A model generated the notes under the pieces. That model searched no databases and had not been told where the DNA came from. It saw only the letters and a program-made list of their open reading frames with translations. Below are positions 1 through 64,000 of a stretch of DNA of 64,000 bases, piece by piece. The stretch is taken from assembly GCF_004762035.2 (NCBI RefSeq), contig NZ_SIJK02000009.1:12181-76180 (forward strand), given 5' to 3'. Made by a program: the position numbers and the translations under genes. This stretch comes from Candidatus Chloroploca mongolica. Its GTDB lineage: Bacteria > Chloroflexota > Chloroflexia > Chloroflexales > Chloroflexaceae. Each line of letters starts with the position of its first letter. Within the stretch, counting starts at the first letter, position 1.

Positions 1-198
1 GGGGGCGCAGCGGGTTCGGCCTCGTGTTGCGCGGCGGGGGCGAAGGGATCAGCGGGGGCCGCGTCCACGTCTTCCAACCAGGCGGGCATGCCGCTGGGCG
101 GGGGCGCAGCGGGTTCGGCCTCGTGTTGCGCGGCGGGGGCGAAGGGATCAGCGGAGGCCGCGTCTACGTCTTCTAACCAGGCGGGCATGCTGCCGGGC
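1..198 (-). repeat. 99-bp tandem repeat inside the W-L protein gene
   Basis: Two nearly identical 99-bp units lie at 1-99 and 100-198, with only a few substitutions between them, and a diverged third unit begins at 199. The period is a multiple of three, so each unit adds 33 residues containing one PAWLED motif. More units may lie beyond the window start. Confidence 0.9.
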
Positions 199-2201
199 GG
201 GGGCGCATCGGGCGGGGGCGCGTCAGCCTCTTGCTGCCAACCTGCCGTATCTTTCCCATCAGAGTCATCATCGGCTGAAGCGGCTTCACGGAGCCAGGAA
301 GGCATCTCGACATCAGTCGCAGCCGCCTCCTCACTCGCCTGAAGCGCCTCTTCCCTGAGGCTTGCTTCAACTGGAGCGATCGCCTCACGGAGCCAGGTCG
401 GAATATCCGCATCCGTGGGCGGCTTCACCTCGGCGGCTGGTGCATCTTGCCTGAGCCACGCTGGAATCTCTTCGGAAGCATCGTCTGGTTCGCTGAGCCA
501 GTCAGGTGTTGCTGATGCGGGGGTCGCCGTCTCATCTTGCAGCCATGCGAGCACATCATCAGCCTGCGCCGAGTCTGCGCGGGTGGCTTCAGCCAGATCT
601 TCACGCAGCCACTCAGGAACCTGATCGTCAGCCGATGATGTTTCAGCCTTACTCAGCCATGCAGGGGCCTCGACCGGGGGAACATCTTCATCACGCAGCC
701 AGGCTTCAACATCTTCGGGAGGCTGGATGGCCTCAGGTTGGCCTGAATCAGCCGATGCATCACCGAGCCATGCCGAAGCTTCTCCTGGCTGTTCACCCTC
801 AGCGACCGAACCGGCTTCCCAATCAGTGTCAGAGGGTTCGGCCACTGGTTTATGTGCCTCGCGGAGCCAGGTAGGCACATCAGAGACTGTCGCCTGGGCA
901 TCAGCGTCTGGCAGGTTCTCGACGTCGGCCTCATCAGACTCAGCCCGGGCCTCGGCTTCACGGAGCCAGGTAGGCACATCACCAGGATCGAGGGAAGATG
1001 CCGGAGGCGTACGCTCCAGATCTTGCAGCCACTCGGGCATAACCTCGGCATCAGCGTCGGGCTCATCGTCGGATGCCTGCTGATCGTCCCTGAGCCAGTC
1101 GGGGACAGCAATATCGGTTGCACGATCACCCGCTGCTGGTGCTTTCGCCTCATCACCACGGAGCCAGGTTGGCACATCCACTTCTGTCGAAGACTCAACG
1201 GCTCCCTGGCCCGTCTCATCACCACGCAACCAGGTTGGCACATCAGGGTCAGTTGCGCTCTCTTGCCCTGGCTCGGAGATAAGCCAGTCGGGGAGGTCGC
1301 CGACTTCGGCCTTAGGTGTGGCAGGAGGCTCGGAGGGGGCATCGTCCCGGAGCCAGTCGGGGACATCATCAGCCCCAGTCTGTTCAAAGAGTTCAGCCGA
1401 GGAATCGGGCAGATTCCCTGCATCGGCCTCTTGCAGCCACCCGGGAACATCATCAACAGGTGCTGCTGGCGTAGAGGGACTCTCCTCGGCAATATCGCGG
1501 AGCCATGCTGGAATTTCAGCACTTGCCGCAAGATTAGCTGCCTCATTACCTGCCTTGCGTTCGGGGCGAGGATCCGGCTCAGGTTCTGGTGGGAGCAACC
1601 AGTCAGGCAGTGGCTTGCGCGGCGCCGCGCGGGCTACTGGTGGCTCGGATGGAGGAGGAAACACATCAAGCGATGGTTCTTCCGATCCGAAGTACGTCGG
1701 TTCAAGTGACGGGTCACTGACTTCGGACGCGATCGCCCGGGCGACCTCCTCTTCGGTCAAATCACGCAACCAATCAGGAATGCCCTCATTGGCGAGCGCA
1801 TCTTCATCGGCTGGCGACTCAGCGGTCGTCTCATCAGGTTCAGCCAGATCCTGACCCATGCTTACGAGCCAGTCGGTTGCACCTGAGGGTAACTTTACAC
1901 CAGATTTCTGGGCCTGGGTCTGGTCATCAAAGGGATTCTGATCAGCGGGGACATCAGCGCTCAGGGTTGGTTGCGCGGCCTGAGGATCAGTGAAGTCAGA
2001 CAGCCATGCATCAGCTTCTGGCATTGCTGTACGAGTCGTCTCATCCTCGGCCACTTCTGCCTTGAGCTCACGTAACCATGTTGGCATCTGGTCTACTGCC
2101 GACTCTTTGGCAGGGGGAAGCGGGGGTGGAGGTAGCTCCACCTCAGCGGCGGGGTTCGCGGGAAGCGACACATTACGAAGCCATGGGGGCAAATGTTCCA
2201 T
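1..2201 (-). CDS. Long acidic P-x-W-L repeat protein, C-terminus beyond the window
   Basis: An uninterrupted minus-strand frame begins with ATG at 2201, one base after the TGA of the upstream membrane protein, and stays open to the window edge (733 codons visible, no stop). The protein is made of acidic, Pro/Ala/Ser-rich low-complexity linker carrying about 27 copies of a short motif, typically [V/I/M]-P-[D/T/A/E]-W-L-[R/Q/E]-[D/E], spaced roughly 15-45 residues apart; one further copy reads WQQE. The last visible part is a tandem repeat of 33 residues. There is no signal peptide and no membrane segment in the visible part. The near-coupled spacing suggests co-translation with the six-helix protein upstream. 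The function is unknown. The W-L motifs look like short linear binding motifs on a disordered scaffold (inference). A folded domain may lie past the window edge. Confidence 0.85.
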   Translation of the reverse strand, partial: MEHLPPWLRNVSLPANPAAEVELPPPPLPPAKESAVDQMPTWLRELKAEVAEDETTRTAMPEADAWLSDFTDPQAAQPTLSADVPADQNPFDDQTQAQKSGVKLPSGATDWLVSMGQDLAEPDETTAESPADEDALANEGIPDWLRDLTEEEVARAIASEVSDPSLEPTYFGSEEPSLDVFPPPSEPPVARAAPRKPLPDWLLPPEPEPDPRPERKAGNEAANLAASAEIPAWLRDIAEESPSTPAAPVDDVPGWLQEADAGNLPDSSAELFEQTGADDVPDWLRDDAPSEPPATPKAEVGDLPDWLISEPGQESATDPDVPTWLRGDETGQGAVESSTEVDVPTWLRGDEAKAPAAGDRATDIAVPDWLRDDQQASDDEPDADAEVMPEWLQDLERTPPASSLDPGDVPTWLREAEARAESDEADVENLPDADAQATVSDVPTWLREAHKPVAEPSDTDWEAGSVAEGEQPGEASAWLGDASADSGQPEAIQPPEDVEAWLRDEDVPPVEAPAWLSKAETSSADDQVPEWLREDLAEATRADSAQADDVLAWLQDETATPASATPDWLSEPDDASEEIPAWLRQDAPAAEVKPPTDADIPTWLREAIAPVEASLREEALQASEEAAATDVEMPSWLREAASADDDSDGKDTAGWQQEADAPPPDAPPPGSMPAWLEDVDAASADPFAPAAQHEAEPAAPPPSGMPAWLEDVDAAPADPFAPAAQHEAEPAAP

Positions 2202-2202
2202 G

Positions 2203-2868
2203 TCAGCGATCGAGATACGGTGTATCAAAGCCGAGCAGCACGCGCACCCCGGCTACCAATGCACCAAGAGCGGCACCGATGACCAGGCCTCGGGCACCAG
2301 CCACGGCCACAACATCATTCAGCCATTGAAGGGTACCGCCAATCGTTGGGATCGCTGCGAGCACGGGCAGTTGGGCCAGCAGCGCGAGGGCGGCCACCAC
2401 AATCATCACGATAGCCTCGCCGCGACGCTGTTGCACAGACCGCAGGGCGGCACTCAGGCTAAAAAAGGTGAGCAAAGCCAGGAGACTACTCGCAACTGGC
2501 TCATAGACCACACGAAAGACCGTCCGAATAGGCACTTCAGCCAGATTTGCGGGAAGCACCAGGCCCCCGCGTCCTGGTAGTGGAAAGAAGATGCCAGCCA
2601 CCAGCATTACCAGCATCCCTACGAGCAGCACCAGGCTATAGCGCCAATCGTTGTGTTGCTGGCGCACCCGCCCCACGTGGTGTCCGGCCACACTCACGAT
2701 TCCCAACAGCAGCGCAACTGCGGTAAGCACGGCTGCCCATCCAACGAGCAGCGTTGCCAGGGCTGCAAGTGCGCCCTCACCCCCGGCAAAATCCATGAGG
2801 ACAATCACCCCACAGACTCCGGCGAGCATGACAGCAAACAGGCGTTTCACATCGCGCAGCAATGACAT
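2203..2868 (-). CDS. Six-helix membrane protein, unknown function
   Basis: 221 residues with about six hydrophobic segments (roughly residues 10-27, 33-62, 75-95, 125-142, 151-172 and 190-214) and few charged residues in between. No catalytic motif was recognised. It begins 10 bases after the stop of the DUF6754-like gene and ends one base before the ATG of the W-L repeat protein, so the three genes form one transcription unit. No good Shine-Dalgarno sequence precedes the start, which fits translational coupling. A role as membrane anchor or partner of the W-L protein is an inference from position only. Confidence 0.75.
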   Translation of the reverse strand: MSLLRDVKRLFAVMLAGVCGVIVLMDFAGGEGALAALATLLVGWAAVLTAVALLLGIVSVAGHHVGRVRQQHNDWRYSLVLLVGMLVMLVAGIFFPLPGRGGLVLPANLAEVPIRTVFRVVYEPVASSLLALLTFFSLSAALRSVQQRRGEAIVMIVVAALALLAQLPVLAAIPTIGGTLQWLNDVVAVAGARGLVIGAALGALVAGVRVLLGFDTPYLDR

Positions 2869-2878
2869 AGTATCTGCT

Positions 2879-3679
2879 TTAGGGTGATGGTAGCGGAGGC
2901 AAATTCAGTACGGGTTGGAGCAAGCTATAGAGCAACCCACCGATCAACACCACGATAGTCACGGTACGCAGACCATCCTGGGTCAGCAGACGTGCCTGGG
3001 CGGGACCTTCGGTATCCAGATAGGCTTCAGCCGCAAAAATCTCTTCTCCAATCAACGTAGAAGGCGTTGTCAGCAGCATGAGGGGCAGCGCCGAGGCACC
3101 GGTTGTCCCGATCACTTGGGGCAGATGGCGTTGTGCCCCCTCTTCACCGGCTAGCAAAAACTCTTGTTGAAAGCCACCGACGAGGACACTGAGCTCAAGC
3201 GGCTCACGGGCATAGACTGTTGCGACACCGGTTGCATAGGCAAACTTGTCATTATGCGCAAGCAGTTGCACAGACGACGCGTCATAGGCGCGGGCTTGTC
3301 CGGCCATCTGATAAGCCTGGCGCACACTACCACGCAGGGCACTATGGGCAATCACATCACCCGACGTCACCAAGATAGGAGCACCTTTGAGGGCGGCCTC
3401 ACTGCTAATGCGCTGAACCACCAGCAATCCGGCGAGCAACTCGGCGGTACGAGCGCGACTACCATCGGCTGCCCCGAGCACACTTGCCCCTGGCGAAAGA
3501 TGCACGGCACGGCCCGTCTCGGCACCACGCCCGAGGGCAGTGTGTACCGGATCAAGGGCTGGCAGCGGACGCCGCGGCGGGATTTGGCCATTCACTGCCC
3601 GTGCGTGATGGAGCCAGGTCATTGCCACGACCACCAGCAGGGCGACCAGCAACAAGATTGCTTCAGGGGCAAGGGCCAT
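2879..3679 (-). CDS. Membrane-anchored protein, DUF6754-like
   Basis: 266 residues from the ATG at 3679, which has GGAG seven bases upstream; a longer frame from 3772 lacks such support. Residues 1-22 are a membrane segment (LLLVALLVVVAMTW) and the C-terminus has a second one. Between them lies a soluble alpha/beta domain with the stretches GLLVVQRIS, ILVTSGDVIAHSALRG and AYATGVATVYAREPLE. The arrangement resembles the DUF6754 family of Chloroflexota membrane proteins as I remember it; this was not searched. It is followed 10 bases later by the six-helix protein. Function unknown. Confidence 0.6.
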   Translation of the reverse strand: MALAPEAILLLVALLVVVAMTWLHHARAVNGQIPPRRPLPALDPVHTALGRGAETGRAVHLSPGASVLGAADGSRARTAELLAGLLVVQRISSEAALKGAPILVTSGDVIAHSALRGSVRQAYQMAGQARAYDASSVQLLAHNDKFAYATGVATVYAREPLELSVLVGGFQQEFLLAGEEGAQRHLPQVIGTTGASALPLMLLTTPSTLIGEEIFAAEAYLDTEGPAQARLLTQDGLRTVTIVVLIGGLLYSLLQPVLNLPPLPSP

Positions 3680-3768
3680 TGGTCTACTCCAGCCAGACGT
3701 TCCCTGGCAATTCTTTACAATGCAAAAGGGTTTCGTCGCTATGAGTGTAACCCAGCGCAAAGCCTTTG

Positions 3769-4005
3769 TCAATCATCACGGGCAAGCAGTTGGCGCAGTT
3801 CTCCCCACCCATTTGGTTCACCGAGCGCTGTTGCAACTGGCTCGATCCTTGTCCCGCGTACAAAAGGCATCCCAAAGCGTACCAGGTTACTACTCAGCAC
3901 ATCAATCGGGCCAAACATCTCAAGGATCAGCAGGGCGGGTGTGCGCAAGCCGGCCCGCTCGAGCAGTGCGGCCAGGCTAACCAGTGGTTCCTCAGGGCTT
4001 GACAT
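3769..4005 (-). CDS. Small hypothetical protein (78 aa)
   Basis: The frame from ATG 4005 gives 78 residues beginning MSSPEEPLVSLAALLERAG. The start lies 14 bases inside the end of the SRPBCC gene, which suggests translational coupling. The sequence is compact and amphipathic with Leu-rich stretches, and has neither membrane segment nor known motif. A longer start at 4101 would lie deep inside the upstream gene and is less likely. No family recognised. Confidence 0.55.
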   Translation of the reverse strand: MSSPEEPLVSLAALLERAGLRTPALLILEMFGPIDVLSSNLVRFGMPFVRGTRIEPVATALGEPNGWGELRQLLARDD

Positions 4006-4450
4006 GGGGCGTTCCTTCAACCCGATGTTTGAGCGCCTCCAGGAACTCATCGGCGAGCCGTTCAAAGCGTCGGCGCTGCGTCGTATCGAGGAGACTTGCA
4101 ATCAACCCGTGCAAATCAATCGAGTCGACGCGTTCGATCCGCGACTGTCCATCCTCAAGTGGCACAATGCGACAGCGGTTGAACCCGGTCAAAGGCGGAA
4201 AGCTGATCCGAAAACGGGTTGCCCGGATCAGCGGGGTAAATTCAACCACCTGCATATCTGCATGCACCACCCGTCCACTCAACCGAAAGCGATAGCCCGG
4301 CCCTGGCGTGTCCCCTTCCGGTAGGTCGACGCGTACATTCTCAAACGAGGGCATCCAGGCAGGCCAGTGCCCAAAATCATCAAGCACCGCAAAGATCTGT
4401 TCGGGTGAGGCTGTGGTAATTGCCGAGGCTGCGATCTCATAACTGATCAT
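3992..4450 (-). CDS. SRPBCC (START/polyketide cyclase-like) ligand-binding protein
   Basis: 152 residues from ATG 4450. The N-terminus has the usual pattern of the helix-grip family: a first strand (EIAASAITTASPEQIFAVLDDF), then GHWPAWMPSFENVRV, and a late amphipathic C-terminal helix (RRFERLADEFLEALKHR). Such proteins bind small hydrophobic ligands or act on them; the ligand cannot be told from sequence. It lies between the RemA-like gene (13-base gap) and the 78-residue protein (14-base overlap), so it belongs to the same minus-strand cluster. A start at 4549 is possible but would overlap the upstream gene and adds residues with no similarity to the family. Confidence 0.75.
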   Translation of the reverse strand: MISYEIAASAITTASPEQIFAVLDDFGHWPAWMPSFENVRVDLPEGDTPGPGYRFRLSGRVVHADMQVVEFTPLIRATRFRISFPPLTGFNRCRIVPLEDGQSRIERVDSIDLHGLIASLLDTTQRRRFERLADEFLEALKHRVEGTPHVKP

Positions 4451-4463
4451 AAGCAGACTAATC

Positions 4464-4700
4464 TTATCTCTTGACCGTTGAACTACGCCATGTGGCCCAC
4501 CGCCGACGCAGTTGTTCAGCGGGCCAGCGTGCGGGCAGGTAGCCCCCATGATGGGTCACGACGACGGCCATCACGCCCTGCGGCACTTGTCCATATGTCT
4601 GTCGAATCCGCCCATCAAGTGCAGGCTGATAGTGCAGCACTGCAACGATCTCGTGGAAGGGCAACACGAGTCCATTGTACCCAAGCCAGAGGGTTTCCAC
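4464..4700 (-). CDS. Possible RemA-like (DUF370) small DNA-binding protein
   Basis: 78 residues from a GTG at 4700. The order of features matches RemA/DUF370 proteins of Bacillus and relatives: an initial beta strand with GYN (RemA has GYG), hydrophobic LVLPFHEIVAVL, then RIRQTYGQ, then AVVVTHHGGYLPA followed by a short basic helix. In RemA the corresponding pieces are the GYGN loop, IAIV, TYGRR and AVVVMDS. RemA forms ring oligomers and binds DNA upstream of matrix genes. If the -10-like TATAAT at 4715-4720 is real, the mRNA would have only a few bases before the start codon. The family assignment was made by eye and is tentative. Confidence 0.5.
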   Translation of the reverse strand: METLWLGYNGLVLPFHEIVAVLHYQPALDGRIRQTYGQVPQGVMAVVVTHHGGYLPARWPAEQLRRRWATWRSSTVKR

Positions 4701-4748
4701 CTTGTTGTATGCCTATTATAGAGCAAGCGTAGCTTGTCCTTCATAGTA

Positions 4749-6353
4749 TCATACTTTACCGAGGATGCGTAACACGAGGGCCCGTTCTTCGGCCCCGATG
4801 CCCCCTACGGCCCAGAGGGCTATGCCATAGACGACGGGGGCGCTCAGGGCGGCCACGATGCTGCCCGGCCAATCACCAATCAGCCATTGCAGGCCTGCCA
4901 TGCCAAGCCCCATGATAATGCAGGCCAGCCCGGGCCGCCAGCTGAACCGTAGGATCTCGGGCGGGCATCCTTCGCTGGTGAGCAGGGGTTTGAAGATAAG
5001 ATAGAGCACCACTTCCGAAAGAATGGTGATGCCGGCTGCGGCATAGAGGGCCCAGGCAGGCTGGCCGAACCAGATGGTGGCAACGGGGATCGCGACCATG
5101 TTGGCCCCTAGATTGAAGATGGCCCCAATGATAAAGGCACGGGTAATGGCCGTCTGGCGGTCGAGGGCAATCAGCGCGTATTGCAACAGTCCATTCGCAA
5201 AGGAGAGCGGGAGAAACCAGGCGAGAATCGCGAGGGCGATCACTGCATACTGGTAGTCACCAAATTGAGAGCGGGTAAAGAAGCGTACGAGATCATAGGC
5301 GAGCAGGGTGATCCCCATGGCCAAGGGAAAGGCCAGGATCAACAGGAGTTGCAAGGTGCGGCGCATCGCCGAGGCAAACCCGGCACGATCATCGCCTGAA
5401 CGCCGCGATAGCAGCGGAAAGACGGCGAAGGTGATGGCGGGCGGCAGGATCATGGCAATGCCCATAATCGTGTAGGTCAGGTTGTATTGCCCGACCAGCG
5501 CTTCGGCTTGCCCGCCACTGAAGGCACGCACGATGAAAACGTCAAAACGAAAGAAGACGGCCCCCAGCAAGTTGTTGAGCATCAAGGGCAGGGCTGGCCC
5601 GAGTGTCGCCCACATGGCCTGGCGATTCCAGGTGAGTTCGGGGCGGAAGAAGTCACGCCGCTGGAGGACGAAAAAGCAACCTGCTGTGATGCTCGACACG
5701 ATCACCGCACTCCACGCGAGCCCCAGAATGCCCAGACCAAGCACAATGACGGCAATGCGCCCCAGAAAGCTCAACGCCGCCGTGATTAATTCCATCAAGG
5801 CCGGGACTTCCATGCGTTCGTTCGCATGGTAGAGTGCGGTCACGGCCCCGGAATAGGCCCCCGGAACAAGGGTCAGCATTAAAACGAAAATGACCGCCGT
5901 GCCTTCGCTCGAGAGGGGCTGCCCCAGCAAGGCAAAGCTGCCCACGACCATGATCCCGATGGGCACGGCGATGAACCCGATCAACAAGAGCCGCAGGGCG
6001 AGCGTTACACCAAAGAGTCGTCTGGCTGCCCCGGGATCGCGGGCGACTTCGCGGGTCAAGAGTACACCCAAGCCAAATTCGGTCAGAATGGCAAGGTATT
6101 GACTCACCAGCAGTGCGGCAAAGGTATAGTCGCCAAAACGGGCCACATTCAAACTGCCAGCCAGGAGAAAGAGCACGATCATATCAAGTGCGCGTACCCC
6201 AAGGCGTAAACCAAAGGTAACGGCACCATTCTTGAAGACCCGGCGAACCGCATTCTCGGGATCGTCACGATACCAGCGACGCCAGAGCAGGACGGCTAGT
6301 CCAGCCAATGCAAGAATGCCAACCAGGGCAATAGTGAGCCAGAGCAAACTCAT
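4749..6353 (-). CDS. Lipid-linked oligosaccharide flippase (Wzx/MATE-like)
   Basis: 534 residues with a single N-terminal helix (LTIALVGILALAGLAVLLW), a short basic stretch and then about 12-14 membrane helices typical of polysaccharide biosynthesis flippases (RfbX/Wzx; MOP superfamily). These proteins move undecaprenyl-linked glycans across the cytoplasmic membrane. The family signature of paired helices with short charged loops (for example FGDYTFAALLVSQYLAILTE early on) is visible. The extra N-terminal helix is unusual. It starts six bases after the stop of the ComEC-like gene, so the two are probably co-transcribed. The substrate is unknown, and no glycosyltransferase lies nearby. Confidence 0.8.
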   Translation of the reverse strand: MSLLWLTIALVGILALAGLAVLLWRRWYRDDPENAVRRVFKNGAVTFGLRLGVRALDMIVLFLLAGSLNVARFGDYTFAALLVSQYLAILTEFGLGVLLTREVARDPGAARRLFGVTLALRLLLIGFIAVPIGIMVVGSFALLGQPLSSEGTAVIFVLMLTLVPGAYSGAVTALYHANERMEVPALMELITAALSFLGRIAVIVLGLGILGLAWSAVIVSSITAGCFFVLQRRDFFRPELTWNRQAMWATLGPALPLMLNNLLGAVFFRFDVFIVRAFSGGQAEALVGQYNLTYTIMGIAMILPPAITFAVFPLLSRRSGDDRAGFASAMRRTLQLLLILAFPLAMGITLLAYDLVRFFTRSQFGDYQYAVIALAILAWFLPLSFANGLLQYALIALDRQTAITRAFIIGAIFNLGANMVAIPVATIWFGQPAWALYAAAGITILSEVVLYLIFKPLLTSEGCPPEILRFSWRPGLACIIMGLGMAGLQWLIGDWPGSIVAALSAPVVYGIALWAVGGIGAEERALVLRILGKV

Positions 6354-6359
6354 AGTAAA

Positions 6360-7181
6360 TCAATCAGGGTGGAGCACAATGCGTGCCGTGCGGCCATCAC
6401 TCATCCACTCGATGCGTCCGTCGGCCCGTGGGTGCTGCACCTGGGGGCTGAAGCGTCGGCGTTCGGCATAGCTCAACAAGACCGAGTGTTCGGTGCTATA
6501 GGCACTGCTAAAGGCGATCGCCCGTGGTCGTAGTTGCTGTACAGCACTGGTCTGCAATTCGCGTGCCCACGGATAGATCAAAAGATCAACGGGATCTTTG
6601 GCGGCACGTAATGCGGCTTGATCGCCATCACGTCCGCCAGTATGAAAGAGCACGCGGGTCGTCCCATAGGTTACAAGCAGAACAACCCCACCTTCTTTGC
6701 CTTCTTGCACGTCGATCACGACAAAGACAACGCCGTCAAGTGCAAAGCGCTGGCCTGGCCGCAGCTTTGCCACCGGCGTTGCCTGGGCACCAAGCAGCCT
6801 TTGCCACTCACCAGCATATCCCGTACGCTCAAGCCCTGGTGGGGCGAGGGCATAGCCAATGGCATAGTGGCTCAAGGCGGCAACCTGACCAGGCACACGC
6901 TTGGAATCGGTTCCGGTCAGAATGACGGCCTGCAGATCGCGTTGCCAGAAGGGCATCAAGCGCCCCAGCAAGAGCAAGAGTTGATCGCCCTCGCTTCCGC
7001 CATCAATGAGGACAAAACGCCCCGCTGGGGTGCGAAGCAAGGCTGCATCGCCGGTTACGGTCAGCAAGGAAATGTGCAGATACCCGTCAGGGCGCTGCTG
7101 CCAGGCAATAGCGGCAAGCACACCGAGCAACCCGACTATCAGCAGGGTAGCCTGAACAATGGATCGTTGGGAAAGGTGCAT
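6360..7181 (-). CDS. Membrane-anchored ComEC-like protein with degenerate metallo-hydrolase site
   Basis: 273 residues from ATG 7181, with an N-terminal membrane helix (QATLLIVGLLGVLAAIAW) and then a domain in the order of the ComEC C-terminal metallo-beta-lactamase fold: HISLLTVTGDAALLRTP, FVLIDGGSEGDQ, LQAVILTGTDSKRVPGQ. In active members the last segment reads LTHxHxDHxGG. Here it reads LTGTDSKRVPGQ, so the His/Asp metal ligands are absent. The second half (VLFHTGG, LLIYPWA) still follows the fold. This suggests a non-catalytic relative. It is followed six bases later by the flippase, so a role at the envelope is more likely than DNA uptake (inference). Confidence 0.65.
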   Translation of the reverse strand: MHLSQRSIVQATLLIVGLLGVLAAIAWQQRPDGYLHISLLTVTGDAALLRTPAGRFVLIDGGSEGDQLLLLLGRLMPFWQRDLQAVILTGTDSKRVPGQVAALSHYAIGYALAPPGLERTGYAGEWQRLLGAQATPVAKLRPGQRFALDGVVFVVIDVQEGKEGGVVLLVTYGTTRVLFHTGGRDGDQAALRAAKDPVDLLIYPWARELQTSAVQQLRPRAIAFSSAYSTEHSVLLSYAERRRFSPQVQHPRADGRIEWMSDGRTARIVLHPD

Positions 7182-7258
7182 AACAAAGCTCACTGTGGGT
7201 CGTTGCAAGCGTTACTCGTTGTACCGCACAGTGAGCCAGAAAGATACGTGACCGGGGC

Positions 7259-7645
7259 CTAAATCGCGGCAATAAGTTCGATTTCGACGCGTGCATCACG
7301 TGGGAGACGGGCAACCTGAATAGTCGAGCGAGCCGGTGGATTGATCGGAAAGAATTCGGCATACGCTTCATTCATCGCCTGGAAGTCGTTCATATCAGCC
7401 AGAAAAACGGTGACTTTGACCGCACGCTCAAGGCTTGTGCCGGCGGCATGCAGTATGGCCGATAGATTGTCAAAGATCTGCCGAGTCATGGCCCCAATAT
7501 CCCCCTCAACCATTTCCCCGGTGATGGGATTAATGGGCAATTGTCCTGACACAAAAACCATGTTCCCTGCGATCATCCCCTGTGAATAGGGGCCTATCGC
7601 CTTTGGTGCATCAACTGTGCTGACCTCAATTCGTTGCAGATGCAT
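7259..7645 (-). CDS. ridA: RidA family reactive intermediate deaminase
   Basis: 128 residues, the normal RidA length. The hallmarks are all present: AIGPYSQG near the N-terminus, VFVSGQLPI, the [24 protein letters not shown] helix, and the [20 protein letters not shown] ending with the conserved Arg that holds the substrate carboxylate. RidA hydrolyses enamine/imine intermediates released by PLP enzymes such as threonine dehydratase. The start has a perfect AAGGAGGT ribosome binding site, and a -10-like TATAAT lies upstream at 7677-7682, so it is probably transcribed on its own. Confidence 0.95.
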
Positions 7646-7676
7646 TTCCTACCTCCTTGTACAAACGAGCCTTCTC

Positions 7677-7682
7677 ATTATA
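7677..7682 (-). promoter_or_regulatory. Probable -10 element for ridA
   Basis: Minus-strand TATAAT lies about 30 bases upstream of the ridA start, in the gap after the 644-residue membrane gene. No good -35 is visible at 16-18 bases, so this is only a likely promoter. Confidence 0.4.
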
Positions 7683-7709
7683 TAGCATGCGCATCAAACG
7701 CTATTGCCA

Positions 7710-9644
7710 TTACCGCATGATCACCAGATAGCCGACCATCATCAGTAATTGCCAGACGACGGGCAGCAACCCACCGAGGATAACCTCGGTTCCCCGCCAG
7801 GCATAAAGTTGCTCAAAGAGCACTGACGTCAAAAAATAGGACCAGACGATCGCGGCAAGCCATGCGAGCACAGCGACAAGCGGCAAGCCACTGGTCAGGG
7901 CGATAACACCTACCAGCAGAGGTAAGAGGCGGGGGAGTTGGGTAACAGGGTAGAGCACAAAGGCCCGGCTTCCCTCCTCTCCCCCTCCTGTCCGTTGATC
8001 GATCAGCATAGATACAAAACTGATCAGCGGCCACTCTAGCACCCCGGCAATCCAGAACCCTGCCATTGCGCCGAGCAAAAACCAGTGGGGCGGGGCATCC
8101 TGCAAGAGACTATAGCTTAGGATCAGCACGACCGGCAGCAGGGCAACCATCAGCATTGGCTGAAGGCCACTCGCCAACGAGCGTCGATCAAGTTGTAGGG
8201 TAGCTGGATCATCGCGTACCTCAACCACCAGTTTTTCCAGGATGGTCTCGCGTTGCAGTGCGAGCCAGAAGAGGAGCGAATGGGCCTCTTGTTGCAAGAT
8301 AGGAGGACGATCTAGCTCTTGAAGGCGTGTGATGCGACGCAAAGCGTGTTCCAGGAGAGGCTGAAAATAGATCATCGTGGATTGGATCACGATCCCCGGA
8401 GATCGCGTTCCGTCGTAGAGCAGGCTTGTCAGCCGGCTAGTCTGGGGCAGTCCTCGTGCTTGCAACAGGACAATCTGGCTCTCTTCAGACAACTCGGTCG
8501 CCTTCACCGCGCTCACGTCTGTCCAGGGGATGACACGCCAGCGTCGGCCTAGCGCAAGGCGGACGGCGAGACCTTCACTGCGTGACTCGACGGTTGGCAC
8601 AAGACTACGCAGCCAGATTAGCAAGGGAACTCCCACGACCAGGCGTAGATGAGCAGCAATTAGCAGCCATCCTGGTGTCGGCAGATCGGGGAATTCGACC
8701 AGGCCGGTGAACGGAACCCCCTGGTCGGGATAGGCTGCAAAGAGTGCCGCATAGCGTGCGTTGTCCTGAAGCCACTGGAAGGGGATAACCTGACGTATCT
8801 CGGGGATAGTGAGGGCGAGGAAGCGAACCCAGGCATCGATATAGGTAAAGAGCAAGGCCGCACTGAAGAGGAGAATTACGCCCCCGACGATGATACGCAC
8901 TCGTTCCGCATACCATGCGGCGACAGGCCCGTTGGTTGTAGGAGCCGGGTTGGTCTTCAGACCATGCTCATCTTGCCAGAAGGAACGAGGATGTAGTAAC
9001 AACCGAAAAAAGATCGAATGATCGTACTCGCGGGTCTGGATTACCTTTGCCCCTTCGATGGCGCGAGCTGTACGCTCACTCTGGCTCAGAATGGTCTTGA
9101 GCAAGGGGTCAAAACGATCAATGCCCGACGCGATATAAAAACCACGCTGAGATCCATAGCCGTAGATCGCGCTATAGATGCGGTGCCATGGTGTTAAGCG
9201 GCGGGGAAAGACCTCAACGAGGACGAGAAACTTCGTTCCCTGGGCATAGGGTGTAACTCTGAGCACCCGCAGATCTTCCCATTTCAGGGGCAACCATGTT
9301 CCGGCAAACTCCACCAGCATGCCAACACTGCTGGTGCGGATAGCCGGAAACGCATTGCGCACGAGCAAAGCGACAAACAGGACGATGGCACTGGCGACGA
9401 GTGGCGGCAGCAGCGCAGGAAAAAAGTCTGTCACGCTGGTCACTTGAACAGACCATAACCCAGTGAACCCCAGCAGCGGCCATGCGCGCAGCATCTCGGG
9501 CGTGATCCCGTTCAAGATCCACACCCCTTGCAGGATTGTAAGCCCAAGCCAGCCGAGACTCATCACAATGAGACCGGCTGAGAACCAACTAAGGGCTGAT
9601 GTCGTCAGACGACTATAACGATGATAACTTTCGCCCACCTGCAT
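7710..9644 (-). CDS. Large multi-pass membrane protein, unknown function
   Basis: 644 residues. Two hydrophobic helical pairs at the N-terminus are followed by a soluble beta-rich stretch (SVGMLVEFAGTWLPLKWEDLRVLRV) resembling a PH-like strand-turn-strand module. A second membrane region and a second similar soluble module (LAVRLALGRRWRVIPWTDVSAVKAT) come next, then a hydrophobic C-terminal third with about five helices. The two soluble modules look like copies of each other by layout (inference). There is no catalytic motif. The gene follows xseB by 23 bases on the same strand, so it may be the last gene of the accB-xseA-xseB unit. No named family recognised. Confidence 0.75.
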   Translation of the reverse strand: MQVGESYHRYSRLTTSALSWFSAGLIVMSLGWLGLTILQGVWILNGITPEMLRAWPLLGFTGLWSVQVTSVTDFFPALLPPLVASAIVLFVALLVRNAFPAIRTSSVGMLVEFAGTWLPLKWEDLRVLRVTPYAQGTKFLVLVEVFPRRLTPWHRIYSAIYGYGSQRGFYIASGIDRFDPLLKTILSQSERTARAIEGAKVIQTREYDHSIFFRLLLHPRSFWQDEHGLKTNPAPTTNGPVAAWYAERVRIIVGGVILLFSAALLFTYIDAWVRFLALTIPEIRQVIPFQWLQDNARYAALFAAYPDQGVPFTGLVEFPDLPTPGWLLIAAHLRLVVGVPLLIWLRSLVPTVESRSEGLAVRLALGRRWRVIPWTDVSAVKATELSEESQIVLLQARGLPQTSRLTSLLYDGTRSPGIVIQSTMIYFQPLLEHALRRITRLQELDRPPILQQEAHSLLFWLALQRETILEKLVVEVRDDPATLQLDRRSLASGLQPMLMVALLPVVLILSYSLLQDAPPHWFLLGAMAGFWIAGVLEWPLISFVSMLIDQRTGGGEEGSRAFVLYPVTQLPRLLPLLVGVIALTSGLPLVAVLAWLAAIVWSYFLTSVLFEQLYAWRGTEVILGGLLPVVWQLLMMVGYLVIMR

Positions 9645-9667
9645 GTGCTTCTACTCCGGATCTGGCC

Positions 9668-9895
9668 TTATGCCTCTAGGTCAAGATCAGGATAGACTTC
9701 GTCGCTACGGAGTTCCTGTACACGCATTTCGGCGTGATCGAGGAGTTTCTGGCAAGCGGCAGCGAGGCGCGTCCCCTGTTCATAGAGCATCAAGGCTTCG
9801 GCGAGCGGTAGATCGCCCTGTTCAAGACGGTTTACGACCGCTTGTAGTTGCCCATAGAGCATTTCGTACGTCTCGACATCAGATATGTTGCTCAT
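9668..9895 (-). CDS. xseB: Exodeoxyribonuclease VII small subunit
   Basis: 75 residues, the usual size. It has the characteristic YGQLQAVVNRLEQGDLPLAEALMLYEQGTRLAAAC pattern of XseB helices. Several of these subunits bind one XseA to form exonuclease VII, which degrades single-stranded DNA from both ends. The ATG overlaps the xseA stop by four bases (ATGA), a typical coupled arrangement. Confidence 0.95.
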   Translation of the reverse strand: MSNISDVETYEMLYGQLQAVVNRLEQGDLPLAEALMLYEQGTRLAAACQKLLDHAEMRVQELRSDEVYPDLDLEA

Positions 9896-11106
9896 TCGGA
9901 CTCCTCTTCTGCTAAGGGGACAGTGACTGCTGCGAGCGTGCCATCACGGAGGTCAATCTGCAGTGGTGTCCCAGACGGAACGCCTATGACCGAACCGAGC
10001 ACGTGCCCTGTCGTTGCGTGGCGTACCACGGCATAGCCCCGTTGCAGGGTAGCCTGTGGACTCAGCGTGGCAAGGCGGGCCACCAGGCCTTGCAGGGCAA
10101 GTTGGCGCATAGCGGTTGTGCGGTCAACTGCCCGGTCAAGGTGGCGTCCCAGGTCATCAACCTGCTGGCGATCACGGGCCAGGCGACGGAGGGGCGTATG
10201 GCGGTCAATCGTCGAACGTGCGTTTGCCAGGTCAGCCTGTGTGCGATTGAGCAGGGCGTCAACACTCTGATCGAGGCGCATCCGGCTTTGCCATACCAGG
10301 GCCGAAAGATCGTCGTGTTCAGGAACCGCCAGTTCAGCGGCCGCCGAGGGGGTGGGTGCCCGCAGGTCGGCCACATAATCAACCATTGTTGTATCGGTCT
10401 CGTGCCCAACCCCGGTGATCAGCGGCACCGGACTTGCAAAGACTGCGCGCGCAACCGCCTCATCATTAAACGCCCAGAGATCCTCGAGCGAGCCACCGCC
10501 GCGAGCGAGAATGACGAGATCGACCCCGGCTGCATAGACGGTGGTGAGGGCGGCAACAATGCTTGCGGGGGCACGTTCACCCTGGACAAGACATGGTGCC
10601 ACCAGCACCTCGCTGAGGGGGCAACGGCGAGCGAGGATGGTGAGCATATCCTGCAGCGCAGCGCCACCGGGTGCGGTTACCAACCCGATCCGTCGTGGCA
10701 ACCTTGGCAGGGGCCGTTTGCGTTCAATGGCAAAGAGCCCTTCGGCCTCGAGGCGGGCGCGCAGGGCTTCGAAGCGAGCATAGAGCAAGCCGACCCCGGC
10801 GGGCAGCAGGGTATCGGCATAGAGTTGTAGCTCGCCACGGGGCGCATAGAGCGAAAGATAGCCGTGCGCCAGGACAAGGTCGCCCATGCGGGGCAACTGA
10901 CTCAGGCGCACGGCATTGCTTCGCCACATTACAGCGCGCACCAGGCCACCCTCGTCTTTGAGGCTAAAATAACAATGGCCTGAGGCTGCATGGCGCTTGA
11001 ATTCGGCGACCTCACCCTGCACCCAGAGATCGCCCAGGAGCGGATGTGACTCTAACAACTCGCGGAGATATGTCGTCACCGCCGAGACTGAAAGCGCCTG
11101 ATGCAT
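9892..11106 (-). CDS. xseA: Exodeoxyribonuclease VII large subunit
   Basis: 404 residues. The N-terminal OB-fold (residues about 1-100, LGDLWVQGEVAEFKRHASGHCYFSLKD type) is followed by the catalytic domain with GLVTAPGGAALQDML, DLVILARGGGSLEDLWAFNDEAVARAV, TGVGHETDTTMVDYVADLRAPTPSAAAE and a coiled-coil-like C-terminal region. These are the standard XseA motifs, including the GxGHExD active-site segment. I chose the ATG at 11106; a TTG four codons upstream is also in frame. It lies 17 bases after accB and overlaps xseB by four bases. Confidence 0.95.
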   Translation of the reverse strand: MHQALSVSAVTTYLRELLESHPLLGDLWVQGEVAEFKRHAASGHCYFSLKDEGGLVRAVMWRSNAVRLSQLPRMGDLVLAHGYLSLYAPRGELQLYADTLLPAGVGLLYARFEALRARLEAEGLFAIERKRPLPRLPRRIGLVTAPGGAALQDMLTILARRCPLSEVLVAPCLVQGERAPASIVAALTTVYAAGVDLVILARGGGSLEDLWAFNDEAVARAVFASPVPLITGVGHETDTTMVDYVADLRAPTPSAAAELAVPEHDDLSALVWQSRMRLDQSVDALLNRTQADLANARSTIDRHTPLRRLARDRQQVDDLGRHLDRAVDRTTAMRQLALQGLVARLATLSPQATLQRGYAVVRHATTGHVLGSVIGVPSGTPLQIDLRDGTLAAVTVPLAEEESE

Positions 11107-11123
11107 TGTTCCCTGCAATGACG

Positions 11124-11648
11124 TTACAGTGGCTCGATGATCATCAGCGCCTGCCCATATTCGACAGGTTGCCCATTCTTGACCAGAATGCGGGCAACGC
11201 GTCCGGCAGTATCGCTTTCGATCTCATTCATCATCTTCATCGCTTCAATGATCCCGATGGGATCGCCGGCCCGCAACTCATCGCCTTCCTGGACGAAGGG
11301 CGCATCTTTGGGTGAAGGGGACGCATAGAACGTGCCAACCATCGGAGCCGTGATCGTGTGCCCGGCGGGCATTTCGGTGGGCGGCGGCTCTTCTGGCGTA
11401 AATGCCGATGGCATTGGCATCGTTGGGATCGGTCCAGGCATATAGGACGGCTGAATCATTGGTGCCATCGTCATTGGCTGTGCTGTCGTAATGACCGTGC
11501 CACGTTTGATATGCAGTTTGATTTCGCCACGTTCGATAAGAATCTCGGTGACGTCGCTCTTGTCAATCATGCCCAATAATTCGCGTACGGCACTCAACCC
11601 GTAGAGATCGGTTTCCGCTGTGGCGGTTTCGATTGGTACGTCACTCAT
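11124..11648 (-). CDS. accB: Biotin carboxyl carrier protein of acetyl-CoA carboxylase
   Basis: 174 residues. An N-terminal helical part (VRELLGMIDKSDVTEILIERGEIKLHIKRG) leads into a Pro/Met-rich linker (about residues 58-95) and then a biotinyl domain with GTFYASPSPKDAPFVQEGD and EAMKMMNEI. Lys138 in EAMKM is the expected biotin site. It carries CO2 in fatty acid synthesis and, in Chloroflexales, possibly also in the 3-hydroxypropionate cycle (inference). No accC adjoins; xseA-xseB follow instead. A second biotinyl domain is fused to the carboxylase at 51.4-53.4 kb, so the cell has at least two carriers. A biotin ligase gene lies at 37.1 kb. Confidence 0.95.
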   Translation of the reverse strand: MSDVPIETATAETDLYGLSAVRELLGMIDKSDVTEILIERGEIKLHIKRGTVITTAQPMTMAPMIQPSYMPGPIPTMPMPSAFTPEEPPPTEMPAGHTITAPMVGTFYASPSPKDAPFVQEGDELRAGDPIGIIEAMKMMNEIESDTAGRVARILVKNGQPVEYGQALMIIEPL

Positions 11649-11714
11649 AACTTGCCCAGAGCCTCCATGTGATAGGATCTAGCCCATTGTAGCATAGATT
11701 CAGACCGGCGCTTG

Positions 11715-12749
11715 CTACACATGCTCTTGCACCGTCCAGGCCTGTACCCCGTGGGTTACAAAGGAGAAGGGGCGCATCTGGACCCCCGCTTCTCTCAGAA
11801 CGCGTTCGAGTTCGAGTCGGCGATCAAAGGGGCAGGCAAAGACCATAAAGCCGCCCCCGCCAGCCCCAGTAATTTTGCCTCCCCAGGCACCATGGCGTCG
11901 AGCCAGCGCATAGACCTCGTCAACGATGGGCGGGGCGATGTGGGGTGAGAAGGCTTTTTTGACTTCCCAGGCATCGTGTAGCAAGCGGCCAAAATCGGCA
12001 ATGCGCAACTCGCGGAGCAGCCTGGTGGCTTCGTCGACAAACGCTTTGGTCTCGTCGTGGTAACGCAGCGTATCGCCACTGACGAGGCGTTGCACCTGGT
12101 CTTCCATCAGATGATGACGGAGGAGTTGACGATCACCGATATAGCCGATAATAAGGCAACTCTCGAGTTCGAGCAGGGCGGTCGGGTCTGTAACCACTGG
12201 TTCAACAATCACGCGGCCTTTGCCAAAGTGGTAGACACACATGCCGCCAAAAACGGCCGCATACTGATCCTGACGCCCCCCAGGGATGCCCAGGTCAACC
12301 CGTTCGATGCGATAAGCGAGTTCAGCGAGTTCGTGGGCATCAAAGCTCTCGTTGGCAACATTGTAGAGCAGTTTGAGCATGCTCACAACGAGGGCCGACG
12401 ATGATCCCAGCCCACTGCCCGGCGGTGCATCGCTGAACATCGTAATCTTGTAGCCCGGTTGGGTTGCTTCAAGGGATGGTTGCAAATGGGGCATCGCGTC
12501 GAGCACGGCCTGCGGCAGCGCCAGTTTCCCATCCCAGACGCGCCCGCTTACCATACGACTCACTTCTTGCAGATCAAGGGATCGAATGGTAAGGCCTGGT
12601 TGTGTGCTGGGGTTGAGCATACAGCGCACATATAAGTTGATCGTACAATTCAAGACCTTGCCGCCATGCTCTTCAGCATACGGGGTTACGTCAGTTCCTC
12701 CGCCAAAAAAGCCTATCCGCATCGGGGCGCGGGCTTTGTAGATCTTCAT
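11715..12749 (-). CDS. GHMP sugar kinase (heptose-7-phosphate kinase / HddA-like)
   Basis: 344 residues from ATG 12749, which has GAGGAG just upstream. It shows the three GHMP motifs: the N-terminal APMRIGFFGGGTDVTPY, the ATP-binding PPGSGLGSSSALVVSM, and the C-terminal KITGAGGGGFMVF. The FGGGTD start is characteristic of the D-glycero-D-manno-heptose-7-phosphate kinase and related sugar-1-kinase group rather than of galactokinase or mevalonate kinase. The actual sugar is uncertain, since no heptose genes adjoin. It lies downstream of the CPBP protease gene. Confidence 0.85.
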   Translation of the reverse strand: MKIYKARAPMRIGFFGGGTDVTPYAEEHGGKVLNCTINLYVRCMLNPSTQPGLTIRSLDLQEVSRMVSGRVWDGKLALPQAVLDAMPHLQPSLEATQPGYKITMFSDAPPGSGLGSSSALVVSMLKLLYNVANESFDAHELAELAYRIERVDLGIPGGRQDQYAAVFGGMCVYHFGKGRVIVEPVVTDPTALLELESCLIIGYIGDRQLLRHHLMEDQVQRLVSGDTLRYHDETKAFVDEATRLLRELRIADFGRLLHDAWEVKKAFSPHIAPPIVDEVYALARRHGAWGGKITGAGGGGFMVFACPFDRRLELERVLREAGVQMRPFSFVTHGVQAWTVQEHV

Positions 12750-12806
12750 ACACTCCTCATGACCGTTCACCTCCGAGGGCGTGATCAAGGTGAACGTGGC
12801 TTGTCT

Positions 12807-13556
12807 TTATGTGCCCGCCAGCGCTGCATTGATTGCCAGGATCGCCAGGCCGTTTTGCATCATATGCAAGAGGACACTGGGCCAGATCGAGCCACTGCGT
12901 TCACGTAGATAGGCGAGCAACAGACCTAAGACAAACAGGGCTGGAAAGATGACTGGAATGACGTGGACAACGGTGAAGGCAGCGGCGTTCAGCGCAATCG
13001 CAGTGATGATAGACGCACGATAGCGCATCAACGGGTAGATCATCCCGCGAAAGAAGAGTTCTTCGGCGAAAGGGACCAGCCCTGCGACAAGCAACAAGAG
13101 CATGACGAGCTCTGCACTCGTCAGTGCTCGTCCGCCACTGATCGCTTCGATCTGAGGGTTTTCAAAATCACCGATCAAAAAAACGATAAGACTATTGATT
13201 AAAATAAGCAGGAAAAGTGCTGCCAGGTAGAGGGGAATGACCAGCAGATAATCACGTCGGCGCGCCGAACGGACACCGAGGGCTTGCCAGCCAGCGTGGC
13301 GTGCCGCAAAGAGGTAGACCCCTCCGATCAGGCTGAGATAAAAGCCCACCATGACCAGATAGAGGACGGGCGAAACAATGCCACTTCCGACCTCGAGGCC
13401 CAGCCCGCTGGTAAGAACCTGAACCATCAAACTCAAGATGATCAAAGCCCCGATACTCACCAGGGCAGCCAGGCCCACACTACGCCAACCCCAGGCAGGC
13501 GGTGTAGACGTGGGCTGTGGTGACTCCGGGGTCGTGATCGATTCTTCCATGTACAT
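12807..13556 (-). CDS. CPBP family intramembrane metalloprotease (Abi-like)
   Basis: 249 residues with about seven membrane helices. The family signature is clear: VPFAEELFFRGMIYPL (motif EExxxR), then FTVVHVIPVIFPALFVLGLLLAYLRERSGSIWPSVLLHMMQN, which gives the second and third metal-site segments (H and H-x-x-x-N). CPBP enzymes are Rce1-like glutamic proteases in the membrane; bacterial ones act in envelope stress, bacteriocin self-immunity or unknown processing. The N-terminal 20 residues are a Pro/Thr-rich cytoplasmic tail. ATG 13556 follows GGAG at good spacing. Confidence 0.9.
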   Translation of the reverse strand: MYMEESITTPESPQPTSTPPAWGWRSVGLAALVSIGALIILSLMVQVLTSGLGLEVGSGIVSPVLYLVMVGFYLSLIGGVYLFAARHAGWQALGVRSARRRDYLLVIPLYLAALFLLILINSLIVFLIGDFENPQIEAISGGRALTSAELVMLLLLVAGLVPFAEELFFRGMIYPLMRYRASIITAIALNAAAFTVVHVIPVIFPALFVLGLLLAYLRERSGSIWPSVLLHMMQNGLAILAINAALAGT

Positions 13557-13667
13557 GGATGCTACTCCGTAGAAGGTTTGATTCCCTTATAACACATTGT
13601 GTACATGTTGGCAATGGGTTTTTGCTGCGTAGTGCTTCGTGGGGGCCTGCTGCTCAGGTGGATGAGC

Positions 13668-13775
13668 GTTAGGGCGGATGCCCTAAAAACCCATGCGTGT
13701 GCTGGCGCAAGTGGCCAGCGAAGTTGACCACTTGCGCCAGCACACGCGAGCTTCTTGGGGGCCTACGGCCCCCAA
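13668..13775. repeat. Multi-hairpin intergenic repeat, copy 1 (downstream of leuD)
   Basis: Three palindromes in a row: TTAGGGC-ggat-GCCCTAA, then a 24-bp stem (13696-13719 with 13723-13746) closing on CCAGC-gaa-GTTG, then TTGGGGGCC-tac-GGCCCCCAA. The whole unit is repeated with changes at 14473-14574, on the other side of leuD. The remaining intergenic DNA (13557-13808) shows no gene. Confidence 0.85.
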
Positions 13776-13808
13776 ACCCTCAGCCAGAGGCTTGCGCCAG
13801 CATCATGT

Positions 13809-14417
13809 TTAGAGGTGGGTATTCAGGGTGATCGGGCTCGCGGCTTCGTAGCTGCGTACGTCCTCGTCCTGTTGCATCAGGAAGCCGAGTTGATCGATCC
13901 CGTTGAGCAGGCAGTGACGGGCAAAGTTGTCGATGGGGAAGGCGACTGCGCGCCCCCCCGGCAAGATGACCTGCTGGGCCGCGAGGTCAATGGTCACCGA
14001 GGTTTCGGGGTCTTCTTCGATGTGACTCAAGAGTTCGTGGTAGGTCTCTTCATCAACTGTTACCGGCAACAGGCCAATTTTCAAGGCATTGCCACGAAAG
14101 ATGTCGGCAAAATAGGGCGAGATGATCGCCTTGAAGCCATAGCCGGCCAGCGCCCACGGTGCGTGCTCGCGCGAACTGCCACAGCCAAAATTGCGCCCGG
14201 CGACAAGCACGCTTGCGCCGGCTGCCTCGGGGCGATTCAGGGCAAAATCGGGGTTGGGCGTGCCATCTGGCAGATACCGCCAGACCGTAAAGAGCCCTTC
14301 GGCCAGTCCACTCTTGTCGGTTACTTTCAGATATTTGGCTGGGATCACCTGATCGGTATCGACATTATCAAGCGGCAACGCAACCGCCTTGCCGGCAAAG
14401 GTTGTGATCGGTTCCAT
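13809..14417 (-). CDS. leuD: 3-isopropylmalate dehydratase small subunit
   Basis: 202 residues from ATG 14417 (MEPITTFAGKAV); a longer frame to 14468 reads into a hairpin and is unlikely. It shows the LeuD swivel-domain motifs LPLDNVDTDQVIPAKYLK and GRNFGCGSSREHAPWAL, plus IISPYFADIFRGNALKIGLLP. With LeuC it interconverts 2- and 3-isopropylmalate, and it may also serve the citramalate route. It is the last gene of the branched-chain cluster and is flanked on both sides by copies of a multi-hairpin repeat. Confidence 0.95.
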   Translation of the reverse strand: MEPITTFAGKAVALPLDNVDTDQVIPAKYLKVTDKSGLAEGLFTVWRYLPDGTPNPDFALNRPEAAGASVLVAGRNFGCGSSREHAPWALAGYGFKAIISPYFADIFRGNALKIGLLPVTVDEETYHELLSHIEEDPETSVTIDLAAQQVILPGGRAVAFPIDNFARHCLLNGIDQLGFLMQQDEDVRSYEAASPITLNTHL

Positions 14418-14439
14418 GTGGTGTCGTCTCGCTTTCTTT

Positions 14440-14466
14440 GCGCATGGGGCCACAGGCCCCATGCGC
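14440..14466. repeat. Perfect 12-bp inverted repeat with three-base loop, upstream of leuD
   Basis: GCGCATGGGGCC-aca-GGCCCCATGCGC, 22 bases before the leuD start. It is one of several intergenic hairpins in the cluster. Confidence 0.85.
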
Positions 14467-14472
14467 ATGAAC

Positions 14473-14574
14473 GTTAGGGCTGACGCCCTACAAACCCGTG
14501 TGTATGCTGGCGCAAACGGCCAGCGAAGCTGGCCGTTTGCGCCAGCATGCGAGATGTTTGGGGGCCGCAGGCCC
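14473..14574. repeat. Multi-hairpin intergenic repeat, copy 2 (leuC-leuD gap)
   Basis: Same layout as 13668-13775: TTAGGGC-tgac-GCCCTA, a perfect 21-bp stem (14504-14524 with 14528-14548) on the apex GGCCAGC-gaa-GCTGGCC, then GGGCC-gca-GGCCC. It lies inside the operon between leuC and leuD, so it could set the relative amount of leuD message. Confidence 0.85.
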
Positions 14575-14609
14575 TATGTACACGAACATTAGGGCGGCAG
14601 GCCTTGTCA

Positions 14610-16028
<1,419 letters not shown>

Positions 16029-16082
16029 TGATTTGCTTTCTAGGTAGTTACCGCTGCGTCGAAAACGGACAAGTTCTGTGAC

Positions 16083-17675
16083 TTATGAAGACTCTCTGTT
16101 CTGGCGCTCGCGTGAGCGCAGCAGGGGCAATTCGAGACTGTCCCACAGGGCCTGATAGCTTGCTTCAATGATATTGTGCGAGGCCCCGATGGTAGACCAG
16201 CGTTCGTCGCCTCTGGCACTCTCGATCAGCACGCGGGGTGTTGCGGCCGTGCCGCGATGCTCGTCAATAATGCGTACTTTGTAGTCAACCAGGCGCACCT
16301 CGGCAAGTTCAGGATAGTGGGGCAACAGCGCTTTGCGGATGGCTCCGTCGAGCGCATTGACTGGCCCGTCGCCCTCGGCAGCGGTGTGCATCACCTGATC
16401 ACCAACGCGCACCTTGACCGTCGCCTGCGAAGTGATCTGGTGGTTGCCACGTTTTTCCACAATGACCGTAAAGTCGAGCAGGTCAAAGGGAGGCGCATAA
16501 TCAACCGCGCTACGCCGGATCAGCATTTCGAAGCTCCCTTCCGCGGCTTCAAACTGAAACCCGCGGTGCTCAAGCTCTTTGATGCGCTGAACCACGTTGC
16601 CTTCGACGCCTTGCAGGGTCAGGCCCAGTTCCTCGGCGCGTACGCGGATATTGCCGCGACCCGCGAGTTCGCTCACCACCACTCGCTTGGTATTGCCGAC
16701 CAGGGTGGGATCAATGTGCTGATAGCTTGACTCAACCTTCTCGATCGCGGCGACGTGAATGCCGCCCTTGTGGGCAAAGGCACTGCGGCCCACATAGGCT
16801 GCGTGCGGATCGGGATTGAGGTTGGCGATTGCGGCAACACTGTGCGCAACGTCGCTGAGTTTGTGCAGTTGCGCCCGGCTGACGCACGCATACCCAAGTT
16901 TCAGTTGCAAATTCGCGATCACAGGGATCAGATCCATATTGCCGCAACGCTCGCCATAGCCGTTGATTGTGCCTTGCACCTGGCGTACGCCTTCTTGCAC
17001 GGCAGCGAGCGCATTCGCAACGGCCAGGGCACCATCATTGTGCGTATGGATCCCGAGTTCAGGCTCGGGCAAGCCCTGAGCATGGAAAGATGCGCGAACC
17101 GCACGCGTGATCGCGGCGACCTCGTGGGGCAGTGCCCCGCCATTGGTATCGCAGAGCACCAGGCAATTGGCCCCGGCGCGGAATGCGGCGGCAAGCGTTG
17201 CCAACGTATAGTCGGGATCAAGCTTGTAGCCATCAAAAAAGTGTTCGGCATCGTAGACAACTTCTTTGTCGCGCTGCTTGAAATAGGCGACCGTATCAGC
17301 AATCATGGCCAGATTTTCTTCACGGGTCGTCTCGAGTACCTGTTCCACGTGGAGGATCGAACTCTTGCCAACCAATGTCACGACCGGTGTCTCGGCTGCA
17401 ACGAGGGCCTGCACATTCGCATCATCTTCGCAGCGATTGCCAGCGTGCCGGGTCGCACCGAAAGCGGCCACGCGTGCATGGGTCAGACCGAGGCTTTTCA
17501 CCCGCTGAAAAAACTCGGCATCCTTTGGATTCGAGCCAGGCCAGCCCCCTTCAATATAATGAATACCAAGATCATCAAGAATGCGAGCGATTTTGAGTTT
17601 ATCTTCACATGAAAGGGACATGCCTTCGCGCTGCGTACCATCACGAAGCGTCGTATCATAGAGCATGATCTGCAT
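16083..17675 (-). CDS. cimA: Citramalate synthase
   Basis: 530 residues from ATG 17675, which has GGAGA at good spacing; the longer frame to 17780 runs back into pheA. The HMGL-like TIM barrel opens with MLYDTTLRDGTQREGMSLS and contains VYDAEHFFDGYKLDPDYTL, CDTNGGALPHE, GIHTHNDGALAVANALAAV and INGYGERCGN. These distinguish the long citramalate synthase type from LeuA. A LeuA-type allosteric domain follows (VDYAPPFDLLDFTVIVEKRG onward). The enzyme condenses pyruvate and acetyl-CoA to citramalate, starting isoleucine synthesis without threonine. Neighbours leuC/leuD can carry the next steps. Confidence 0.95.
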   Translation of the reverse strand: MQIMLYDTTLRDGTQREGMSLSCEDKLKIARILDDLGIHYIEGGWPGSNPKDAEFFQRVKSLGLTHARVAAFGATRHAGNRCEDDANVQALVAAETPVVTLVGKSSILHVEQVLETTREENLAMIADTVAYFKQRDKEVVYDAEHFFDGYKLDPDYTLATLAAAFRAGANCLVLCDTNGGALPHEVAAITRAVRASFHAQGLPEPELGIHTHNDGALAVANALAAVQEGVRQVQGTINGYGERCGNMDLIPVIANLQLKLGYACVSRAQLHKLSDVAHSVAAIANLNPDPHAAYVGRSAFAHKGGIHVAAIEKVESSYQHIDPTLVGNTKRVVVSELAGRGNIRVRAEELGLTLQGVEGNVVQRIKELEHRGFQFEAAEGSFEMLIRRSAVDYAPPFDLLDFTVIVEKRGNHQITSQATVKVRVGDQVMHTAAEGDGPVNALDGAIRKALLPHYPELAEVRLVDYKVRIIDEHRGTAATPRVLIESARGDERWSTIGASHNIIEASYQALWDSLELPLLRSRERQNRESS

Positions 17676-17712
17676 GGCCTTGTCTCCAATCTCTGTTGGG
17701 CCAGGGTAGAGC

Positions 17713-18546
17713 TTACGCCTTCCAGCGCGGGTAACTACCAAACACCTTGAACATACCGGTTTTGGCACTGATGCGTTCAAGGGTTCGTTTCACGTGCGGA
17801 TCTTCGCGATGCCCATTGACATCAACCAGAAAGATATACTGCCCAAGGACAGCCTTGGACGGACGTGACTCGAGCTTGGTCATATTGATGTTTGCTTCGG
17901 CGAGCTCGAGCAGCGCACCGACCAATGTTCCGGCACGATCTTCCGTAAAACCAAAGCAGAAACTCGTCTTATCGTCACCGGTTGGAGGCGCATCGGCGGT
18001 CGCCAGGACAATAAAGCGGGTGACATTGCCGAGGTTATCGGCAATATCGCGGGCAAGGATGTGCGTCCCAGTCAACTCAGCGGCCCGCAGGGTACTGATG
18101 GCTGCAGCCTTGCGGTCATCGGCAACGGCCTCGGCGGGGGCGGCACTATTCGAGAGTGACGCCACTGTCGCAACCCCTGGCAAACAGCGCTCGACAAAAC
18201 GCCGACACTGCCCAAGACTCTGGGGATGGGCATAGAGTACCTCGATCTCGTCGAGACTCATCCCCGGACGCGCTACTAGATACTGGCGAATCGGAATAAC
18301 GATCTCGCCAACGATCTGCAAACTTGTCTCATGGATCAACAGATCGAGGGTGTAAGTGACACTACCTTCGAGCAGATTCTCGATAGGCAGCACCCCGACT
18401 AGGGCGGCCCCGGTCTCAATCGCTGTAACGACGGCGGGGATACTGGTCAGCGACAGCAAGCCCAATTCAGGCCGGGTGGCTGCATACGCGAGCGCGGCTT
18501 CTTCCGAGAAGGTGCCTGGTGGTCCAAGATAGGCAATCAAATTCAT
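17713..18546 (-). CDS. pheA: Prephenate dehydratase
   Basis: 277 residues: a type II periplasmic-binding-like catalytic domain (YLGPPGTFSEEAALAY at the start, PIENLLEGSVTYTLDLL, GNVTRFIVLA with the catalytic Thr) followed by a C-terminal ACT domain (KTSFCFGFTEDRAGTLVGALLELAEANINMTKLESRPSK). There is no chorismate mutase domain. It makes phenylpyruvate in phenylalanine synthesis, and the ACT domain carries the ESRP motif of phenylalanine feedback. The gene sits between leuA and cimA inside a branched-chain cluster, an unusual place that would put phenylalanine synthesis under the same leader control. Confidence 0.96.
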   Translation of the reverse strand: MNLIAYLGPPGTFSEEAALAYAATRPELGLLSLTSIPAVVTAIETGAALVGVLPIENLLEGSVTYTLDLLIHETSLQIVGEIVIPIRQYLVARPGMSLDEIEVLYAHPQSLGQCRRFVERCLPGVATVASLSNSAAPAEAVADDRKAAAISTLRAAELTGTHILARDIADNLGNVTRFIVLATADAPPTGDDKTSFCFGFTEDRAGTLVGALLELAEANINMTKLESRPSKAVLGQYIFLVDVNGHREDPHVKRTLERISAKTGMFKVFGSYPRWKA

Positions 18547-18561
18547 AGGTTATTTCGCTTC

Positions 18562-18604
18562 TTCAGACCAATACGACTAGCGAAACTAGCCGTATTGGTC
18601 TGAA
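18562..18604. repeat. Inverted repeat in the leuA-pheA gap
   Basis: About 20-bp arms (TTCAGACCAATACG on the outside) meet on the apex CTAGC-gaa-ACTAG, a variant of the CCAGC-NNN-GCTGG apex seen elsewhere. It fills nearly the whole gap between the leuA stop and the pheA start. Confidence 0.8.
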
Positions 18605-18610
18605 ACAGCA

Positions 18611-20293
18611 TCATCCCCCAAAGAGATCGACCGGCAGCCCGCCATCAGAGTCGGTGCTATAGCCAGCGGCGTACGCGACAGCTTCGGCCTTGATGCGTTC
18701 CTGGCGGGCAGCGAGCATCTTGTTGAGGGCGGCCATATACGCATAGGCCGCAGCCATGATGGTATCGGTATGCACCCCATAGCCACTAAAGATCTGCTGC
18801 GCAGCGCGGCGCCCGGTGAGACTGGCGGCGGTACTGGTGCTAGCGGCCATATTCAGCCCGGCATGGCCCTGTTCACGGATGCGCACCGTCACTTCAGCGA
18901 CTGCATCGAGGCCTTCAGTGATCGCGTTGATCGAGAATTCCATCAATTCATTGGGGCGTTGAATAATGCGGTTGATCGCTTTGTAGATCGCATCAACGGG
19001 GCCAGTGCCTTGGTCGCTGTCAACGCGCACCTGACCATTGGGGCCGATCAGTCGCACCGTGGCGGTTGGGATCATCCCGCTGCCCGAGCCATACTGCACA
19101 TGGTCGAGCGTATAAATATCGGGCGTATGCTGCATCTCGCCAGCAATCAGTGCCTCGATATCACGGTCATCAACGCGCTTCTTGCGGTCACAGAGATCCT
19201 TAAAGCGGGTGAAGACCTGTTGAAACTCCTCGGTGCTGAGCTTATAGCCCATCGCCTCAACATGCTTACGGAACGCATGGCGTCCCGAGTGCTTGCCAAG
19301 CACCAGCTCATTGCCATCGAGTCCGACCGTCTCGGCGCTCATAATCTCGTAGGTGAGCCGATTCTTCAGCACGCCATCCTGATGAATGCCTGACTCGTGG
19401 GCAAACGCATTTGCGCCAACGATCGCCTTATTGGGTGGCACAGGCACCCCAATAAAGCTTGAGACGAGACGCGAGGCGCGGGCGATCTCGTGGGTATTGA
19501 TCTGGGTATGCACCTCATAAAATTGACCACGCGTATGGATCGCCATCACGACCTCTTCGAGTGACGCATTGCCAGCCCGTTCGCCGATCCCATTGATCGT
19601 ACACTCAACCTGGCGAGCGCCGTTGCGCACCCCGGCGAGCGAATTGGCGACGGCAACACCAAGGTCATCGTGGCAATGGGTCGAGAGGATGCAGTGCTCG
19701 ATGCCGGGCACGTTCTCGTGGAGATCGCGGATCATCGCGCCATACTCATCGGGAGTCAGATAGCCAACGGTATCAGGAATATTGAGGGTCGTGGCCCCAG
19801 CTTGGACGGCGACCGTGACGGCCTCACGTAAAAAGGTCGGATCGCTTCGCCCGGCGTCCATTGGCGAGAACTCGACCTCCTCACAGAGCGAGCGGGCATA
19901 GGTGACCATGTCGCGGATCACCTCAAGACACTCGGCGCGGGTCTTGCGGAATTGATGCTCGAGGTGAATGTCTGAGGTAGACATAAACGTATGGATACGT
20001 TTCTTGACTGCGGGCTGGATGGCCGTCCAGGCTTTCTCGATATCGTCGCGATTCGCACGGGCGAGGGCCGCAATCACGGGGCCATCGGCCGTACCAACTT
20101 CACGGGCAATTTCGTGAACCGCTGCCCAGTCGCCTGGCGAAGCGGCGGGAAAGCCAGCCTCGATAATATCCACCTTCATCCGGGCAAGCTGGCGGGCTAC
20201 TTCTAGTTTCTCCTCCAACGTCATCGTACAACCGGGGGCCTGCTCGCCATCACGCAGCGTCGTATCGAAGATTCGTACGTGGCTGTCTCCCAT
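18611..20293 (-). CDS. leuA: 2-isopropylmalate synthase
   Basis: 560 residues, a bacterial LeuA of the longer type. The HMGL barrel has VRIFDTTLRDGEQAPGCTMTLEEK, HTFMSTSDIHLEHQF, FSPMDAGRSD, NIPDTVGYLTPDEYG, STHCHDDLGVAVANSLAGV and INGIGERAGNASLEEVVMA. The C-terminal regulatory domain contains SGMIPTATVRLIGPNGQ, which normally binds leucine for feedback. It commits 2-oxoisovalerate to leucine. The cluster thus has both a citramalate and an isopropylmalate entry enzyme. Confidence 0.97.
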   Translation of the reverse strand: MGDSHVRIFDTTLRDGEQAPGCTMTLEEKLEVARQLARMKVDIIEAGFPAASPGDWAAVHEIAREVGTADGPVIAALARANRDDIEKAWTAIQPAVKKRIHTFMSTSDIHLEHQFRKTRAECLEVIRDMVTYARSLCEEVEFSPMDAGRSDPTFLREAVTVAVQAGATTLNIPDTVGYLTPDEYGAMIRDLHENVPGIEHCILSTHCHDDLGVAVANSLAGVRNGARQVECTINGIGERAGNASLEEVVMAIHTRGQFYEVHTQINTHEIARASRLVSSFIGVPVPPNKAIVGANAFAHESGIHQDGVLKNRLTYEIMSAETVGLDGNELVLGKHSGRHAFRKHVEAMGYKLSTEEFQQVFTRFKDLCDRKKRVDDRDIEALIAGEMQHTPDIYTLDHVQYGSGSGMIPTATVRLIGPNGQVRVDSDQGTGPVDAIYKAINRIIQRPNELMEFSINAITEGLDAVAEVTVRIREQGHAGLNMAASTSTAASLTGRRAAQQIFSGYGVHTDTIMAAAYAYMAALNKMLAARQERIKAEAVAYAAGYSTDSDGGLPVDLFGG

Positions 20294-20318
20294 ATCACCT
20301 CTCTTTAGCTTGATCTAC

Positions 20319-20516
20319 ACTTATTGGTCTGGGAACAAGGTTTCCTGGTATGCTGGAGTGCCGGCTTTAGCCGGCTGAAGCCGGCACTCCCTTCGGCAGC
20401 AGAGCAGAAAGCTTATTTCACAGACTACTTATTGGTCTGGGAAGTAAGTTTTCTGGCTTTCCTGGGTACGCGGGCGTCCCGCCCGCTGTTGCTCCCGAAG
20501 CGGGCGGGACGCCCGC
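20319..20516. repeat. Repeat-rich ilvC-leuA gap: 17-bp duplication and two hairpins
   Basis: The 17-base string ACTTATTGGTCTGGGAA occurs at 20319-20335 and again at 20427-20443. Each copy is followed by a hairpin: GGAGTGCCGGCTT (20355-20367) with 20378-20390, and a GC-rich 17-bp stem GCGGGCGTCCCGCCCGC (20470-20486) with 20500-20516. No reading frame in 20294-20539 looks real. Confidence 0.8.
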
Positions 20517-20539
20517 GCTCCCAGGCTAGCTCCCCGCGC

Positions 20540-21562
20540 TTACGCGCCGCCGGTACCGGGTTTGACTTCACGTGGATTGACAAACGGCATCATGCGGCGC
20601 AATTCCAGCCCAATGCGTTCGATGGGATGTTCAATATCGGCCTGGCGGCGTGCATTGAAGCGCGGACGGCCCTGAACATTCTCATCAATCCAATCTTCGG
20701 CAAAGGCCCCCGACTGGATATCGGCCAGGATTTGCCGCATCGCCTGGCGGGTCTCTTCAGTAATCAGCCTGGGCCCGGCGGTATAGTCGCCCCACTCGGC
20801 GGTATCTGAGACCGAGTAGCGCATATAGTTGAGGCCACCCTGATAGAAGAGATCGACGATCAGCTTGAGTTCGTGCATACACTCGAAATAGGCTACCTCG
20901 GGCTGATAGCCTGACTCGACCAGGGTTTCGAAGGCCATCTTGACGAGTGAGGAGACACCACCACAGAGCACGACCTGTTCACCAAAGAGATCCGTCTCGG
21001 TCTCTTCGCCGAAGGTCGTCGTCAGCACACCGGCGCGGGTACAGCCGAGGCCTTTGGCATACGCGAGGGCATCGGCCATGGCACCCCCGGTTGCGTCCTG
21101 CTGCACCGCGACGAGCGCCGGAACGCCGCCGCCCTGCGTATAGACCTCGCGGACGCGGTGGCCGGGGGCTTTGGGGGCGACCATGCTCACATCAATGCCA
21201 GCCGGGGGGATAATCTGCCCAAACCGGACATTGAAACCGTGGGCAAACATCAACGTCTTACCTGGCTCCATAGAAGGGGCAATATGATCACGATAAATGT
21301 CGGCCTGCCCAATATCAGGGGTGAGTATCATAATCATCTGGGCTTCGCGGGCGGCATCTGCCACACTCATCGGCTTGAGGCCGACTTCTTCCACCTTGCT
21401 CCAACTCTTTGACCCAGGATAGAGGCCAACCCGTACATCAAGCCCGCTATCGGTCAAATTACGGGCATGGGCGTGACCCTGGCTCCCGAAACCAATAATG
21501 GCAATCGGCTTGTTTTTCAGACGTTCGAGATCGGCCTGCTTGTCGTAAAAGAGCTCCGCCAT
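20540..21562 (-). CDS. ilvC: Ketol-acid reductoisomerase (class I)
   Basis: 340 residues from ATG 21562 ([12 protein letters not shown]); a GTG six codons upstream is in frame but less likely. The Rossmann part has [17 protein letters not shown] for NADPH. The all-helical part has the metal ligands in [12 protein letters not shown] and the segment [30 protein letters not shown]. It converts acetolactate and acetohydroxybutyrate to dihydroxy acids in valine/leucine and isoleucine synthesis. The order ilvB-ilvN-ilvC is the common one. ilvD and leuB are not in this window. Confidence 0.97.
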
Positions 21563-21710
21563 GATGCTGATCTTCTCCACATAAGAGGCAGACGAGGTCT
21601 GCCAGGCTTCTGGTACAGGGCGGCTTGCCCTGTACGTCTTAGATATGCAGGGCTAGCGCCCTGAAGACCCGTGTTGCTACGAGCACTCCGTCCATCTTTT
21701 TCTGATGGAT

Positions 21711-21762
21711 CGCCGTCTTTGGGTAAGGGCGCAGCGCGCTGCGCCCTTACCCAAAGACGGCG
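21711..21762. repeat. Perfect 25-bp inverted repeat in the ilvN-ilvC gap
   Basis: Arms 21711-21735 and 21738-21762 pair without mismatch around GCAGC-gc-GCTGC. The rest of 21563-21799 shows no gene; a short GGGCTAGCGCCC palindrome lies near 21650. Confidence 0.85.
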
Positions 21763-21799
21763 GTTGAAGCCAAAACTTCAACCGCCGTTGTCTGACGCC

Positions 21800-22339
21800 T
21801 CAATTGAGGGTTGGCACCACCCCGCTGCCATTGGTATTCTCGACATACTCGCTGGCGTTATGCCCGCGTGCGCCGCGTACCATTGCGATGCGCCCGGTGC
21901 GCATCATCTCTTTAATGCCATAGCCACGCACCACTTCGATAAAATTCTCGACCTTGCTCGGCGTACCGGTCATCTCAACAATCATCGTACTGGCCCCAAC
22001 ATCGACGATTTTGGCCTCGAAGACGCCAGACATTGAAACGATCTCGTGGCGAACCGACGACGGAGCGTGCAATTTGAGCACCACCATCTCACGTTCAACG
22101 ATGGGATCGTCAGTGACGTCACTAACCTTGATCACCTCGATCAAGCGATAGAGTTGTTTCACCACCTGCTCGACGTGATCGGACTCGATAACGAGCGTGA
22201 GGCGGCTGATCTCGGGCTGTTCGCTATGACCGACGGCGAGACTCTCGATATTATAGCCGCGACGGCGGATCAGCCCGGCCACACGTGTGAGCACACCGGG
22301 GCGATCCTGGACAAGCGCGACAATGGTATGTTTTTTCAT
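21800..22339 (-). CDS. ilvN: Acetolactate synthase small (regulatory) subunit
   Basis: 179 residues, the IlvH/IlvN size. The N-terminal ACT domain reads HTIVALVQDRPGVLTRVAGLIRRRGYNIESLAVG, and a C-terminal domain follows (VVLKLHAP, VDVGASTMIVEMTGTPSKVENFIEVVRGYGIKEMMRTGRIAMVRG). It activates IlvB and confers valine feedback. The gap to ilvB (22340-22474) contains GGGCC-TGT-GGCCC and a weak ATGCGCAC/GTGCGCAT repeat but no gene. Confidence 0.96.
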   Translation of the reverse strand: MKKHTIVALVQDRPGVLTRVAGLIRRRGYNIESLAVGHSEQPEISRLTLVIESDHVEQVVKQLYRLIEVIKVSDVTDDPIVEREMVVLKLHAPSSVRHEIVSMSGVFEAKIVDVGASTMIVEMTGTPSKVENFIEVVRGYGIKEMMRTGRIAMVRGARGHNASEYVENTNGSGVVPTLN

Positions 22340-22474
22340 CGTGCCCTCTACCTCTATTTGTGGGCCTGTGGCCCTACGCTGTTGTGCTGGCGAACAGGGC
22401 GTGTGGGAGCAACGGCCCCACTCGCCAAGTCATGCGCACGAGACCTCAGGCCTTGTGCGCATCCTGGGCGATCA

Positions 22475-24220
22475 TTATGATGCCTGTGGGTCGACGGTGA
22501 TCATATCGCCGATGGAGGCATTTTGCGGCACCATCGGGAAGACATTGACTTCGCGTTCGACGCGGAAATCGATCAAGACCGGGCCATCAGTCGCATAGGC
22601 TTCATCAATGGCGGCCTGCACCTGATCGCTATGCTCAACGGTGATGCCCTTCCAGTGATAGGCCTCGGCGAGTTTTGCGAAATCGGGGCCACTGAGGGGC
22701 GTCCCACTATAGCGCTTATTCTCGAAGAGCTCTTGCCACTGACGAACCATCCCAAGGTAGCCATTGTTAATGATGGCTACCTTGATATTCTTGATCCCTT
22801 CCTGATGAATCGTCGCCATCTCTTGATTGGTCATCTGGAAGCCACCATCGCCACAGATTACCCAGATCGTCTCATCGGGATGGGCAATCGCGACGCCCAG
22901 CGAGGCGGGCACCGAGAAGCCCATGGTTGCGGCCCCACCCGAGGTGATATGGGTGCGTGGCCCGGCGTTCCAATCCATCAACTGGGCCGCCCACATCTGA
23001 TGTTGACCAACATCGGTCACCACGCGATAGTTACCGCGCAGGGCAAGCGTCTGATTGATTTTCTGGTAGACATCATGCGGGGGCAGGGTCATATGGAGGG
23101 TATCGGCGCGATTGACATACTGCTGCTTGCCCTGATGTTTGTCTTGCATCTCGCGGATATGTTCCATCCAATCCGAGGCCGCGCTATGCAGGTCAGCCAG
23201 TTCTTCGCGGGCGGGCATCTCTTCAAGCAGGGCGAGCAAGGTTGCGCGGGCATCACCGACGATGGGCACCGTCACCTTGACATTCTTGCCAATTTCGGAG
23301 GGATCGATATCAACGTGAATCACTTTGGCATTGGGCGCAAAGGTACTGGCCTTGCCGGTCACGCGGTCATCAAAGCGCCCACCGATATTAAAGAGCACAT
23401 CGCAGGTCTGGATGGCCCGATTGACATGCACCCACCCGTGCATCCCAGGCATGCCAATGCTGAGGGGATGTTCTTCAGGGAACGAGCCAATGCCGTGGAG
23501 CGTCGTAATCACCGGAATGCGCAACTTCTCGGCGAAGTGGCGCAGTTCATCGGCGGCCCCCGACATAATCACGCCATTACCGGCGATAATCAAAGGTTTT
23601 TTGGCCTGGAGGAGCAGCTTGAGCGCTTCGCGGATCTGTTTACGATTGGGCTGATAGGTAGGCTTGTAGCCGGGCAAATTGAGCTTGACATCCCAGTTGG
23701 GCACGATACTCTTTTGCATCGCATCCTTGGTAATATCAATCAAGACCGGGCCGGGGCGACCAGTGGTAGCAATATGGATGGCCTCTTTGAAGACATAGGG
23801 CAGTTCATTCGCATCCTTGACCAGATAATTGTGCTTGGTAATAGGCATCGTAATGCCAGTGATATCGGTCTCCTGGAAGGCATCCTTGCCCAGCACGTGG
23901 CTCCCAACCTGCCCACAGATCGCCAGCAGCGGTGTACTATCCATCATCGCATCGGCGATTGGTGTGACCAGATTCGTCACCCCGGGGCCACTGGTACCGA
24001 TACAGACACCGATACGCCCGGTCGAACGTGCATACCCTTCGGCGGCGTGGCCTGCGCCCTGTTCGTGCCGACAGAGCACGTGGCGCAACCGATCACGATA
24101 CTCCCACATCGCAAAATAGAATGGCATGATGGCCCCACCAGGGATGCCAAACATCACCTCGACCCCCTCGCGGATGAGTGCCTCACACATGATCTGGGCA
24201 CCGGTCATTTGTTCGGACAT
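22475..24220 (-). CDS. ilvB: Acetolactate synthase large (catalytic) subunit
   Basis: 581 residues. The ThDP-enzyme pieces are in order: GVEVMFGIPGGAIMPFY and the catalytic-Glu segment CRHEQGAGHAAEGYARSTG, then GTSGPGVTNLVTPIADA, the FAD-type middle domain (GRFDDRVTGKASTFAPNAKVIHVDIDP), and the ThDP/Mg motif CGDGGFQMTNQEMATIHQEGIKNIKVAIINNGYLGMVRQWQ. It condenses two pyruvates, or pyruvate with 2-oxobutyrate. It is the first structural gene of the cluster, downstream of a leader peptide and terminator. A GAGGAAC sequence lies just before ATG 24220. Confidence 0.97.
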   Translation of the reverse strand: MSEQMTGAQIMCEALIREGVEVMFGIPGGAIMPFYFAMWEYRDRLRHVLCRHEQGAGHAAEGYARSTGRIGVCIGTSGPGVTNLVTPIADAMMDSTPLLAICGQVGSHVLGKDAFQETDITGITMPITKHNYLVKDANELPYVFKEAIHIATTGRPGPVLIDITKDAMQKSIVPNWDVKLNLPGYKPTYQPNRKQIREALKLLLQAKKPLIIAGNGVIMSGAADELRHFAEKLRIPVITTLHGIGSFPEEHPLSIGMPGMHGWVHVNRAIQTCDVLFNIGGRFDDRVTGKASTFAPNAKVIHVDIDPSEIGKNVKVTVPIVGDARATLLALLEEMPAREELADLHSAASDWMEHIREMQDKHQGKQQYVNRADTLHMTLPPHDVYQKINQTLALRGNYRVVTDVGQHQMWAAQLMDWNAGPRTHITSGGAATMGFSVPASLGVAIAHPDETIWVICGDGGFQMTNQEMATIHQEGIKNIKVAIINNGYLGMVRQWQELFENKRYSGTPLSGPDFAKLAEAYHWKGITVEHSDQVQAAIDEAYATDGPVLIDFRVEREVNVFPMVPQNASIGDMITVDPQAS

Positions 24221-24292
24221 GAGCCGTTCCTCCTGACGTTGCGTCTATGTACGACCTGCTGCAAGGCAGTGCGACGATAGACTGGTGACATT

Positions 24293-24323
24293 AAAAAACC
24301 CCCTGGTCGCATCCAGGAGGTTT
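24293..24323 (-). terminator. Intrinsic terminator (attenuator) upstream of ilvB
   Basis: Read on the minus strand, AAACCTCCTGG pairs with CCAGGGGGTTT around the loop ATGCGA and runs straight into six T. It lies 39 bases after the leader peptide stop and 72 bases before the ilvB start. The upstream TTTAGGGGGTT, which contains the leader stop codon (24354-24364), can pair with AACCTCC of the terminator's first arm, giving a plausible antiterminator. Confidence 0.85.
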
Positions 24324-24361
24324 AGTCTCGCTCACTCTACCAGGCCCGCAGGCTCAACCCC

Positions 24362-24439
24362 CTAAACGCGTTTGCTCCACCCGATAAGGAGGAGTACAAG
24401 ACCGCTAATAAGGAGTACGAGCACTGATCTGGGAGCCAT
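24362..24439 (-). CDS. Branched-chain leader peptide of the ilvB attenuator (25 aa)
   Basis: ATG 24439 to TAG 24362 encodes MAPRSVLVLLISG followed by LVLLLIGWSKRV. Thirteen of 25 residues are Leu, Val or Ile, in two runs (residues 6-11 and 14-19). This is the hallmark of a transcription-attenuation leader peptide: ribosome stalling at scarce Leu/Val/Ile codons would favour the antiterminator pairing GGGGGTT with AACCTCC, and free translation would allow the terminator at 24293-24323. A sigma-70-type promoter lies upstream. The frame is too short for usual gene finders. Peptide and terminator are read directly; regulation is inferred from known ilv/leu leaders. Confidence 0.8.
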   Translation of the reverse strand: MAPRSVLVLLISGLVLLLIGWSKRV

Positions 24440-24484
24440 AAGGGTATTTTCAATCCTTAGATATTGTTCTATCGAACGGAGTTA

Positions 24485-24514
24485 AGGATACCACAGGTAT
24501 GGAGGTACTGTCAA
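24485..24514 (-). promoter_or_regulatory. Promoter of the ilv-leu cluster
   Basis: Minus-strand TTGACA (24509-24514, perfect -35), an 18-base spacer, then TATCCT (24485-24490) as -10. Transcription would start near 24478, about 40 bases before the leader peptide ATG. Confidence 0.7.
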
Positions 24515-24523
24515 ACGCGTGAA

Positions 24524-24538
24524 AGCTTCCGGGAAGCT
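24524..24538. repeat. Palindrome AGCTTCC-G-GGAAGCT, copy 1
   Basis: The 17-base string AAAGCTTCCGGGAAGCT occurs here, just upstream of the ilv promoter, and again at 61327-61343 just upstream of the tRNA-Gly promoter. Confidence 0.7.
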
Positions 24539-24588
24539 GTCTGTCTGGCGTGCGTGCAAGACTTTTCGTCGTACCCTGTTGCCGTCCT

Positions 24589-24649
24589 ATAACCCCGTTC
24601 CTTGCGAAAAAGCCAGCAACGCTGGCTTTTTCGCAAGGAACGGGGTTAT
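24589..24649. repeat. Perfect 29-bp inverted repeat at the galT 3' end
   Basis: Arms 24589-24617 and 24621-24649 pair without mismatch around GCCAGC-aac-GCTGGC. The inner arm carries AAAAA/TTTTT. The repeat includes the galT stop codon and probably ends galT transcription. It belongs to the shared-apex hairpin family. Confidence 0.9.
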
Positions 24650-25647
24650 GGTTGCGGTTCTTCGCGGAGGAAGGCGGCGCACTGTTCAGGGAGGGCAGGA
24701 TTGATCCAGACCCCGCTGCCTAGTTCGAAGCCGGCACTGCGACTGAGGCGGGGGATGATGGCAATATACCAGTGAAAGTAGCCATTTTCTGGCTCTTTGG
24801 TTGGCGTTGTGCGAATGATCATGTTGTAGTCGGGATCATTCAGATGGCTATAGAGGCGGAAGAGCACATCACGGATGAGTGGTGCAAGATGCATCATCTC
24901 TTCGTCGGAGGCGTTGAGAAAGCTCGCACGATGATAGCGAGGCAGGATCCAGATATGGAAGGGTGAAGACGAAGCATAGAGCACAAAGGCGACATAATGA
25001 TCATTGATCGCAACAATGCGTTCGCCACTAGTCAATTCATCATGGAGCATCGTACAAAAGACGCACTGGCCGGTATCATCAAAGAAGCGACGGGCTTCTT
25101 CGATGCGGTGGCGGATATTGCCAGGCACAATGGGGAGGCCGATAATCTGGCTGTGGGTATGGGGTAATGAAGCCCCGGCTCGTTCGCCGTGGTTTTTGAA
25201 AAAGACGATCTGTTCGATGCGCGTATCGCTGGCAATTTGCTGCCCCCGGCGGCGATACATCAGCAACACATCGCGCACTTCTTCGTCGGTCATCAACGCG
25301 AGCGTCGCATTATGCAGGCGATGCTCAACCAGAACCTCGTGATAGCCAATGCCCGTAATGCGGCGTTCCACGCCATTGAACACCCTGGCGAGCGAGCCGT
25401 CGTGGGCCAGGGCGGGATACTTATTGCGTACAACACGCGTTGTCCACGGGCCATCCTCGGGGTCGCGGCAGACCTCAAGATCCAGTTCTTCATTGCCGAC
25501 ACAGAAAGGGCATGCCGGGTCGTGTTCGTGGCGCTCGTGGGTGCGGACGCGATTGCTTGCTTCGGCGTAGGCATTGGGACGGCGTGCCCGCTCGCTGGCA
25601 ATAATGACCCATTCGCGGGTTGCAATGTTTTGCCGTAGCTCGGCCAT
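24646..25647 (-). CDS. galT: Galactose-1-phosphate uridylyltransferase family protein
   Basis: 333 residues from ATG 25647 (MAELRQNIATREWVIIA). Zn-site Cys pair in CPFCVGNEE, the NKYPAL segment typical of GalT, the HIT-type active site GASLPHTHSQIIGLPIVP, and the second-domain segments SPFHIWILPRYHRASF and NGYFHWYIAIIPRL. The family exchanges UMP or AMP between hexose-1-phosphates and nucleotide sugars. No other Leloir gene adjoins, so the exact sugar nucleotide (UDP-glucose or ADP-glucose) is not certain. It is divergent from the ABC transporter genes. Confidence 0.9.
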   Translation of the reverse strand: MAELRQNIATREWVIIASERARRPNAYAEASNRVRTHERHEHDPACPFCVGNEELDLEVCRDPEDGPWTTRVVRNKYPALAHDGSLARVFNGVERRITGIGYHEVLVEHRLHNATLALMTDEEVRDVLLMYRRRGQQIASDTRIEQIVFFKNHGERAGASLPHTHSQIIGLPIVPGNIRHRIEEARRFFDDTGQCVFCTMLHDELTSGERIVAINDHYVAFVLYASSSPFHIWILPRYHRASFLNASDEEMMHLAPLIRDVLFRLYSHLNDPDYNMIIRTTPTKEPENGYFHWYIAIIPRLSRSAGFELGSGVWINPALPEQCAAFLREEPQP

Positions 25648-25851
25648 GGGCGTTATGATCCTAGGCGCGGCCTCCGGTGGCCGTACGGTCTCTTCCCTTC
25701 CCGCACAGCATTGCACGGAGGGATGGCATATGCACCGCCCCTATTGTAGCCGTAAGCACCTGCTCTGCGCAAGGGGCGTACCGATAGAGATACAGTGATT
25801 TATGTTACAATACGAAAACTACATGGCTTTTGCCCCCCCAAGAGGTGCGCT

Positions 25852-27405
25852 GTGACCCAGAATGGCCAGGATCGCCCGGTGGTACTGGAGGCGCGCGGGA
25901 TTACCAAGCGTTTTCCTGGTGTGGTTGCGAATGATAATGTCTCGCTCAAGCTCTTGCATGGCGAGGTACTTGCGCTGCTTGGCGAAAATGGCGCAGGCAA
26001 ATCCACCCTGATGAATATCCTCTATGGCCTTTATAGTCAAGATGAGGGTGAGATTTTTGTCAATGGTGCCCCGTTACGTGTGAATAGTCCTCACGAGTCG
26101 ATTGAGCGTGGCATTGGCATGGTGCATCAGCACTTTCAGCTCGTGCCGGTGATGACGGTGACCGAGAATGTTATTCTTGGGAATGAGGTCATGCGCCGCG
26201 GTCTGCTTGATCGACGCCAGGCCGGGCAGCGCATTCGTGAAATTTCGCAACAGTATGGCTTGCCTGTTGAGCCGGAGGCGCTGATTGCTGATCTTGATGT
26301 TGGTGCCCAGCAGCGCGTCGAGATTATCAAGGCGCTGTATCGGAACGCCGATATTTTGATTCTCGATGAACCAACGGCGGTGCTGACGCCGCAAGAGGCC
26401 GATGATCTGGTGCGCGTGATGCGTACCCTGACGGCGCAAGGCAAATCGCTGATCTTTATTACCCATAAATTGCGTGAAGTGCTTGAGGTTGCCGATCGCA
26501 TTATGGTGTTGCGAGGTGGACGGGTTGTTGGTGAGACGACGCCCGCCGAGGCGACTGAGGCGAGTCTTGCTTCGTTGATGGTTGGGCGCACTGTGTTGTT
26601 GCGGGTTGACAAAGAAGCTGCGCGTCCCGGGGCTCCGGTACTTGAGGTACGGAACTTGCAGGTACGCGATGACCGTCAGTTGATGGCGGTCAATGATGTG
26701 AGCTTTGAGGTTCATGCTGGCGAGATCCTTGGCATTGCCGGGGTGCAGGGCAATGGGCAGACCGAGTTGGTGCAGGCCGTGAATGGGTTGCGTTCGGCTG
26801 TTGCCGGGTCGATTCGCATTGCCGGTCAGGATGTCACACTGGCAAGTTCGCGGACGGTCAGTGAACTTGGGGTGGCCCATATTCCCGAGGATCGGCAGCG
26901 TGATGGTATTATTGCCAGTTATCCTTTGACGGATAATGGGGTGCTCGAATATTACTATCGTGAGCCGTTTGCCCGTGGCATTGTCCGCAATGAGCAGGAG
27001 GTGACCAAGCACGCGCAAGACCTGGTGACGCGCTTTGATGTACGTACCCCAGGGGTGCATGTTTCGGCGAGTTCGTTGAGTGGCGGCAATCAGCAGAAAT
27101 TCATTGTGGCGCGCGAATTCTCGCATCCCCTGAAGCTCTTGATTGCGGCTCAGCCGACCCGTGGCATTGACGTTGGCTCAATTGAGTTTATTCACAATCA
27201 GATTGTGCATAAACGTGATGAGGGCGTGGCCGTGCTGGTGGTATCAGCTGAACTTGATGAGATCCTGGCGCTCTCGGATCGCATCGCGGTGATGTATCAC
27301 GGGCGGGTCGTCGCGATTGTCAACAATGGTGATCTCTCCCGTGAGCAACTGGGCCTCTTGATGGCCGGGGTGAGCCTCACAGAGGCGATGGTCTTGCAAC
27401 AGTAG
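25852..27405 (+). CDS. ABC importer ATPase, BMP/nucleoside type (YufO-like)
   Basis: 517 residues from GTG 25852, preceded by GAGGTG at good spacing; the longer frame from 25795 starts upstream of a -10-like TACAAT (25806-25811). Two fused nucleotide-binding domains: the first has Walker A GENGAGKST, Q-loop MVHQHFQLVP and Walker B ILILDEPTAVLTP; the second has GVQGNGQTELV in place of a canonical Walker A and the signature LSGGNQQKFIVAREF. This is the RbsA/YufO layout used for sugars and for nucleosides with BMP lipoproteins. The close spacing to the permease (16 bases) shows an operon. Confidence 0.9.
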   Translation: MTQNGQDRPVVLEARGITKRFPGVVANDNVSLKLLHGEVLALLGENGAGKSTLMNILYGLYSQDEGEIFVNGAPLRVNSPHESIERGIGMVHQHFQLVPVMTVTENVILGNEVMRRGLLDRRQAGQRIREISQQYGLPVEPEALIADLDVGAQQRVEIIKALYRNADILILDEPTAVLTPQEADDLVRVMRTLTAQGKSLIFITHKLREVLEVADRIMVLRGGRVVGETTPAEATEASLASLMVGRTVLLRVDKEAARPGAPVLEVRNLQVRDDRQLMAVNDVSFEVHAGEILGIAGVQGNGQTELVQAVNGLRSAVAGSIRIAGQDVTLASSRTVSELGVAHIPEDRQRDGIIASYPLTDNGVLEYYYREPFARGIVRNEQEVTKHAQDLVTRFDVRTPGVHVSASSLSGGNQQKFIVAREFSHPLKLLIAAQPTRGIDVGSIEFIHNQIVHKRDEGVAVLVVSAELDEILALSDRIAVMYHGRVVAIVNNGDLSREQLGLLMAGVSLTEAMVLQQ

Positions 27406-27421
27406 ATGAGCGGAGTTTCGC

Positions 27422-28564
27422 ATGGCCGTTGAGGGACGTACTCCTGAACCTGCGCAACCGGCGGGTTTCCGTGCTTTCTGGGCACGCTATTCGCCGTTGT
27501 TTGTGCCAATTCTGGCTGTGATTACGGCCTTGATCGTCGGGGCGGTGATTATCGGTATGACCGGGGGCGATTGGCTCGCTGCGTATATCGGGCTCTGGCA
27601 AGGTGCGTTTGGCTCGCCACGGGCGCTGGCGAATACGGTAATCCGCAGTACCCCTTATATTATCTGTGGTCTGGCCGTGGCACTTGCCTTCAAGTCGGGT
27701 CTCTTCAATATCGGCGCTGAAGGCCAACTCTATGCCGGGGCGATGTGTGCCGTGGTGATTGGAACAACACTCCAGTTGCCACCGATTTTCCATATTCCGA
27801 TGGGCATTGTGGCAGGTGCTGTGGGTGGGGCTGCGTGGGCGGCGATTGCCGGTATTCTCAAGGCGCGGACAGGGGCGCACGAGGTGATCAATACGATCAT
27901 GCTCAACTATATCGCTCTGCGGCTTACCGACTGGCTGATCCGGAGCCGTCAGCCGCTGTTACTTGGCGATCCGCTTGATACCAGCAGTTCGCGTACCCCG
28001 TTTATTGCCGAGTCGATGCGTCTGCCCAATATCCGCCTCGGCGAGACGACGGCGTTGCATGCTGGCATTCTGATGGCGATCATTCTTGTCTTTGTGGTGG
28101 CCTGGTTCTTGAATCGCACCACGATTGGCTTTGAGTTGCGCACCTCGGGCACCAATCCGAATGCGGCGAAGTATGCCGGCATCAGTGTTCCCAAAACGAT
28201 TGTCCTTGCCATGGTGCTCTCGGGCAGCCTGGCTGGTCTGGCGGGGGCCGGTGAGGTGATGGGTGTGCGTTATGCCGTGAGCACCGATTTTATTTCGGGC
28301 GTCGGCTTTGATGCGATTGCTGTGGCGCTGCTGGCGCGCTCGAATCCGATTGGCATTCTCTTTTCCGGGTTGCTCTGGGGGGCTTTGCTCACCGGGGCAC
28401 GGTTGATGCAGGTGCGCGCCGGGATTTCTATTGATGTGATCCGCATTATCCAGGCGCTCATCATTATGTTCATCGCCGCTGACCAGATTGTACGCTGGCT
28501 CTACCGTATTCCCCAACGCAAACCCGGCGAAGAGGTGTTGATCAGCAAGGGCTGGGGAGGGTAG
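27422..28564 (+). CDS. ABC importer permease, BMP/nucleoside type (YufP-like)
   Basis: 380 residues with an N-terminal cytoplasmic tail and about nine membrane helices. The family landmarks are NTVIRSTPYIICGLAVALAFKSGLFNIGAEGQLYAGA, GAHEVINTIMLNYIA, and GVGFDAIAVALLARSNPIGILFSGLLWGALL. This is the YufP type of the nucleoside importers. The second permease (YufQ type) and the BMP lipoprotein that normally complete the transporter are not next to it; the strand switches to a histidine kinase after a terminator hairpin. Confidence 0.9.
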   Translation: MAVEGRTPEPAQPAGFRAFWARYSPLFVPILAVITALIVGAVIIGMTGGDWLAAYIGLWQGAFGSPRALANTVIRSTPYIICGLAVALAFKSGLFNIGAEGQLYAGAMCAVVIGTTLQLPPIFHIPMGIVAGAVGGAAWAAIAGILKARTGAHEVINTIMLNYIALRLTDWLIRSRQPLLLGDPLDTSSSRTPFIAESMRLPNIRLGETTALHAGILMAIILVFVVAWFLNRTTIGFELRTSGTNPNAAKYAGISVPKTIVLAMVLSGSLAGLAGAGEVMGVRYAVSTDFISGVGFDAIAVALLARSNPIGILFSGLLWGALLTGARLMQVRAGISIDVIRIIQALIIMFIAADQIVRWLYRIPQRKPGEEVLISKGWGG

Positions 28565-28580
28565 ATGATCTTCATGTACT

Positions 28581-28619
28581 CCTCTGCGTAGCAGCAGCTT
28601 GGCCGCTGCTACGCAGAGG
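28581..28619. terminator. Hairpin between convergent permease and kinase genes
   Basis: CCTCTGCGTAGCAGC (28581-28595) pairs perfectly with 28605-28619 around AGCTTGGCC. It sits between two convergent stop codons and probably acts as a bidirectional terminator. Confidence 0.75.
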
Positions 28620-28624
28620 TCTCT

Positions 28625-31522
28625 TCACGTTGTTTGCTCGAGCGCGTCAAGCAAGGTGATCATGTCGTCATAGGCGAATTCATAGGCCATCGCTTCGATC
28701 TGCTGGGCAACCGAAGCTTCGAAGGGTTTGATCTGCGTGGCGAGTGCATTGATCGCGCTCAGGTCGCCCATCACGATGGCGTCGCGTAGCTGATGCAACA
28801 GCGCTGGTGGGATCATTTGCGTGGGTGCAAGCAGGGTATGATCGAACCAGATCGCTCGGTTGCCCAGTGGGGTCATGCCTGGCTCGGTCTTGATGGTCTG
28901 ATATTGTACGCCTGTATGTTTTTGGAGCAGCCTCAAGATCGTATGCTCGTGCAATGGAATCTTGATCACCTCGTCGCAGCCAGCAGCTAGAAGAGCGTGT
29001 TGATCCTCTTCGCTGATGCTGCTTGTGAACCCGACGATGGTGGTGTTGGTTCCTGGAAAGGTCTTGATCTGGCGTGTGATCGCGAAACCATCAATGTCTG
29101 GCAAGTTCATCGTGAGGAAGATGACATGGGGGTTCCATGCCTGCCAGATGCGTAAGGCAGCGTAGCCGCTCTCGGCTTCACTCACCTGAAAGCCAAGGGG
29201 GGCCAGCATCCGTACGAGCAGACGTCGGCTGCTGTTCTGGTCATCAACGACGAGCAGGCGATACGCTGGTTGCCCCGGGGCCAGGCCGATGACGCGCTGG
29301 CTGGCTGGTCGCTTTGCTGCCGCAAGCTCACTGCACTGCTCAGCGGTGATTGAACAGGTAAAGATGGCCCCCTGCCCAACCGTACTGGTCACGGTAAGGT
29401 CACCACCCATCAATTGGGCATAATGTCGGCTGATGGCAAGTCCCAGTCCTGAACCCTCTTTGGCCTTGTGCCCAGCTTCGGCTTGCACAAAAGGTGCAAA
29501 GATGCTGGTGAGTTCCGCCGGGCTTAGCCCTGGTCCAGTGTCTTCGATGGCGAAGGTGAGTATGCAGCATGCCTCTTCGCTGCTTTCATGAAGCCTGCGC
29601 AGCATTCCTTGTGGTGCCGCTGACGTGAACGGATTGCTGTGGATCTGGAGCGTGACCGAGCCGTGCTGCGTAAACTTGATCGCATTCGAGAGCAGGTTGA
29701 TCAAGATCTGGCGGAGCTTGATTTCGTCAAGCCGCACCATTTCCGGGAGGTCTGCGCTATACTCAAAGGCGAAGTGAAGCCCTTTCTGCCGTGCGCGTAG
29801 GGCAAACATATCGTGCAGTTCCTTGAGCATATGCGCGAGATGTACCTCACTCTGATGGATCTGCATCCGCCCTGCTTCGATCTTCGACAGATCGAGCACA
29901 TCGTTGATCAAAGCCAACAGGTGCTCGCCGCTCCGATGGACAATCGCCAGATCGTGTTGCTGGTCGGGGCTGAGATTGGGGGCTCGCTGCAACAGATTGG
30001 TAAAGCCGAGAATTGCGTTCAGTGGCGTGCGTAGCTCGTGACTCATATTGGCGAGCAGCAGACTCTTGGCGCGATTCGCCGTTTCGGCGGCGTCCCGCGC
30101 CTCTCTAAGCGCATCTTCGGCCTGTTTTCGCTCGGTGATCTCGAGCTTGACGGCAACAAAATTGCTGATGTTGCTTTGGCTGTCAAAGATCGGTGAAATG
30201 GAGGCCGATTCCCAGTAGACCGAGCCATCCTTGCGGTGATTGCAAAATTCGCCCTCCCATGCGCGTCCGGCCAGCAGCGTTTGCCAGAGATCGACATGGG
30301 TCGCAGTGGGGGTGTACGGAGTTTTCAAAATCCGGGGACTCTGACCCCGGGCTTCTTCAAAGGTATAGCCGGTGACACGGGTAAACTTGGGATTGACATA
30401 CTCGATAGCCCCGCTCGTATCGGTAATCACGACCGAAGCAGGACTCTGTTCGACGGCTCGTTGAAATTTGCGCAGGGTACGTTCAGCCTGGCGTCGCTCG
30501 GTAATATCACGCAAGACGAGGATCAGCCCGTTAAACGGATCATTCTGGTGCGCGAGGTTGGTAATCTGAACGTCGTAATGCCGTTTCTGGCCTTCAACCT
30601 CGTGGATCAATTCGATATTATCAAAGTCATGCTCAGCATCCAGGGTCACATTGAGCTTGAGGGAGGGCAGGATGACGTCGAGTGATGCCCCGATCATCTC
30701 GTTAAGCGGTTTGCCTAGAATGCGGAGGGCTGAAGGGTTTGCCTGCACCAGTTGAGAGGTGCGATCAAGCACAAGCACGCCGTCGGGGAGCCGCTGGATC
30801 AGCGTCTCTTGGGCCACAGGTGTCAGCGTAAAACGATGGTACTGTGACAATGTCCAGGCCAGGATCGCACCGGCAAAGACATACCCAAACGGAACCATGG
30901 TGACCTGAAATTGGGTAAAGGGATGGATAAACGTGAAGAGATCAGTGATATGGAGTACGAGGACGGCGAGCATCAAGAGCCATCCCTGCCCACGGTAGGC
31001 ATTTTGATAGGTCAGCATTGCGTGGGTTAAAATGAGATAGACGGCTGCAAGCAGCAGATAGCTATAGAGCATGTGGACACCGAACCAGTCACCATAGACC
31101 CGTAGAGGGATAAGCCACATGCCAACGGTTGTCACGGGATACTCTTGCCAGAGTAACTGGTGGAATGGATTGGTCCAGGTGAGAACAAGCGTAATGAGGG
31201 GAATCGTGGCGAGTGGCCCAAGCACCGCTGGACGAACCAGGTTATGTCGTCCGGTGTACTCAAGCACAAAGACAACCAGCCCGAAGGTAACAAAGGCAAC
31301 AAATGAGAAGCGGATCTGATTCATCATTGCTTTGAGCGCCAGATCGCGTACCCACAACTCAAAGAACCAGAAGATCATCCAGCCCAGGGCCGGGATGATC
31401 ATCCAGAGGTGACTCCGGGCGAGCATCATCTCACGATGACGGATAATGTAGACGAGAATGCTTGCCAGGATGCCAATTGCAAGCAGGATCGTGTAGCTAT
31501 AGAAGTTGAAGAACCAGTCCAT
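28625..31522 (-). CDS. Hybrid sensor kinase: 7TM, PAS, PAS, HisKA, HATPase, receiver lacking Asp
   Basis: 965 residues from ATG 31522 (AAGGTGG upstream). Residues about 1-240 form a seven-helix sensor of the histidine-kinase N-terminal 7TM type. Two PAS domains follow (LPDGVLVLDRTSQLVQANPSALRIL; SPASVVITDTSGAIEYVNPKFTRVTGY with a PAC ending in DITERRQAE). Then come HisKA with MSHELRTPLNAILGF, HATPase with LLSNAIKFTQ, DTGPGLS and GSGLGLAIS, and a receiver (YRLLVVDDQNSSRRLLVRML). In the receiver the phospho-acceptor position reads FLTMNLPDIDG: Thr804 replaces the Asp. The C-terminal 100 residues are helical. The final partner is not nearby. Confidence 0.9.
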   Translation of the reverse strand: MDWFFNFYSYTILLAIGILASILVYIIRHREMMLARSHLWMIIPALGWMIFWFFELWVRDLALKAMMNQIRFSFVAFVTFGLVVFVLEYTGRHNLVRPAVLGPLATIPLITLVLTWTNPFHQLLWQEYPVTTVGMWLIPLRVYGDWFGVHMLYSYLLLAAVYLILTHAMLTYQNAYRGQGWLLMLAVLVLHITDLFTFIHPFTQFQVTMVPFGYVFAGAILAWTLSQYHRFTLTPVAQETLIQRLPDGVLVLDRTSQLVQANPSALRILGKPLNEMIGASLDVILPSLKLNVTLDAEHDFDNIELIHEVEGQKRHYDVQITNLAHQNDPFNGLILVLRDITERRQAERTLRKFQRAVEQSPASVVITDTSGAIEYVNPKFTRVTGYTFEEARGQSPRILKTPYTPTATHVDLWQTLLAGRAWEGEFCNHRKDGSVYWESASISPIFDSQSNISNFVAVKLEITERKQAEDALREARDAAETANRAKSLLLANMSHELRTPLNAILGFTNLLQRAPNLSPDQQHDLAIVHRSGEHLLALINDVLDLSKIEAGRMQIHQSEVHLAHMLKELHDMFALRARQKGLHFAFEYSADLPEMVRLDEIKLRQILINLLSNAIKFTQHGSVTLQIHSNPFTSAAPQGMLRRLHESSEEACCILTFAIEDTGPGLSPAELTSIFAPFVQAEAGHKAKEGSGLGLAISRHYAQLMGGDLTVTSTVGQGAIFTCSITAEQCSELAAAKRPASQRVIGLAPGQPAYRLLVVDDQNSSRRLLVRMLAPLGFQVSEAESGYAALRIWQAWNPHVIFLTMNLPDIDGFAITRQIKTFPGTNTTIVGFTSSISEEDQHALLAAGCDEVIKIPLHEHTILRLLQKHTGVQYQTIKTEPGMTPLGNRAIWFDHTLLAPTQMIPPALLHQLRDAIVMGDLSAINALATQIKPFEASVAQQIEAMAYEFAYDDMITLLDALEQTT

Positions 31523-31638
31523 GAGACCACCTTCGAACTCTGGTCGGGACAGGCGTAAGGGGAATGCAGGCCCGAGCTTTTGGCTTGAGTATACCATTCG
31601 GTTATTACGAAAGACATCATTATTGAAAGGCTTATCCC

Positions 31639-33954
31639 ATGGCATACGCCCGCATGATGGGTGCTGAGGTTAAACGGAACGAAGATCCACGCTTGATTCA
31701 GGGGGCCGGTACCTATGTTGGTGATCTCAAGCTTCCTGGGATGCTCTATGTCGCAGTGGTACGGAGCCCCTATGCTCACGCGTCGGTGCTCGGCTTTGAC
31801 CTGGCCGAGGCGCTGGCAATGCCGGGTGTGGTGACGATTGTGACGGGCAGCGATCTGCTGGATCAATGTCAGCCGTTGCCTCTGGCGACCTCGGGCGAAG
31901 GTGAGCATGGTGAGGTGAGTTATACGGGGAGGACGCGCTATACCCTGGCCGTCGAGCGCGTGCGTTATGTTGGTGAGGCGGTCGCGGCGGTTGTTGCTGC
32001 GTCATATGCCGAGGCGGTTGATGCCGCCTATGCGGTCGTCGTTGACTATGACCCCTTGCCGGTCGTTGCTGATCCATTGCGGGCGCTGGAGCCAGATGCG
32101 CCAATGATTTTTACCGGATTACCCGATAATCTTGATCATCGTCGTCGCCGTCAGCGAGGTGACGTTGTTACCGCCTTTGCCAATGCCCATCGCCTTGTGC
32201 GTCAGCGCATGGTCAATCAACGCCTGTGCGGCTTTCCGCTTGAGGGTCGGGCCGTCGTTGCGGTGCCAGATCACATGACGGGTGGCTTGACCGTCTATAC
32301 AAGCACGCAGACGCCGCATCAGATCCGGAGTGAACTGGCCAAAGTCTTGCGCATGAATACCAGCCAGATTCGCGTGATTGCGCCTGATGTTGGTGGAGGC
32401 TTTGGGGTCAAGATCGGCCTCTACCCGGAGGAGGTGTTGTGTGCCGCGTTGGCTCAGCGGCTCAAGGCCCCGGTGCGTTGGGTGGAAGAGCGGATGGAGC
32501 ACATGCAGGCGACGACCCACGGGCGCGGCCAGGTGGCCGAGCTTGAGGCGGCGGTTGAAGCGGATGGCACGGTGACGGCGCTGCGCATGCAGATCATCGC
32601 TGACCTGGGTGCCTACCCGCTGGCCCCAGGCCTGCCCGATCTTACCACGGCGATGGGCGTTGGGGTATACAAGATTCCGGCCGTGGATCTCGAAGCGCTC
32701 TCGGTCTATACCAACACCACCCCGGTTGCGGCCTACCGTGGTGCGGGGCGGCCCGAGGCGGCCTATTATATCGAGCGATTGATGGACTGCATTGCCGTTG
32801 AACTTGGGCTTGATCCGGTAGCAGTGCGTCGGCGGAACTTCATCCCGCCCGACGCTTTTCCCTACAAGACCCCGACTGGTTTGACCTACGATACCGGCGA
32901 GTATGATCGGGCGCTCAGCAAAGCGTTGGAACTGGCGTGTTACGAGGAATTGCGCCGTGAACAGGCGGCCCGTCGCCAGGCAGATGATCCGGTTGCCCTT
33001 GGCATTGGTCTTGCCTGCTATGTCGAAATGTGTGGCTTTGGCCCCTACGAGAGTGCGCAGATCAAAGTTGAGCCGACTGGCTCGGTGACGGTGACGACCG
33101 GCATTTCGCCGCACGGCCAGGGCACCGGGACGACCTTTGCGCAGATTGTGGCTGACCAGATCGGTGCCGATTTTGCGCAGATCGTCGTGCGTCACGGCGA
33201 TACGGCGACAACACCGATGGGCATTGGCACGATGGGTTCGCGCTCGCTGGCCGTTGGAGGCGGGGCCTTGATGCGTGCGGCGGAGGTCATTCGGGCCAAA
33301 GCGATGCGCTTGGCCGCCTATATGCTCGAAGTGACTCCCGAAGAGATTGAACTGGTCGAGGGGCGCTATCAAGAGCGAGGTGTCCCGAGCAATAGCTTGA
33401 CCCTGGCCGACCTTGCCCACCGAGCGTACAGCAATAAACTCCCGCCCGACCTTGATCCGGGCCTGGAGGCGACCGACTATTTTCGGCCACCCGAATTAAT
33501 CTACCCCTTTGGTGCCCATGTGGCGGTCGTCGAAGTTGACCTGGCGACCGGCAACGTTCACCTGCGCAACTACTACTCGGTTGACGACTGTGGCCCGCGC
33601 ATCAGCCCGATCATTGTGGCCGGCCAGGTGCATGGCGGCTTAGCGCAGGGCATTGCCCAGGCGCTGCTGGAAGAGGTTGTCTATGATGCCAACGGACAAT
33701 TGCTGACCGGTTCTCTGATGGACTATGCCATTCCACGGGCCGACATCTTCCCGCCCTTTACGCTGGACAAAACTGAAACGCCGACGCCGCTCAACCCGCT
33801 AGGCGTCAAAGGCATTGGCGAAGCCGCCACCATTGGTTCGACCCCGGCGATCACCAACGCCGTCATTGACGCCCTTGCGCACCTGGGTATTCGCCATCTT
33901 GATATGCCGCTGCGTTCCGAAAAGATCTGGCGTGCGGTGCGAGCGAGGGAGTAG
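31639..33954 (+). CDS. Molybdopterin-binding subunit, form II CoxL-like, without partner subunits
   Basis: 771 residues, full length for the xanthine oxidase large-subunit family. The N-terminal hammerhead domain (IQGAGTYVGDLKLPGMLYVAVVRSPYAHA) leads to molybdopterin segments APDVGGGFGVK, AYRGAGRPEAAYYIERLMD, ISPHGQGTGTTFAQI and the catalytic Glu in GVKGIGEAATIGSTPAITNAV. The active-site loop is AYRGAGR, the form II signature, not AYxCSFR of true CO dehydrogenases, so the substrate is unknown. The FAD (CoxM) and 2Fe-2S (CoxS) subunits are not adjacent, although these normally share an operon. It is divergent from the 7TM kinase. Confidence 0.9.
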   Translation: MAYARMMGAEVKRNEDPRLIQGAGTYVGDLKLPGMLYVAVVRSPYAHASVLGFDLAEALAMPGVVTIVTGSDLLDQCQPLPLATSGEGEHGEVSYTGRTRYTLAVERVRYVGEAVAAVVAASYAEAVDAAYAVVVDYDPLPVVADPLRALEPDAPMIFTGLPDNLDHRRRRQRGDVVTAFANAHRLVRQRMVNQRLCGFPLEGRAVVAVPDHMTGGLTVYTSTQTPHQIRSELAKVLRMNTSQIRVIAPDVGGGFGVKIGLYPEEVLCAALAQRLKAPVRWVEERMEHMQATTHGRGQVAELEAAVEADGTVTALRMQIIADLGAYPLAPGLPDLTTAMGVGVYKIPAVDLEALSVYTNTTPVAAYRGAGRPEAAYYIERLMDCIAVELGLDPVAVRRRNFIPPDAFPYKTPTGLTYDTGEYDRALSKALELACYEELRREQAARRQADDPVALGIGLACYVEMCGFGPYESAQIKVEPTGSVTVTTGISPHGQGTGTTFAQIVADQIGADFAQIVVRHGDTATTPMGIGTMGSRSLAVGGGALMRAAEVIRAKAMRLAAYMLEVTPEEIELVEGRYQERGVPSNSLTLADLAHRAYSNKLPPDLDPGLEATDYFRPPELIYPFGAHVAVVEVDLATGNVHLRNYYSVDDCGPRISPIIVAGQVHGGLAQGIAQALLEEVVYDANGQLLTGSLMDYAIPRADIFPPFTLDKTETPTPLNPLGVKGIGEAATIGSTPAITNAVIDALAHLGIRHLDMPLRSEKIWRAVRARE

Positions 33955-33958
33955 GGTG

Positions 33959-33997
33959 CTCTTTCAGGATGCCAGCGAGGCTGGCATCCTGAAAGAG
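33959..33997. repeat. Perfect 18-bp inverted repeat at the coxL-like gene 3' end
   Basis: CTCTTTCAGGATGCCAGC-gag-GCTGGC and onward, arms 33959-33976 and 33980-33997, beginning five bases after the stop. Shared-apex family; probable terminator for the plus-strand gene. Confidence 0.85.
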
Positions 33998-34001
33998 GTA
34001 T

Positions 34002-34050
34002 TGCAAAGGCCGCCTCCGGCGGTGGGGTATGGAGCGGTGAAGCCGCTCTA
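34002..34050. repeat. REP-like element, copy 1
   Basis: TGCAAAGGCCGCCTCCGGCG followed by GTGGGGTATGGAGCGG and a small hairpin GCGGT-gaa-GCCGC. The same string recurs with few changes at 48329-48378, in both places beside a shared-apex hairpin. Confidence 0.75.
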
Positions 34051-34055
34051 ATGGC

Positions 34056-34703
34056 TCAGGGGTGGGTGATGCGAATATCAACGACCTGCTCGACGATGGG
34101 CGTAATGAGCGCACGCACCTGATCTGGGGTAAGGCCGTGAACCTTGAAGGTAACGGTACTATTTGCTGAGGTATCACCGGCGAAGGTACCGAGGGCAAGA
34201 ATATTGCCACCAGCGCTGGCAAGCGCCTGGGTAAGCCTGGCGAGTTGACCGGGCTCATCCACCATATGGACTGCACAGCGTACGCCTGCGTCGCGGGCCC
34301 CCATCAGTTCAAGCAGAATCTTGAAGAGATCGGTCTCGGTGATCATTCCGACGACATCACTATTGCGCACCACCGGCAAGCCGCCGATGCGCTGATCGGC
34401 CATAATGCGTGACGCTTCTTCGATCGGCGTATCTTCGGTAACGGTCAGGACATGCCGGTTCATATAGGACTCGACCGTCAATTTGCTCAACAGATAGTTG
34501 AGTTCCCACACGCTCAAGGTTGTTGCCTGTGATGGCGATGCATTGAGCAGATCCTTCATCGAAACGATGCCAACCAAGCGTCCATGGTGAATCACCGGTG
34601 CGCGGCGGATGTGTTCGGTGCGCATCAAGTGCAGCGCATCGTGGATCGTGGTTTCAGGTGTTACACTAATGACTGGATGACTCATGCGTTCCCCGACGAA
34701 CAT
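34056..34703 (-). CDS. CBS-CBS-ACT regulatory protein (AcuB-like)
   Basis: 215 residues from ATG 34703, chosen because it has a near-perfect GAGGAGGT at correct spacing; a start at 34760 lacks one. Two CBS domains (MSHPVISVTPETTIHDALHLM and IRRAPVIHHGRLVGIVSMKDLL; then MNRHVLTVTEDTPIEEASRIM and IGGLPVVRNSDVVGMITETDLFKILLELMG) are followed by an ACT domain (RCAVHMVDEPGQLARLTQALASAGGNILAL). This order is that of AcuB-type proteins, which sense adenine nucleotides and amino acids. Its target cannot be told from the context. Confidence 0.88.
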   Translation of the reverse strand: MFVGERMSHPVISVTPETTIHDALHLMRTEHIRRAPVIHHGRLVGIVSMKDLLNASPSQATTLSVWELNYLLSKLTVESYMNRHVLTVTEDTPIEEASRIMADQRIGGLPVVRNSDVVGMITETDLFKILLELMGARDAGVRCAVHMVDEPGQLARLTQALASAGGNILALGTFAGDTSANSTVTFKVHGLTPDQVRALITPIVEQVVDIRITHP

Positions 34704-34804
34704 GGCTACCTCCTCGTACGCCATGCTGGCACCATTGGTCTCATGTGCCATTGCCAGCAATGGATTGATAACAACATTGTACTATAGCATAGATGCTTGA
34801 TTTT

Positions 34805-34847
34805 GTTTGGTTCATTTTGGCGGCGAAGCCGCCAAAATGAACCAAAC
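34805..34847. repeat. Perfect 20-bp inverted repeat with GAA loop
   Basis: GTTTGGTTCATTTTGGCGGC-gaa-GCCGCC and onward, arms 34805-34824 and 34828-34847. The hairpin and the following ACTGGGGTTTGGGGCGCA recur at 48383-48447, so this is a dispersed element. Confidence 0.85.
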
Positions 34848-34892
34848 ACTGGGGTTTGGGGCGCACTGGCAGCGGGGGGTGGGCGTATCCAG

Positions 34893-34898
34893 TATAAT
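34893..34898 (+). promoter_or_regulatory. -10 element (TATAAT) for the thiolase gene
   Basis: A perfect TATAAT lies 41 bases upstream of ATG 34939. No clear -35 is visible, since the upstream sequence is G-rich. Confidence 0.5.
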
Positions 34899-34938
34899 GG
34901 TCTCTTAACGTAGCTGTGGTGAAGGTTGAGGAGCGCAT

Positions 34939-36123
34939 ATGGACGATGTCGTCATTGTGGGGGCTGCAAGGACACCGATTGGGAGATTCAATGGTGCGTA
35001 TGCAGGGGTGTCTGCGGTCGATCTTGGTGCTGCTGCGATTCGTGCTGCTGTGAGTCGGGCGGGCATTGACCCTGCTCTGGTCGACGAGTGCATTATGGGC
35101 AATGTGGTGAGTACGGCGCTCGGCCAGGCCCCGGCTCGTCAGGCGGCGATCAAGGGTGGGTTGCCGCATACAGTCGGGGGCTTGACGATCAACAAAGTGT
35201 GTGGCAGTAGTCTGAAAGCGGTGATGCTTGCCGCCGCTATGATCCGTGCGGGTGAAGCCGAGGTGATTGTGGCCGGTGGGATGGAGCATATGAGCGGGGC
35301 ACCGTATGCGTTGCCCAGTGCGCGTCATGGCTATCGTCTTGGCAACGGCGAGTTGCTTGATGTGATGGTGCATGATGGGCTCTGGTGTGCGTTTGAGCAT
35401 CAGCATATGGGGGTTGCGGCTGAATGGATTGCGCGGACGCAACGGGTGACGCGCACACAGCAGGATACGTTTGCGTTGCAGTCACACGAGCGGGCGGTTG
35501 CGGCAAGCGATGCTGGTCGTTTTGCCGCCGAGATTGCGCCCGTGGTGGTGCCAGGCCCCAAGGGGACGACGCTGACAATCGAGCATGACGAGAACCCACG
35601 GCGTGATACGAATCTCGCGTCATTGGGCAAGTTGCGCCCGGCTTTTGCCGAACAGGGAAGTGTGACCGCTGGCAATGCGCCTGGCATTACCGATGGAGCG
35701 GCGGCCGTCGTAGTGATGGGGGCGACACGGGCGGCTCAGCTTGGTTTGACGCCACTGGCGCGTCTCGACCAGATGGCGCAGGCGGCAGTGCCTCCACTCG
35801 AGGTCTTTACGGCACCGCCTTTTGCGCTTGAGAAGGTGATGGCGCGGGCCGGACGGATCGTTGATGACTACGATCTCTTTGAAATCAACGAGGCGTTTGC
35901 GGCCCAGGTGATTGCGAATATTCGGGTCGCCGGTCTTGACCCCGACCGGGTGAATGTCAACGGTGGCGCGATTGCGCTTGGGCACCCGATCGGGGCCAGC
36001 GGGGCTCGTTTGCTCGTGACCTTGATCTATGCGTTGCGCGAGCGCGGTGGGCAACGGGGGATCGCTGCGCTCTGTTTGGGTGGCGGCGAGGCTGTGGCTC
36101 TTGGGATCGAGCGCGTGGCTTGA
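34939..36123 (+). CDS. Acetyl-CoA C-acetyltransferase (thiolase)
   Basis: 394 residues, the usual thiolase II length. The nucleophile Cys88 is in [22 protein letters not shown], the C-terminal [19 protein letters not shown] (His) and [13 protein letters not shown] (second Cys) complete the active site. It condenses or cleaves acetoacetyl-CoA and may serve polyhydroxyalkanoate synthesis or beta-oxidation; no phaB/phaC or fad genes adjoin to decide. A GAGGAG sequence precedes the ATG. It opens a 15-kb plus-strand stretch. Confidence 0.93.
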
Positions 36124-36183
36124 CGTGAGCGTATTTGAGATGGTATTGCGTCTAGGCCGCGAGTACTAAGTGATGGTGATCTA

Positions 36184-37116
36184 ATGATGAGAGCGCCCGC
36201 ACGAGCGTCACTGGTTCGGTATGCATGGCTGTCGATCAGCGCCTCGGTGATTGTGATTGGCTTGAAAACTGGGGCCTATCTGATCACGGGCTCGGTCGGC
36301 TTGCTCTCGGATGCGCTTGAGTCGGTGACGAACCTTGTTGCTGCTGTGGTGGCGCTCGTTGTTCTGACGATTGCTGCGCGCCCACCTGATGAGGAGCATG
36401 CGTATGGTCACGACAAGGCCGAATACTTTTCGAGTGGCGTTGAAGGCGGGTTGATTCTGCTGGCGGCGGTAACGATTATGTATACCGCCGCTCGACGCTT
36501 GCTCGACCCGCAGCCAATTGAAGGGGTCGGGCTTGGTCTGGTGATTGCGATCGTTGCGTCGCTGATCAATCTGGGTGTCGCTCGTATTCTGATGCAAGCC
36601 GGTAAGCAGCATAACTCGATTACCCTGGAGGCCGATGGGCACCACTTGATGACAGATGTCTGGACGTCAGTGGGTGTCGTTGTGGGGGTTGGTGCCGTGG
36701 CGCTGACTGGTTGGCATCGTCTCGATCCAATGATTGCGATCATTGTGGCCGCCAATATTATCTGGTCCGGGTTCAAATTGCTGCAACGCTCGGCGCTGGG
36801 CTTGCTTGATACGGCGGTGCCTCTGCCGGAACGCTCGCAGGTGATGGCGATCCTCGATGCCTACGCGGCGCGTGATGGGGTTCAGTTCCATGCATTGCGG
36901 ACGCGGCAGGCTGCTTCGCGTCGTTTTGTTTCGGTGCATGTTCTGGTGCCTGGCTGGTGGACCGTCATGCATGGGCATCGGCTGATTGAAGAGATCGAGC
37001 GTGATGTGTGTGAGGCCTTGCCCGGTACGACTTTTTTTACCCACCTCGAACCACTTGATGATCCACTCTCGTTTGCCGATCAGCAACTTGATCGGGAGAA
37101 ATTTATTCAGAAATAA
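36184..37116 (+). CDS. Cation diffusion facilitator (divalent metal exporter)
   Basis: 310 residues with six membrane helices. The first metal-site helix reads [15 protein letters not shown] (D in SDALES) and the partner helix reads [16 protein letters not shown] (H and D). Between them is [19 protein letters not shown] cytoplasmic ferredoxin-like C-terminal domain follows ([54 protein letters not shown]). It expels Zn, Co, Fe or Mn in exchange for protons; the metal is not evident. Nine bases separate it from birA. Confidence 0.93.
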
Positions 37117-37125
37117 GCATTTCAT

Positions 37126-37938
37126 ATGACACCAGGTCTTGATGCTACGATCCTTGCCCATGCCCTCCGTTCGTTATCGTTGCCGCGTACGGTCTATACC
37201 TATGGCAGTGTTGGTTCGACAATGGATCTGGCGCGACCGCTGCTGAAAACATTGCCGCCTGAGCAGTTCCCCGTTTTGCTGGTCGCAGACGAGCAACGCA
37301 CCGGGCGTGGACGAATGGGGCGCCCATGGATGGCGCCACCGGGCACCGCCTTGCTCGTGTCGCTGGTGTTGCAACCGACCTGGTTGCAACCTGCCGAAGC
37401 GGTCTATCTGGTCTGGATGGCGGCGGTCGCACTCTGTGAAGCAATCGAGACCGTCACCCCGCTGCAACCGGTGCTCAAGTGGCCGAACGATCTTTTGCTG
37501 CCCGTGGGGGCACCGCCTGCGCTCACCCTGGCCAAGGTGGCCGGATTGTTGTTGGAAGTCAACAGCACCGTGGATCACCTGGCGTGGGCGATCATTGGCT
37601 GTGGGGTCAACCTGACGTCGGCCCCGCCAGCCGACCAGACGCGGTATCCCGCGACGAGTCTGGCGGCTGCCGGAGTGGAGGTTGATCGGATGGCGCTGCT
37701 GATCGCACTGATGCAGCGGATCGATGGGTGGTATCAGCGGCTTGCTGCGGGTGAGCGTGATGCACTCTTTGGGGCCTGGCGGTCACGTCTGGTGACCCTG
37801 GGTCAGCAGGTTCGCATTGAGACCGCTGCTGGTCTGGTGAGTGGCCTGGCCGAGCAGGTTGAGCCTGATGGAACCCTGCTGGTGCGTCAGGCGAGTGGGG
37901 AACTTTGTCCAGTAACGACGGGGGATGTGGGCTTATAG
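37126..37938 (+). CDS. birA: Biotin-[acetyl-CoA-carboxylase] ligase
   Basis: 270 residues of a class I ligase without the N-terminal DNA-binding domain, so it should not act as a repressor. The catalytic core shows SVGSTMDLARPLL, the biotinyl-AMP loop DEQRTGRGRMGRPWMAPPGTALLVSLVL and KWPNDLLLP with the essential Lys. The C-terminal SH3-like cap follows (LGQQVRIETAAGLVSGLAEQVEPDGTLLV). Its substrates here would be AccB at 11.1 kb and the fused carrier at 51.4 kb. Confidence 0.95.
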   Translation: MTPGLDATILAHALRSLSLPRTVYTYGSVGSTMDLARPLLKTLPPEQFPVLLVADEQRTGRGRMGRPWMAPPGTALLVSLVLQPTWLQPAEAVYLVWMAAVALCEAIETVTPLQPVLKWPNDLLLPVGAPPALTLAKVAGLLLEVNSTVDHLAWAIIGCGVNLTSAPPADQTRYPATSLAAAGVEVDRMALLIALMQRIDGWYQRLAAGERDALFGAWRSRLVTLGQQVRIETAAGLVSGLAEQVEPDGTLLVRQASGELCPVTTGDVGL

Positions 37939-37989
37939 TGCTGCCGCTCTACAACTCACTCGTGAGGACTTGCCGCCCCGAACTTCGCG

Positions 37990-38019
37990 TTGCAATGTTG
38001 TCACTGGATGGCCTATAAT
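37990..38019 (+). promoter_or_regulatory. Promoter for the LCP-murJ pair
   Basis: TTGCAA (37990-37995), an 18-base spacer, then a perfect TATAAT (38014-38019), about 50 bases before ATG 38070. Confidence 0.65.
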
Positions 38020-38069
38020 AGACAGGGTAACAAAATAACGAATTGCCTTTATCCAGGAGATGCGTAGAT

Positions 38070-39161
38070 ATGCCGTTTTCGCGAAGGCGCCTTGTTTTTA
38101 GCGCCGTGGCCGTCAGTGGCCTGCTTGTAGTCGCCCTGTTGCTACGTCTCGGCTTTCAATGGCGTCAGGCAATTGCTGATATCGACTCGATGATCGTGAC
38201 CTCTGACCCTGTTGATGTCCAGGGCGGATCATCATTTCAATACAACGAATGGTCAACAGCTGACCTCCTCTCGAAACAGTCAGCGCGGATGACGCATCAT
38301 GATGCACCGCCACAGTCGGTCGCCGTGCAACCAGCGCCTACGCTGACCGAATCAACCCTCAATATCTTATTGCTTGGCACTGATGCTCGTCCTGGTGATG
38401 TTGATCCAACCCGTACTGATGGGATTATTCTGGTGCGGATTGACCGCGAGAATGGGCGGGTCAGTATGCTCTCGTTGCCTCGCGATCTCTGGGTGACGTA
38501 TCCGACCGGTACGTCGGGGCGCATCAATGCGGCTTATGCTGTAGGTGAGTTGCAGCTCGGCGCAGGAGGTGGGGCGGCGGTCGCGAAAGCAACAGTTGGC
38601 CGCTTGCTCAATCTTGAAGTTGACAACTATGTCATGCTTAATTTTGAGAGCTTTCGGAACTTGATTGATTATATCGATGGCATTGAAGTTGATGTGCCTG
38701 AGGCGATCTTTGATCCCAGATTTCCGACTGAGGACTATGGCATAATCGAAGTTCGTTTCGAAGCGGGGCGCCAGTGGTTTGACGGTGAACGCGCGTTGAC
38801 CTATGCGCGCACACGCAATGTTGATAGTGATTTTGGCCGTAATCAACGCCAACAATTAGTGCTCATTGCTATTTTTGAGCGTCTGAGCCAGCGCGGGATG
38901 CTCGATCGGATCATCGGAGTCGATAACTATACCCAGATGATGCGCGGTTATGTGCAGACCGATCTGAGTCGGCGGCAGATTCTGGCGCTAGCCAATTTTG
39001 CTGGCGAGATCAGCATTGAAGATTTGCACCGGTATGCGATTGATTCGCGCATGATTGTTGAACTGAATGATCCGGCGACGTTTGCGGCTGAACCCGTAGC
39101 CTTGCGGCGGGTGGTGCGCGAGTTTACTGGTGAGACCGTGCCGACAGCTGGTGGCAATTAG
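38070..39161 (+). CDS. LytR-CpsA-Psr family glycopolymer transferase
   Basis: 363 residues from ATG 38070, chosen for its AGGAGA site; a TTG nine codons upstream is in frame. An N-terminal membrane helix (LVFSAVAVSGLLVVALLLRLGF) anchors an extracellular LCP domain: LNILLLGTDARPGDVDPTRTDGIILVRID, SMLSLPRDLWVTYP, RINAAYAVG, and ALTYARTRNVDSDFGRNQRQQ. The conserved Arg/Asp residues for the lipid pyrophosphate and Mg are present. These enzymes attach glycopolymers to peptidoglycan. It overlaps murJ by one base, which points to a joint role in the cell wall. Confidence 0.93.
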   Translation: MPFSRRRLVFSAVAVSGLLVVALLLRLGFQWRQAIADIDSMIVTSDPVDVQGGSSFQYNEWSTADLLSKQSARMTHHDAPPQSVAVQPAPTLTESTLNILLLGTDARPGDVDPTRTDGIILVRIDRENGRVSMLSLPRDLWVTYPTGTSGRINAAYAVGELQLGAGGGAAVAKATVGRLLNLEVDNYVMLNFESFRNLIDYIDGIEVDVPEAIFDPRFPTEDYGIIEVRFEAGRQWFDGERALTYARTRNVDSDFGRNQRQQLVLIAIFERLSQRGMLDRIIGVDNYTQMMRGYVQTDLSRRQILALANFAGEISIEDLHRYAIDSRMIVELNDPATFAAEPVALRRVVREFTGETVPTAGGN

Positions 39162-40723
39162 TGGCTGATGCGCCCTCTGTGCGTGGAACTGAGCCGGGCG
39201 GAGCGCTGCGTGGTGTGGCGATCGCGGCGGTGCTGATTGCTCTTGGCAATATCGCGAGCCGCATGGTTGGCTTTCTGCGTGATAGTACGATTGCCTTCTA
39301 TTTCGCCCGCGGGGTCGAGGTTGATGCCTTCCAGGTGGCCTGGACGGTGCCGAGCACGATCTATGATCTGTTGATTGCGGGGGCGGTGAGTGCCGCGCTG
39401 GTTCCCGTCTTTTCGTCGTATGCCGAAGGCGACCACGACGAGTTCTGGCGGGTGATCTCGGGGGTTTTCACGGTTGCTCTGGCTGCCTTGACTGCGCTGA
39501 CGGCGCTGGCCGTCTGGCAGGCCCCGCTGGTGGTGGCCCTGCTGACGCGCCCCGACCAGGCCGAGTTGCGGGCGCTCGCGACGCCGCTGGTGCGTCTGTT
39601 GATGCCGGCCGTCCTGTTGATGGGCTTGTCGGGACTGGCGACGGCGGTGCTCCATGCTCAGCAGCGATTTCTTTTGCCTGCCTTTGTGATGGTAACTTTC
39701 AATGTTGGTATGGTCGCAGGCATTGTGCTGCTCCACGATCGCTTTGGCATCAACAGCCTGGCGTTTGGGGCGTTGATTGGCGCCGTTGGGCAGGTGCTGT
39801 TGCAGATCCCAGGCTTGCGCGGTGCCCGGTTACGTCTGGGTAGCGGGTTGGATCATCCGGCGCTGCGCCGGATCTTGCGCCTCTATGCGCCGGTGGCCCT
39901 GGGAATCGGGTTTTCGGTGTTGGGCACCGTGATTGACCGCTGGCTCGCCTCGGGCTATGAAGCGGCACTGGGTACGATGCGTTATGCAACGACGTTGATC
40001 CAGTTTCCGCTGGGCCTTGTTGCTTCGGCGGTGGCGCTGGCGGTCTTGCCGACGCTGGCGCGTCAGAGTGAGGCACGGGATGAGGCGAGTTTTCAGACGA
40101 CCCTGGCAATGGGGCTCAAGGTGGTGCTGCTGTTGATCTTGCCAGCGACGGCGGGTCTGCTTGTGCTTGCCGAGCCGCTGGTGGCCCTGACCTATGAACG
40201 GGGGCGGTTTTCGGCGGCTGACACAGCGGCGACGGCGATGGCCTTGCGTTTCTATCTGCCGGGTTTGCCGGCCGCAGCGCTTGATCAAGTCTTGATTTTT
40301 GCCTTCTATGCCCGCAAAAATACGCTGACCCCCAACCTGATCCAGGGTGCCGCCATCGGGGTCTATTTGCTGGTCGCCTTGCCCCTGATCTGGTTCACGC
40401 AACTTGGTTTTCTTGGTCTGGTACTGGCCAACTCGGCGCAATGGATCGGGCATGCCGTGATTACGGGGGTCTTGTTGACCCGAACCGTACCGCTGCGCGG
40501 CCTGCGCCTTGGCGAGGCCGCCCTGAAAGGCGTTGGGGCCAGTGGCGTCATGGCCGCTGCGGTCGTGGCCCTCGCGCTGCTCACCGCGAATCTCCCGCTG
40601 GTCGTCCAGATTCTGGTGGCAGGAACTGGTGGAATCCTGAGCTATCTCGTGCTTTGCCTGACCTTCCGCATCGAAGCGGCCGGTTTTTTCTTCCAGACCC
40701 TCAGGGCTCGCGTGCAACGGTGA
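39161..40723 (+). CDS. murJ: Lipid II flippase MurJ
   Basis: 520 residues with 14 predicted helices. The GTG start overlaps the LCP stop (TAGTG). The MurJ pattern is clear: GNIASRMVGFLRDSTIAFYFARGVEVDAFQVAWTVPSTIYDLLIAGAVSAALVPVFSSY, and later LRILRLYAPVALGIGFSVLGTVIDRWLAS and ALRFYLPGLPAAALDQVLIFAFYARKNT. It exports lipid II for peptidoglycan assembly. Together with the LCP protein it makes a small envelope operon. Confidence 0.94.
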   Translation: MADAPSVRGTEPGGALRGVAIAAVLIALGNIASRMVGFLRDSTIAFYFARGVEVDAFQVAWTVPSTIYDLLIAGAVSAALVPVFSSYAEGDHDEFWRVISGVFTVALAALTALTALAVWQAPLVVALLTRPDQAELRALATPLVRLLMPAVLLMGLSGLATAVLHAQQRFLLPAFVMVTFNVGMVAGIVLLHDRFGINSLAFGALIGAVGQVLLQIPGLRGARLRLGSGLDHPALRRILRLYAPVALGIGFSVLGTVIDRWLASGYEAALGTMRYATTLIQFPLGLVASAVALAVLPTLARQSEARDEASFQTTLAMGLKVVLLLILPATAGLLVLAEPLVALTYERGRFSAADTAATAMALRFYLPGLPAAALDQVLIFAFYARKNTLTPNLIQGAAIGVYLLVALPLIWFTQLGFLGLVLANSAQWIGHAVITGVLLTRTVPLRGLRLGEAALKGVGASGVMAAAVVALALLTANLPLVVQILVAGTGGILSYLVLCLTFRIEAAGFFFQTLRARVQR

Positions 40724-40750
40724 TAAATCGCACAAACATGCGCTTTCTTC

Positions 40751-40779
40751 TTTTCAGATCGGCCTGAGTATGGTATAAT
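40751..40779 (+). promoter_or_regulatory. Promoter upstream of the 304-residue membrane protein and gyrB
   Basis: Perfect TATAAT at 40774-40779 with a weak -35, TTTTCA, 17 bases upstream (40751-40756). It lies 28 bases after the murJ stop. Confidence 0.55.
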
Positions 40780-40802
40780 AGAATATCAACGAGGAGGCCG
40801 GA

Positions 40803-41717
40803 TTGAGCATTGCAACGCCTAAAAACCTGTCTCTGACTGACATCATCAGTGCAGGCTACCGTGCGCTCCATCGCAGGCTCTGGGTGATGTTGATCCCGGC
40901 CCTGGTAAGTGGGTACCTCTGGCTTGGGGCGCCGATTGCGCTGACACCGCTGGCGACAGGCGTGCAAGCTGATCTGGCGATGGTCGGAGAACTAATTGGG
41001 CAAGAGGGAGAAGGGGTGCGTCTCGCGCAGGCGGTATTGATGACCGATCTGCGTTTAGCGCTTGCCTGGCTCAATTTTGTCCCGATGCTTGCGCCAACGG
41101 AAGGGCCAGTTGTGCCGCTTATGGGCATAGAGCACGAGGTGAACTGGCCGCGCATGCTGCTGACGATTGGGGTGGTCAATGTGCTGGCGCTGGTGTTCAG
41201 TAGCTATTTTTTGACCTTATTGAGTGAAGCCGTCAGTGGGGTCTATCTGCCGCTCGTGGGTTCGCTGCAGCGGGCATTGGCAGTGGCGCTTGCGCTGGTG
41301 GGGTACTGGTTGGTCCTGGCTGGGATTGGGTTGTTGCTGGCTCTGCCCTTTCTGGCGCTTTCGATTATTGTGATTGTGGCCTTGCCGGGGACGGCGCTGG
41401 CGATTCTGTTAGCCTGGTATATTGTGCTCTTCTGGGCGTATATTTATACCTGCTTTGCGCCCGAGGCGATTCTGCTGAGTCGGGTCGGGCCGTTGCAGGC
41501 GATTGTCGCAAGCATCAACATTGTCCGTCACAATCTGGCTGAAACCCTGATGCTGCTCTTGCTCAACCTGTTGATTGTCAATGGTCTGGGGCTTGTCTGG
41601 CGGCAACTTGCCGCGATGCCGGTCGGTTTGCCGGTGGCGCTGCTTGGCAGCGCGTATATTGGGAGTGGCCTGACGGCTGCTCGGATGGAGTTTTATCGTG
41701 CGCATCTTGCGCGATAG
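40803..41717 (+). CDS. Multi-pass membrane protein, unknown function
   Basis: 304 residues from TTG 40803, which has GAGGAGG at ideal spacing. After a cytoplasmic N-terminus come about six helices. The pattern YRALHRRLWVMLIPALVSGYLWLG near the start and a late segment FAPEAILLSRVGPLQAIVASINIVRHNLAETLMLLLLN resemble the glycerophosphoryl-diester-phosphodiesterase-type or DUF975-like integral membrane proteins, where a similar amphipathic segment follows the helices. The resemblance is loose, so function is left open. It lies 20 bases before gyrB and may be co-transcribed with it. Confidence 0.75.
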   Translation: MSIATPKNLSLTDIISAGYRALHRRLWVMLIPALVSGYLWLGAPIALTPLATGVQADLAMVGELIGQEGEGVRLAQAVLMTDLRLALAWLNFVPMLAPTEGPVVPLMGIEHEVNWPRMLLTIGVVNVLALVFSSYFLTLLSEAVSGVYLPLVGSLQRALAVALALVGYWLVLAGIGLLLALPFLALSIIVIVALPGTALAILLAWYIVLFWAYIYTCFAPEAILLSRVGPLQAIVASINIVRHNLAETLMLLLLNLLIVNGLGLVWRQLAAMPVGLPVALLGSAYIGSGLTAARMEFYRAHLAR

Positions 41718-41737
41718 CATAGAGGATAGAGCGTTGT

Positions 41738-43672
41738 ATGAATGACGAGCAGACTTCTTCCACTGAACCTCAGGGGTATGATGCGAGCCAGATCACGGTG
41801 CTCGAGGGGCTTGATGCGGTGCGGAAACGCCCGGGGATGTATATCGGGCCAACCGACATGAATGGCCTGCACCATATGATCAAAGAAGTAGTGGACAATT
41901 CGGTTGACGAAGCACTTGCTGGTCACGCTGATCGCATTACCATCACGATCCATAAAGATTTATCGATTCAAGTGACTGATAATGGTCGCGGTATTCCCGT
42001 TGATATTCACCCCAAGCACAAGGTCTCGGCGTTGCAACTTGCCGCAACTGAGTTGCATGCCGGGGGCAAGTTTGGCGATGGGGGCTATAAAGTCTCGTCG
42101 GGCTTGCACGGGGTGGGTCTTTCGGTGGTGAATGCACTTTCTGAATGGATGCGTGCCGAAGTGCGTCGCCACGGCAAGCTCTGGGTGCAAGAGTATCGCA
42201 TTGGCAAACCCCAGGGTGCGGTGAAAGCCGTGGGCCTGGCTGAGGGTACGGGAACGTCGATCCATTTTATGCCTGATGTGGCCATCTTCAAAGAAGGCAT
42301 TGAATATAACTTTAAGGCGCTGTCTCAGCGTTTTCGTGAAATGGCCTATCTGACCAAGGGTCTGCATTTTGCCTTTACTGATGAACGTAGCGATCAAGAA
42401 GTGCATTTCTATTTTGAGGGTGGCATTGTCAGTTATGTGCGCCACTTGAACAAAGATCGAACCTTGTTGCATAAGCAGCCCTTCTATGCCGAAAATACGG
42501 TCAATGATGTGGCCGTCGAAGTGGCAATGCAGTATACCGACTCGTATGATACTGACTCGGTGTATGCGTTTGCGAATAATATCAATAATACTGACGGTGG
42601 TGCCCATCTCTCGGGTTTTCGTACGGCCCTGACCCGTGTGATCAATACCTATGCCCGTGCCAAGAGCATTCTGAAAGAGAATGAATCTAATCTGACTGGT
42701 GAAGATGTGCGTGAGGGTCTGACCGCAGTGATTAGTGTCAAGCTGAAAGATCCCCTCTTTAGCTCGCAGACCAAAGAAAAACTGGTTAGCCCTGAAGCAG
42801 CAGGTGCGGTTGCGACGGTGCTTGGCGATCATCTGGCGGCCTGGCTTGATGAGAATCCTGGCGAGGCCCGGCGGGTGATTGAGAAGGTGTTGAGCGCAGC
42901 GCGAACGCGGTTGGCGGTTCAGAAAGTGAAAGAGACCTCACGCAAGAGTGCGATGGAGGGGTTTGCCCTGCCAGGCAAATTGGCCGATTGTTCTGATACC
43001 AATCCAGCGCGCAGCGAGCTCTATATTGTTGAGGGTGACAGCGCAGGTGGCACGGCCAAGCAGGGGCGCGACCGGCGCTTCCAGGCGATTCTGCCGCTTC
43101 GTGGCAAGATCCTCAATGTTGAGCGTAGCCGCCTCGACAAGATGCTCTCGAATACCGAGGTACGGGCCTTGATTACGGCGATTGGTACCCCCATCGGTGA
43201 ACAGTTCAATGCTGATAAATTGCGGTATCATCGCATTCTGCTGATGACCGATGCCGATGTGGACGGGAGCCATATCCGCACGCTGTTGCTCACCTTCTTC
43301 TTTCGGCATATGCGCCAGTTGATCAGCAGTGGGCATCTCTATATTGCGCAGCCGCCGCTCTATCGGATCAAACATGGCAAAGAGCAGGTCTATACCTATT
43401 CAGATAACGAGCGTGATGCGTATTTGTCCAAGCTCCCCGAAGAAACGCGGCAGCGCGTTGGCATCCAGCGCTACAAAGGCCTCGGTGAAATGAATGCCGA
43501 GCAACTCTGGGAGACAACGATGAACCCCGAGAACCGCGTGATTCTCCAGGTAACCATCGAAGATGCCCAGCGCGCCGACGAGACGTTCACGATGCTGATG
43601 GGTGACCTGGTGCCCCCGCGGCGTAAATTTATCCAGACGCATGCGTCAGAGGTGGTTGATCTGGATGTCTAG
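41738..43672 (+). CDS. gyrB: DNA gyrase subunit B
   Basis: 644 residues, the short GyrB form. The GHKL ATPase part has RKRPGMYIGPTD, EVVDNSVDEALAGHAD, VTDNGRGIPVDIHPK and SSGLHGVGLSVVNALSEW. The QTK loop is SSQTKEKLVSPE. The TOPRIM part has YIVEGDSAGGTAKQGRDR and LMTDADVDGSHIRTLLLTFFFR, and the C-terminal QRYKGLGEMNAEQLWETTMNP. ParE is a possible alternative, but the QTK/TOPRIM wording and length fit GyrB. gyrA, dnaA and recF are not nearby. Confidence 0.93.
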   Translation: MNDEQTSSTEPQGYDASQITVLEGLDAVRKRPGMYIGPTDMNGLHHMIKEVVDNSVDEALAGHADRITITIHKDLSIQVTDNGRGIPVDIHPKHKVSALQLAATELHAGGKFGDGGYKVSSGLHGVGLSVVNALSEWMRAEVRRHGKLWVQEYRIGKPQGAVKAVGLAEGTGTSIHFMPDVAIFKEGIEYNFKALSQRFREMAYLTKGLHFAFTDERSDQEVHFYFEGGIVSYVRHLNKDRTLLHKQPFYAENTVNDVAVEVAMQYTDSYDTDSVYAFANNINNTDGGAHLSGFRTALTRVINTYARAKSILKENESNLTGEDVREGLTAVISVKLKDPLFSSQTKEKLVSPEAAGAVATVLGDHLAAWLDENPGEARRVIEKVLSAARTRLAVQKVKETSRKSAMEGFALPGKLADCSDTNPARSELYIVEGDSAGGTAKQGRDRRFQAILPLRGKILNVERSRLDKMLSNTEVRALITAIGTPIGEQFNADKLRYHRILLMTDADVDGSHIRTLLLTFFFRHMRQLISSGHLYIAQPPLYRIKHGKEQVYTYSDNERDAYLSKLPEETRQRVGIQRYKGLGEMNAEQLWETTMNPENRVILQVTIEDAQRADETFTMLMGDLVPPRRKFIQTHASEVVDLDV

Positions 43673-43686
43673 TCGGGGGAAGGTCG

Positions 43687-44649
43687 TTGGATATACCATT
43701 TTCTGGTAAACCCCTGCTCTTGGAGGCACCGCGTGGCGCTATGCTGCCCCAGCCGCTTGCAGGTGATACCCCCGCCCATCTTGAAGCGGGGGTTATCGCC
43801 ACGCTCCGCACGCTGACGCCTGTGCGCAAACTGGAACTGGCTCGAGCGATGAATCAGATGGCTGATCGCCTGGCGCTGGCCGGTATTCAGCAGCGGATGC
43901 CTGAGGTAACGATGCACGAGTGGGCCTATGCGCTGGCTCTCCAACGGCTCACGTTGGAACGACGGCCTTATGGTGCAGCTGTTCTTGAAGGAATTCCGCT
44001 TATGCCGACTCCTGTTGATCCGCTTGCGTTGGCGTTGCGTCTTGGCGCATTGCTTGATGCCCAGGCCATCCCCTATGTCATCGTTGGCTCAATGGCTGCT
44101 GTTGTCCACGGCGAGTACCGTACGACGCGCGATATCGACGTAGTGGTGAACCTGTCTGCTCAGAACGTGCGAGTGTTCGTCGAAGGGCTGCGTGAGGATT
44201 TTACCTTTCTCTTGAGCGACATTACCGACGCGCTCCTCCGTCTTCCTGAAGCACGGGATGATGGGCAGCAGCGGGCAAGTTTTTGTGCCTACGACAAGAC
44301 GACGGGCTTCCAGCTAGATGTGTACCTCTTTTCGGGGCGTCCGTTCGAGGTGGCCCAGTTTCAGCGGGCACAGGTGGTAAACATCGCCGGTGAGCCGGGT
44401 GGAGCGCTGCGTGTAGCGAGTGCTGAAGATACAGTGCTGGCCAAGCTAGAATGGTACAGCCTTGCCCCATCTGATCGCCAGTGGCGGGATGTGCAGGCCA
44501 TCCTGCGGGTACAGGATGATGCGCTCGATCAAGCTTATCTTCTTCAGTGGGCCGACGCACTTGGGTTCGCTGAGTTGCTAACCTGGGCGTTGCGAGGTCA
44601 GCAACCGCCCCTGGCTGGTGATGAGCCTCGCCAGCAGCGGTTGTTCTGA
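43687..44649 (+). CDS. Nucleotidyltransferase-fold protein
   Basis: 320 residues from TTG 43687 (GGGGAAGG upstream); an ATG at 43741 is also possible. Residues about 1-90 are Pro/Leu-rich and helical. The C-terminal part shows a minimal nucleotidyltransferase core: YVIVGSMAAVVHGEYRTTRDIDVVVNLS with the metal-binding DID, then FQLDVYLF with the third acidic residue, and a segment RVASAEDTVLAKLEWY. This wording is close to AbiEii/MNT-type proteins, some of which are toxin parts. No antitoxin-like small gene adjoins, so a toxin role is not supported. It follows gyrB by 14 bases. Confidence 0.75.
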   Translation: MDIPFSGKPLLLEAPRGAMLPQPLAGDTPAHLEAGVIATLRTLTPVRKLELARAMNQMADRLALAGIQQRMPEVTMHEWAYALALQRLTLERRPYGAAVLEGIPLMPTPVDPLALALRLGALLDAQAIPYVIVGSMAAVVHGEYRTTRDIDVVVNLSAQNVRVFVEGLREDFTFLLSDITDALLRLPEARDDGQQRASFCAYDKTTGFQLDVYLFSGRPFEVAQFQRAQVVNIAGEPGGALRVASAEDTVLAKLEWYSLAPSDRQWRDVQAILRVQDDALDQAYLLQWADALGFAELLTWALRGQQPPLAGDEPRQQRLF

Positions 44650-44664
44650 ACAAGCACTTTTTCT

Positions 44665-44707
44665 TGCGCGTGAAAAAAGCCAGCGTAGCTGGCTTTTTTC
44701 CCGCGCA
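44665..44707. repeat. Inverted repeat after the nucleotidyltransferase gene
   Basis: Arms 44665-44684 and 44688-44707 pair except for two central positions, closing on AAAAAAGCCAGC-gta-GCTGGCTTTTTT. The T run makes it a likely intrinsic terminator on the plus strand. No gene is visible in 44708-44917. Confidence 0.9.
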
Positions 44708-44917
44708 AACATGACTCTCCGTACTTTTCGCCAGGTCTTTTGCCAAGATCGCACGGTTGTATCCCGTATTCCTACGGATAGACGCGGCTTGCCGGTGTGC
44801 GTACACTGAAGATGTCTGAAGTACGCTCACCTCTTTATTCCCCTCGTACCTTCCCAGAGTTCACTTCATACAATGCAAAGGCACACTTCTTGGCTGTACC
44901 TGGATTGGAGAAGGCTC

Positions 44918-45922
44918 ATGGGGAAAAGCAATTTGCTGCGACCTGAGGATTATGCCAGCACTGGGTCAGTTCAGTCTCTGCCTGAGCAGGCAATCTATGC
45001 GCAGATGACAGCGAGTCTCGCGCAGTGTGCATCGTTGCCGGAAGCCTACGCAATCATCGCCGAGAGTGTGCAACGCCTTTTTCCTGGTGATGATGGCACC
45101 CTCTATATGCGCCAGACCATACCAGGGGCACTTGAGCCGGTCGCCCGGTGGAGCGCGTTTCCTGATGATGGTACCCTGGTTTTACCAACGACTCCATTCT
45201 CACTCTGTATGCCGTTGATTGTGCAGCAACAGGTTCACGGCATGCTGCATGTGCGGATCAACGTCCCCGTGTCGGCTCCCCTCTTGCTTGATCCTTTGCT
45301 TGAAGCCCGGCGGCGGCTCTGTGCGACCCTGGTCGAATATGCAGTGGAGGGTCTCGCACAGGTGCAGCGCCGTCTCTCTGCGTACGACGAGAGCATGCAT
45401 GATCCCGTGACCGGCTTGGCCAGGCCCCAGGCGCTGCCCAGATTGCTGGGAATCAAGCTTTTTGAGCCATCCGCGTATCCGATTAGCCTGGTGCTGATCG
45501 GTGTGGATGGCTATCCTGTTGTTGCCGAGGCTGATGTTGCCACCACGAGTGCGCAGGTAACCCAGGCGGTGAGTCGCTTGCTGACCGCCCGTGTTCATCC
45601 TGATGACCTCGTCTGCCATTATGGTGACGGGCTTTTTCTGCTGGTGATAACTGGGGAAGACCGCACAGGTGTCACCGAACGGGCCGAGGCTATCCGGCAC
45701 GCTATCGCTGCGCGGAAGCTGTGCCCGAATGCCACGGCAACAGTCAAGCTCACGGTTTCGGTTGGCATTGCCACCATCATTGCACCTGGGACACGGCTTG
45801 ACGAAGCGCTCAGCGCGGCTGAACTGGCCCTCTACTGTGCGCGCCATGCCGGTGGCAATCAGGTGGTGGTTGGCGAAGAACTTGGTCACGAAGTTGATGC
45901 ATATATGCGCATGATGCGGTAG
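44918..45922 (+). CDS. GAF plus degenerate GGDEF protein
   Basis: 334 residues from ATG 44918, chosen for its GGAGAAGG site. Residues about 25-165 form a GAF-like sensor (AQMTASLAQCASLPEAYAIIAESVQRLFPGDDGTLYM, CMPLIVQQQVHGMLHV). The second half has the entry motif of diguanylate cyclases (HDPVTGLARPQALPRLL) and VKLTVSVGIAT, but the active-site GG[D/E]EF is replaced by HYGDGLFLLVI, so cyclase activity is doubtful. It may act as a GTP or c-di-GMP sensor, or the site may be altered beyond function. The next gene is separated by a large hairpin. Confidence 0.8.
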   Translation: MGKSNLLRPEDYASTGSVQSLPEQAIYAQMTASLAQCASLPEAYAIIAESVQRLFPGDDGTLYMRQTIPGALEPVARWSAFPDDGTLVLPTTPFSLCMPLIVQQQVHGMLHVRINVPVSAPLLLDPLLEARRRLCATLVEYAVEGLAQVQRRLSAYDESMHDPVTGLARPQALPRLLGIKLFEPSAYPISLVLIGVDGYPVVAEADVATTSAQVTQAVSRLLTARVHPDDLVCHYGDGLFLLVITGEDRTGVTERAEAIRHAIAARKLCPNATATVKLTVSVGIATIIAPGTRLDEALSAAELALYCARHAGGNQVVVGEELGHEVDAYMRMMR

Positions 45923-45952
45923 TATACGCACAGATCGTGAACATCCTATCAG

Positions 45953-45999
45953 GGGCGAAACAGGGTTGGTCTCGTATTGAGACCCGCGTTGTTTCGCCC
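45953..45999. terminator. Hairpin between the GGDEF-like and caspase-like genes
   Basis: GGGCGAAACA (45953-45962) pairs with TGTTTCGCCC (45990-45999), and inside it GGTCTC-gtatt-GAGACC (45968-45984) forms a second stem. It probably separates the two plus-strand genes. Confidence 0.65.
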
Positions 46000-46065
46000 T
46001 TGCTGGTCATGCTCTGCTGGAAGGTAGTGGGGCCTTCACGATCGTTTTGCCAAAGGGGTAGTTCT

Positions 46066-48267
46066 ATGCATGCACGTTCGGTTCGCCATCTGTTCCTTGG
46101 CCTGGTGCTCATGCTTAGCTTGATCCTGGTGATCGGAGGGAATGGAGCTCTGATTGTACGTTCGGCTCCGCCTGGGTTTGTGACGTCGAATGGCTTTACG
46201 TTGCAGATCCCACAACAATTGCCCGTCTTTCGACTGACCGCACTTGCTGTAGATGAAGGTCGGGCGAGCGAACTGGCTCAGCGTTTTGGCAACATCTATG
46301 CTCGTCAACCAGTTGCTGCTGAGACCTATCTGAGTAACCCCCGCTATACGGTTCCGAATACGCAAACGCTCTCGTTGTTGACGCAGTATGGGGCCACGGG
46401 TGGTTTTTATGCGTTTAATCTTGAAGAAGTAGGGCGCGAAACGCCGGTGGGCAAACTTGATCCTGGACAACTCCAGGGGCGCGCTTGTCAGTTCCTGTTG
46501 AGTGGCGGCTTTATGGCTGGCGATGGGCAATTGCTGATTGATCGGCAGATCCCTCAGAATGTCCAAACAATTACCAATCCCCAGTTCTGTGATATTGATG
46601 AGAATACGCCATTTGGCACGATCAAGACGATCCAGGCGGCGACGTTGCCCGCGAACGCGTTGCAACAGGATGTGCCAGTCACCGAGACCATCGGGGCGGT
46701 GATTGAAATCCCGATGGGCATTCCTTATGCAATTGATCGTCAGTCGCCCGAGTTCTTGCCAATTGGTGGCCCGGGTGGGCATCTCTCTTTGCTCTTTAGC
46801 ACAACTGACTTTGATGTTGAAGGTAACTGGCTTGATCCAGATAGCCCTGGCCTCGCGGCGGTGGCGATGCCCTTCTTTGGCCGGCAACCGGCGATGCTTG
46901 ACCGCACCTTCCCCATCCGTGATCCTGGAACGCTGCGCGAGGAGGTTGAGCAACTGGTCAGGGCGACCTATCCCGACGCAACCAATGTGACCATCCCCGA
47001 TCCGGCCCTGCTCTATTTTGTCAGTGACGCTGCGGTTGAGCAGGAGATCATGGAGCCAGTGCTCGACTTTGGGGCGATCGAGGTGACGGTTGATGGTGAA
47101 ACAATCGTGTTGCGGAATATCACCGTGCCTCTGATCGAAGGTGGCGAACAGGGCCTTGGTGCGACCGTGCAGATCACGGCACCAGCCAACGATAGCCGTT
47201 TCCGCCCTGGGACAGCAGTGACTTTCCGCGGCACGATTGCCGATGGCGCGGCCCCGTATACGTACCAGTGGTTCCTTGATGACAATGAGCCACTGAGCGA
47301 TCCCGCCGTACGTGAGGCCGCTGGCGAGGTGACGCTCTTGACCGACCAGTTGCCGGTGCAGGGGCGTGATGGCCTGCCGTCAGGTTCAACGGTCATTCTG
47401 AGGGTGACTGATAGTGTCGGCATCGTTCGTGAAGCGACCGTCTTTGTCGCCCCTGAGGTTATTCCTGCGGTCTATCTGCCGCTGGTTGCCCGCGGTGGCG
47501 CAGCGGCCAGTTCGGTTGCCCCTGCGGCCAGTCTCGCTCAGGTTGGCTACACCTTTGGGGTTGAGGGCAACTGGGATTACCCGCCTTATGGGCCGGGTGG
47601 CTCGGATCTGCCAGGCGTGATCCCTGATGTCAATGGGTTCCGCAGTGGGATGGCGAGTTATGGCTACACCTCGCGCTTCTTCTGGAGCAACGGCAACGCC
47701 TGGGAGCGTGACTGGCGTGATTGCAGCATTGGCAATGGGCTTGATTGCACATCAGGCGTTGATCGGGCGGCCTTTGTCTACTATGCCGGGCATGGTGGGG
47801 CCGGTGGCTTGGGGATGGCGTCGAGCAAGGATAGCACCTGGTTTGACGGATCGAATGCGCGGTACCAGAACCTGCGTTGGGTCGGGTTTGCCTCGTGCCA
47901 GACCTTGCGGGTGCAGGGCTACAGTGCCGGCAACGAACCGATTCGTCGCTGGTTCAATGCCTTCCAGGGGGCGCATATGCTGCTTGGCTTCAACAGCAAT
48001 ATGAGCGATATTGCGTTTGGGGGGCGGCTTGTTGACAACATGCGCATGCCGCGTTTCTTTGGCATTGACTTCCCGTGGGCGCAACAGACGATTGCGCAGG
48101 CCTGGGTCAATACCGCGTTCCAGATGAATGCAGGCAAACCGGCCTATATTTATGCCCGCAGCGCAAGCGCCAATCCAATTAACGACAAACTGCCGCGTCC
48201 TGGGCAGCCGATGCCGTCACGCCCATTCCCGGTACAATCGTACCACTGGGTCTGGTGGAACTTTTAG
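46066..48267 (+). CDS. Secreted caspase-like (DUF6345-type) protein with Ig-like segment
   Basis: 733 residues from ATG 46066 (AAAGGGG upstream). An N-terminal signal or anchor helix (HLFLGLVLMLSLILVIGG) is followed by a long beta-rich region. A middle Ig/PKD-like piece reads VQITAPANDSRFRPGTAVTFRGTIADGAAPYTYQWFLDD, and a Ser/Ala linker (VYLPLVARGG) comes next. The C-terminal 200 residues begin VGYTFGVEGNWDYPPYG and contain a probable His/Cys dyad: His576 in FVYYAGHGG and Cys611 in VGFASCQTL, the arrangement of clan CD proteases (caspase, gingipain, DUF6345). Likely an exported protease or a pseudo-protease; substrate unknown. Confidence 0.75.
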   Translation: MHARSVRHLFLGLVLMLSLILVIGGNGALIVRSAPPGFVTSNGFTLQIPQQLPVFRLTALAVDEGRASELAQRFGNIYARQPVAAETYLSNPRYTVPNTQTLSLLTQYGATGGFYAFNLEEVGRETPVGKLDPGQLQGRACQFLLSGGFMAGDGQLLIDRQIPQNVQTITNPQFCDIDENTPFGTIKTIQAATLPANALQQDVPVTETIGAVIEIPMGIPYAIDRQSPEFLPIGGPGGHLSLLFSTTDFDVEGNWLDPDSPGLAAVAMPFFGRQPAMLDRTFPIRDPGTLREEVEQLVRATYPDATNVTIPDPALLYFVSDAAVEQEIMEPVLDFGAIEVTVDGETIVLRNITVPLIEGGEQGLGATVQITAPANDSRFRPGTAVTFRGTIADGAAPYTYQWFLDDNEPLSDPAVREAAGEVTLLTDQLPVQGRDGLPSGSTVILRVTDSVGIVREATVFVAPEVIPAVYLPLVARGGAAASSVAPAASLAQVGYTFGVEGNWDYPPYGPGGSDLPGVIPDVNGFRSGMASYGYTSRFFWSNGNAWERDWRDCSIGNGLDCTSGVDRAAFVYYAGHGGAGGLGMASSKDSTWFDGSNARYQNLRWVGFASCQTLRVQGYSAGNEPIRRWFNAFQGAHMLLGFNSNMSDIAFGGRLVDNMRMPRFFGIDFPWAQQTIAQAWVNTAFQMNAGKPAYIYARSASANPINDKLPRPGQPMPSRPFPVQSYHWVWWNF

Positions 48268-48270
48268 AAA

Positions 48271-48317
48271 GACGCAGAACGCCCCTGTCAGCAAAGCTGG
48301 CAGGGGCGTTCTGCGTC
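48271..48317. repeat. 22-bp inverted repeat after the caspase-like gene
   Basis: GACGCAGAACGCCCCTGTCAGC-aaa-GCTGGC and onward, arms 48271-48292 and 48296-48317, with one G-T pair. It begins three bases after the stop codon. Shared-apex family; probable terminator. Confidence 0.85.
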
Positions 48318-48328
48318 GCCAGGGCTGC

Positions 48329-48378
48329 TGCAAAGTTCGCCTCCGGCGGTGGGGTGTGGAGCGGCTTCACCGCTCCAC
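48329..48378. repeat. REP-like element, copy 2
   Basis: TGCAAAGTTCGCCTCCGGCG, then GTGGGGTGTGGAGCGG and the hairpin GGAGCGGcttcaCCGCTCC. It matches 34002-34050 closely. The 311-base gap 48268-48578 contains three repeats and no visible gene. Confidence 0.75.
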
Positions 48379-48382
48379 GAGA

Positions 48383-48429
48383 GTTTTTGGTTCGTTTTGG
48401 CGGTGAAGCCGCCAAAACGAACCAAAAAC
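48383..48429. repeat. 22-bp inverted repeat with GAA loop, copy of 34805-34847
   Basis: Arms 48383-48404 and 48408-48429 close on GGCGGT-gaa-GCCGCC. The sequence and its 3' flank ACTGGGGTCTGGGGCGCA match 34805-34865 apart from compensated changes (for example TTCA/TGAA there, TTCG/CGAA here). Confidence 0.85.
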
Positions 48430-48578
48430 TGGGGTCTGGGGCGCAACTCCAACGACTTTGCTTCAGCTCTGTCTGCGTCTCTGGCAGTATGATCGTCAAG
48501 GAGTATCTGCGGTATAATCAATTAACACACTCTTAACATCACATCATCGTTTGTTAATCTAGCGCAGGTAACCTGAAG

Positions 48579-50549
48579 ATGCTTTCGTACCGTCTGGCCG
48601 ATCTGAGTGGGCCATTTTTTGATCCTGAGAAACCGTTTCGCAACTGGTCGTCGTTCCCCTACGATCAGCTTGATCTGCCGACGGCCCCGTATGTTGACCT
48701 ACTTCAACTCGATCAGGGGGTCGCACGGGCGCGTGCGCAACTCGATGTCTTGCACGTACAGGGCTACAATGGGGTTGTGGTGGATAACCTGGCCCACCTG
48801 GTTGCGTTTGATGGCCCTGGTGAACCAGTGTATGCTGCTGATAGCCCGGTGCGACGGCGTGCGCTTGTCTATCGCCGCGCCTTTGCCTCACTTGCGGAAC
48901 ACGCAGCCGCCCTTGGCATGCACTTTTTTGTGACCACCGATATGCAGTGGAGTACGCCCGAACTGCGGCGGGAGGTTGGTTCACTCGATGCGAGCAATGC
49001 CCGTCTGGTCGCCCTCAATCAGCGCGCTATCGCCGAGCTTTTTGCGGCTCTCCCGCAGGTGAGCGGGCTTGTGATGCGCGTGGGCGAAGCGGGCGGGGCG
49101 CACAATCAGGGTGATACCTATACCGGCCATATGATCTATACGACGTCGGCGGCTTTGCGTAGGCTCATCGAGCAGTTGTTGCCCGTGTGTGAAGCGTACG
49201 GCAAGCAGTTGATCATCCGTACCTGGAGCGTCGGTATTGGCGAACTGGGTGATCTGATCTGCTCGCCTGCCCGTTATGCTGCGACGTTTGGTGGCCTCAC
49301 TTCCCCCAACCTGCTTGTTTCGATCAAGCATGGTCCAGCCGACTTTTTTCGTCTGCTGCCAGCCAACCCGACACTGGGCTTGCCAGGCCCACGCCAACTG
49401 ATCGAATTCCAGAATCGCCGTGAGTATGAACTCTTTGGTCTGGTGCCGAGTTCAATTGTCACCTTGCACGGTATGGCGCTAGCGCGTGCGGCGCGTGATC
49501 CACAGTGTGCTGGCTTCTGGGCGTGGAATAGTACCGGCGGCTGGGGCGGCGGGCAGGCTTCACTGGGACAGACCGGCTGGAACCTCTGGACTGAATTGAA
49601 TAGCGCGGTAACGGCGGCACTTGCCGATCAATCCGCATTTGCGAGCGAAACCTTTGTCCGTGACTGGCTCCATACACGTCTTGGTTTGGTGTGTAGCCCT
49701 GCTTTTGTCGATGTCGCTGCGGATCTCTATCGCGATTCGGCTCAGTTACTTGAACAGGGCTGGTATATGAGCCACTTGCCACAGGCGGTCAACCGGCTTG
49801 GCGGGGTCTATCTTTCGCCTTTGCTCTGGGTCTGGTGGATGCGTCCGACGGCCTCACTCCCGATCTGGGCGTATTTAGCCGGCGCTGTGGCTTCGCCGCA
49901 GACGGTGCTAGAGGCGAGTGCGCTCGCTGTGGCGCGAGCGAGGAGGTATGCGGAACGTCTGGCAGAACGTGCGACTGAGGCAGCAGAGGTTCAGTTTGTC
50001 GTTGACAGTGCCCGTTATCTCGCCGATGTGCTGGCGCTGGCCTATGCGATCCGCGCATTCATGTTTGCCTTGTTACATCAGGCTCAGGCGGTAGAGCCTC
50101 GTTCGCGTAGCGATCTGCGCAAGGAAGTTGCGCAACTAATGGAACAGATCGTTATGCACCAGGTAACCTGGGGGCAGCGACGTGATTTTCCAGCGTTGGA
50201 GCTTGAGGAAGTCGAGCGCTTTCTTACCGAACTCCGTACGCATCCCCGGCGGGTAGAGCTCCAGGCCCGCTTTGCCATGGTGGCCGTTGGTCTGATACGC
50301 CACGAACGCAAACGAGCACTTGCAGGGGCTGCGGGGCTCGCTGGGGCGACGGGTGTTGCTCTCGTTATGCTTGGTCATCGCCATGGTCGGCTTGGCCTCG
50401 CCAGCCTAGCGACAGGCTTGGCTTTGCTTGCGCCGTTGCGTCACCAGGCCTTCCAGGCACTGCTCCCCTGGTTCAGCGAGCGCTTCAACGTGTTACCGTC
50501 AATCTTCTTTGAAACCGGCCCGGCGCTGCGTGAGTGGGTAGAGGGATAA
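48579..50549 (+). CDS. GH67 (alpha-glucuronidase)-like protein with hydrophobic C-terminus
   Basis: 656 residues. The N-terminal two thirds look like a TIM barrel related to glycoside hydrolase family 67: YNGVVVDNLAHLVAF, HFFVTTDMQWSTPEL, LLVSIKHGPADFF and LPGPRQLIEFQNRREYELFG. GH67 enzymes have the comparable wording K-x-GP-x-DF and EFQ-x-x-EY. The C-terminal third is helical and ends with two hydrophobic segments (AGLAGATGVALVML; LASLATGLALLAPL). There is no signal peptide. It may be a membrane-attached carbohydrate enzyme or a non-catalytic relative. The assignment is by eye from short motifs. Confidence 0.6.
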   Translation: MLSYRLADLSGPFFDPEKPFRNWSSFPYDQLDLPTAPYVDLLQLDQGVARARAQLDVLHVQGYNGVVVDNLAHLVAFDGPGEPVYAADSPVRRRALVYRRAFASLAEHAAALGMHFFVTTDMQWSTPELRREVGSLDASNARLVALNQRAIAELFAALPQVSGLVMRVGEAGGAHNQGDTYTGHMIYTTSAALRRLIEQLLPVCEAYGKQLIIRTWSVGIGELGDLICSPARYAATFGGLTSPNLLVSIKHGPADFFRLLPANPTLGLPGPRQLIEFQNRREYELFGLVPSSIVTLHGMALARAARDPQCAGFWAWNSTGGWGGGQASLGQTGWNLWTELNSAVTAALADQSAFASETFVRDWLHTRLGLVCSPAFVDVAADLYRDSAQLLEQGWYMSHLPQAVNRLGGVYLSPLLWVWWMRPTASLPIWAYLAGAVASPQTVLEASALAVARARRYAERLAERATEAAEVQFVVDSARYLADVLALAYAIRAFMFALLHQAQAVEPRSRSDLRKEVAQLMEQIVMHQVTWGQRRDFPALELEEVERFLTELRTHPRRVELQARFAMVAVGLIRHERKRALAGAAGLAGATGVALVMLGHRHGRLGLASLATGLALLAPLRHQAFQALLPWFSERFNVLPSIFFETGPALREWVEG

Positions 50550-50599
50550 TGACGTGGGGCGAAGTCTGCCTGCCTTCGCCCCACGCGATCATCTTGCGT

Positions 50600-51166
50600 T
50601 CAGCCTTCGGTTGAATCATCTTCACCAAGGCTGGTGCGGATGAGGCGGGCCAGACGTTCGTGGGCCCGGTGTTGCAATGATTTGACTGCGCCAATGCTAC
50701 GCCCTAGTTGGTTGGCTGTTTCTTCGAGCGAGAGGCCGTAGCTATGGCGGAGTAAGATGACCTGGCGCTGGGCTTCGCTGAGGTGACCGAGCGCTTCTTG
50801 GAGGGCTGCTTCATTGATCCGGTCGGTAAGCCTCGTCTCGGGGCCTTCGCTGATCGCGCACCATTCGCTGAGTGGGGCTTGCTTGCGCCGTTTGTTGCGC
50901 CGCAGGGTGTCAACGGTGCGGGCGTGCGCAATGCTGTAGAGCCAAGATCCGATCGACCATCCCCGGTCTTCGTAGCGTTCGATGCTCTCGAGCATGCGTA
51001 AAAAGACATCAGACTGGATGTCGCGGGCGACTTCGGCGTCACCAATGCGATAGTAAACATAGCGATAGATCCCAGGTGCAAAGCGTTCGTAAATGGTTGA
51101 TAAGGCTTCGGGGTCGGCGGATCGCGCACGATGGACAAGATCCTCGGGGAGTGCTGCTGTGTTCAT
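50600..51166 (-). CDS. ECF-type RNA polymerase sigma factor
   Basis: 188 residues from ATG 51166; a longer frame to 51274 lacks a good site. Region 2 reads ALSTIYERFAPGIYRYVYYRIGDAEVARDIQSDVFLRMLESIERYEDRGWSIGSWLYSIAHARTVDTLRRNKR. Region 4 reads LGHLSEAQRQVILLRHSYGLSLEETANQLGRSIGAVKSLQHRAHERL. No region 3 lies between, as expected for ECF sigmas. No anti-sigma gene is adjacent. It ends close to the convergent GH67-like gene. The 207 bases upstream (51167-51373) show no other gene. Confidence 0.92.
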   Translation of the reverse strand: MNTAALPEDLVHRARSADPEALSTIYERFAPGIYRYVYYRIGDAEVARDIQSDVFLRMLESIERYEDRGWSIGSWLYSIAHARTVDTLRRNKRRKQAPLSEWCAISEGPETRLTDRINEAALQEALGHLSEAQRQVILLRHSYGLSLEETANQLGRSIGAVKSLQHRAHERLARLIRTSLGEDDSTEG

Positions 51167-51373
51167 GGTCGTCTCTCTCGCCAGATGAAGGATGCAAGGC
51201 TTGCGTTGATGCGTATCCGGGAGGTGCAAAGGCTTGTCTGACCTGACCTCCCGTATGCGAGATGCTGACGACACTGGCAGCAGTGATCAATGGATGCACT
51301 GCTGAGTATAGCGAGGGGGGCGTTGTGTTGGGGTTATGGATTTGTAATGAGTTAGTTCTGCGGCATGGGCGCT

Positions 51374-53368
51374 TTACGAGGCGGTTGCCTCCCCTTCGGC
51401 TTCGAGCTCGATCAAGTTCACCCCGCCAGTGACGCTGGCTCCTTGCGCAAAGGGTAGACGTCGCACAACCCCGCTGTACGGGGCGACCACCGTGTGTTCC
51501 ATTTTCATCGCTTCGAGGATCATCAGTGGTTGCCCCTCTTCGATCGCTTCGCCTTCGCTGACGAGCAGTTTGATCAGCGTGCCGGGCATTGGTGCGGTGA
51601 GTCCGGCGGCATCGTGGCCGCCACCTGGGCGCGTGGCGCTGTCGGCACTGAGGGGCGCAGGTTGGGTGAGTCGGTAACCATTGCCGCGCCAGCCGATCAA
51701 GAGGTCGCCACTGCGGTCGTGCGCAAACAGAAAGCGCTCGAGTCGCCCTCCGAGTTCCAGGACGCATTCGGTTGCGCCCTGCATCACGCGGCGTACCGGG
51801 TGGCTTGTTCCTTGGACGCTGATTGTCCAGTCATTCCCACGGTGCTGCGTATACGCAACCAGGGCGTGGTCGCCGCTTTGGAAGCGCACCGGCACACCGG
51901 CGTTGCCCATGCGCCAGTGCAGCGCAAAGGGGTCGTGGCGAAGTGGCGTTGCCGCGGTGGCCTGGGCCGTTTGTTGCGCAAGGATCGCCCCGGCTAGCAC
52001 AACCTCGATAGGCGGTTCGCTAGGGGTGGCTAGCTCAAGTGGGTGATCAGTGAGGAAGCCCGTATTGGTGGCACCAGCGGCGTAGGCAGGGTGCGCAGCG
52101 AGGGCACGGAGCAAGGCCAGATTGGTGGTCAACCCGAGCACAACCGTCGCATCGAGTGCGGCACAGAGGCGCTCGACGGCTGCGGTGCGGTCTTCGCCCG
52201 CGACGATCAGCTTGGCGATCATCGGGTCGTAATGCACGGTCACCTCATCGCCGCTGCTCAAGCCGGCGTCGACGCGGATGCCCGGGCCAGTTGGTGGCGC
52301 AAAGAGCGCCAGTTGTCCAATGGCAGGCAAGTACGAGACCGGATCTTCGGCATAGAGGCGTACCTCGATCGCGTGGCCGCGCATCGCAATCTCGCTCTGG
52401 GTCAGGGTGAGCGGTTCGCCCCTGGCAATGGCAATCTGCCAGCGCACAAGATCGAGCCCGGTCACCAGTTCGGTGACGGGGTGTTCGACCTGCAAGCGCG
52501 TATTCATCTCGAGAAAATAGAACTGGCCCTCGGGGTCAAGGACAAACTCGACGGTGCCGGCATTGACATATCCGGCTGCCCGTGCGACACGCACAGCTGC
52601 TTCGCCCATCGTTGCACGCAGCGCAGGACTCAGGGCGGGCGACGGGGCCTCTTCAAGGATCTTCTGGTGGCGGCGCTGGATCGAGCATTCGCGTTCGCCG
52701 AGGTGCAGCACCGTCCCATAGGCATCGGCGAGCACCTGGATCTCGATGTGGCGCGGGCGCACGATGAGGCGTTCGAGCAGCACCGCATCATCGCCAAACG
52801 CCGCGAGCGCCTCGCGTCGAGCGCCGGCGAGCGCTTCGGTGAAGCCGGCGAGATCAGTGACGATCCGCATCCCTTTGCCGCCGCCACCGGCACTCGCCTT
52901 GATCAGCAGCGGCGTGCCAATGCGTTCAGCTTCGATCATCAACCGCTCATCAGACTGATCTTGCCCATCGTAGCCTGGTACAACTGGTACACCGGCGGCC
53001 GTGGCGAGGTGACGTGCCCCAATCTTGCCGCCCATGGCCTCGATCGCCTCGGGAGGCGGGCCAACAAAAATCAGGCCCGCCTCGCGGCACATACGCGCAA
53101 ACGCCGCATTCTCTGAGAGAAAGCCATAGCCAGGATGGATCGCCTCGGCCCCGGTTGCGCGGGCCGCCGCAATGATCGCCTCGCCGCGCAGATAGCTCTG
53201 CGTTGCGGCAGGTGGCCCAAGGCAGACGGCGGCATCGGCAAGGCGCACATGCATTGCGCTCGCATCAGCCTCTGAATAGACTGCCACCGGACTAATGCCC
53301 AGTTCACGACAGGCCCGCAGAATGCGCACAGCAATTTCACCGCGGTTGGCAATCAACATCCGTTGCAT
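51374..53368 (-). CDS. Acyl-CoA carboxylase alpha chain: biotin carboxylase fused to BCCP
   Basis: 664 residues from ATG 53368 (MQRMLIANRGEIAVRILRACRELG); the frame reaches 53458 only by reading through a hairpin. The biotin carboxylase domain (about 1-450) has AIHPGYGFLSENAAFA, KASAGGGGKGMRIV for ATP, ERECSIQRRHQKILEEAPSPAL and FYFLEMNTRLQVEHPVTELVTGLDLV. A linker domain and a biotinyl domain with LILEAMKMEHTV follow. This layout is that of acetyl/propionyl- or methylcrotonyl-CoA carboxylase alpha subunits. The beta subunit is not adjacent, so the acyl-CoA is unknown. It may support CO2 fixation or amino acid breakdown. Confidence 0.93.
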   Translation of the reverse strand: MQRMLIANRGEIAVRILRACRELGISPVAVYSEADASAMHVRLADAAVCLGPPAATQSYLRGEAIIAAARATGAEAIHPGYGFLSENAAFARMCREAGLIFVGPPPEAIEAMGGKIGARHLATAAGVPVVPGYDGQDQSDERLMIEAERIGTPLLIKASAGGGGKGMRIVTDLAGFTEALAGARREALAAFGDDAVLLERLIVRPRHIEIQVLADAYGTVLHLGERECSIQRRHQKILEEAPSPALSPALRATMGEAAVRVARAAGYVNAGTVEFVLDPEGQFYFLEMNTRLQVEHPVTELVTGLDLVRWQIAIARGEPLTLTQSEIAMRGHAIEVRLYAEDPVSYLPAIGQLALFAPPTGPGIRVDAGLSSGDEVTVHYDPMIAKLIVAGEDRTAAVERLCAALDATVVLGLTTNLALLRALAAHPAYAAGATNTGFLTDHPLELATPSEPPIEVVLAGAILAQQTAQATAATPLRHDPFALHWRMGNAGVPVRFQSGDHALVAYTQHRGNDWTISVQGTSHPVRRVMQGATECVLELGGRLERFLFAHDRSGDLLIGWRGNGYRLTQPAPLSADSATRPGGGHDAAGLTAPMPGTLIKLLVSEGEAIEEGQPLMILEAMKMEHTVVAPYSGVVRRLPFAQGASVTGGVNLIELEAEGEATAS

Positions 53369-53385
53369 CGTTTTTCTCTTGACAA

Positions 53386-53459
53386 GCCAGCTACGCTGGC
53401 AGGTCTTATCATCTTGTGTGACAAACAAGCCAGCGTAGCTGGCTTGTTTGTCGCACAAG
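53386..53459. repeat. Two shared-apex repeats in tandem
   Basis: GCCAGC-tac-GCTGGC stands alone at 53386-53400. Thirteen bases on, arms 53413-53434 and 53438-53459 form a 22-bp stem with one mispair, closing on AACAAGCCAGC-gta-GCTGGCTTGTT. They lie between the LLM oxidoreductase stop and the carboxylase start, reading minus. Confidence 0.85.
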
Positions 53460-53486
53460 GAAACATTCCCGTGAGCCGCAGGCCCC

Positions 53487-54467
53487 CTACGTCAGCTTTG
53501 GCAAGATATGCTCGCCGAAGGCCCGAATCCAGGCCTCCTGATTGCGCCCGACGTTGTGGACATAGATCTTATCAAAGCCGAGATCGAGGAAGCCTTGCAG
53601 GTGGGCACGATGCTCGTCAAGGTTGGACGAGATGAGCACCCGCCCTTTGAAGTTTTCGGGGCGCACGAGACGGGCCATGGCCGCAAAATCCTCAGGACTG
53701 CGGACATCCTGTTTGGGGAAATTCATGCCACCATTGGGCCATTCAACCATGGCTGATTGCATCGCCTCTTCGTCGGTCTCGGCCCACGAGACGTGCAGTT
53801 GCAAGAGCTTGGGCATTCTGGCCGGATCTTTGCCCGCCTCTTTTGCCCCGGCGGCAAAGCTATCGAGAATGCCGCGCAGTTTGTCGTGGTTGGCCCCAGG
53901 CGTAATCAGGCCATCACAGGTCTTGCCAGCCCACTTGAGCGTCTGGGGGCCAGTAGCGGCGACATAGATTGGCAGCGGCTCTTCGGGCAGCGTCCAGAGC
54001 TGCACCTTATTCATCTGGAAGTAGCGTCCGCGATAACGGATCGACTTGCCGCTGAGTAATTTCTGCATCAACTCGGTCGCTTCTTGCAGCATCTCAAAGC
54101 GGATCAACGGCTCGGGCCATTCGCCGCCAACGACATTTTCATTGAGCAACTCGCCACTTCCGAGGCCAAGCCAGAAGCGACCGGGGAACATCGCGGCGAG
54201 GGTCGCGGCAGCATTGGCAATGACCGCTGGGTGGGTACGAAAACTCGGGCATGTCACACCGGGGCCAAAGTCGCCCTTCGTGACCATGCCAAGTGCGCCC
54301 ATCCAACTATAGGCATAGGCATTATGGCCCTGGGCAGGCACCCAGGGCTGAAAATGGTCAGCTGCCATCACGCCTTCAAAGCCATAACACTCGGCGAGTT
54401 TGCAATGCTCGATCAACTCAGTTGGGTGAAACTGCTCAAGTGCAGCAGAGAGGCCAATTTTTGCCAA
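53487..54467 (-). CDS. LLM-class F420-dependent oxidoreductase
   Basis: 326 residues from TTG 54467 (MAKIGLSAALEQFHPTELIEHCKLAEC), chosen for its AAGGAAG site; the longer frame to 54560 is read through a hairpin. The luciferase-like TIM barrel has GFEGVMAADHFQPWVPAQGHNAYAYSWMGAL, GPGVTCPSFRTHPAVIANAAATLAAMFPGRFWLGLGSGE and LPIYVAATGPQTLKWAGKTCDGLITPG. This is the F420-dependent glucose-6-phosphate dehydrogenase-like branch (TIGR03557 type). The cofactor is probably F420, the substrate unknown. Confidence 0.85.
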   Translation of the reverse strand: MAKIGLSAALEQFHPTELIEHCKLAECYGFEGVMAADHFQPWVPAQGHNAYAYSWMGALGMVTKGDFGPGVTCPSFRTHPAVIANAAATLAAMFPGRFWLGLGSGELLNENVVGGEWPEPLIRFEMLQEATELMQKLLSGKSIRYRGRYFQMNKVQLWTLPEEPLPIYVAATGPQTLKWAGKTCDGLITPGANHDKLRGILDSFAAGAKEAGKDPARMPKLLQLHVSWAETDEEAMQSAMVEWPNGGMNFPKQDVRSPEDFAAMARLVRPENFKGRVLISSNLDEHRAHLQGFLDLGFDKIYVHNVGRNQEAWIRAFGEHILPKLT

Positions 54468-54509
54468 AATGATCTTCCTTTCTTCAGGGCGGTGCTGCCA
54501 ACCACGGTT

Positions 54510-54584
54510 GCTTGCGCTGGAAAAAAACCAGCGTAGCTGGGTTTTTTCCAGCGCAAGCAAGATTCTCGGGGGCCGCAGGCCCCC
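54510..54584. repeat. 24-bp inverted repeat plus GGGGGCC-gca-GGCCCCC
   Basis: Arms 54510-54533 and 54537-54560 pair with one mismatch around AAACCAGC-gta-GCTGGGTTT. A second small hairpin (54568-54574 with 54578-54584, loop GCA) abuts the amidohydrolase stop. They separate the amidohydrolase gene from the LLM gene on the minus strand. Confidence 0.85.
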
Positions 54585-55769
54585 TTACCCTTCACCGTTG
54601 AGGCAACGCATCGCTGTGTCGCAGAGAATCGCCACGCCTTGTGGAAGGCAGGCTTCATCAATGTCAAAGCGAGGATTGTGGTGTGGGAAAGAAGTTGCCT
54701 CGTTGCTGCTCGACCCCAGGAAGAAGTAGCAGCCCGGGACTTTCGCCAGGACGGCTGAGAAATCTTCGCCACCAGTGGTGCGGAAGGTTGTATTGATCTT
54801 CTCTTCGCCGAGCACAGCTGCGGCTGATTGATAGGTAACGGCGGTTGGTGCAGGTGCATTGACGGTCGCATCGACCCCAAAGCGGATCTGGACATCAGCG
54901 GTGGCCCCCAGCGTCTGTGCAATGCCTTCGGCGACCTCGCGGACACGGCGGTGCAGCAATTCCTGGATTTCGGGGCTGAAGCTCCGAATCGTTCCACGCA
55001 ATTCGGCGCTTTCGGCGATGACATTGCCGGCCTCGCCGGACTGAAAGGCCCCGATGGTGACGACCCCCGTCTCTTCGGGGTTGAGATTGCGAGCAACGAT
55101 GGTCTGGAGGGCGACCACAATCTGGGCACCGACGAGCACCGCGTCGACCGTCTGATGCGGCTGGGCCCCGTGCCCGCCTTTGCCGTGGACAATGATCCGG
55201 AAGGGATCAGACGCTGCCATCAACGCACCGTCGCGGACGACCGCTGTGCCAAGCGGATGGCCTGACGAGACATGCAGGCCAAGGGCGATATCGGGTACCG
55301 GGCTTTCAAGGAGGCCGTCGGCAATCATCGCCACTGCGCCGCCCAGTCCCTCCTCGGCGGGCTGGAACATCAGCTTGATCGTGCCCGGCACCTGGTCGCG
55401 ATGGCGTGCAAAGAGCGTCGCAACGCCGATGCCAACGGCGACATGGGCATCGTGACCGCAGGCGTGCATCACGCCCGGTGTCTGCGAGCGGTAGGACACA
55501 TCATTCGCCTCATCGATGGGCAAGGCGTCCATATCAAAACGCAGGAGCACGGTGCGTTCGCCTGGCAGATCGCCCTGCAGGATGCCAACAACCCCCGTCT
55601 GACCAACGCCTGTCTGAACCTCGTAGCCCAGCGCATCAAGCTTTGCGGCGACGATGTTGGCAGTACGAAATTCTTGAAAGCCCAACTCGGGATGCATATG
55701 CAGGTCGCGCCGAATGGCAACCAGTTCATCATGCAGCGATTCGGCCTCGTGCAAAAACGGAACGGACAT
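54585..55769 (-). CDS. M20 family amidohydrolase (N-acyl amino acid / hippurate hydrolase type)
   Basis: 394 residues. The metal-site motifs are in place: RRDLHMHPELGFQE, LRFDMDALPIDEAND, GVMHACGHDAHVA, LMFQPAEEGLGGA and GLHVSSGHP. The lid domain has GGHGAQPHQTVDAV and the C-terminal TTGGEDFSAVLAKVPGCYFFLG. Such enzymes cleave acyl groups from amino acids or indole conjugates; the physiological substrate is unknown. The start ATG 55769 has GAGGAGCC upstream. It is on the same strand as the LLM and carboxylase genes but separated from them by hairpins. Confidence 0.93.
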   Translation of the reverse strand: MSVPFLHEAESLHDELVAIRRDLHMHPELGFQEFRTANIVAAKLDALGYEVQTGVGQTGVVGILQGDLPGERTVLLRFDMDALPIDEANDVSYRSQTPGVMHACGHDAHVAVGIGVATLFARHRDQVPGTIKLMFQPAEEGLGGAVAMIADGLLESPVPDIALGLHVSSGHPLGTAVVRDGALMAASDPFRIIVHGKGGHGAQPHQTVDAVLVGAQIVVALQTIVARNLNPEETGVVTIGAFQSGEAGNVIAESAELRGTIRSFSPEIQELLHRRVREVAEGIAQTLGATADVQIRFGVDATVNAPAPTAVTYQSAAAVLGEEKINTTFRTTGGEDFSAVLAKVPGCYFFLGSSSNEATSFPHHNPRFDIDEACLPQGVAILCDTAMRCLNGEG

Positions 55770-55849
55770 ACGGCTCCTCCAAGAGACTATAGATGCACAC
55801 GATTGAACCCTTCAAGTATACCATGATCGCTCACAGCTGATCCTCCCTG

Positions 55850-58537
55850 TTATTCCGTCGGTTGCAGCACCTGATGGAGCAGGTTCAACAGTCGTTCGGC
55901 TGTGAAGGGTTTTTGGAGAAAGGCGATCGGGCTGTCATCGTGAAAATGACTGGTCATCTCTTCGGTGGTGTAGCCACTCATTAACACCACTGGTAACGTG
56001 GGCCAGCGCTGACGTAACTGGTAAAAGACCTCTTTCCCACTCATCTGGGGCATGGTGAGATCGAGCAGGACAGCGCCAAGCGGTTGGGGCAGGTGATCAC
56101 AAATAGCGAGCCCCTGGATCCCATCGTTGGCGCTGAGCGTCCGATAGCCGCCCCGCTCAAGAATCCGGATCACGATGCTGCGCACATCACGCTCATCGTC
56201 AATCACCAGAATCAGCGGGCGATCAGGCGGTGGTGTTGGCGGCTTGCTTGGCCCTGATGGTCTAGACAGCGTCTTGAGGAAGGTTGTTCCCGCCTGATCG
56301 ACAGGCAGCAGGATGGTAAAGCTACTCCCCTTGCCCGGCGTACTCTTAACCGTCAACGCACCCCGGTGCCCGCGCACAATGCCCATCACCGCAGCCAATC
56401 CGAGGCCTCGCCCAGCAAATTTCGTTGTGAAAAACGGATCAAAAATACGTGACAAACTCGCTGATTCCATGCCAATCCCTGTATCAGTGACCATCAGACA
56501 AACATACGTACCCGCGGTTACCTCTGGGAACGTATGGAATGTCGCAAGATCGACTAACGTCAGTTCCCGCAGGAAGGTACTAATCGTCACCGTGCCTCCA
56601 ATTTCGGCCAGGGATTCGGCGGCATTGACAATCAGATTCATCACTACCTGGCGAATCTGCGCGGCATCGGCCGCGATAAGGGGCAGATCTGGGGTCAGTT
56701 CCTGGTGCAAGAGCGCCTTTTTGTTGACTGAAATGCGTAGGAGACCGATCATCTCAGCGACAACCGCATTGAGATCAAGTGGTTGCACATCGAAATGCCC
56801 GCGTCCGGCATAGGCCAGCATCTGACCAACCAGATCGGCCGCACGACGGGTCACAAGCTCAATCTCGCGGGCACTCTGGTACAGTTCGCTCTCTTGAGGG
56901 AGATCGAGGAGCAGCAGACTCGCATTGCCGAGGATCGCCGCGAGCAGATTGTTGAAATCGTGGGCAATGCCGCCGGCCATCACGCCGAGGCTTTCGAGGC
57001 GTTGGGCCTCAAACATTTTGCGTTCGACAGCGAGGCGGGCTTCTTCGGCGTGCCGACGGGCGGTAATATCTTGCCCTACCACTAGCAACTCAATCGGCTT
57101 GCCCCGCACATCTTGCCGCCAGGTCAGCGACCAGAAGAAGGTGCGTTCACTGTCATTGTCCAGCGCGATCGTTGTTTCCAACGAGAATGGCTGTGCGCCG
57201 GTGGTGGTTGTGCGCGCAAGTTCGACAAATGCGACACGGTCAGCAGGGGCCACAAACGTCCGCAAATAATCGCGTCCGAGCGCCGCTTCACGGGCCATGC
57301 CAAAGACCCGTTCAGCCTCGCGATTGAACTCGGTCACCCGTAATACAGGGTCAAGGCAGACAATGACACTGCCAGCCGTCTCGACCAGTGAGCGAAAGCG
57401 GAGGGCGGCATCCTCAACGCGGGCAAAGAGACGGGCATTTACGAGGGCGACGCTGATCTGATCGGCCAGAAGGGTGAGTAACTTGAGGTCATCATCCGAG
57501 AGCGCCGGTTCGCCTGAGGATTCGATACTAATAATGCCTGCGACCGGCTGATGTCCATAACGAATCGGCACAAAGATACCCTGGGTTATCCCGGGTACGG
57601 CATGCAAAAAATCTGGATCGGTCGAAGCATCACGCACAAAATAGGCCTTGCCATCGCGGACAGTGCGTCCGATCACGCCTTCGTTGAGCCGGATCACCGG
57701 TAAGACATGCTCGTAGCCGATCCATGTCTGCAGGTGCAACTCTTCACCTTCACGCAAATAGATGCTGACAAAGGTATAGCCAAAGACCTGGCTAATCTGG
57801 TTGACGACCGTTTCACAGATCTGATCAAGCCGGACTGACGTGGTAATCGCCTGCGCCACGCGCTGGATCGTTCCCAATTCAGCGAGGCGCCGCTGGGTAT
57901 CACGATAGAGGATCGCGTTGTCGACAACGACCGCAGCACGTCGGGTCAATTCCGTTGCCAGGGCCTGGAGCGCGGGGGTGAACTTCCGTCGCGACTCGGC
58001 CATCGTAAACGTGATTGCTCCCCTGGTTTGCCCACGGACATTGAGCGGAACGGTGAATGAGGCACACGGCTTGAGTTGTCGGATCAGTTCAAGATAGTCA
58101 TCATCAAACGTATGCTGGCCGAAGAAATGGGTGCTAAAGTCCTCAATCAGTTCGGGTTGGCCGGTCGAGATGACACGGGGAAAGAGCCAGGGGGCATTGG
58201 CAGGCAATTGATAACAACTGATGGTATCGGCGAGCGCCTGCTGATCCGGGCTGGCACAGACGAGGGCGAGGCGTCGTGGTACTGCAGAGGGTTCGGCGAG
58301 CGCGACGGCGCACCAGTCGGCAAGCAAGGGGACGGCGAGATGGGCGATTCGGCTCAGAACTTGCTCGTAGTCGAGCGATGAGGTCAAGACAACGCCCGCA
58401 GCGGCCAGAAAACGGGCCTGAGCATCATCCCACTGGCCTTCATCTGTCCTCTCTTCAGACCATCCATCTTCTAGTGAAGGTGTTAATGGTGTCATCATGG
58501 CGTCCAGGGTATTGTAACCAGGTTTTACGTGAGACAT
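55850..58537 (-). CDS. Hybrid histidine kinase: GAF, GAF, PAS, HisKA, HATPase, receiver
   Basis: 895 residues without membrane segments. Two GAF domains (about 40-220, LTSSLDYEQVLSRIAHLAVPLLADW; 225-385, TIQRVAQAITTSVRLDQICETVVNQISQVFGYTFVSIYLRE) are followed by a PAS domain with SVIVCLDPVLRVTEFNREAERVFGMAREAALG. The kinase part has LGVMAGGIAHDFNNLLAAILGNASLLL, a catalytic domain with NLIVNAAESL, and RIFDPFFTTKFAGRGLGLAAVMGIVRGHRG. A receiver ends the protein, with the phospho-acceptor Asp in AVLLDLTMPQMSG intact. Soluble location is expected. The upstream region is shared with the divergent DsbB-like gene. Confidence 0.93.
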   Translation of the reverse strand: MSHVKPGYNTLDAMMTPLTPSLEDGWSEERTDEGQWDDAQARFLAAAGVVLTSSLDYEQVLSRIAHLAVPLLADWCAVALAEPSAVPRRLALVCASPDQQALADTISCYQLPANAPWLFPRVISTGQPELIEDFSTHFFGQHTFDDDYLELIRQLKPCASFTVPLNVRGQTRGAITFTMAESRRKFTPALQALATELTRRAAVVVDNAILYRDTQRRLAELGTIQRVAQAITTSVRLDQICETVVNQISQVFGYTFVSIYLREGEELHLQTWIGYEHVLPVIRLNEGVIGRTVRDGKAYFVRDASTDPDFLHAVPGITQGIFVPIRYGHQPVAGIISIESSGEPALSDDDLKLLTLLADQISVALVNARLFARVEDAALRFRSLVETAGSVIVCLDPVLRVTEFNREAERVFGMAREAALGRDYLRTFVAPADRVAFVELARTTTTGAQPFSLETTIALDNDSERTFFWSLTWRQDVRGKPIELLVVGQDITARRHAEEARLAVERKMFEAQRLESLGVMAGGIAHDFNNLLAAILGNASLLLLDLPQESELYQSAREIELVTRRAADLVGQMLAYAGRGHFDVQPLDLNAVVAEMIGLLRISVNKKALLHQELTPDLPLIAADAAQIRQVVMNLIVNAAESLAEIGGTVTISTFLRELTLVDLATFHTFPEVTAGTYVCLMVTDTGIGMESASLSRIFDPFFTTKFAGRGLGLAAVMGIVRGHRGALTVKSTPGKGSSFTILLPVDQAGTTFLKTLSRPSGPSKPPTPPPDRPLILVIDDERDVRSIVIRILERGGYRTLSANDGIQGLAICDHLPQPLGAVLLDLTMPQMSGKEVFYQLRQRWPTLPVVLMSGYTTEEMTSHFHDDSPIAFLQKPFTAERLLNLLHQVLQPTE

Positions 58538-58637
58538 GATACAATCCTATAGGGATGTCAATCATGTCGCCTCTTAATTAAGTATAAACGGAAAGTTCGC
58601 TCTGATACAGGGTATCAGGGGCAAGAAGGGGGTCAAT

Positions 58638-59234
58638 ATGGCACAAGTGGCACAGGATGCTGCCGCGACGTCACGTGAATCTGCGACTGAACAGCTCAGT
58701 TTGTTAGAAGCGCTTACGGCAGCAACCCGTCATATTGCCCTGCTGAGTGCAATGCTTGCGACGTGCGGCAGCCTCTATTTCAGTGAAGTGTTACGCTGGA
58801 TACCTTGTGAACTCTGTTGGTATCAACGCATTTTGATGTATCCGCTTGCTGTTGTCTTGCTGGTGGGCATCCTGCGTGATGATCGGGGACTTGCCTGGTA
58901 TGTGCTGCCGTTCTCGCTGTCAGGTATAGCGTTGTCGCTCTACCATTACCTGCAAGTGATCCAGCTTATTCCGCCAGCGGCGTGTGTTGGTCTTGTTCCA
59001 TGTGGCATTGATTACCTAACACCTATTTTGACCGGGCCGCTCTCTTTTATCAAGATTCCGTTCCTGGCTCTGGTCGCCTTTGGGCTTATCAGTGTTATGC
59101 TGGGCAACTATGCTCTTGCAGGGGCACCGGTGCCTTCTGCTCAGGGTCGTCGTGGCTCACGCCTTGCGGCAGTGGTCATTGTGGTCGTGACGATCCTGGT
59201 CTTTGTGGGCCTTGGTCTGCTTGTTGGGCTTTAG
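58638..59234 (+). CDS. Disulfide bond formation protein, DsbB/BdbC type
   Basis: 198 residues from ATG 58638 with AGGGGG upstream. Four helices follow a cytoplasmic N-terminus of about 30 residues. The redox pairs are Cys57-Cys60 (PCELCWYQRILMYPL) and Cys116/Cys122 (AACVGLVPCGIDYLTP), as in DsbB. A fifth helix at the C-terminus (LAAVVIVVVTILVFVGLGLLVGL) is extra. It reoxidises an extracytoplasmic thiol oxidase using quinones. The DsbA partner is not adjacent; a thioredoxin-like membrane protein lies at 62.2 kb. Confidence 0.9.
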   Translation: MAQVAQDAAATSRESATEQLSLLEALTAATRHIALLSAMLATCGSLYFSEVLRWIPCELCWYQRILMYPLAVVLLVGILRDDRGLAWYVLPFSLSGIALSLYHYLQVIQLIPPAACVGLVPCGIDYLTPILTGPLSFIKIPFLALVAFGLISVMLGNYALAGAPVPSAQGRRGSRLAAVVIVVVTILVFVGLGLLVGL

Positions 59235-59295
59235 CGCCGTCGCCCTAAAAACTCCCGCTTGTGGTGGCGCAAGCGAGATGGGAGGAGAACAACAC

Positions 59296-61146
59296 ATGTG
59301 TGGTATTGTCGGCTACATCGGTTCACGTTCGGCAACGGAAGTTATTATTGGTGGCTTGCAGCGGCTTGAATACCGAGGGTATGACTCGGCAGGGATCGCG
59401 ATTTATGATGTCGAGGCCGGGCTGCAATTGCGCCGCAGTGTGGGCAAGCTCAGCAATCTGGTTGCTCGTGTCTCCCACGAGCCAGCCGTCGGAACCATTG
59501 GGTTGGGCCATACGCGTTGGGCGACCCACGGCGGTGTCACAGAGATGAATGCCCATCCCCATCGTGATGCCAGTGGATCGATTGTTGTCATCCAGAATGG
59601 CATCGTCGAAAATTATCTCGAACTCAAGTCGCGCCTCCTCGAACAGGGCGTACCGTTCCAGTCACAGACCGATACCGAGGTCATTGCACATCTACTCGCG
59701 TATCACTATCAACGCGAAGGCGCCCTCGCCCCGGCTCTCCGCGAGACAATGCTTGAACTGCGTGGTGGCAATGCCGTCGTTGCTTTCTGTATCCACGAGC
59801 CGGATCGTTTTGTTGCTGCCCGTCTGGGCAATGCTGGCGGGGTTGTGCTCGGTTCGGCCCAGGGTGAGCATTTTGTGGCTTCTGATGTTCCGGCGATTCT
59901 TGACTATACCCGTGACCTGATCTTTCTCGAAGATCGCGACCTGGCCGTGGTTAGTCGCGATGGCATTGCGATTAGTCGGTTAGATGGGAGCCAGGTGGCG
60001 CGCCCGACGGTGACGGTTCCCTGGGATCCCATTGCCGCTGCCCGTGGTGACTATAAGCATTTTATGGAGAAAGAGATCCACGAGCAGCCGCGTGCGCTGG
60101 TGGATGTGTTGCGTGGGCGGATCGATCACGAGGCTGGCCGCGTTGATTTAGAGGATCTCCGCCTCGATGACGCCGATCTGCGGCGCGTTGAGCGCATCTA
60201 CACCACCGCTTGTGGCACGGCATGGCACGCTGGTCTTGTCGCCAAGTTTATGATCGAGCGCCTTGCCCGGGTGCGGGTCGAGGTGGACTATGCGAGTGAG
60301 TTTCGTTACCGCGAGCCGGTGCTGGGCAAAGACTCATTGCTGCTGGCCTTTACGCAGAGTGGTGAGACGGTGGATACCCTTGCCGCGATGGAGCAAGCGC
60401 GTGACCAGGGGGTGCCGAGCGTGGCGATTGTCAATGCGATTGGCAGCCAGGCGGCGCGGGTTGCCGACGGTGGCCCTATTTATCTGCATGCCGGCCCTGA
60501 AATTGGGGTTGCTTCGACCAAGGCCTTTACTTCGATGCTGGTTTCGGCCTATCTCTTTGCGCTACGTCTGGCCCAGGCCCGCGGCACCATGACGCCCGAT
60601 CAAATCCGCCCGCACCTGCAAGCTCTGGTTGAGCTGCCGGGCAAGGCGGCCACGATCATCGAGCGGGTGCTCCCCCAGTGCGAAGAACTGACGGAACACT
60701 ATCACCGTGCCTCGAATGCGCTCTTCCTTGGGCGACAACAGAACTATCCAATTGCGCTTGAGGGTGCCCTCAAGCTCAAAGAGATCAGTTACATTCATGC
60801 CGAAGGTTATCCGGCTGGCGAGATGAAACACGGCCCGATTGCCCTGATCGACGAAGATCTGCCGGTCGTCTGCATTGCGCCACGCGATGAGATCTATCCC
60901 AAAATGGTCAGCAATATCGAGCAAGTGCAGGCGCGGCATGGCCAGGTGATTGCCATTATCACCGATGGTGACGACTTCCTGCCGACCAGAGCGCGTCATA
61001 CGCTCAGCGTCCCGCCGACGATTCCGCTGCTCCAGCCTGTCTTGACCGCGATTCCGCTGCAGATCTTTGCCTACACTATGGCCGTACGGCGTGGATGCGA
61101 CGTTGATCAGCCGCGGAACCTCGCCAAGAGTGTGACGGTTGAATAG
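59296..61146 (+). CDS. glmS: Glutamine-fructose-6-phosphate aminotransferase
   Basis: 616 residues from ATG 59296, required because Cys2 (MCGIVGYIG) is the nucleophile after Met removal; GGAGGAG lies at good spacing. The glutaminase domain has RLEYRGYDSAGIA, GHTRWATHGGVTEMNAHPH and NGIVENYLELK. Two SIS domains follow (TACGTAWHAGLVAKFMIE; LLAFTQSGETVDTLAAM; EISYIHAEGYPAGEMKHGPIALI), and the end DQPRNLAKSVTVE is canonical. It makes glucosamine-6-phosphate for peptidoglycan and glycans. The 61-base leader is too short to hold the glmS ribozyme. Confidence 0.97.
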   Translation: MCGIVGYIGSRSATEVIIGGLQRLEYRGYDSAGIAIYDVEAGLQLRRSVGKLSNLVARVSHEPAVGTIGLGHTRWATHGGVTEMNAHPHRDASGSIVVIQNGIVENYLELKSRLLEQGVPFQSQTDTEVIAHLLAYHYQREGALAPALRETMLELRGGNAVVAFCIHEPDRFVAARLGNAGGVVLGSAQGEHFVASDVPAILDYTRDLIFLEDRDLAVVSRDGIAISRLDGSQVARPTVTVPWDPIAAARGDYKHFMEKEIHEQPRALVDVLRGRIDHEAGRVDLEDLRLDDADLRRVERIYTTACGTAWHAGLVAKFMIERLARVRVEVDYASEFRYREPVLGKDSLLLAFTQSGETVDTLAAMEQARDQGVPSVAIVNAIGSQAARVADGGPIYLHAGPEIGVASTKAFTSMLVSAYLFALRLAQARGTMTPDQIRPHLQALVELPGKAATIIERVLPQCEELTEHYHRASNALFLGRQQNYPIALEGALKLKEISYIHAEGYPAGEMKHGPIALIDEDLPVVCIAPRDEIYPKMVSNIEQVQARHGQVIAIITDGDDFLPTRARHTLSVPPTIPLLQPVLTAIPLQIFAYTMAVRRGCDVDQPRNLAKSVTVE

Positions 61147-61167
61147 AGGGGTGCCTCAGCAAACACA

Positions 61168-61198
61168 AACGCGGTATCCTGTCAGAGGATACCGCGTT
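61168..61198. terminator. Hairpin between glmS and tRNA-Gly
   Basis: AACGCGGTATCCT-gtcag-AGGATACCGCGTT, 13-bp perfect stem (61168-61180 with 61186-61198). It lies between the glmS stop and the 3' end of the convergent tRNA, so it can serve both. Confidence 0.8.
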
Positions 61199-61203
61199 CT
61201 CAA

Positions 61204-61279
61204 TGGAGCGGGAGACGAGACTCGAACTCGCGACAGCCTGCTTGGGAAGCAGGTACTCTACCAACTGAGTTACTCCCGC
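61204..61279 (-). tRNA. tRNA-Gly (anticodon CCC)
   Basis: The minus strand folds as a complete 76-base tRNA with encoded CCA. The acceptor stem GCGGGAG pairs with CTCCCGC, the D arm contains AGTTGGTAGAGT, the anticodon stem is CCTGC/GCAGG with loop TTCCCAA (anticodon CCC, reading GGG), and the T arm has GTTCGAGTC. It has its own promoter upstream and a hairpin downstream. Confidence 0.96.
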
Positions 61280-61291
61280 ACTTGGGATGAA

Positions 61292-61320
61292 AGTATAGCA
61301 CCCACTGTTACGCTTGTCAA
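61292..61320 (-). promoter_or_regulatory. Promoter of tRNA-Gly
   Basis: Minus-strand TTGACA (61315-61320), a 17-base spacer and TATACT (61292-61297), 12 bases before the tRNA 5' end. This is a near-consensus sigma-70 promoter. Confidence 0.85.
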
Positions 61321-61328
61321 TGTTTCAA

Positions 61329-61343
61329 AGCTTCCGGGAAGCT
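61329..61343. repeat. Palindrome AGCTTCC-G-GGAAGCT, copy 2
   Basis: Identical to 24524-24538 including the two preceding A. It sits eight bases upstream of the tRNA-Gly -35. Confidence 0.7.
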
Positions 61344-61482
61344 AGGGCGATTGCATCATACGAAACCGGATAAAAAATACGCTCTCTGTGGCAGCATGTG
61401 CATGCAACCAGCGGCGCACACGGCGGCACCCGGCAACAACGAGGCACCCACAAGGGGTGCCCCTACAGGGCCGGGGGCCGGG

Positions 61483-61523
61483 CCCGGTGTACGGGCACCC
61501 CTTGCGGGTGCCCGTACACCGGG
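61483..61523. terminator. 18-bp perfect hairpin after the response regulator gene
   Basis: CCCGGTGTACGGGCACCC-cttgc-GGGTGCCCGTACACCGGG. It lies 19 bases downstream of the regulator stop (minus strand). The preceding 61425-61482 is also rich in short GC palindromes (for example GGGGTGCCCC). No gene is visible in 61344-61542. Confidence 0.75.
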
Positions 61524-61542
61524 TGCCTTGGCGGGGTGTTAT

Positions 61543-62223
61543 TCATGCCATCAGGCGGTAGCCGACCCCCCACTCGGTGAGGAGCAAGCGGGGCTTGCGT
61601 GGATCCTGTTCAAGCTTGCGGCGCAGATGCCAGATATAGACCTTGAGATAATCGTTGTCGCGGCTAAACTCCTGACCCCAGACCGCTCTGAGCAGGGTCT
61701 CGTGATCGACCACCGTACCGGCTTTTTCTGCCAGAATGATCAGCAGATGGTATTCGGTTGGCGTCAGATCAATCAGTTCACCGCGCACCATCACTTCACG
61801 CGCCTGCTGGTCAATGGTGACCTCCCCTTTGCCGGCGGTGAGGGGGCGGTACGAAGGGGGGACACGGCGCAAGAGGGCGCGGATCCGGGCGGCTAGTTCA
61901 TCAATGTCAAAGGGCTTGGCCAGATAATCATCGGCCCCATGATCCAGCCCGGTAATGATATCGTTGCTCTGCACCTTGGCGGTCAGCATCAGAATCGGCA
62001 ACTGGGAAAATTGCCGAATCCGGCGACAGGCTTCCAGTCCATCCATTTCAGGCATCATGATATCGAGCAGAATCATATCCGGACGCTGCTCGCGTACGGT
62101 GGCGATGCACTCTACGCCATTGGTTGCGGTCAGGACTTTGAAACCCTCGTATTCCAGGTTGATCCGGATCAAATCTCGCAGGTTCTGGTCATCGTCAACA
62201 ACGAGGATTGTACGCTTTTCCAT
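61543..62223 (-). CDS. OmpR/PhoB-family response regulator
   Basis: 226 residues. The receiver domain (about 1-120) has acidic VVDDDQN, the phospho-acceptor Asp in DMILLDIMMPEMDGLE, and the Lys in YLAKPFDIDEL. The winged-helix domain (about 130-226) has LTPTEYHLLIILAEKAGTVVDHETLLRAVWG and DNDYLKVYIWHLRRKLEQDPRKPRLLLTEWGVGYRL. No histidine kinase adjoins. It starts 15 bases after the J-domain/thioredoxin gene, so the two are probably co-transcribed. Confidence 0.95.
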   Translation of the reverse strand: MEKRTILVVDDDQNLRDLIRINLEYEGFKVLTATNGVECIATVREQRPDMILLDIMMPEMDGLEACRRIRQFSQLPILMLTAKVQSNDIITGLDHGADDYLAKPFDIDELAARIRALLRRVPPSYRPLTAGKGEVTIDQQAREVMVRGELIDLTPTEYHLLIILAEKAGTVVDHETLLRAVWGQEFSRDNDYLKVYIWHLRRKLEQDPRKPRLLLTEWGVGYRLMA

Positions 62224-62238
62224 GCGCTACCCCTGCTA

Positions 62239-63075
62239 TTATGGCGTCTCAAGGGCTGACGCTTCCCCTTTGAGCTCGGTAAAACGACTAACAATGTCAT
62301 TATACTTTAGCTCACTGATATGGACATAACGAATCTGCCCCTCGGGATCGATAAAGAAACTGGTTGGCAAGGGAAAGACGCGATAGGCATTGGTGATGTC
62401 ACCTTCAAGATCGAGCACAATGGGGAACGTCACCCCATATTGATCAAGAAAAGCCTGAACATCATCAGTATCCTGCCCCCGGCTCAACTCATCGCGCGTC
62501 AGGTTCACGCCGATGACCGCAAACCCCTGATCGCTAAGGTCGTTATGGGCTGCCTGCAAGGCGGGCAGTTCACGTTTGCATGGCTCACACCAGGTTCCCC
62601 AGAAGTTGAGCAGAATGACCTTGCCACGATACGCTTCCAGGTTGAGTGTGCTTCCGTCGAGCGTTGGCGCATCGAAGCCAGGGGCGGCTCGCCGCATTTC
62701 GGCCATCGCCTGGGTCTCGGGTTGGCTTTCACCACCTGTCATGATCCAGATCGTTGCCACAAGAATGATCGCTGCCAGGACACCTGTGATGGCAAACCCG
62801 ATTTCGCGTGGAGTCAGCCCCCGGCGTTCCCCACTATCGGTGGGTTGCTTCATCTGAAGGCTTGCGTCGTAGGCCTGGCGCTGTTGCGGATCACGTAAGA
62901 CCCGATAGGCGCGTTCAAGTTCAGCGCTGCGTTCGGTCGCGACTTTGACCAGTTCAGGATCAAGTTCGGTCACCCGTTCGGGATTGTACCGTTCGCGCTG
63001 GCGCGCATACGCTTCGGCAATTACGTCGTCGCTTGCCCCGGGTTCGATACCCAGGAGCGTATAATACGTTACCAT
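62239..63075 (-). CDS. Membrane fusion of an HPD-less J domain and a TlpA/ResA-type thioredoxin
   Basis: 278 residues from ATG 63075 (MVTYYTLLGIEPGASDDVIAEAY). Residues 1-70 follow a DnaJ J domain through helix IV (SAELERAYRVLRDPQQRQAYD), but the HPD motif that activates Hsp70 is replaced by Asn31-Pro32-Glu33. A membrane helix follows (EIGFAITGVLAAIILVATIWIM). The C-terminal thioredoxin domain reads APGFDAPTLDGSTLNLEAYRGKVILLNFWGTWCEPCKRELPAL with the CEPC redox pair, and PTSFFIDPEGQIRYV. The J part faces the cytoplasm and the thioredoxin part the outside. It could reduce cytochrome or other extracytoplasmic disulfides. Confidence 0.88.
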   Translation of the reverse strand: MVTYYTLLGIEPGASDDVIAEAYARQRERYNPERVTELDPELVKVATERSAELERAYRVLRDPQQRQAYDASLQMKQPTDSGERRGLTPREIGFAITGVLAAIILVATIWIMTGGESQPETQAMAEMRRAAPGFDAPTLDGSTLNLEAYRGKVILLNFWGTWCEPCKRELPALQAAHNDLSDQGFAVIGVNLTRDELSRGQDTDDVQAFLDQYGVTFPIVLDLEGDITNAYRVFPLPTSFFIDPEGQIRYVHISELKYNDIVSRFTELKGEASALETP

Positions 63076-63149
63076 ATCATATACTCCGCTTATCATTGTA
63101 GCATGAGCTTTTACCTTTTTGAACCCTCGCTTTGAGGTGGGGTAAAACT

Positions 63150-63208
63150 GGCTCTTCGTGAGGGGCACACAGCCAGCTTAGCTGGCTGTGTGCCCCTCAC
63201 GAAGAGCC
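63150..63208. repeat. Perfect 28-bp inverted repeat between the TPR and J-domain genes
   Basis: Arms 63150-63177 and 63181-63208 pair without mismatch around ACAGCCAGC-tta-GCTGGCTGT. It lies 33 bases downstream of the TPR gene stop (minus strand) and is one of the longest members of the shared-apex family. Confidence 0.9.
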
Positions 63209-63241
63209 ATGTCTGGGACATGCGCTCCTTTTACTCGGTTG

Positions 63242-64000
63242 CTAACGACTATATTCCTGGATCAACTGGCGAGCCTGAAAGACGAGGTTTGGTTCGGCGT
63301 CGGGCATCACGATCAGCATCTGCCATTGGGCGAGCGCTTCGGTGATCTGTGGCGGCTCGTTGAAGGCATAACAGATGCCAGCACTGAGCAAGGCGCGCCC
63401 TTCGGTTGCATCAAGCTCAAGCGCTTTTTCGGCATGCGCGATCCCTTGTTCGACATAACTCATGTCGCTGGTGTCTTGCCCATAGTAGCAGAAGCTAGCG
63501 GCCATATCGGCATAGGCCAGCGCACTCTGCGGGTCAATTTCAGCAGCTTTTGCATAGGCATCGGCAGCCTCAAGCCAGCGCGGGAGGCGTTCGATATAGG
63601 CCTGGCGTGCGGTGGGGTCGCTGCGTGCGAGTCGTTCGCGTACGACGACCACGCTGTCATACAGGGCGTTGCCGAGCTCGATCCACGCATTGAAATTCTC
63701 GGGCACCCGTTCGGCAACCTGGCGTGCCGCCACAACCTGCCCCTCGAACTGGGCCATGACCGTGTCGAGGCTGGGGGTCGCTACGGCTGTTGGTGTCGTC
63801 AGGCTCTCGAAGCCTTGCGGCCCTGCTGCCGGGGTAATCGTGTTATTCGAGTTGAGCAACGTGATCACGAGCGTTGTCATCACAATGCCAAACGTCGCCA
63901 GGCCGACGATCAATGAGGGGACAACCCAGACCGGTAGCCCGCTTGCACTACGCTTGGCCTGGCGTCCTTTGTGGGCCTGGAGAGGCCGTGATGGACGGCC
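63242..64000 (-). CDS. Membrane-anchored TPR protein, N-terminus beyond the window
   Basis: The minus-strand frame is open from the window end to the stop at 63242 (252 codons visible). The visible start of the frame is basic (RPLQAHKGRQAKRSASG), then comes a membrane helix (LPVWVVPSLIVGLATFGIVMTTLVITLL), a Thr/Pro linker, and a TPR-like helical region: NFNAWIELGNALYDSVVV, WLEAADAYAKAAEIDPQSALAYADMA, YVEQGIAHAEKALELDATEGRALLSAG. These fit a short TPR scaffold for protein interaction outside the membrane. A TTG at 63913 could be read as a start but the frame continues upstream. Function unknown. Confidence 0.82.
   Translation of the reverse strand, partial: GRPSRPLQAHKGRQAKRSASGLPVWVVPSLIVGLATFGIVMTTLVITLLNSNNTITPAAGPQGFESLTTPTAVATPSLDTVMAQFEGQVVAARQVAERVPENFNAWIELGNALYDSVVVVRERLARSDPTARQAYIERLPRWLEAADAYAKAAEIDPQSALAYADMAASFCYYGQDTSDMSYVEQGIAHAEKALELDATEGRALLSAGICYAFNEPPQITEALAQWQMLIVMPDAEPNLVFQARQLIQEYSR

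What the first reader, a model, noticed from the sequence alone, without database searches (positions are those of the whole stretch)
13668..63208. Family of long intergenic hairpins with a conserved apex and a three-base loop but unrelated stems
At about a dozen sites (13696, 14504, 18562, 24589, 33959, 44665, 48271, 53386/53413, 54510, 63150; related 21711, 34805, 48383) nearly perfect 18-29 bp inverted repeats close on GCCAGC-NNN-GCTGGC or a close variant. Stem sequences differ from site to site, while the apex is kept and the loop is three bases (GTA, GAA, GAG, AAC, AAA, TTA). Seen directly. Known background: d(GCGTAGC) and d(GCGAAGC) mini-hairpins with GNA loops are unusually stable. Most copies start within about 60 bases of a stop codon. 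The pattern (constant apex, private stem that is always self-complementary) is not what ordinary terminators or copied REP elements give. It suggests stems built by templated copying of the flank, for example hairpin-primed strand switching on a single-stranded end (inference).
Basis: partly seen in the sequence, partly recalled or inferred. Interest (0 to 1): 0.8.

Follow-up and report, generated by a model that had tools for sequence, protein, structure and literature searches.

The report
Self-copying DNA hairpins behind genes
Many long hairpins at gene ends in a photosynthetic bacterium seem to keep their two halves matching because DNA copying rewrites one half from the other, so the stems change fast while the tip stays much the same.

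Summary
CCAGC-NNN-GCTGG occurs 258 times in the genome against 25 for the reversed control. Perfect stems of 12 bp or more: 95 in 464 kb, none in 3 Markov controls. The genus is Candidatus Chloroploca.

I compared orthologous gaps of three species, 151 pairs. Both arms change together (205 base pairs) more often than one arm alone (120), at about the flanks' rate (9.1% against 9.6%). Of 22 changed triloops, 9 are exact reverse complements. Window 21711 is a polarised case: ten right-arm changes, copied from the left arm. A sister genus behaves alike; a small control genus does not.

Best reading: the CCAGC hairpins are bidirectional terminators (inferred) whose arms are homogenised, flipped and sometimes lengthened by template switching primed at the apex. 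Template switching at inverted repeats is known, also in bacteria; this density, rate and lineage restriction look new. The cause is open: SbcD, ExoVII, MutS and RNase HII genes are present.

The parts
13695..13747 (.). hairpin, stem 23 with 1 mismatch, 7-nt apex (GCGAAGT)
14504..14548 (.). hairpin, stem 21 perfect, CCAGC-GAA-GCTGG
18562..18604 (.). hairpin, stem 19 with 1 mismatch, decayed apex; a G002 hairpin with the same outer stem (C12 chunk 59346) ends in GGCCAGC-GAG
21711..21762 (.). 26-bp perfect palindrome made on this branch from a quasipalindrome (16 and 17 of 26 paired in the two relatives)
24589..24649 (.). hairpin, stem 29 perfect, CCAGC-AAC-GCTGG; the two relatives have different stems on the same apex
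33959..33997 (.). hairpin, stem 18 perfect, CCAGC-GAG-GCTGG, convergent gap; G002 ortholog has loop TTC and a changed stem
34804..34848 (.). hairpin that looks like a dispersed repeat (GGCGGC-GAA-GCCGCC); one co-changed base pair between species
44664..44708 (.). hairpin, stem 21 with 1 mismatch, AAAAAAGCCAGC-GTA-GCTGGCTTTTTT
48271..48317 (.). hairpin, stem 22 with 1 mismatch, apex TCAGC-AAA-GCTGG; G002 carries other hairpins in this gap
48382..48430 (.). hairpin of the same apparent dispersed repeat as 34804
53386..53400 (.). 6-bp GCCAGC-TAC-GCTGGC hairpin beside the next one
53413..53459 (.). hairpin, stem 22 with 1 mismatch, CCAGC-GTA-GCTGG
54508..54560 (.). hairpin, stem 25 with 1 mismatch, CCAGC-GTA-GCTGG
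63149..63209 (.). hairpin, stem 29-30 perfect, CCAGC-TTA-GCTGG

Best explanation
Intergenic hairpins, most of them 3' of genes. The CCAGC-apex class acts as bidirectional intrinsic terminators (inferred). Their arms are kept complementary, flipped and sometimes lengthened by DNA template switching. During copying, a strand that has passed the apex folds back, its 3' end pairs at the stable apex, and synthesis copies outward along the other arm or flank before returning to the normal template. Switching onto the opposite strand across the apex inverts the loop. The innermost pairs are the primer and are not rewritten, which helps to explain a constant apex on changing stems. Shown: co-change, loop inversion, the position gradient, one clear polarised copy event with two outgroups. 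Inferred: that it happens in replication, the terminator function, the apex as primer.
For: (1) 151 ortholog pairs, 119 with homologous stems: co-changed base pairs 205, single-arm changes 120; about 7 co-changes expected from independent mutation. (2) Co-change 205/2254 = 9.1% against flank divergence 562/5873 = 9.6%, which unbiased arm conversion predicts; a small simulation needs conversion of a mismatch at roughly 30-100 times the per-site mutation rate to give the co-to-single ratio. (3) 38 pairs with triloops on both sides: 16 identical, 22 changed, of which 9 exact reverse complement (p=3e-11 against 1/63), 7 more within one base of it, 4 within one base in the same orientation, 2 neither. 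(4) Innermost 4 pairs: 20 co, 26 single; pairs 5-12: 101 co, 21 single (p=1.5e-6). (5) Window 21711: relatives have 16 and 17 of 26 paired, own 26 of 26, with 10 right-arm changes against 1 left. In G002 C1 chunk 74063, 12 outer pairs match the left flank of both relatives (0.83, 1.0) and not their right flank (0.5, 0.42). (6) Co-changes are transversion-rich (138:67; flanks 267:295, p=1e-6), not the transitions that G-U intermediates give. (7) Sister-genus pair: 33 co, 17 single, 3 inverted loops of 8 (two distinct sites); control genus: 4 co, 11 single, 0 inverted loops of 27 (both directions counted). (8) CCAGC class: 25 convergent, 32 tandem, 4 divergent gaps; at least 3 A at arm positions 8-12 in 45 of 61.
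Against: Few clear extension events: a strict test found 4 of the 34 cases that passed its filter, with 23 where neither arm was conserved and 7 ambiguous; I reject one of the 4 as a deletion between CCAGC direct repeats, and 21711 was not among the 4 but was checked by hand. A cruder test found 9 of 310. Single changes at the looser cut-off lean to G-U over A-C (30 against 19), so some RNA-level selection is likely; at 0.8 identity or more it is 10 against 10. The transversion excess weakens at 0.8 identity or more (52:37, p=0.07). Pairs among three species share branches, so p-values are optimistic. Hairpins were chosen as perfect in one genome and found without gaps, which hides one-sided indels. 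The observed total change (14%) exceeds the simulated (about 10%). The control genus is small. No repair-gene loss found explains the rate.
Confidence: 0.78

Rival explanations
1. Ordinary intrinsic terminators whose pairing is kept by selection: a mutation in one arm is followed by an independent compensating mutation in the other.
For: Positions behind stop codons, A/T tracts, depletion of the CCAGC class in divergent gaps; G-U excess at the loose cut-off.
Against: About 7 co-changes expected from independent mutation, 205 seen; they run at about the flank rate; loops invert; co-changes are transversion-rich; hairpins in divergent gaps also co-change (17 co, 9 single); the control genus mostly conserves its hairpins. 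Does not predict the 21711 event.
Confidence: 0.08
2. Arms are homogenised by mismatch repair or nuclease processing of extruded cruciforms, with loop inversion by cutting and rejoining of the cruciform, not by polymerase switching.
For: Would also give co-change and loop inversion; the four hairpins folded as single-stranded DNA are very stable.
Against: Cannot easily create pairing against an unrelated flank (G002 C1 chunk 74063) or rewrite an arm with 9-10 mismatches in 26; inner pairs should be repaired as well as outer ones, but are not.
Confidence: 0.1
3. A dispersed palindromic element (REP/MITE-like) copied around the genome, whose copies have diverged.
For: A weak shared arm consensus exists; 7 of 61 left arms match one 23-mer at 18 or more positions. 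Other families in the window look dispersed (34804, 48382, 61342-61540).
Against: 42 of 61 arms match only 10-14 of 23, of which the apex gives 5; orthologous gaps mostly keep a hairpin in place while the stem changes (of 151: 119 homologous, 15 unrelated stem, 17 no hairpin).
Confidence: 0.12

Closest known systems
Quasipalindrome-associated template-switch mutation (Ripley 1982; E. coli thyA and lacZ; PMC7202029)
   Same: Imperfect inverted repeat made perfect by copying one arm; window 21711 is that pattern.
   Different: Described there as mutational hotspots at particular genes; here it appears at many intergenic hairpins of one genus, at an inferred 30-100 times the point mutation rate.
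Template switching creating and maintaining RNA hairpins (PMC8794818, PNAS 2022)
   Same: Multiple compensatory changes, stem extension and loop inversion are the footprints proposed there.
   Different: There in rRNA and microRNA genes, with loop inversion a small class (69 loop-inversion-only patterns against 9,406 single compensatory ones in its table); here in bacterial terminator-like hairpins, with flipped loops about as common as unflipped.
Inverted repeats of proteobacteria (Lavi 2018, not held; known to me from PMC8604942)
   Same: PMC8604942 says it suggests that template switching between short repeat arms is common in proteobacterial evolution.
   Different: Repeats there are more conserved than their surroundings; here the stems change at about the flank rate, both arms together.
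Arm homogenisation and spacer inversion in yeast genes (PMC8604942)
   Same: Same two outcomes; it cites bacterial data in which template switching favours transversions, as here.
   Different: [quoted passage not shown] cerevisiae evolution; here intergenic, found throughout the 1.28 Mb sampled.
Concertedly evolving coding palindromes of Nematomorpha mitochondria (PMC6649704)
   Same: Perfect long inverted repeats, arms evolving together, lineage-specific excess, cause unknown.
   Different: Coding and mitochondrial; no terminator position.
Bidirectional intrinsic (rho-independent) terminators
   Same: Position, GC-rich inner stem, A-tract/T-tract.
   Different: Stems often run on past the T-tract (157 of 235 are 18 bp or longer), and arms change at about the flank rate.

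Membership tests
Quasipalindrome correction by template switching | One arm changed at several sites to match the other | tested here: met
   Window 21711: 10 right-arm changes against 1 left, two outgroups; systematic search found few others
Quasipalindrome correction by template switching | Spacer (loop) inversion | tested here: met
   9 of 22 changed triloops exact reverse complement, 7 more within one base
Quasipalindrome correction by template switching | Arises in replication, depends on fork direction | not testable with these tools
   Needs reporter strains
Bidirectional intrinsic terminator | Located 3' of genes, rare between divergent genes | tested here: met
   CCAGC class 25 convergent, 32 tandem, 4 divergent (p=0.014 against gap numbers); for all hairpins the divergent depletion is not significant (34 of 228, p=0.19)
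Bidirectional intrinsic terminator | GC-rich stem followed by T-tract on both strands | tested here: met
   A 52-79% at positions 8-12 of the left arm; the consensus scan of 44000-63300 lists 54528-54540 on both strands, few of the other sites
Bidirectional intrinsic terminator | RNA 3' ends at the T-tract | not testable with these tools
   No RNA data
REP/MITE-like dispersed repeat | Copies similar along their whole length | tested here: not met
   7 of 61 arms match the 23-mer at 18 or more positions; the other 54 at 8-17

The most novel reading that the evidence does not exclude
Chloroploca and its sister genus carry a lineage-specific, hyperactive hairpin-arm conversion process that acts genome-wide, so that any hairpin with a stable triloop apex becomes a self-perpetuating element: it rewrites, flips and grows its own stem out of local flank, and the terminator role came second or is incidental.
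Probability: 0.22. Interest if true: 0.85.

Novelty: new variant of a known kind. Interest (0 to 1): 0.68.

Why it matters
Covariation of paired bases is commonly read as evidence of selection on RNA structure. Here covariation appears at about the flank rate, apparently as a by-product of copying, which could mislead structure inference and terminator phylogeny. Hundreds of natural replicate sites would also make template switching measurable outside engineered reporters: apex sequence, loop, position and strand can be compared across sites.

Tried and rejected
Loss of a suppressor of template switching: SbcD is found in 58 of 61 genomes (57 over its cut-off), ExoVII large subunit in 59 of 61, MutS in 60 of 61 (54 over its cut-off), RNase HII in 8 of 8 asked, the three Chloroploca among them each time (G002's MutS, split by an insert, is listed as not over the cut-off). 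RNase HII was asked because of a yeast abstract on RNase H2 seen in listings (PMC3820800). Presence of a gene says nothing of its activity. The MutS insert does not track hairpin enrichment (G005, G028, G032, G037 are enriched without it).

Rfam gave only the tRNA in the window. G002 C102 chunk 24398 looked like a fresh 25-bp hairpin, but its two relatives are explained by deletion between CCAGC repeats, so I dropped it. A survey of one stretch each from 20 relatives (252 kb in all, seven contigs under 5 kb) gave 8 stems of 13 or more, 3 of them in G028; too small for rates. A tRNA search in E. coli genomes was not used. In a Markov control of the window with loops up to 12, 1 of 5 runs gave one stem.
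Full report
WHAT IS THERE. The window lies in a 6.3-Mb genome of the genus Candidatus Chloroploca, order Chloroflexales. The two other genomes of the genus held, G001 and G002, have contigs whose lengths (104,824 and 129,172) match records of Ca. Chloroploca asiatica B7-9 and Ca. Chloroploca sp. Khr17; no call named the species of the window's own genome. CCAGC-NNN-GCTGG occurs 8 times in the window (shuffles 0.20) and 258 times in the genome against 25 for the reversed control. G001 and G002 have 234 against 28 and 226 against 25. Among the other 58 relatives enrichment is patchy: strong in G005, G028, G032, G036, G037 and G044, weaker or absent in the rest. In 464 kb of this genome there are 95 perfect stems of 12 bp or more with loops of 0-9, none in three Markov controls. 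With stems of 13 or more, the sampled parts of the three Chloroploca carry 16.6-19.2 per 100 kb. In 73 loci of at least 8 kb around one aconitase-family gene (probably leuC) from many taxa, 61 had no perfect stem of 15 or more; the two Chloroploca had 23 and 14 per 100 kb, one Flavobacteriales locus 14.

WHERE. With genes called by my own hexamer script, 228 of 235 hairpins (perfect stems of 13 or more, three genomes, 1.28 Mb) are intergenic: 72 convergent, 122 tandem, 34 divergent, against 109, 415 and 122 gaps of 40-1000 bp of each kind. The CCAGC-apex class is 25, 32 and 4. Hairpins with a neighbouring stop codon lie a median 18 nt from it; 160 of 194 are within 60 nt. Divergent depletion is significant for the CCAGC class (p=0.014) and not for all hairpins (p=0.19). 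Read outward from the loop, the left arm is C G A C C G/A and then A-rich at positions 8-12, so both strands have a GC stem followed by a T-tract, the form of a bidirectional intrinsic terminator. The stem often goes on beyond the T-tract, which termination should not need (inference).

HOW THE STEMS CHANGE. I aligned orthologous gaps of the three species, anchoring on 1.5-kb flanks. From 235 hairpins, 310 ordered pairs had usable anchors; counting each species pair in one direction leaves 151. Of these 119 have a homologous stem, 15 a hairpin with an unrelated stem, 17 no hairpin (a rerun with slightly different filters gave 119, 20 and 11 of 150). In the 119: 1910 base pairs unchanged, 205 changed in both arms to another Watson-Crick pair, 120 changed in one arm, 19 changed in both without pairing. 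Independent mutation would give about 7 double changes. The double changes come at 9.1% per pair; the 40-bp flanks differ at 9.6% per site (81 poorly aligned flanks skipped). Unbiased copying of one arm onto the other predicts the per-site rate, because half of all mutations in two arms are kept (my argument). A small simulation places conversion of a mismatch at about 30-100 times the point mutation rate by the ratio of double to single changes, though total change in the stems (14%) is above the simulated 10%. Selection with independent compensating mutations should run far below the neutral rate (recalled theory, my argument).

LOOPS FLIP. In 38 pairs with three-base loops on both sides, 16 are identical and 22 differ. 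Of the 22, nine are exact reverse complements, seven more are within one base of it, four are within one base in the same orientation, two are neither (p=3e-11 for the nine; pairs share branches, so this is optimistic). Selection on pairing does not predict this; strand switching across the apex does.

DIRECTION FROM THE APEX. The four innermost pairs show 20 double and 26 single changes; pairs 5-12 show 101 and 21 (p=1.5e-6). The innermost pairs, which would be the primer, are not corrected; those just outside are. Further out singles rise again (pairs 17-28: 44 double, 50 single), as expected if copying tracts end at varied points or the target stem is shorter.

POLARISED CASES. At window 21711-21762 the relatives have a quasipalindrome, 16 and 17 of 26 paired. 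Here all 26 pair; the right arm differs from both relatives at 10 sites, the left arm at 1. In G002 (C1 chunk 74063) twelve outer pairs match the left flank of both relatives and not their right flank (the alignment is gapped by an insert in G001). Systematic tests found few such cases: 9 of 310 one-arm-conserved pairs, 4 of 34 in a stricter test, of which I reject one; 21711 was not among them and was found by eye. At 24589 all three species keep the GCCAGC apex in the same gap with different stems.

SPECTRUM. Double changes are transversion-rich (138:67) against flanks (267:295, p=1e-6); single changes are transition-rich (82 transitions, 38 transversions). At stem identity 0.8 or more the double changes are 52:37, p=0.07 against flanks, so part of the excess may come from blocks of unrelated stem aligned together. 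PMC8604942 (passages read) cites bacterial data in which template switching favours transversions. In tandem gaps, single changes give G-U 30 and A-C 19 at the loose cut-off, 10 and 10 at 0.8: selection on the RNA is not excluded but looks weak.

CONTROLS. A sister genus (G028/G032, 400 kb; CCAGC apex in 5 of 74 hairpins) gives 33 double and 17 single changes, 3 inverted loops of 8 (two distinct sites), and of 38 pairs 17 homologous, 14 unrelated, 7 without hairpin. A genus of another family in the order (G038/G050, 420 kb) has 2.4 long hairpins per 100 kb; counted in one direction it has 16 pairs, no double and 3 single changes; with stems of 9 or more and both directions, 38 pairs, 4 double, 11 single, no inverted loop of 27. 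Double change per pair differs from Chloroploca with p=2e-10 (optimistic since that control counts sites twice). Flank divergence is 7.2% there, 9.5% in Chloroploca, 13.9% in the sister genus. The behaviour is therefore not shared by all terminator-like hairpins, nor tied to the CCAGC apex alone.

KNOWN OR NEW. Quasipalindrome correction and template switching are known (PMC7202029, first part read; PMC8794818, first part and passages; PMC8604942 and PMC6649704, passages; van Noort 2003, Ripley 1982 and Lavi 2018 seen only as citations; Lavi 2018 was sought and is not held). PMC8604942 says that Lavi 2018 suggests such switching is common in proteobacterial evolution. A survey of inverted repeats in 118,019 genomes (PMC13155455, passages) reports generally conserved arms and more variable spacers in bacteria; no word beginning 'chlorofl' occurs in its main text. 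Among the papers listed by my searches (capped lists, mostly open-access papers) I saw none on such hairpins in Chloroflexales or on template switching at bacterial terminators. I file this as a new variant of a known kind.

LIMITS. Only three related genomes and 1.28 Mb of them, so most changes are not polarised. Genes come from a simple caller. Hairpins were selected as perfect and ungapped. No RNA, read-level or bench data. The cause of the high rate is open.

Noticed in passing
L228:434-4681 (G000 C72:277933-282180): MutS is a 1415-aa frame with an insert of about 310 aa at profile position 603-606 (Walker A region by recall); Pfam Intein_splicing scores 33.0 bits, below its 35.8 cut-off. 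The same split shows in G001, G002, G031, G044 and G059. Probably an intein in a mismatch-repair gene.
   Followed up: partly
window 34804-34848, 48382-48430: Apparent copies of a dispersed repeat with a TTTTTGGTTCGTTTTGGCGGC arm and GGCGGC-GAA-GCCGCC apex; the second lies beside a GGAGCGG hairpin.
   Followed up: no
window 61342-61540: Another dispersed family (GGGCACCCCTTGCGGGTGCCC units) with many matches in G001 and G002.
   Followed up: no
window 13640-14600: Several short repeats around the hairpins (TTAGGGCNGNCGCCCTA, GGGGGCC...GGCCCC) in two successive gaps.
   Followed up: no
window 9928-11091: xseA (exonuclease VII large subunit) lies in the window itself, minus strand.
   Followed up: no
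window 45937-48267: Protein with a C-terminal DUF6345 domain (Pfam), next to a GGDEF protein.
   Followed up: no
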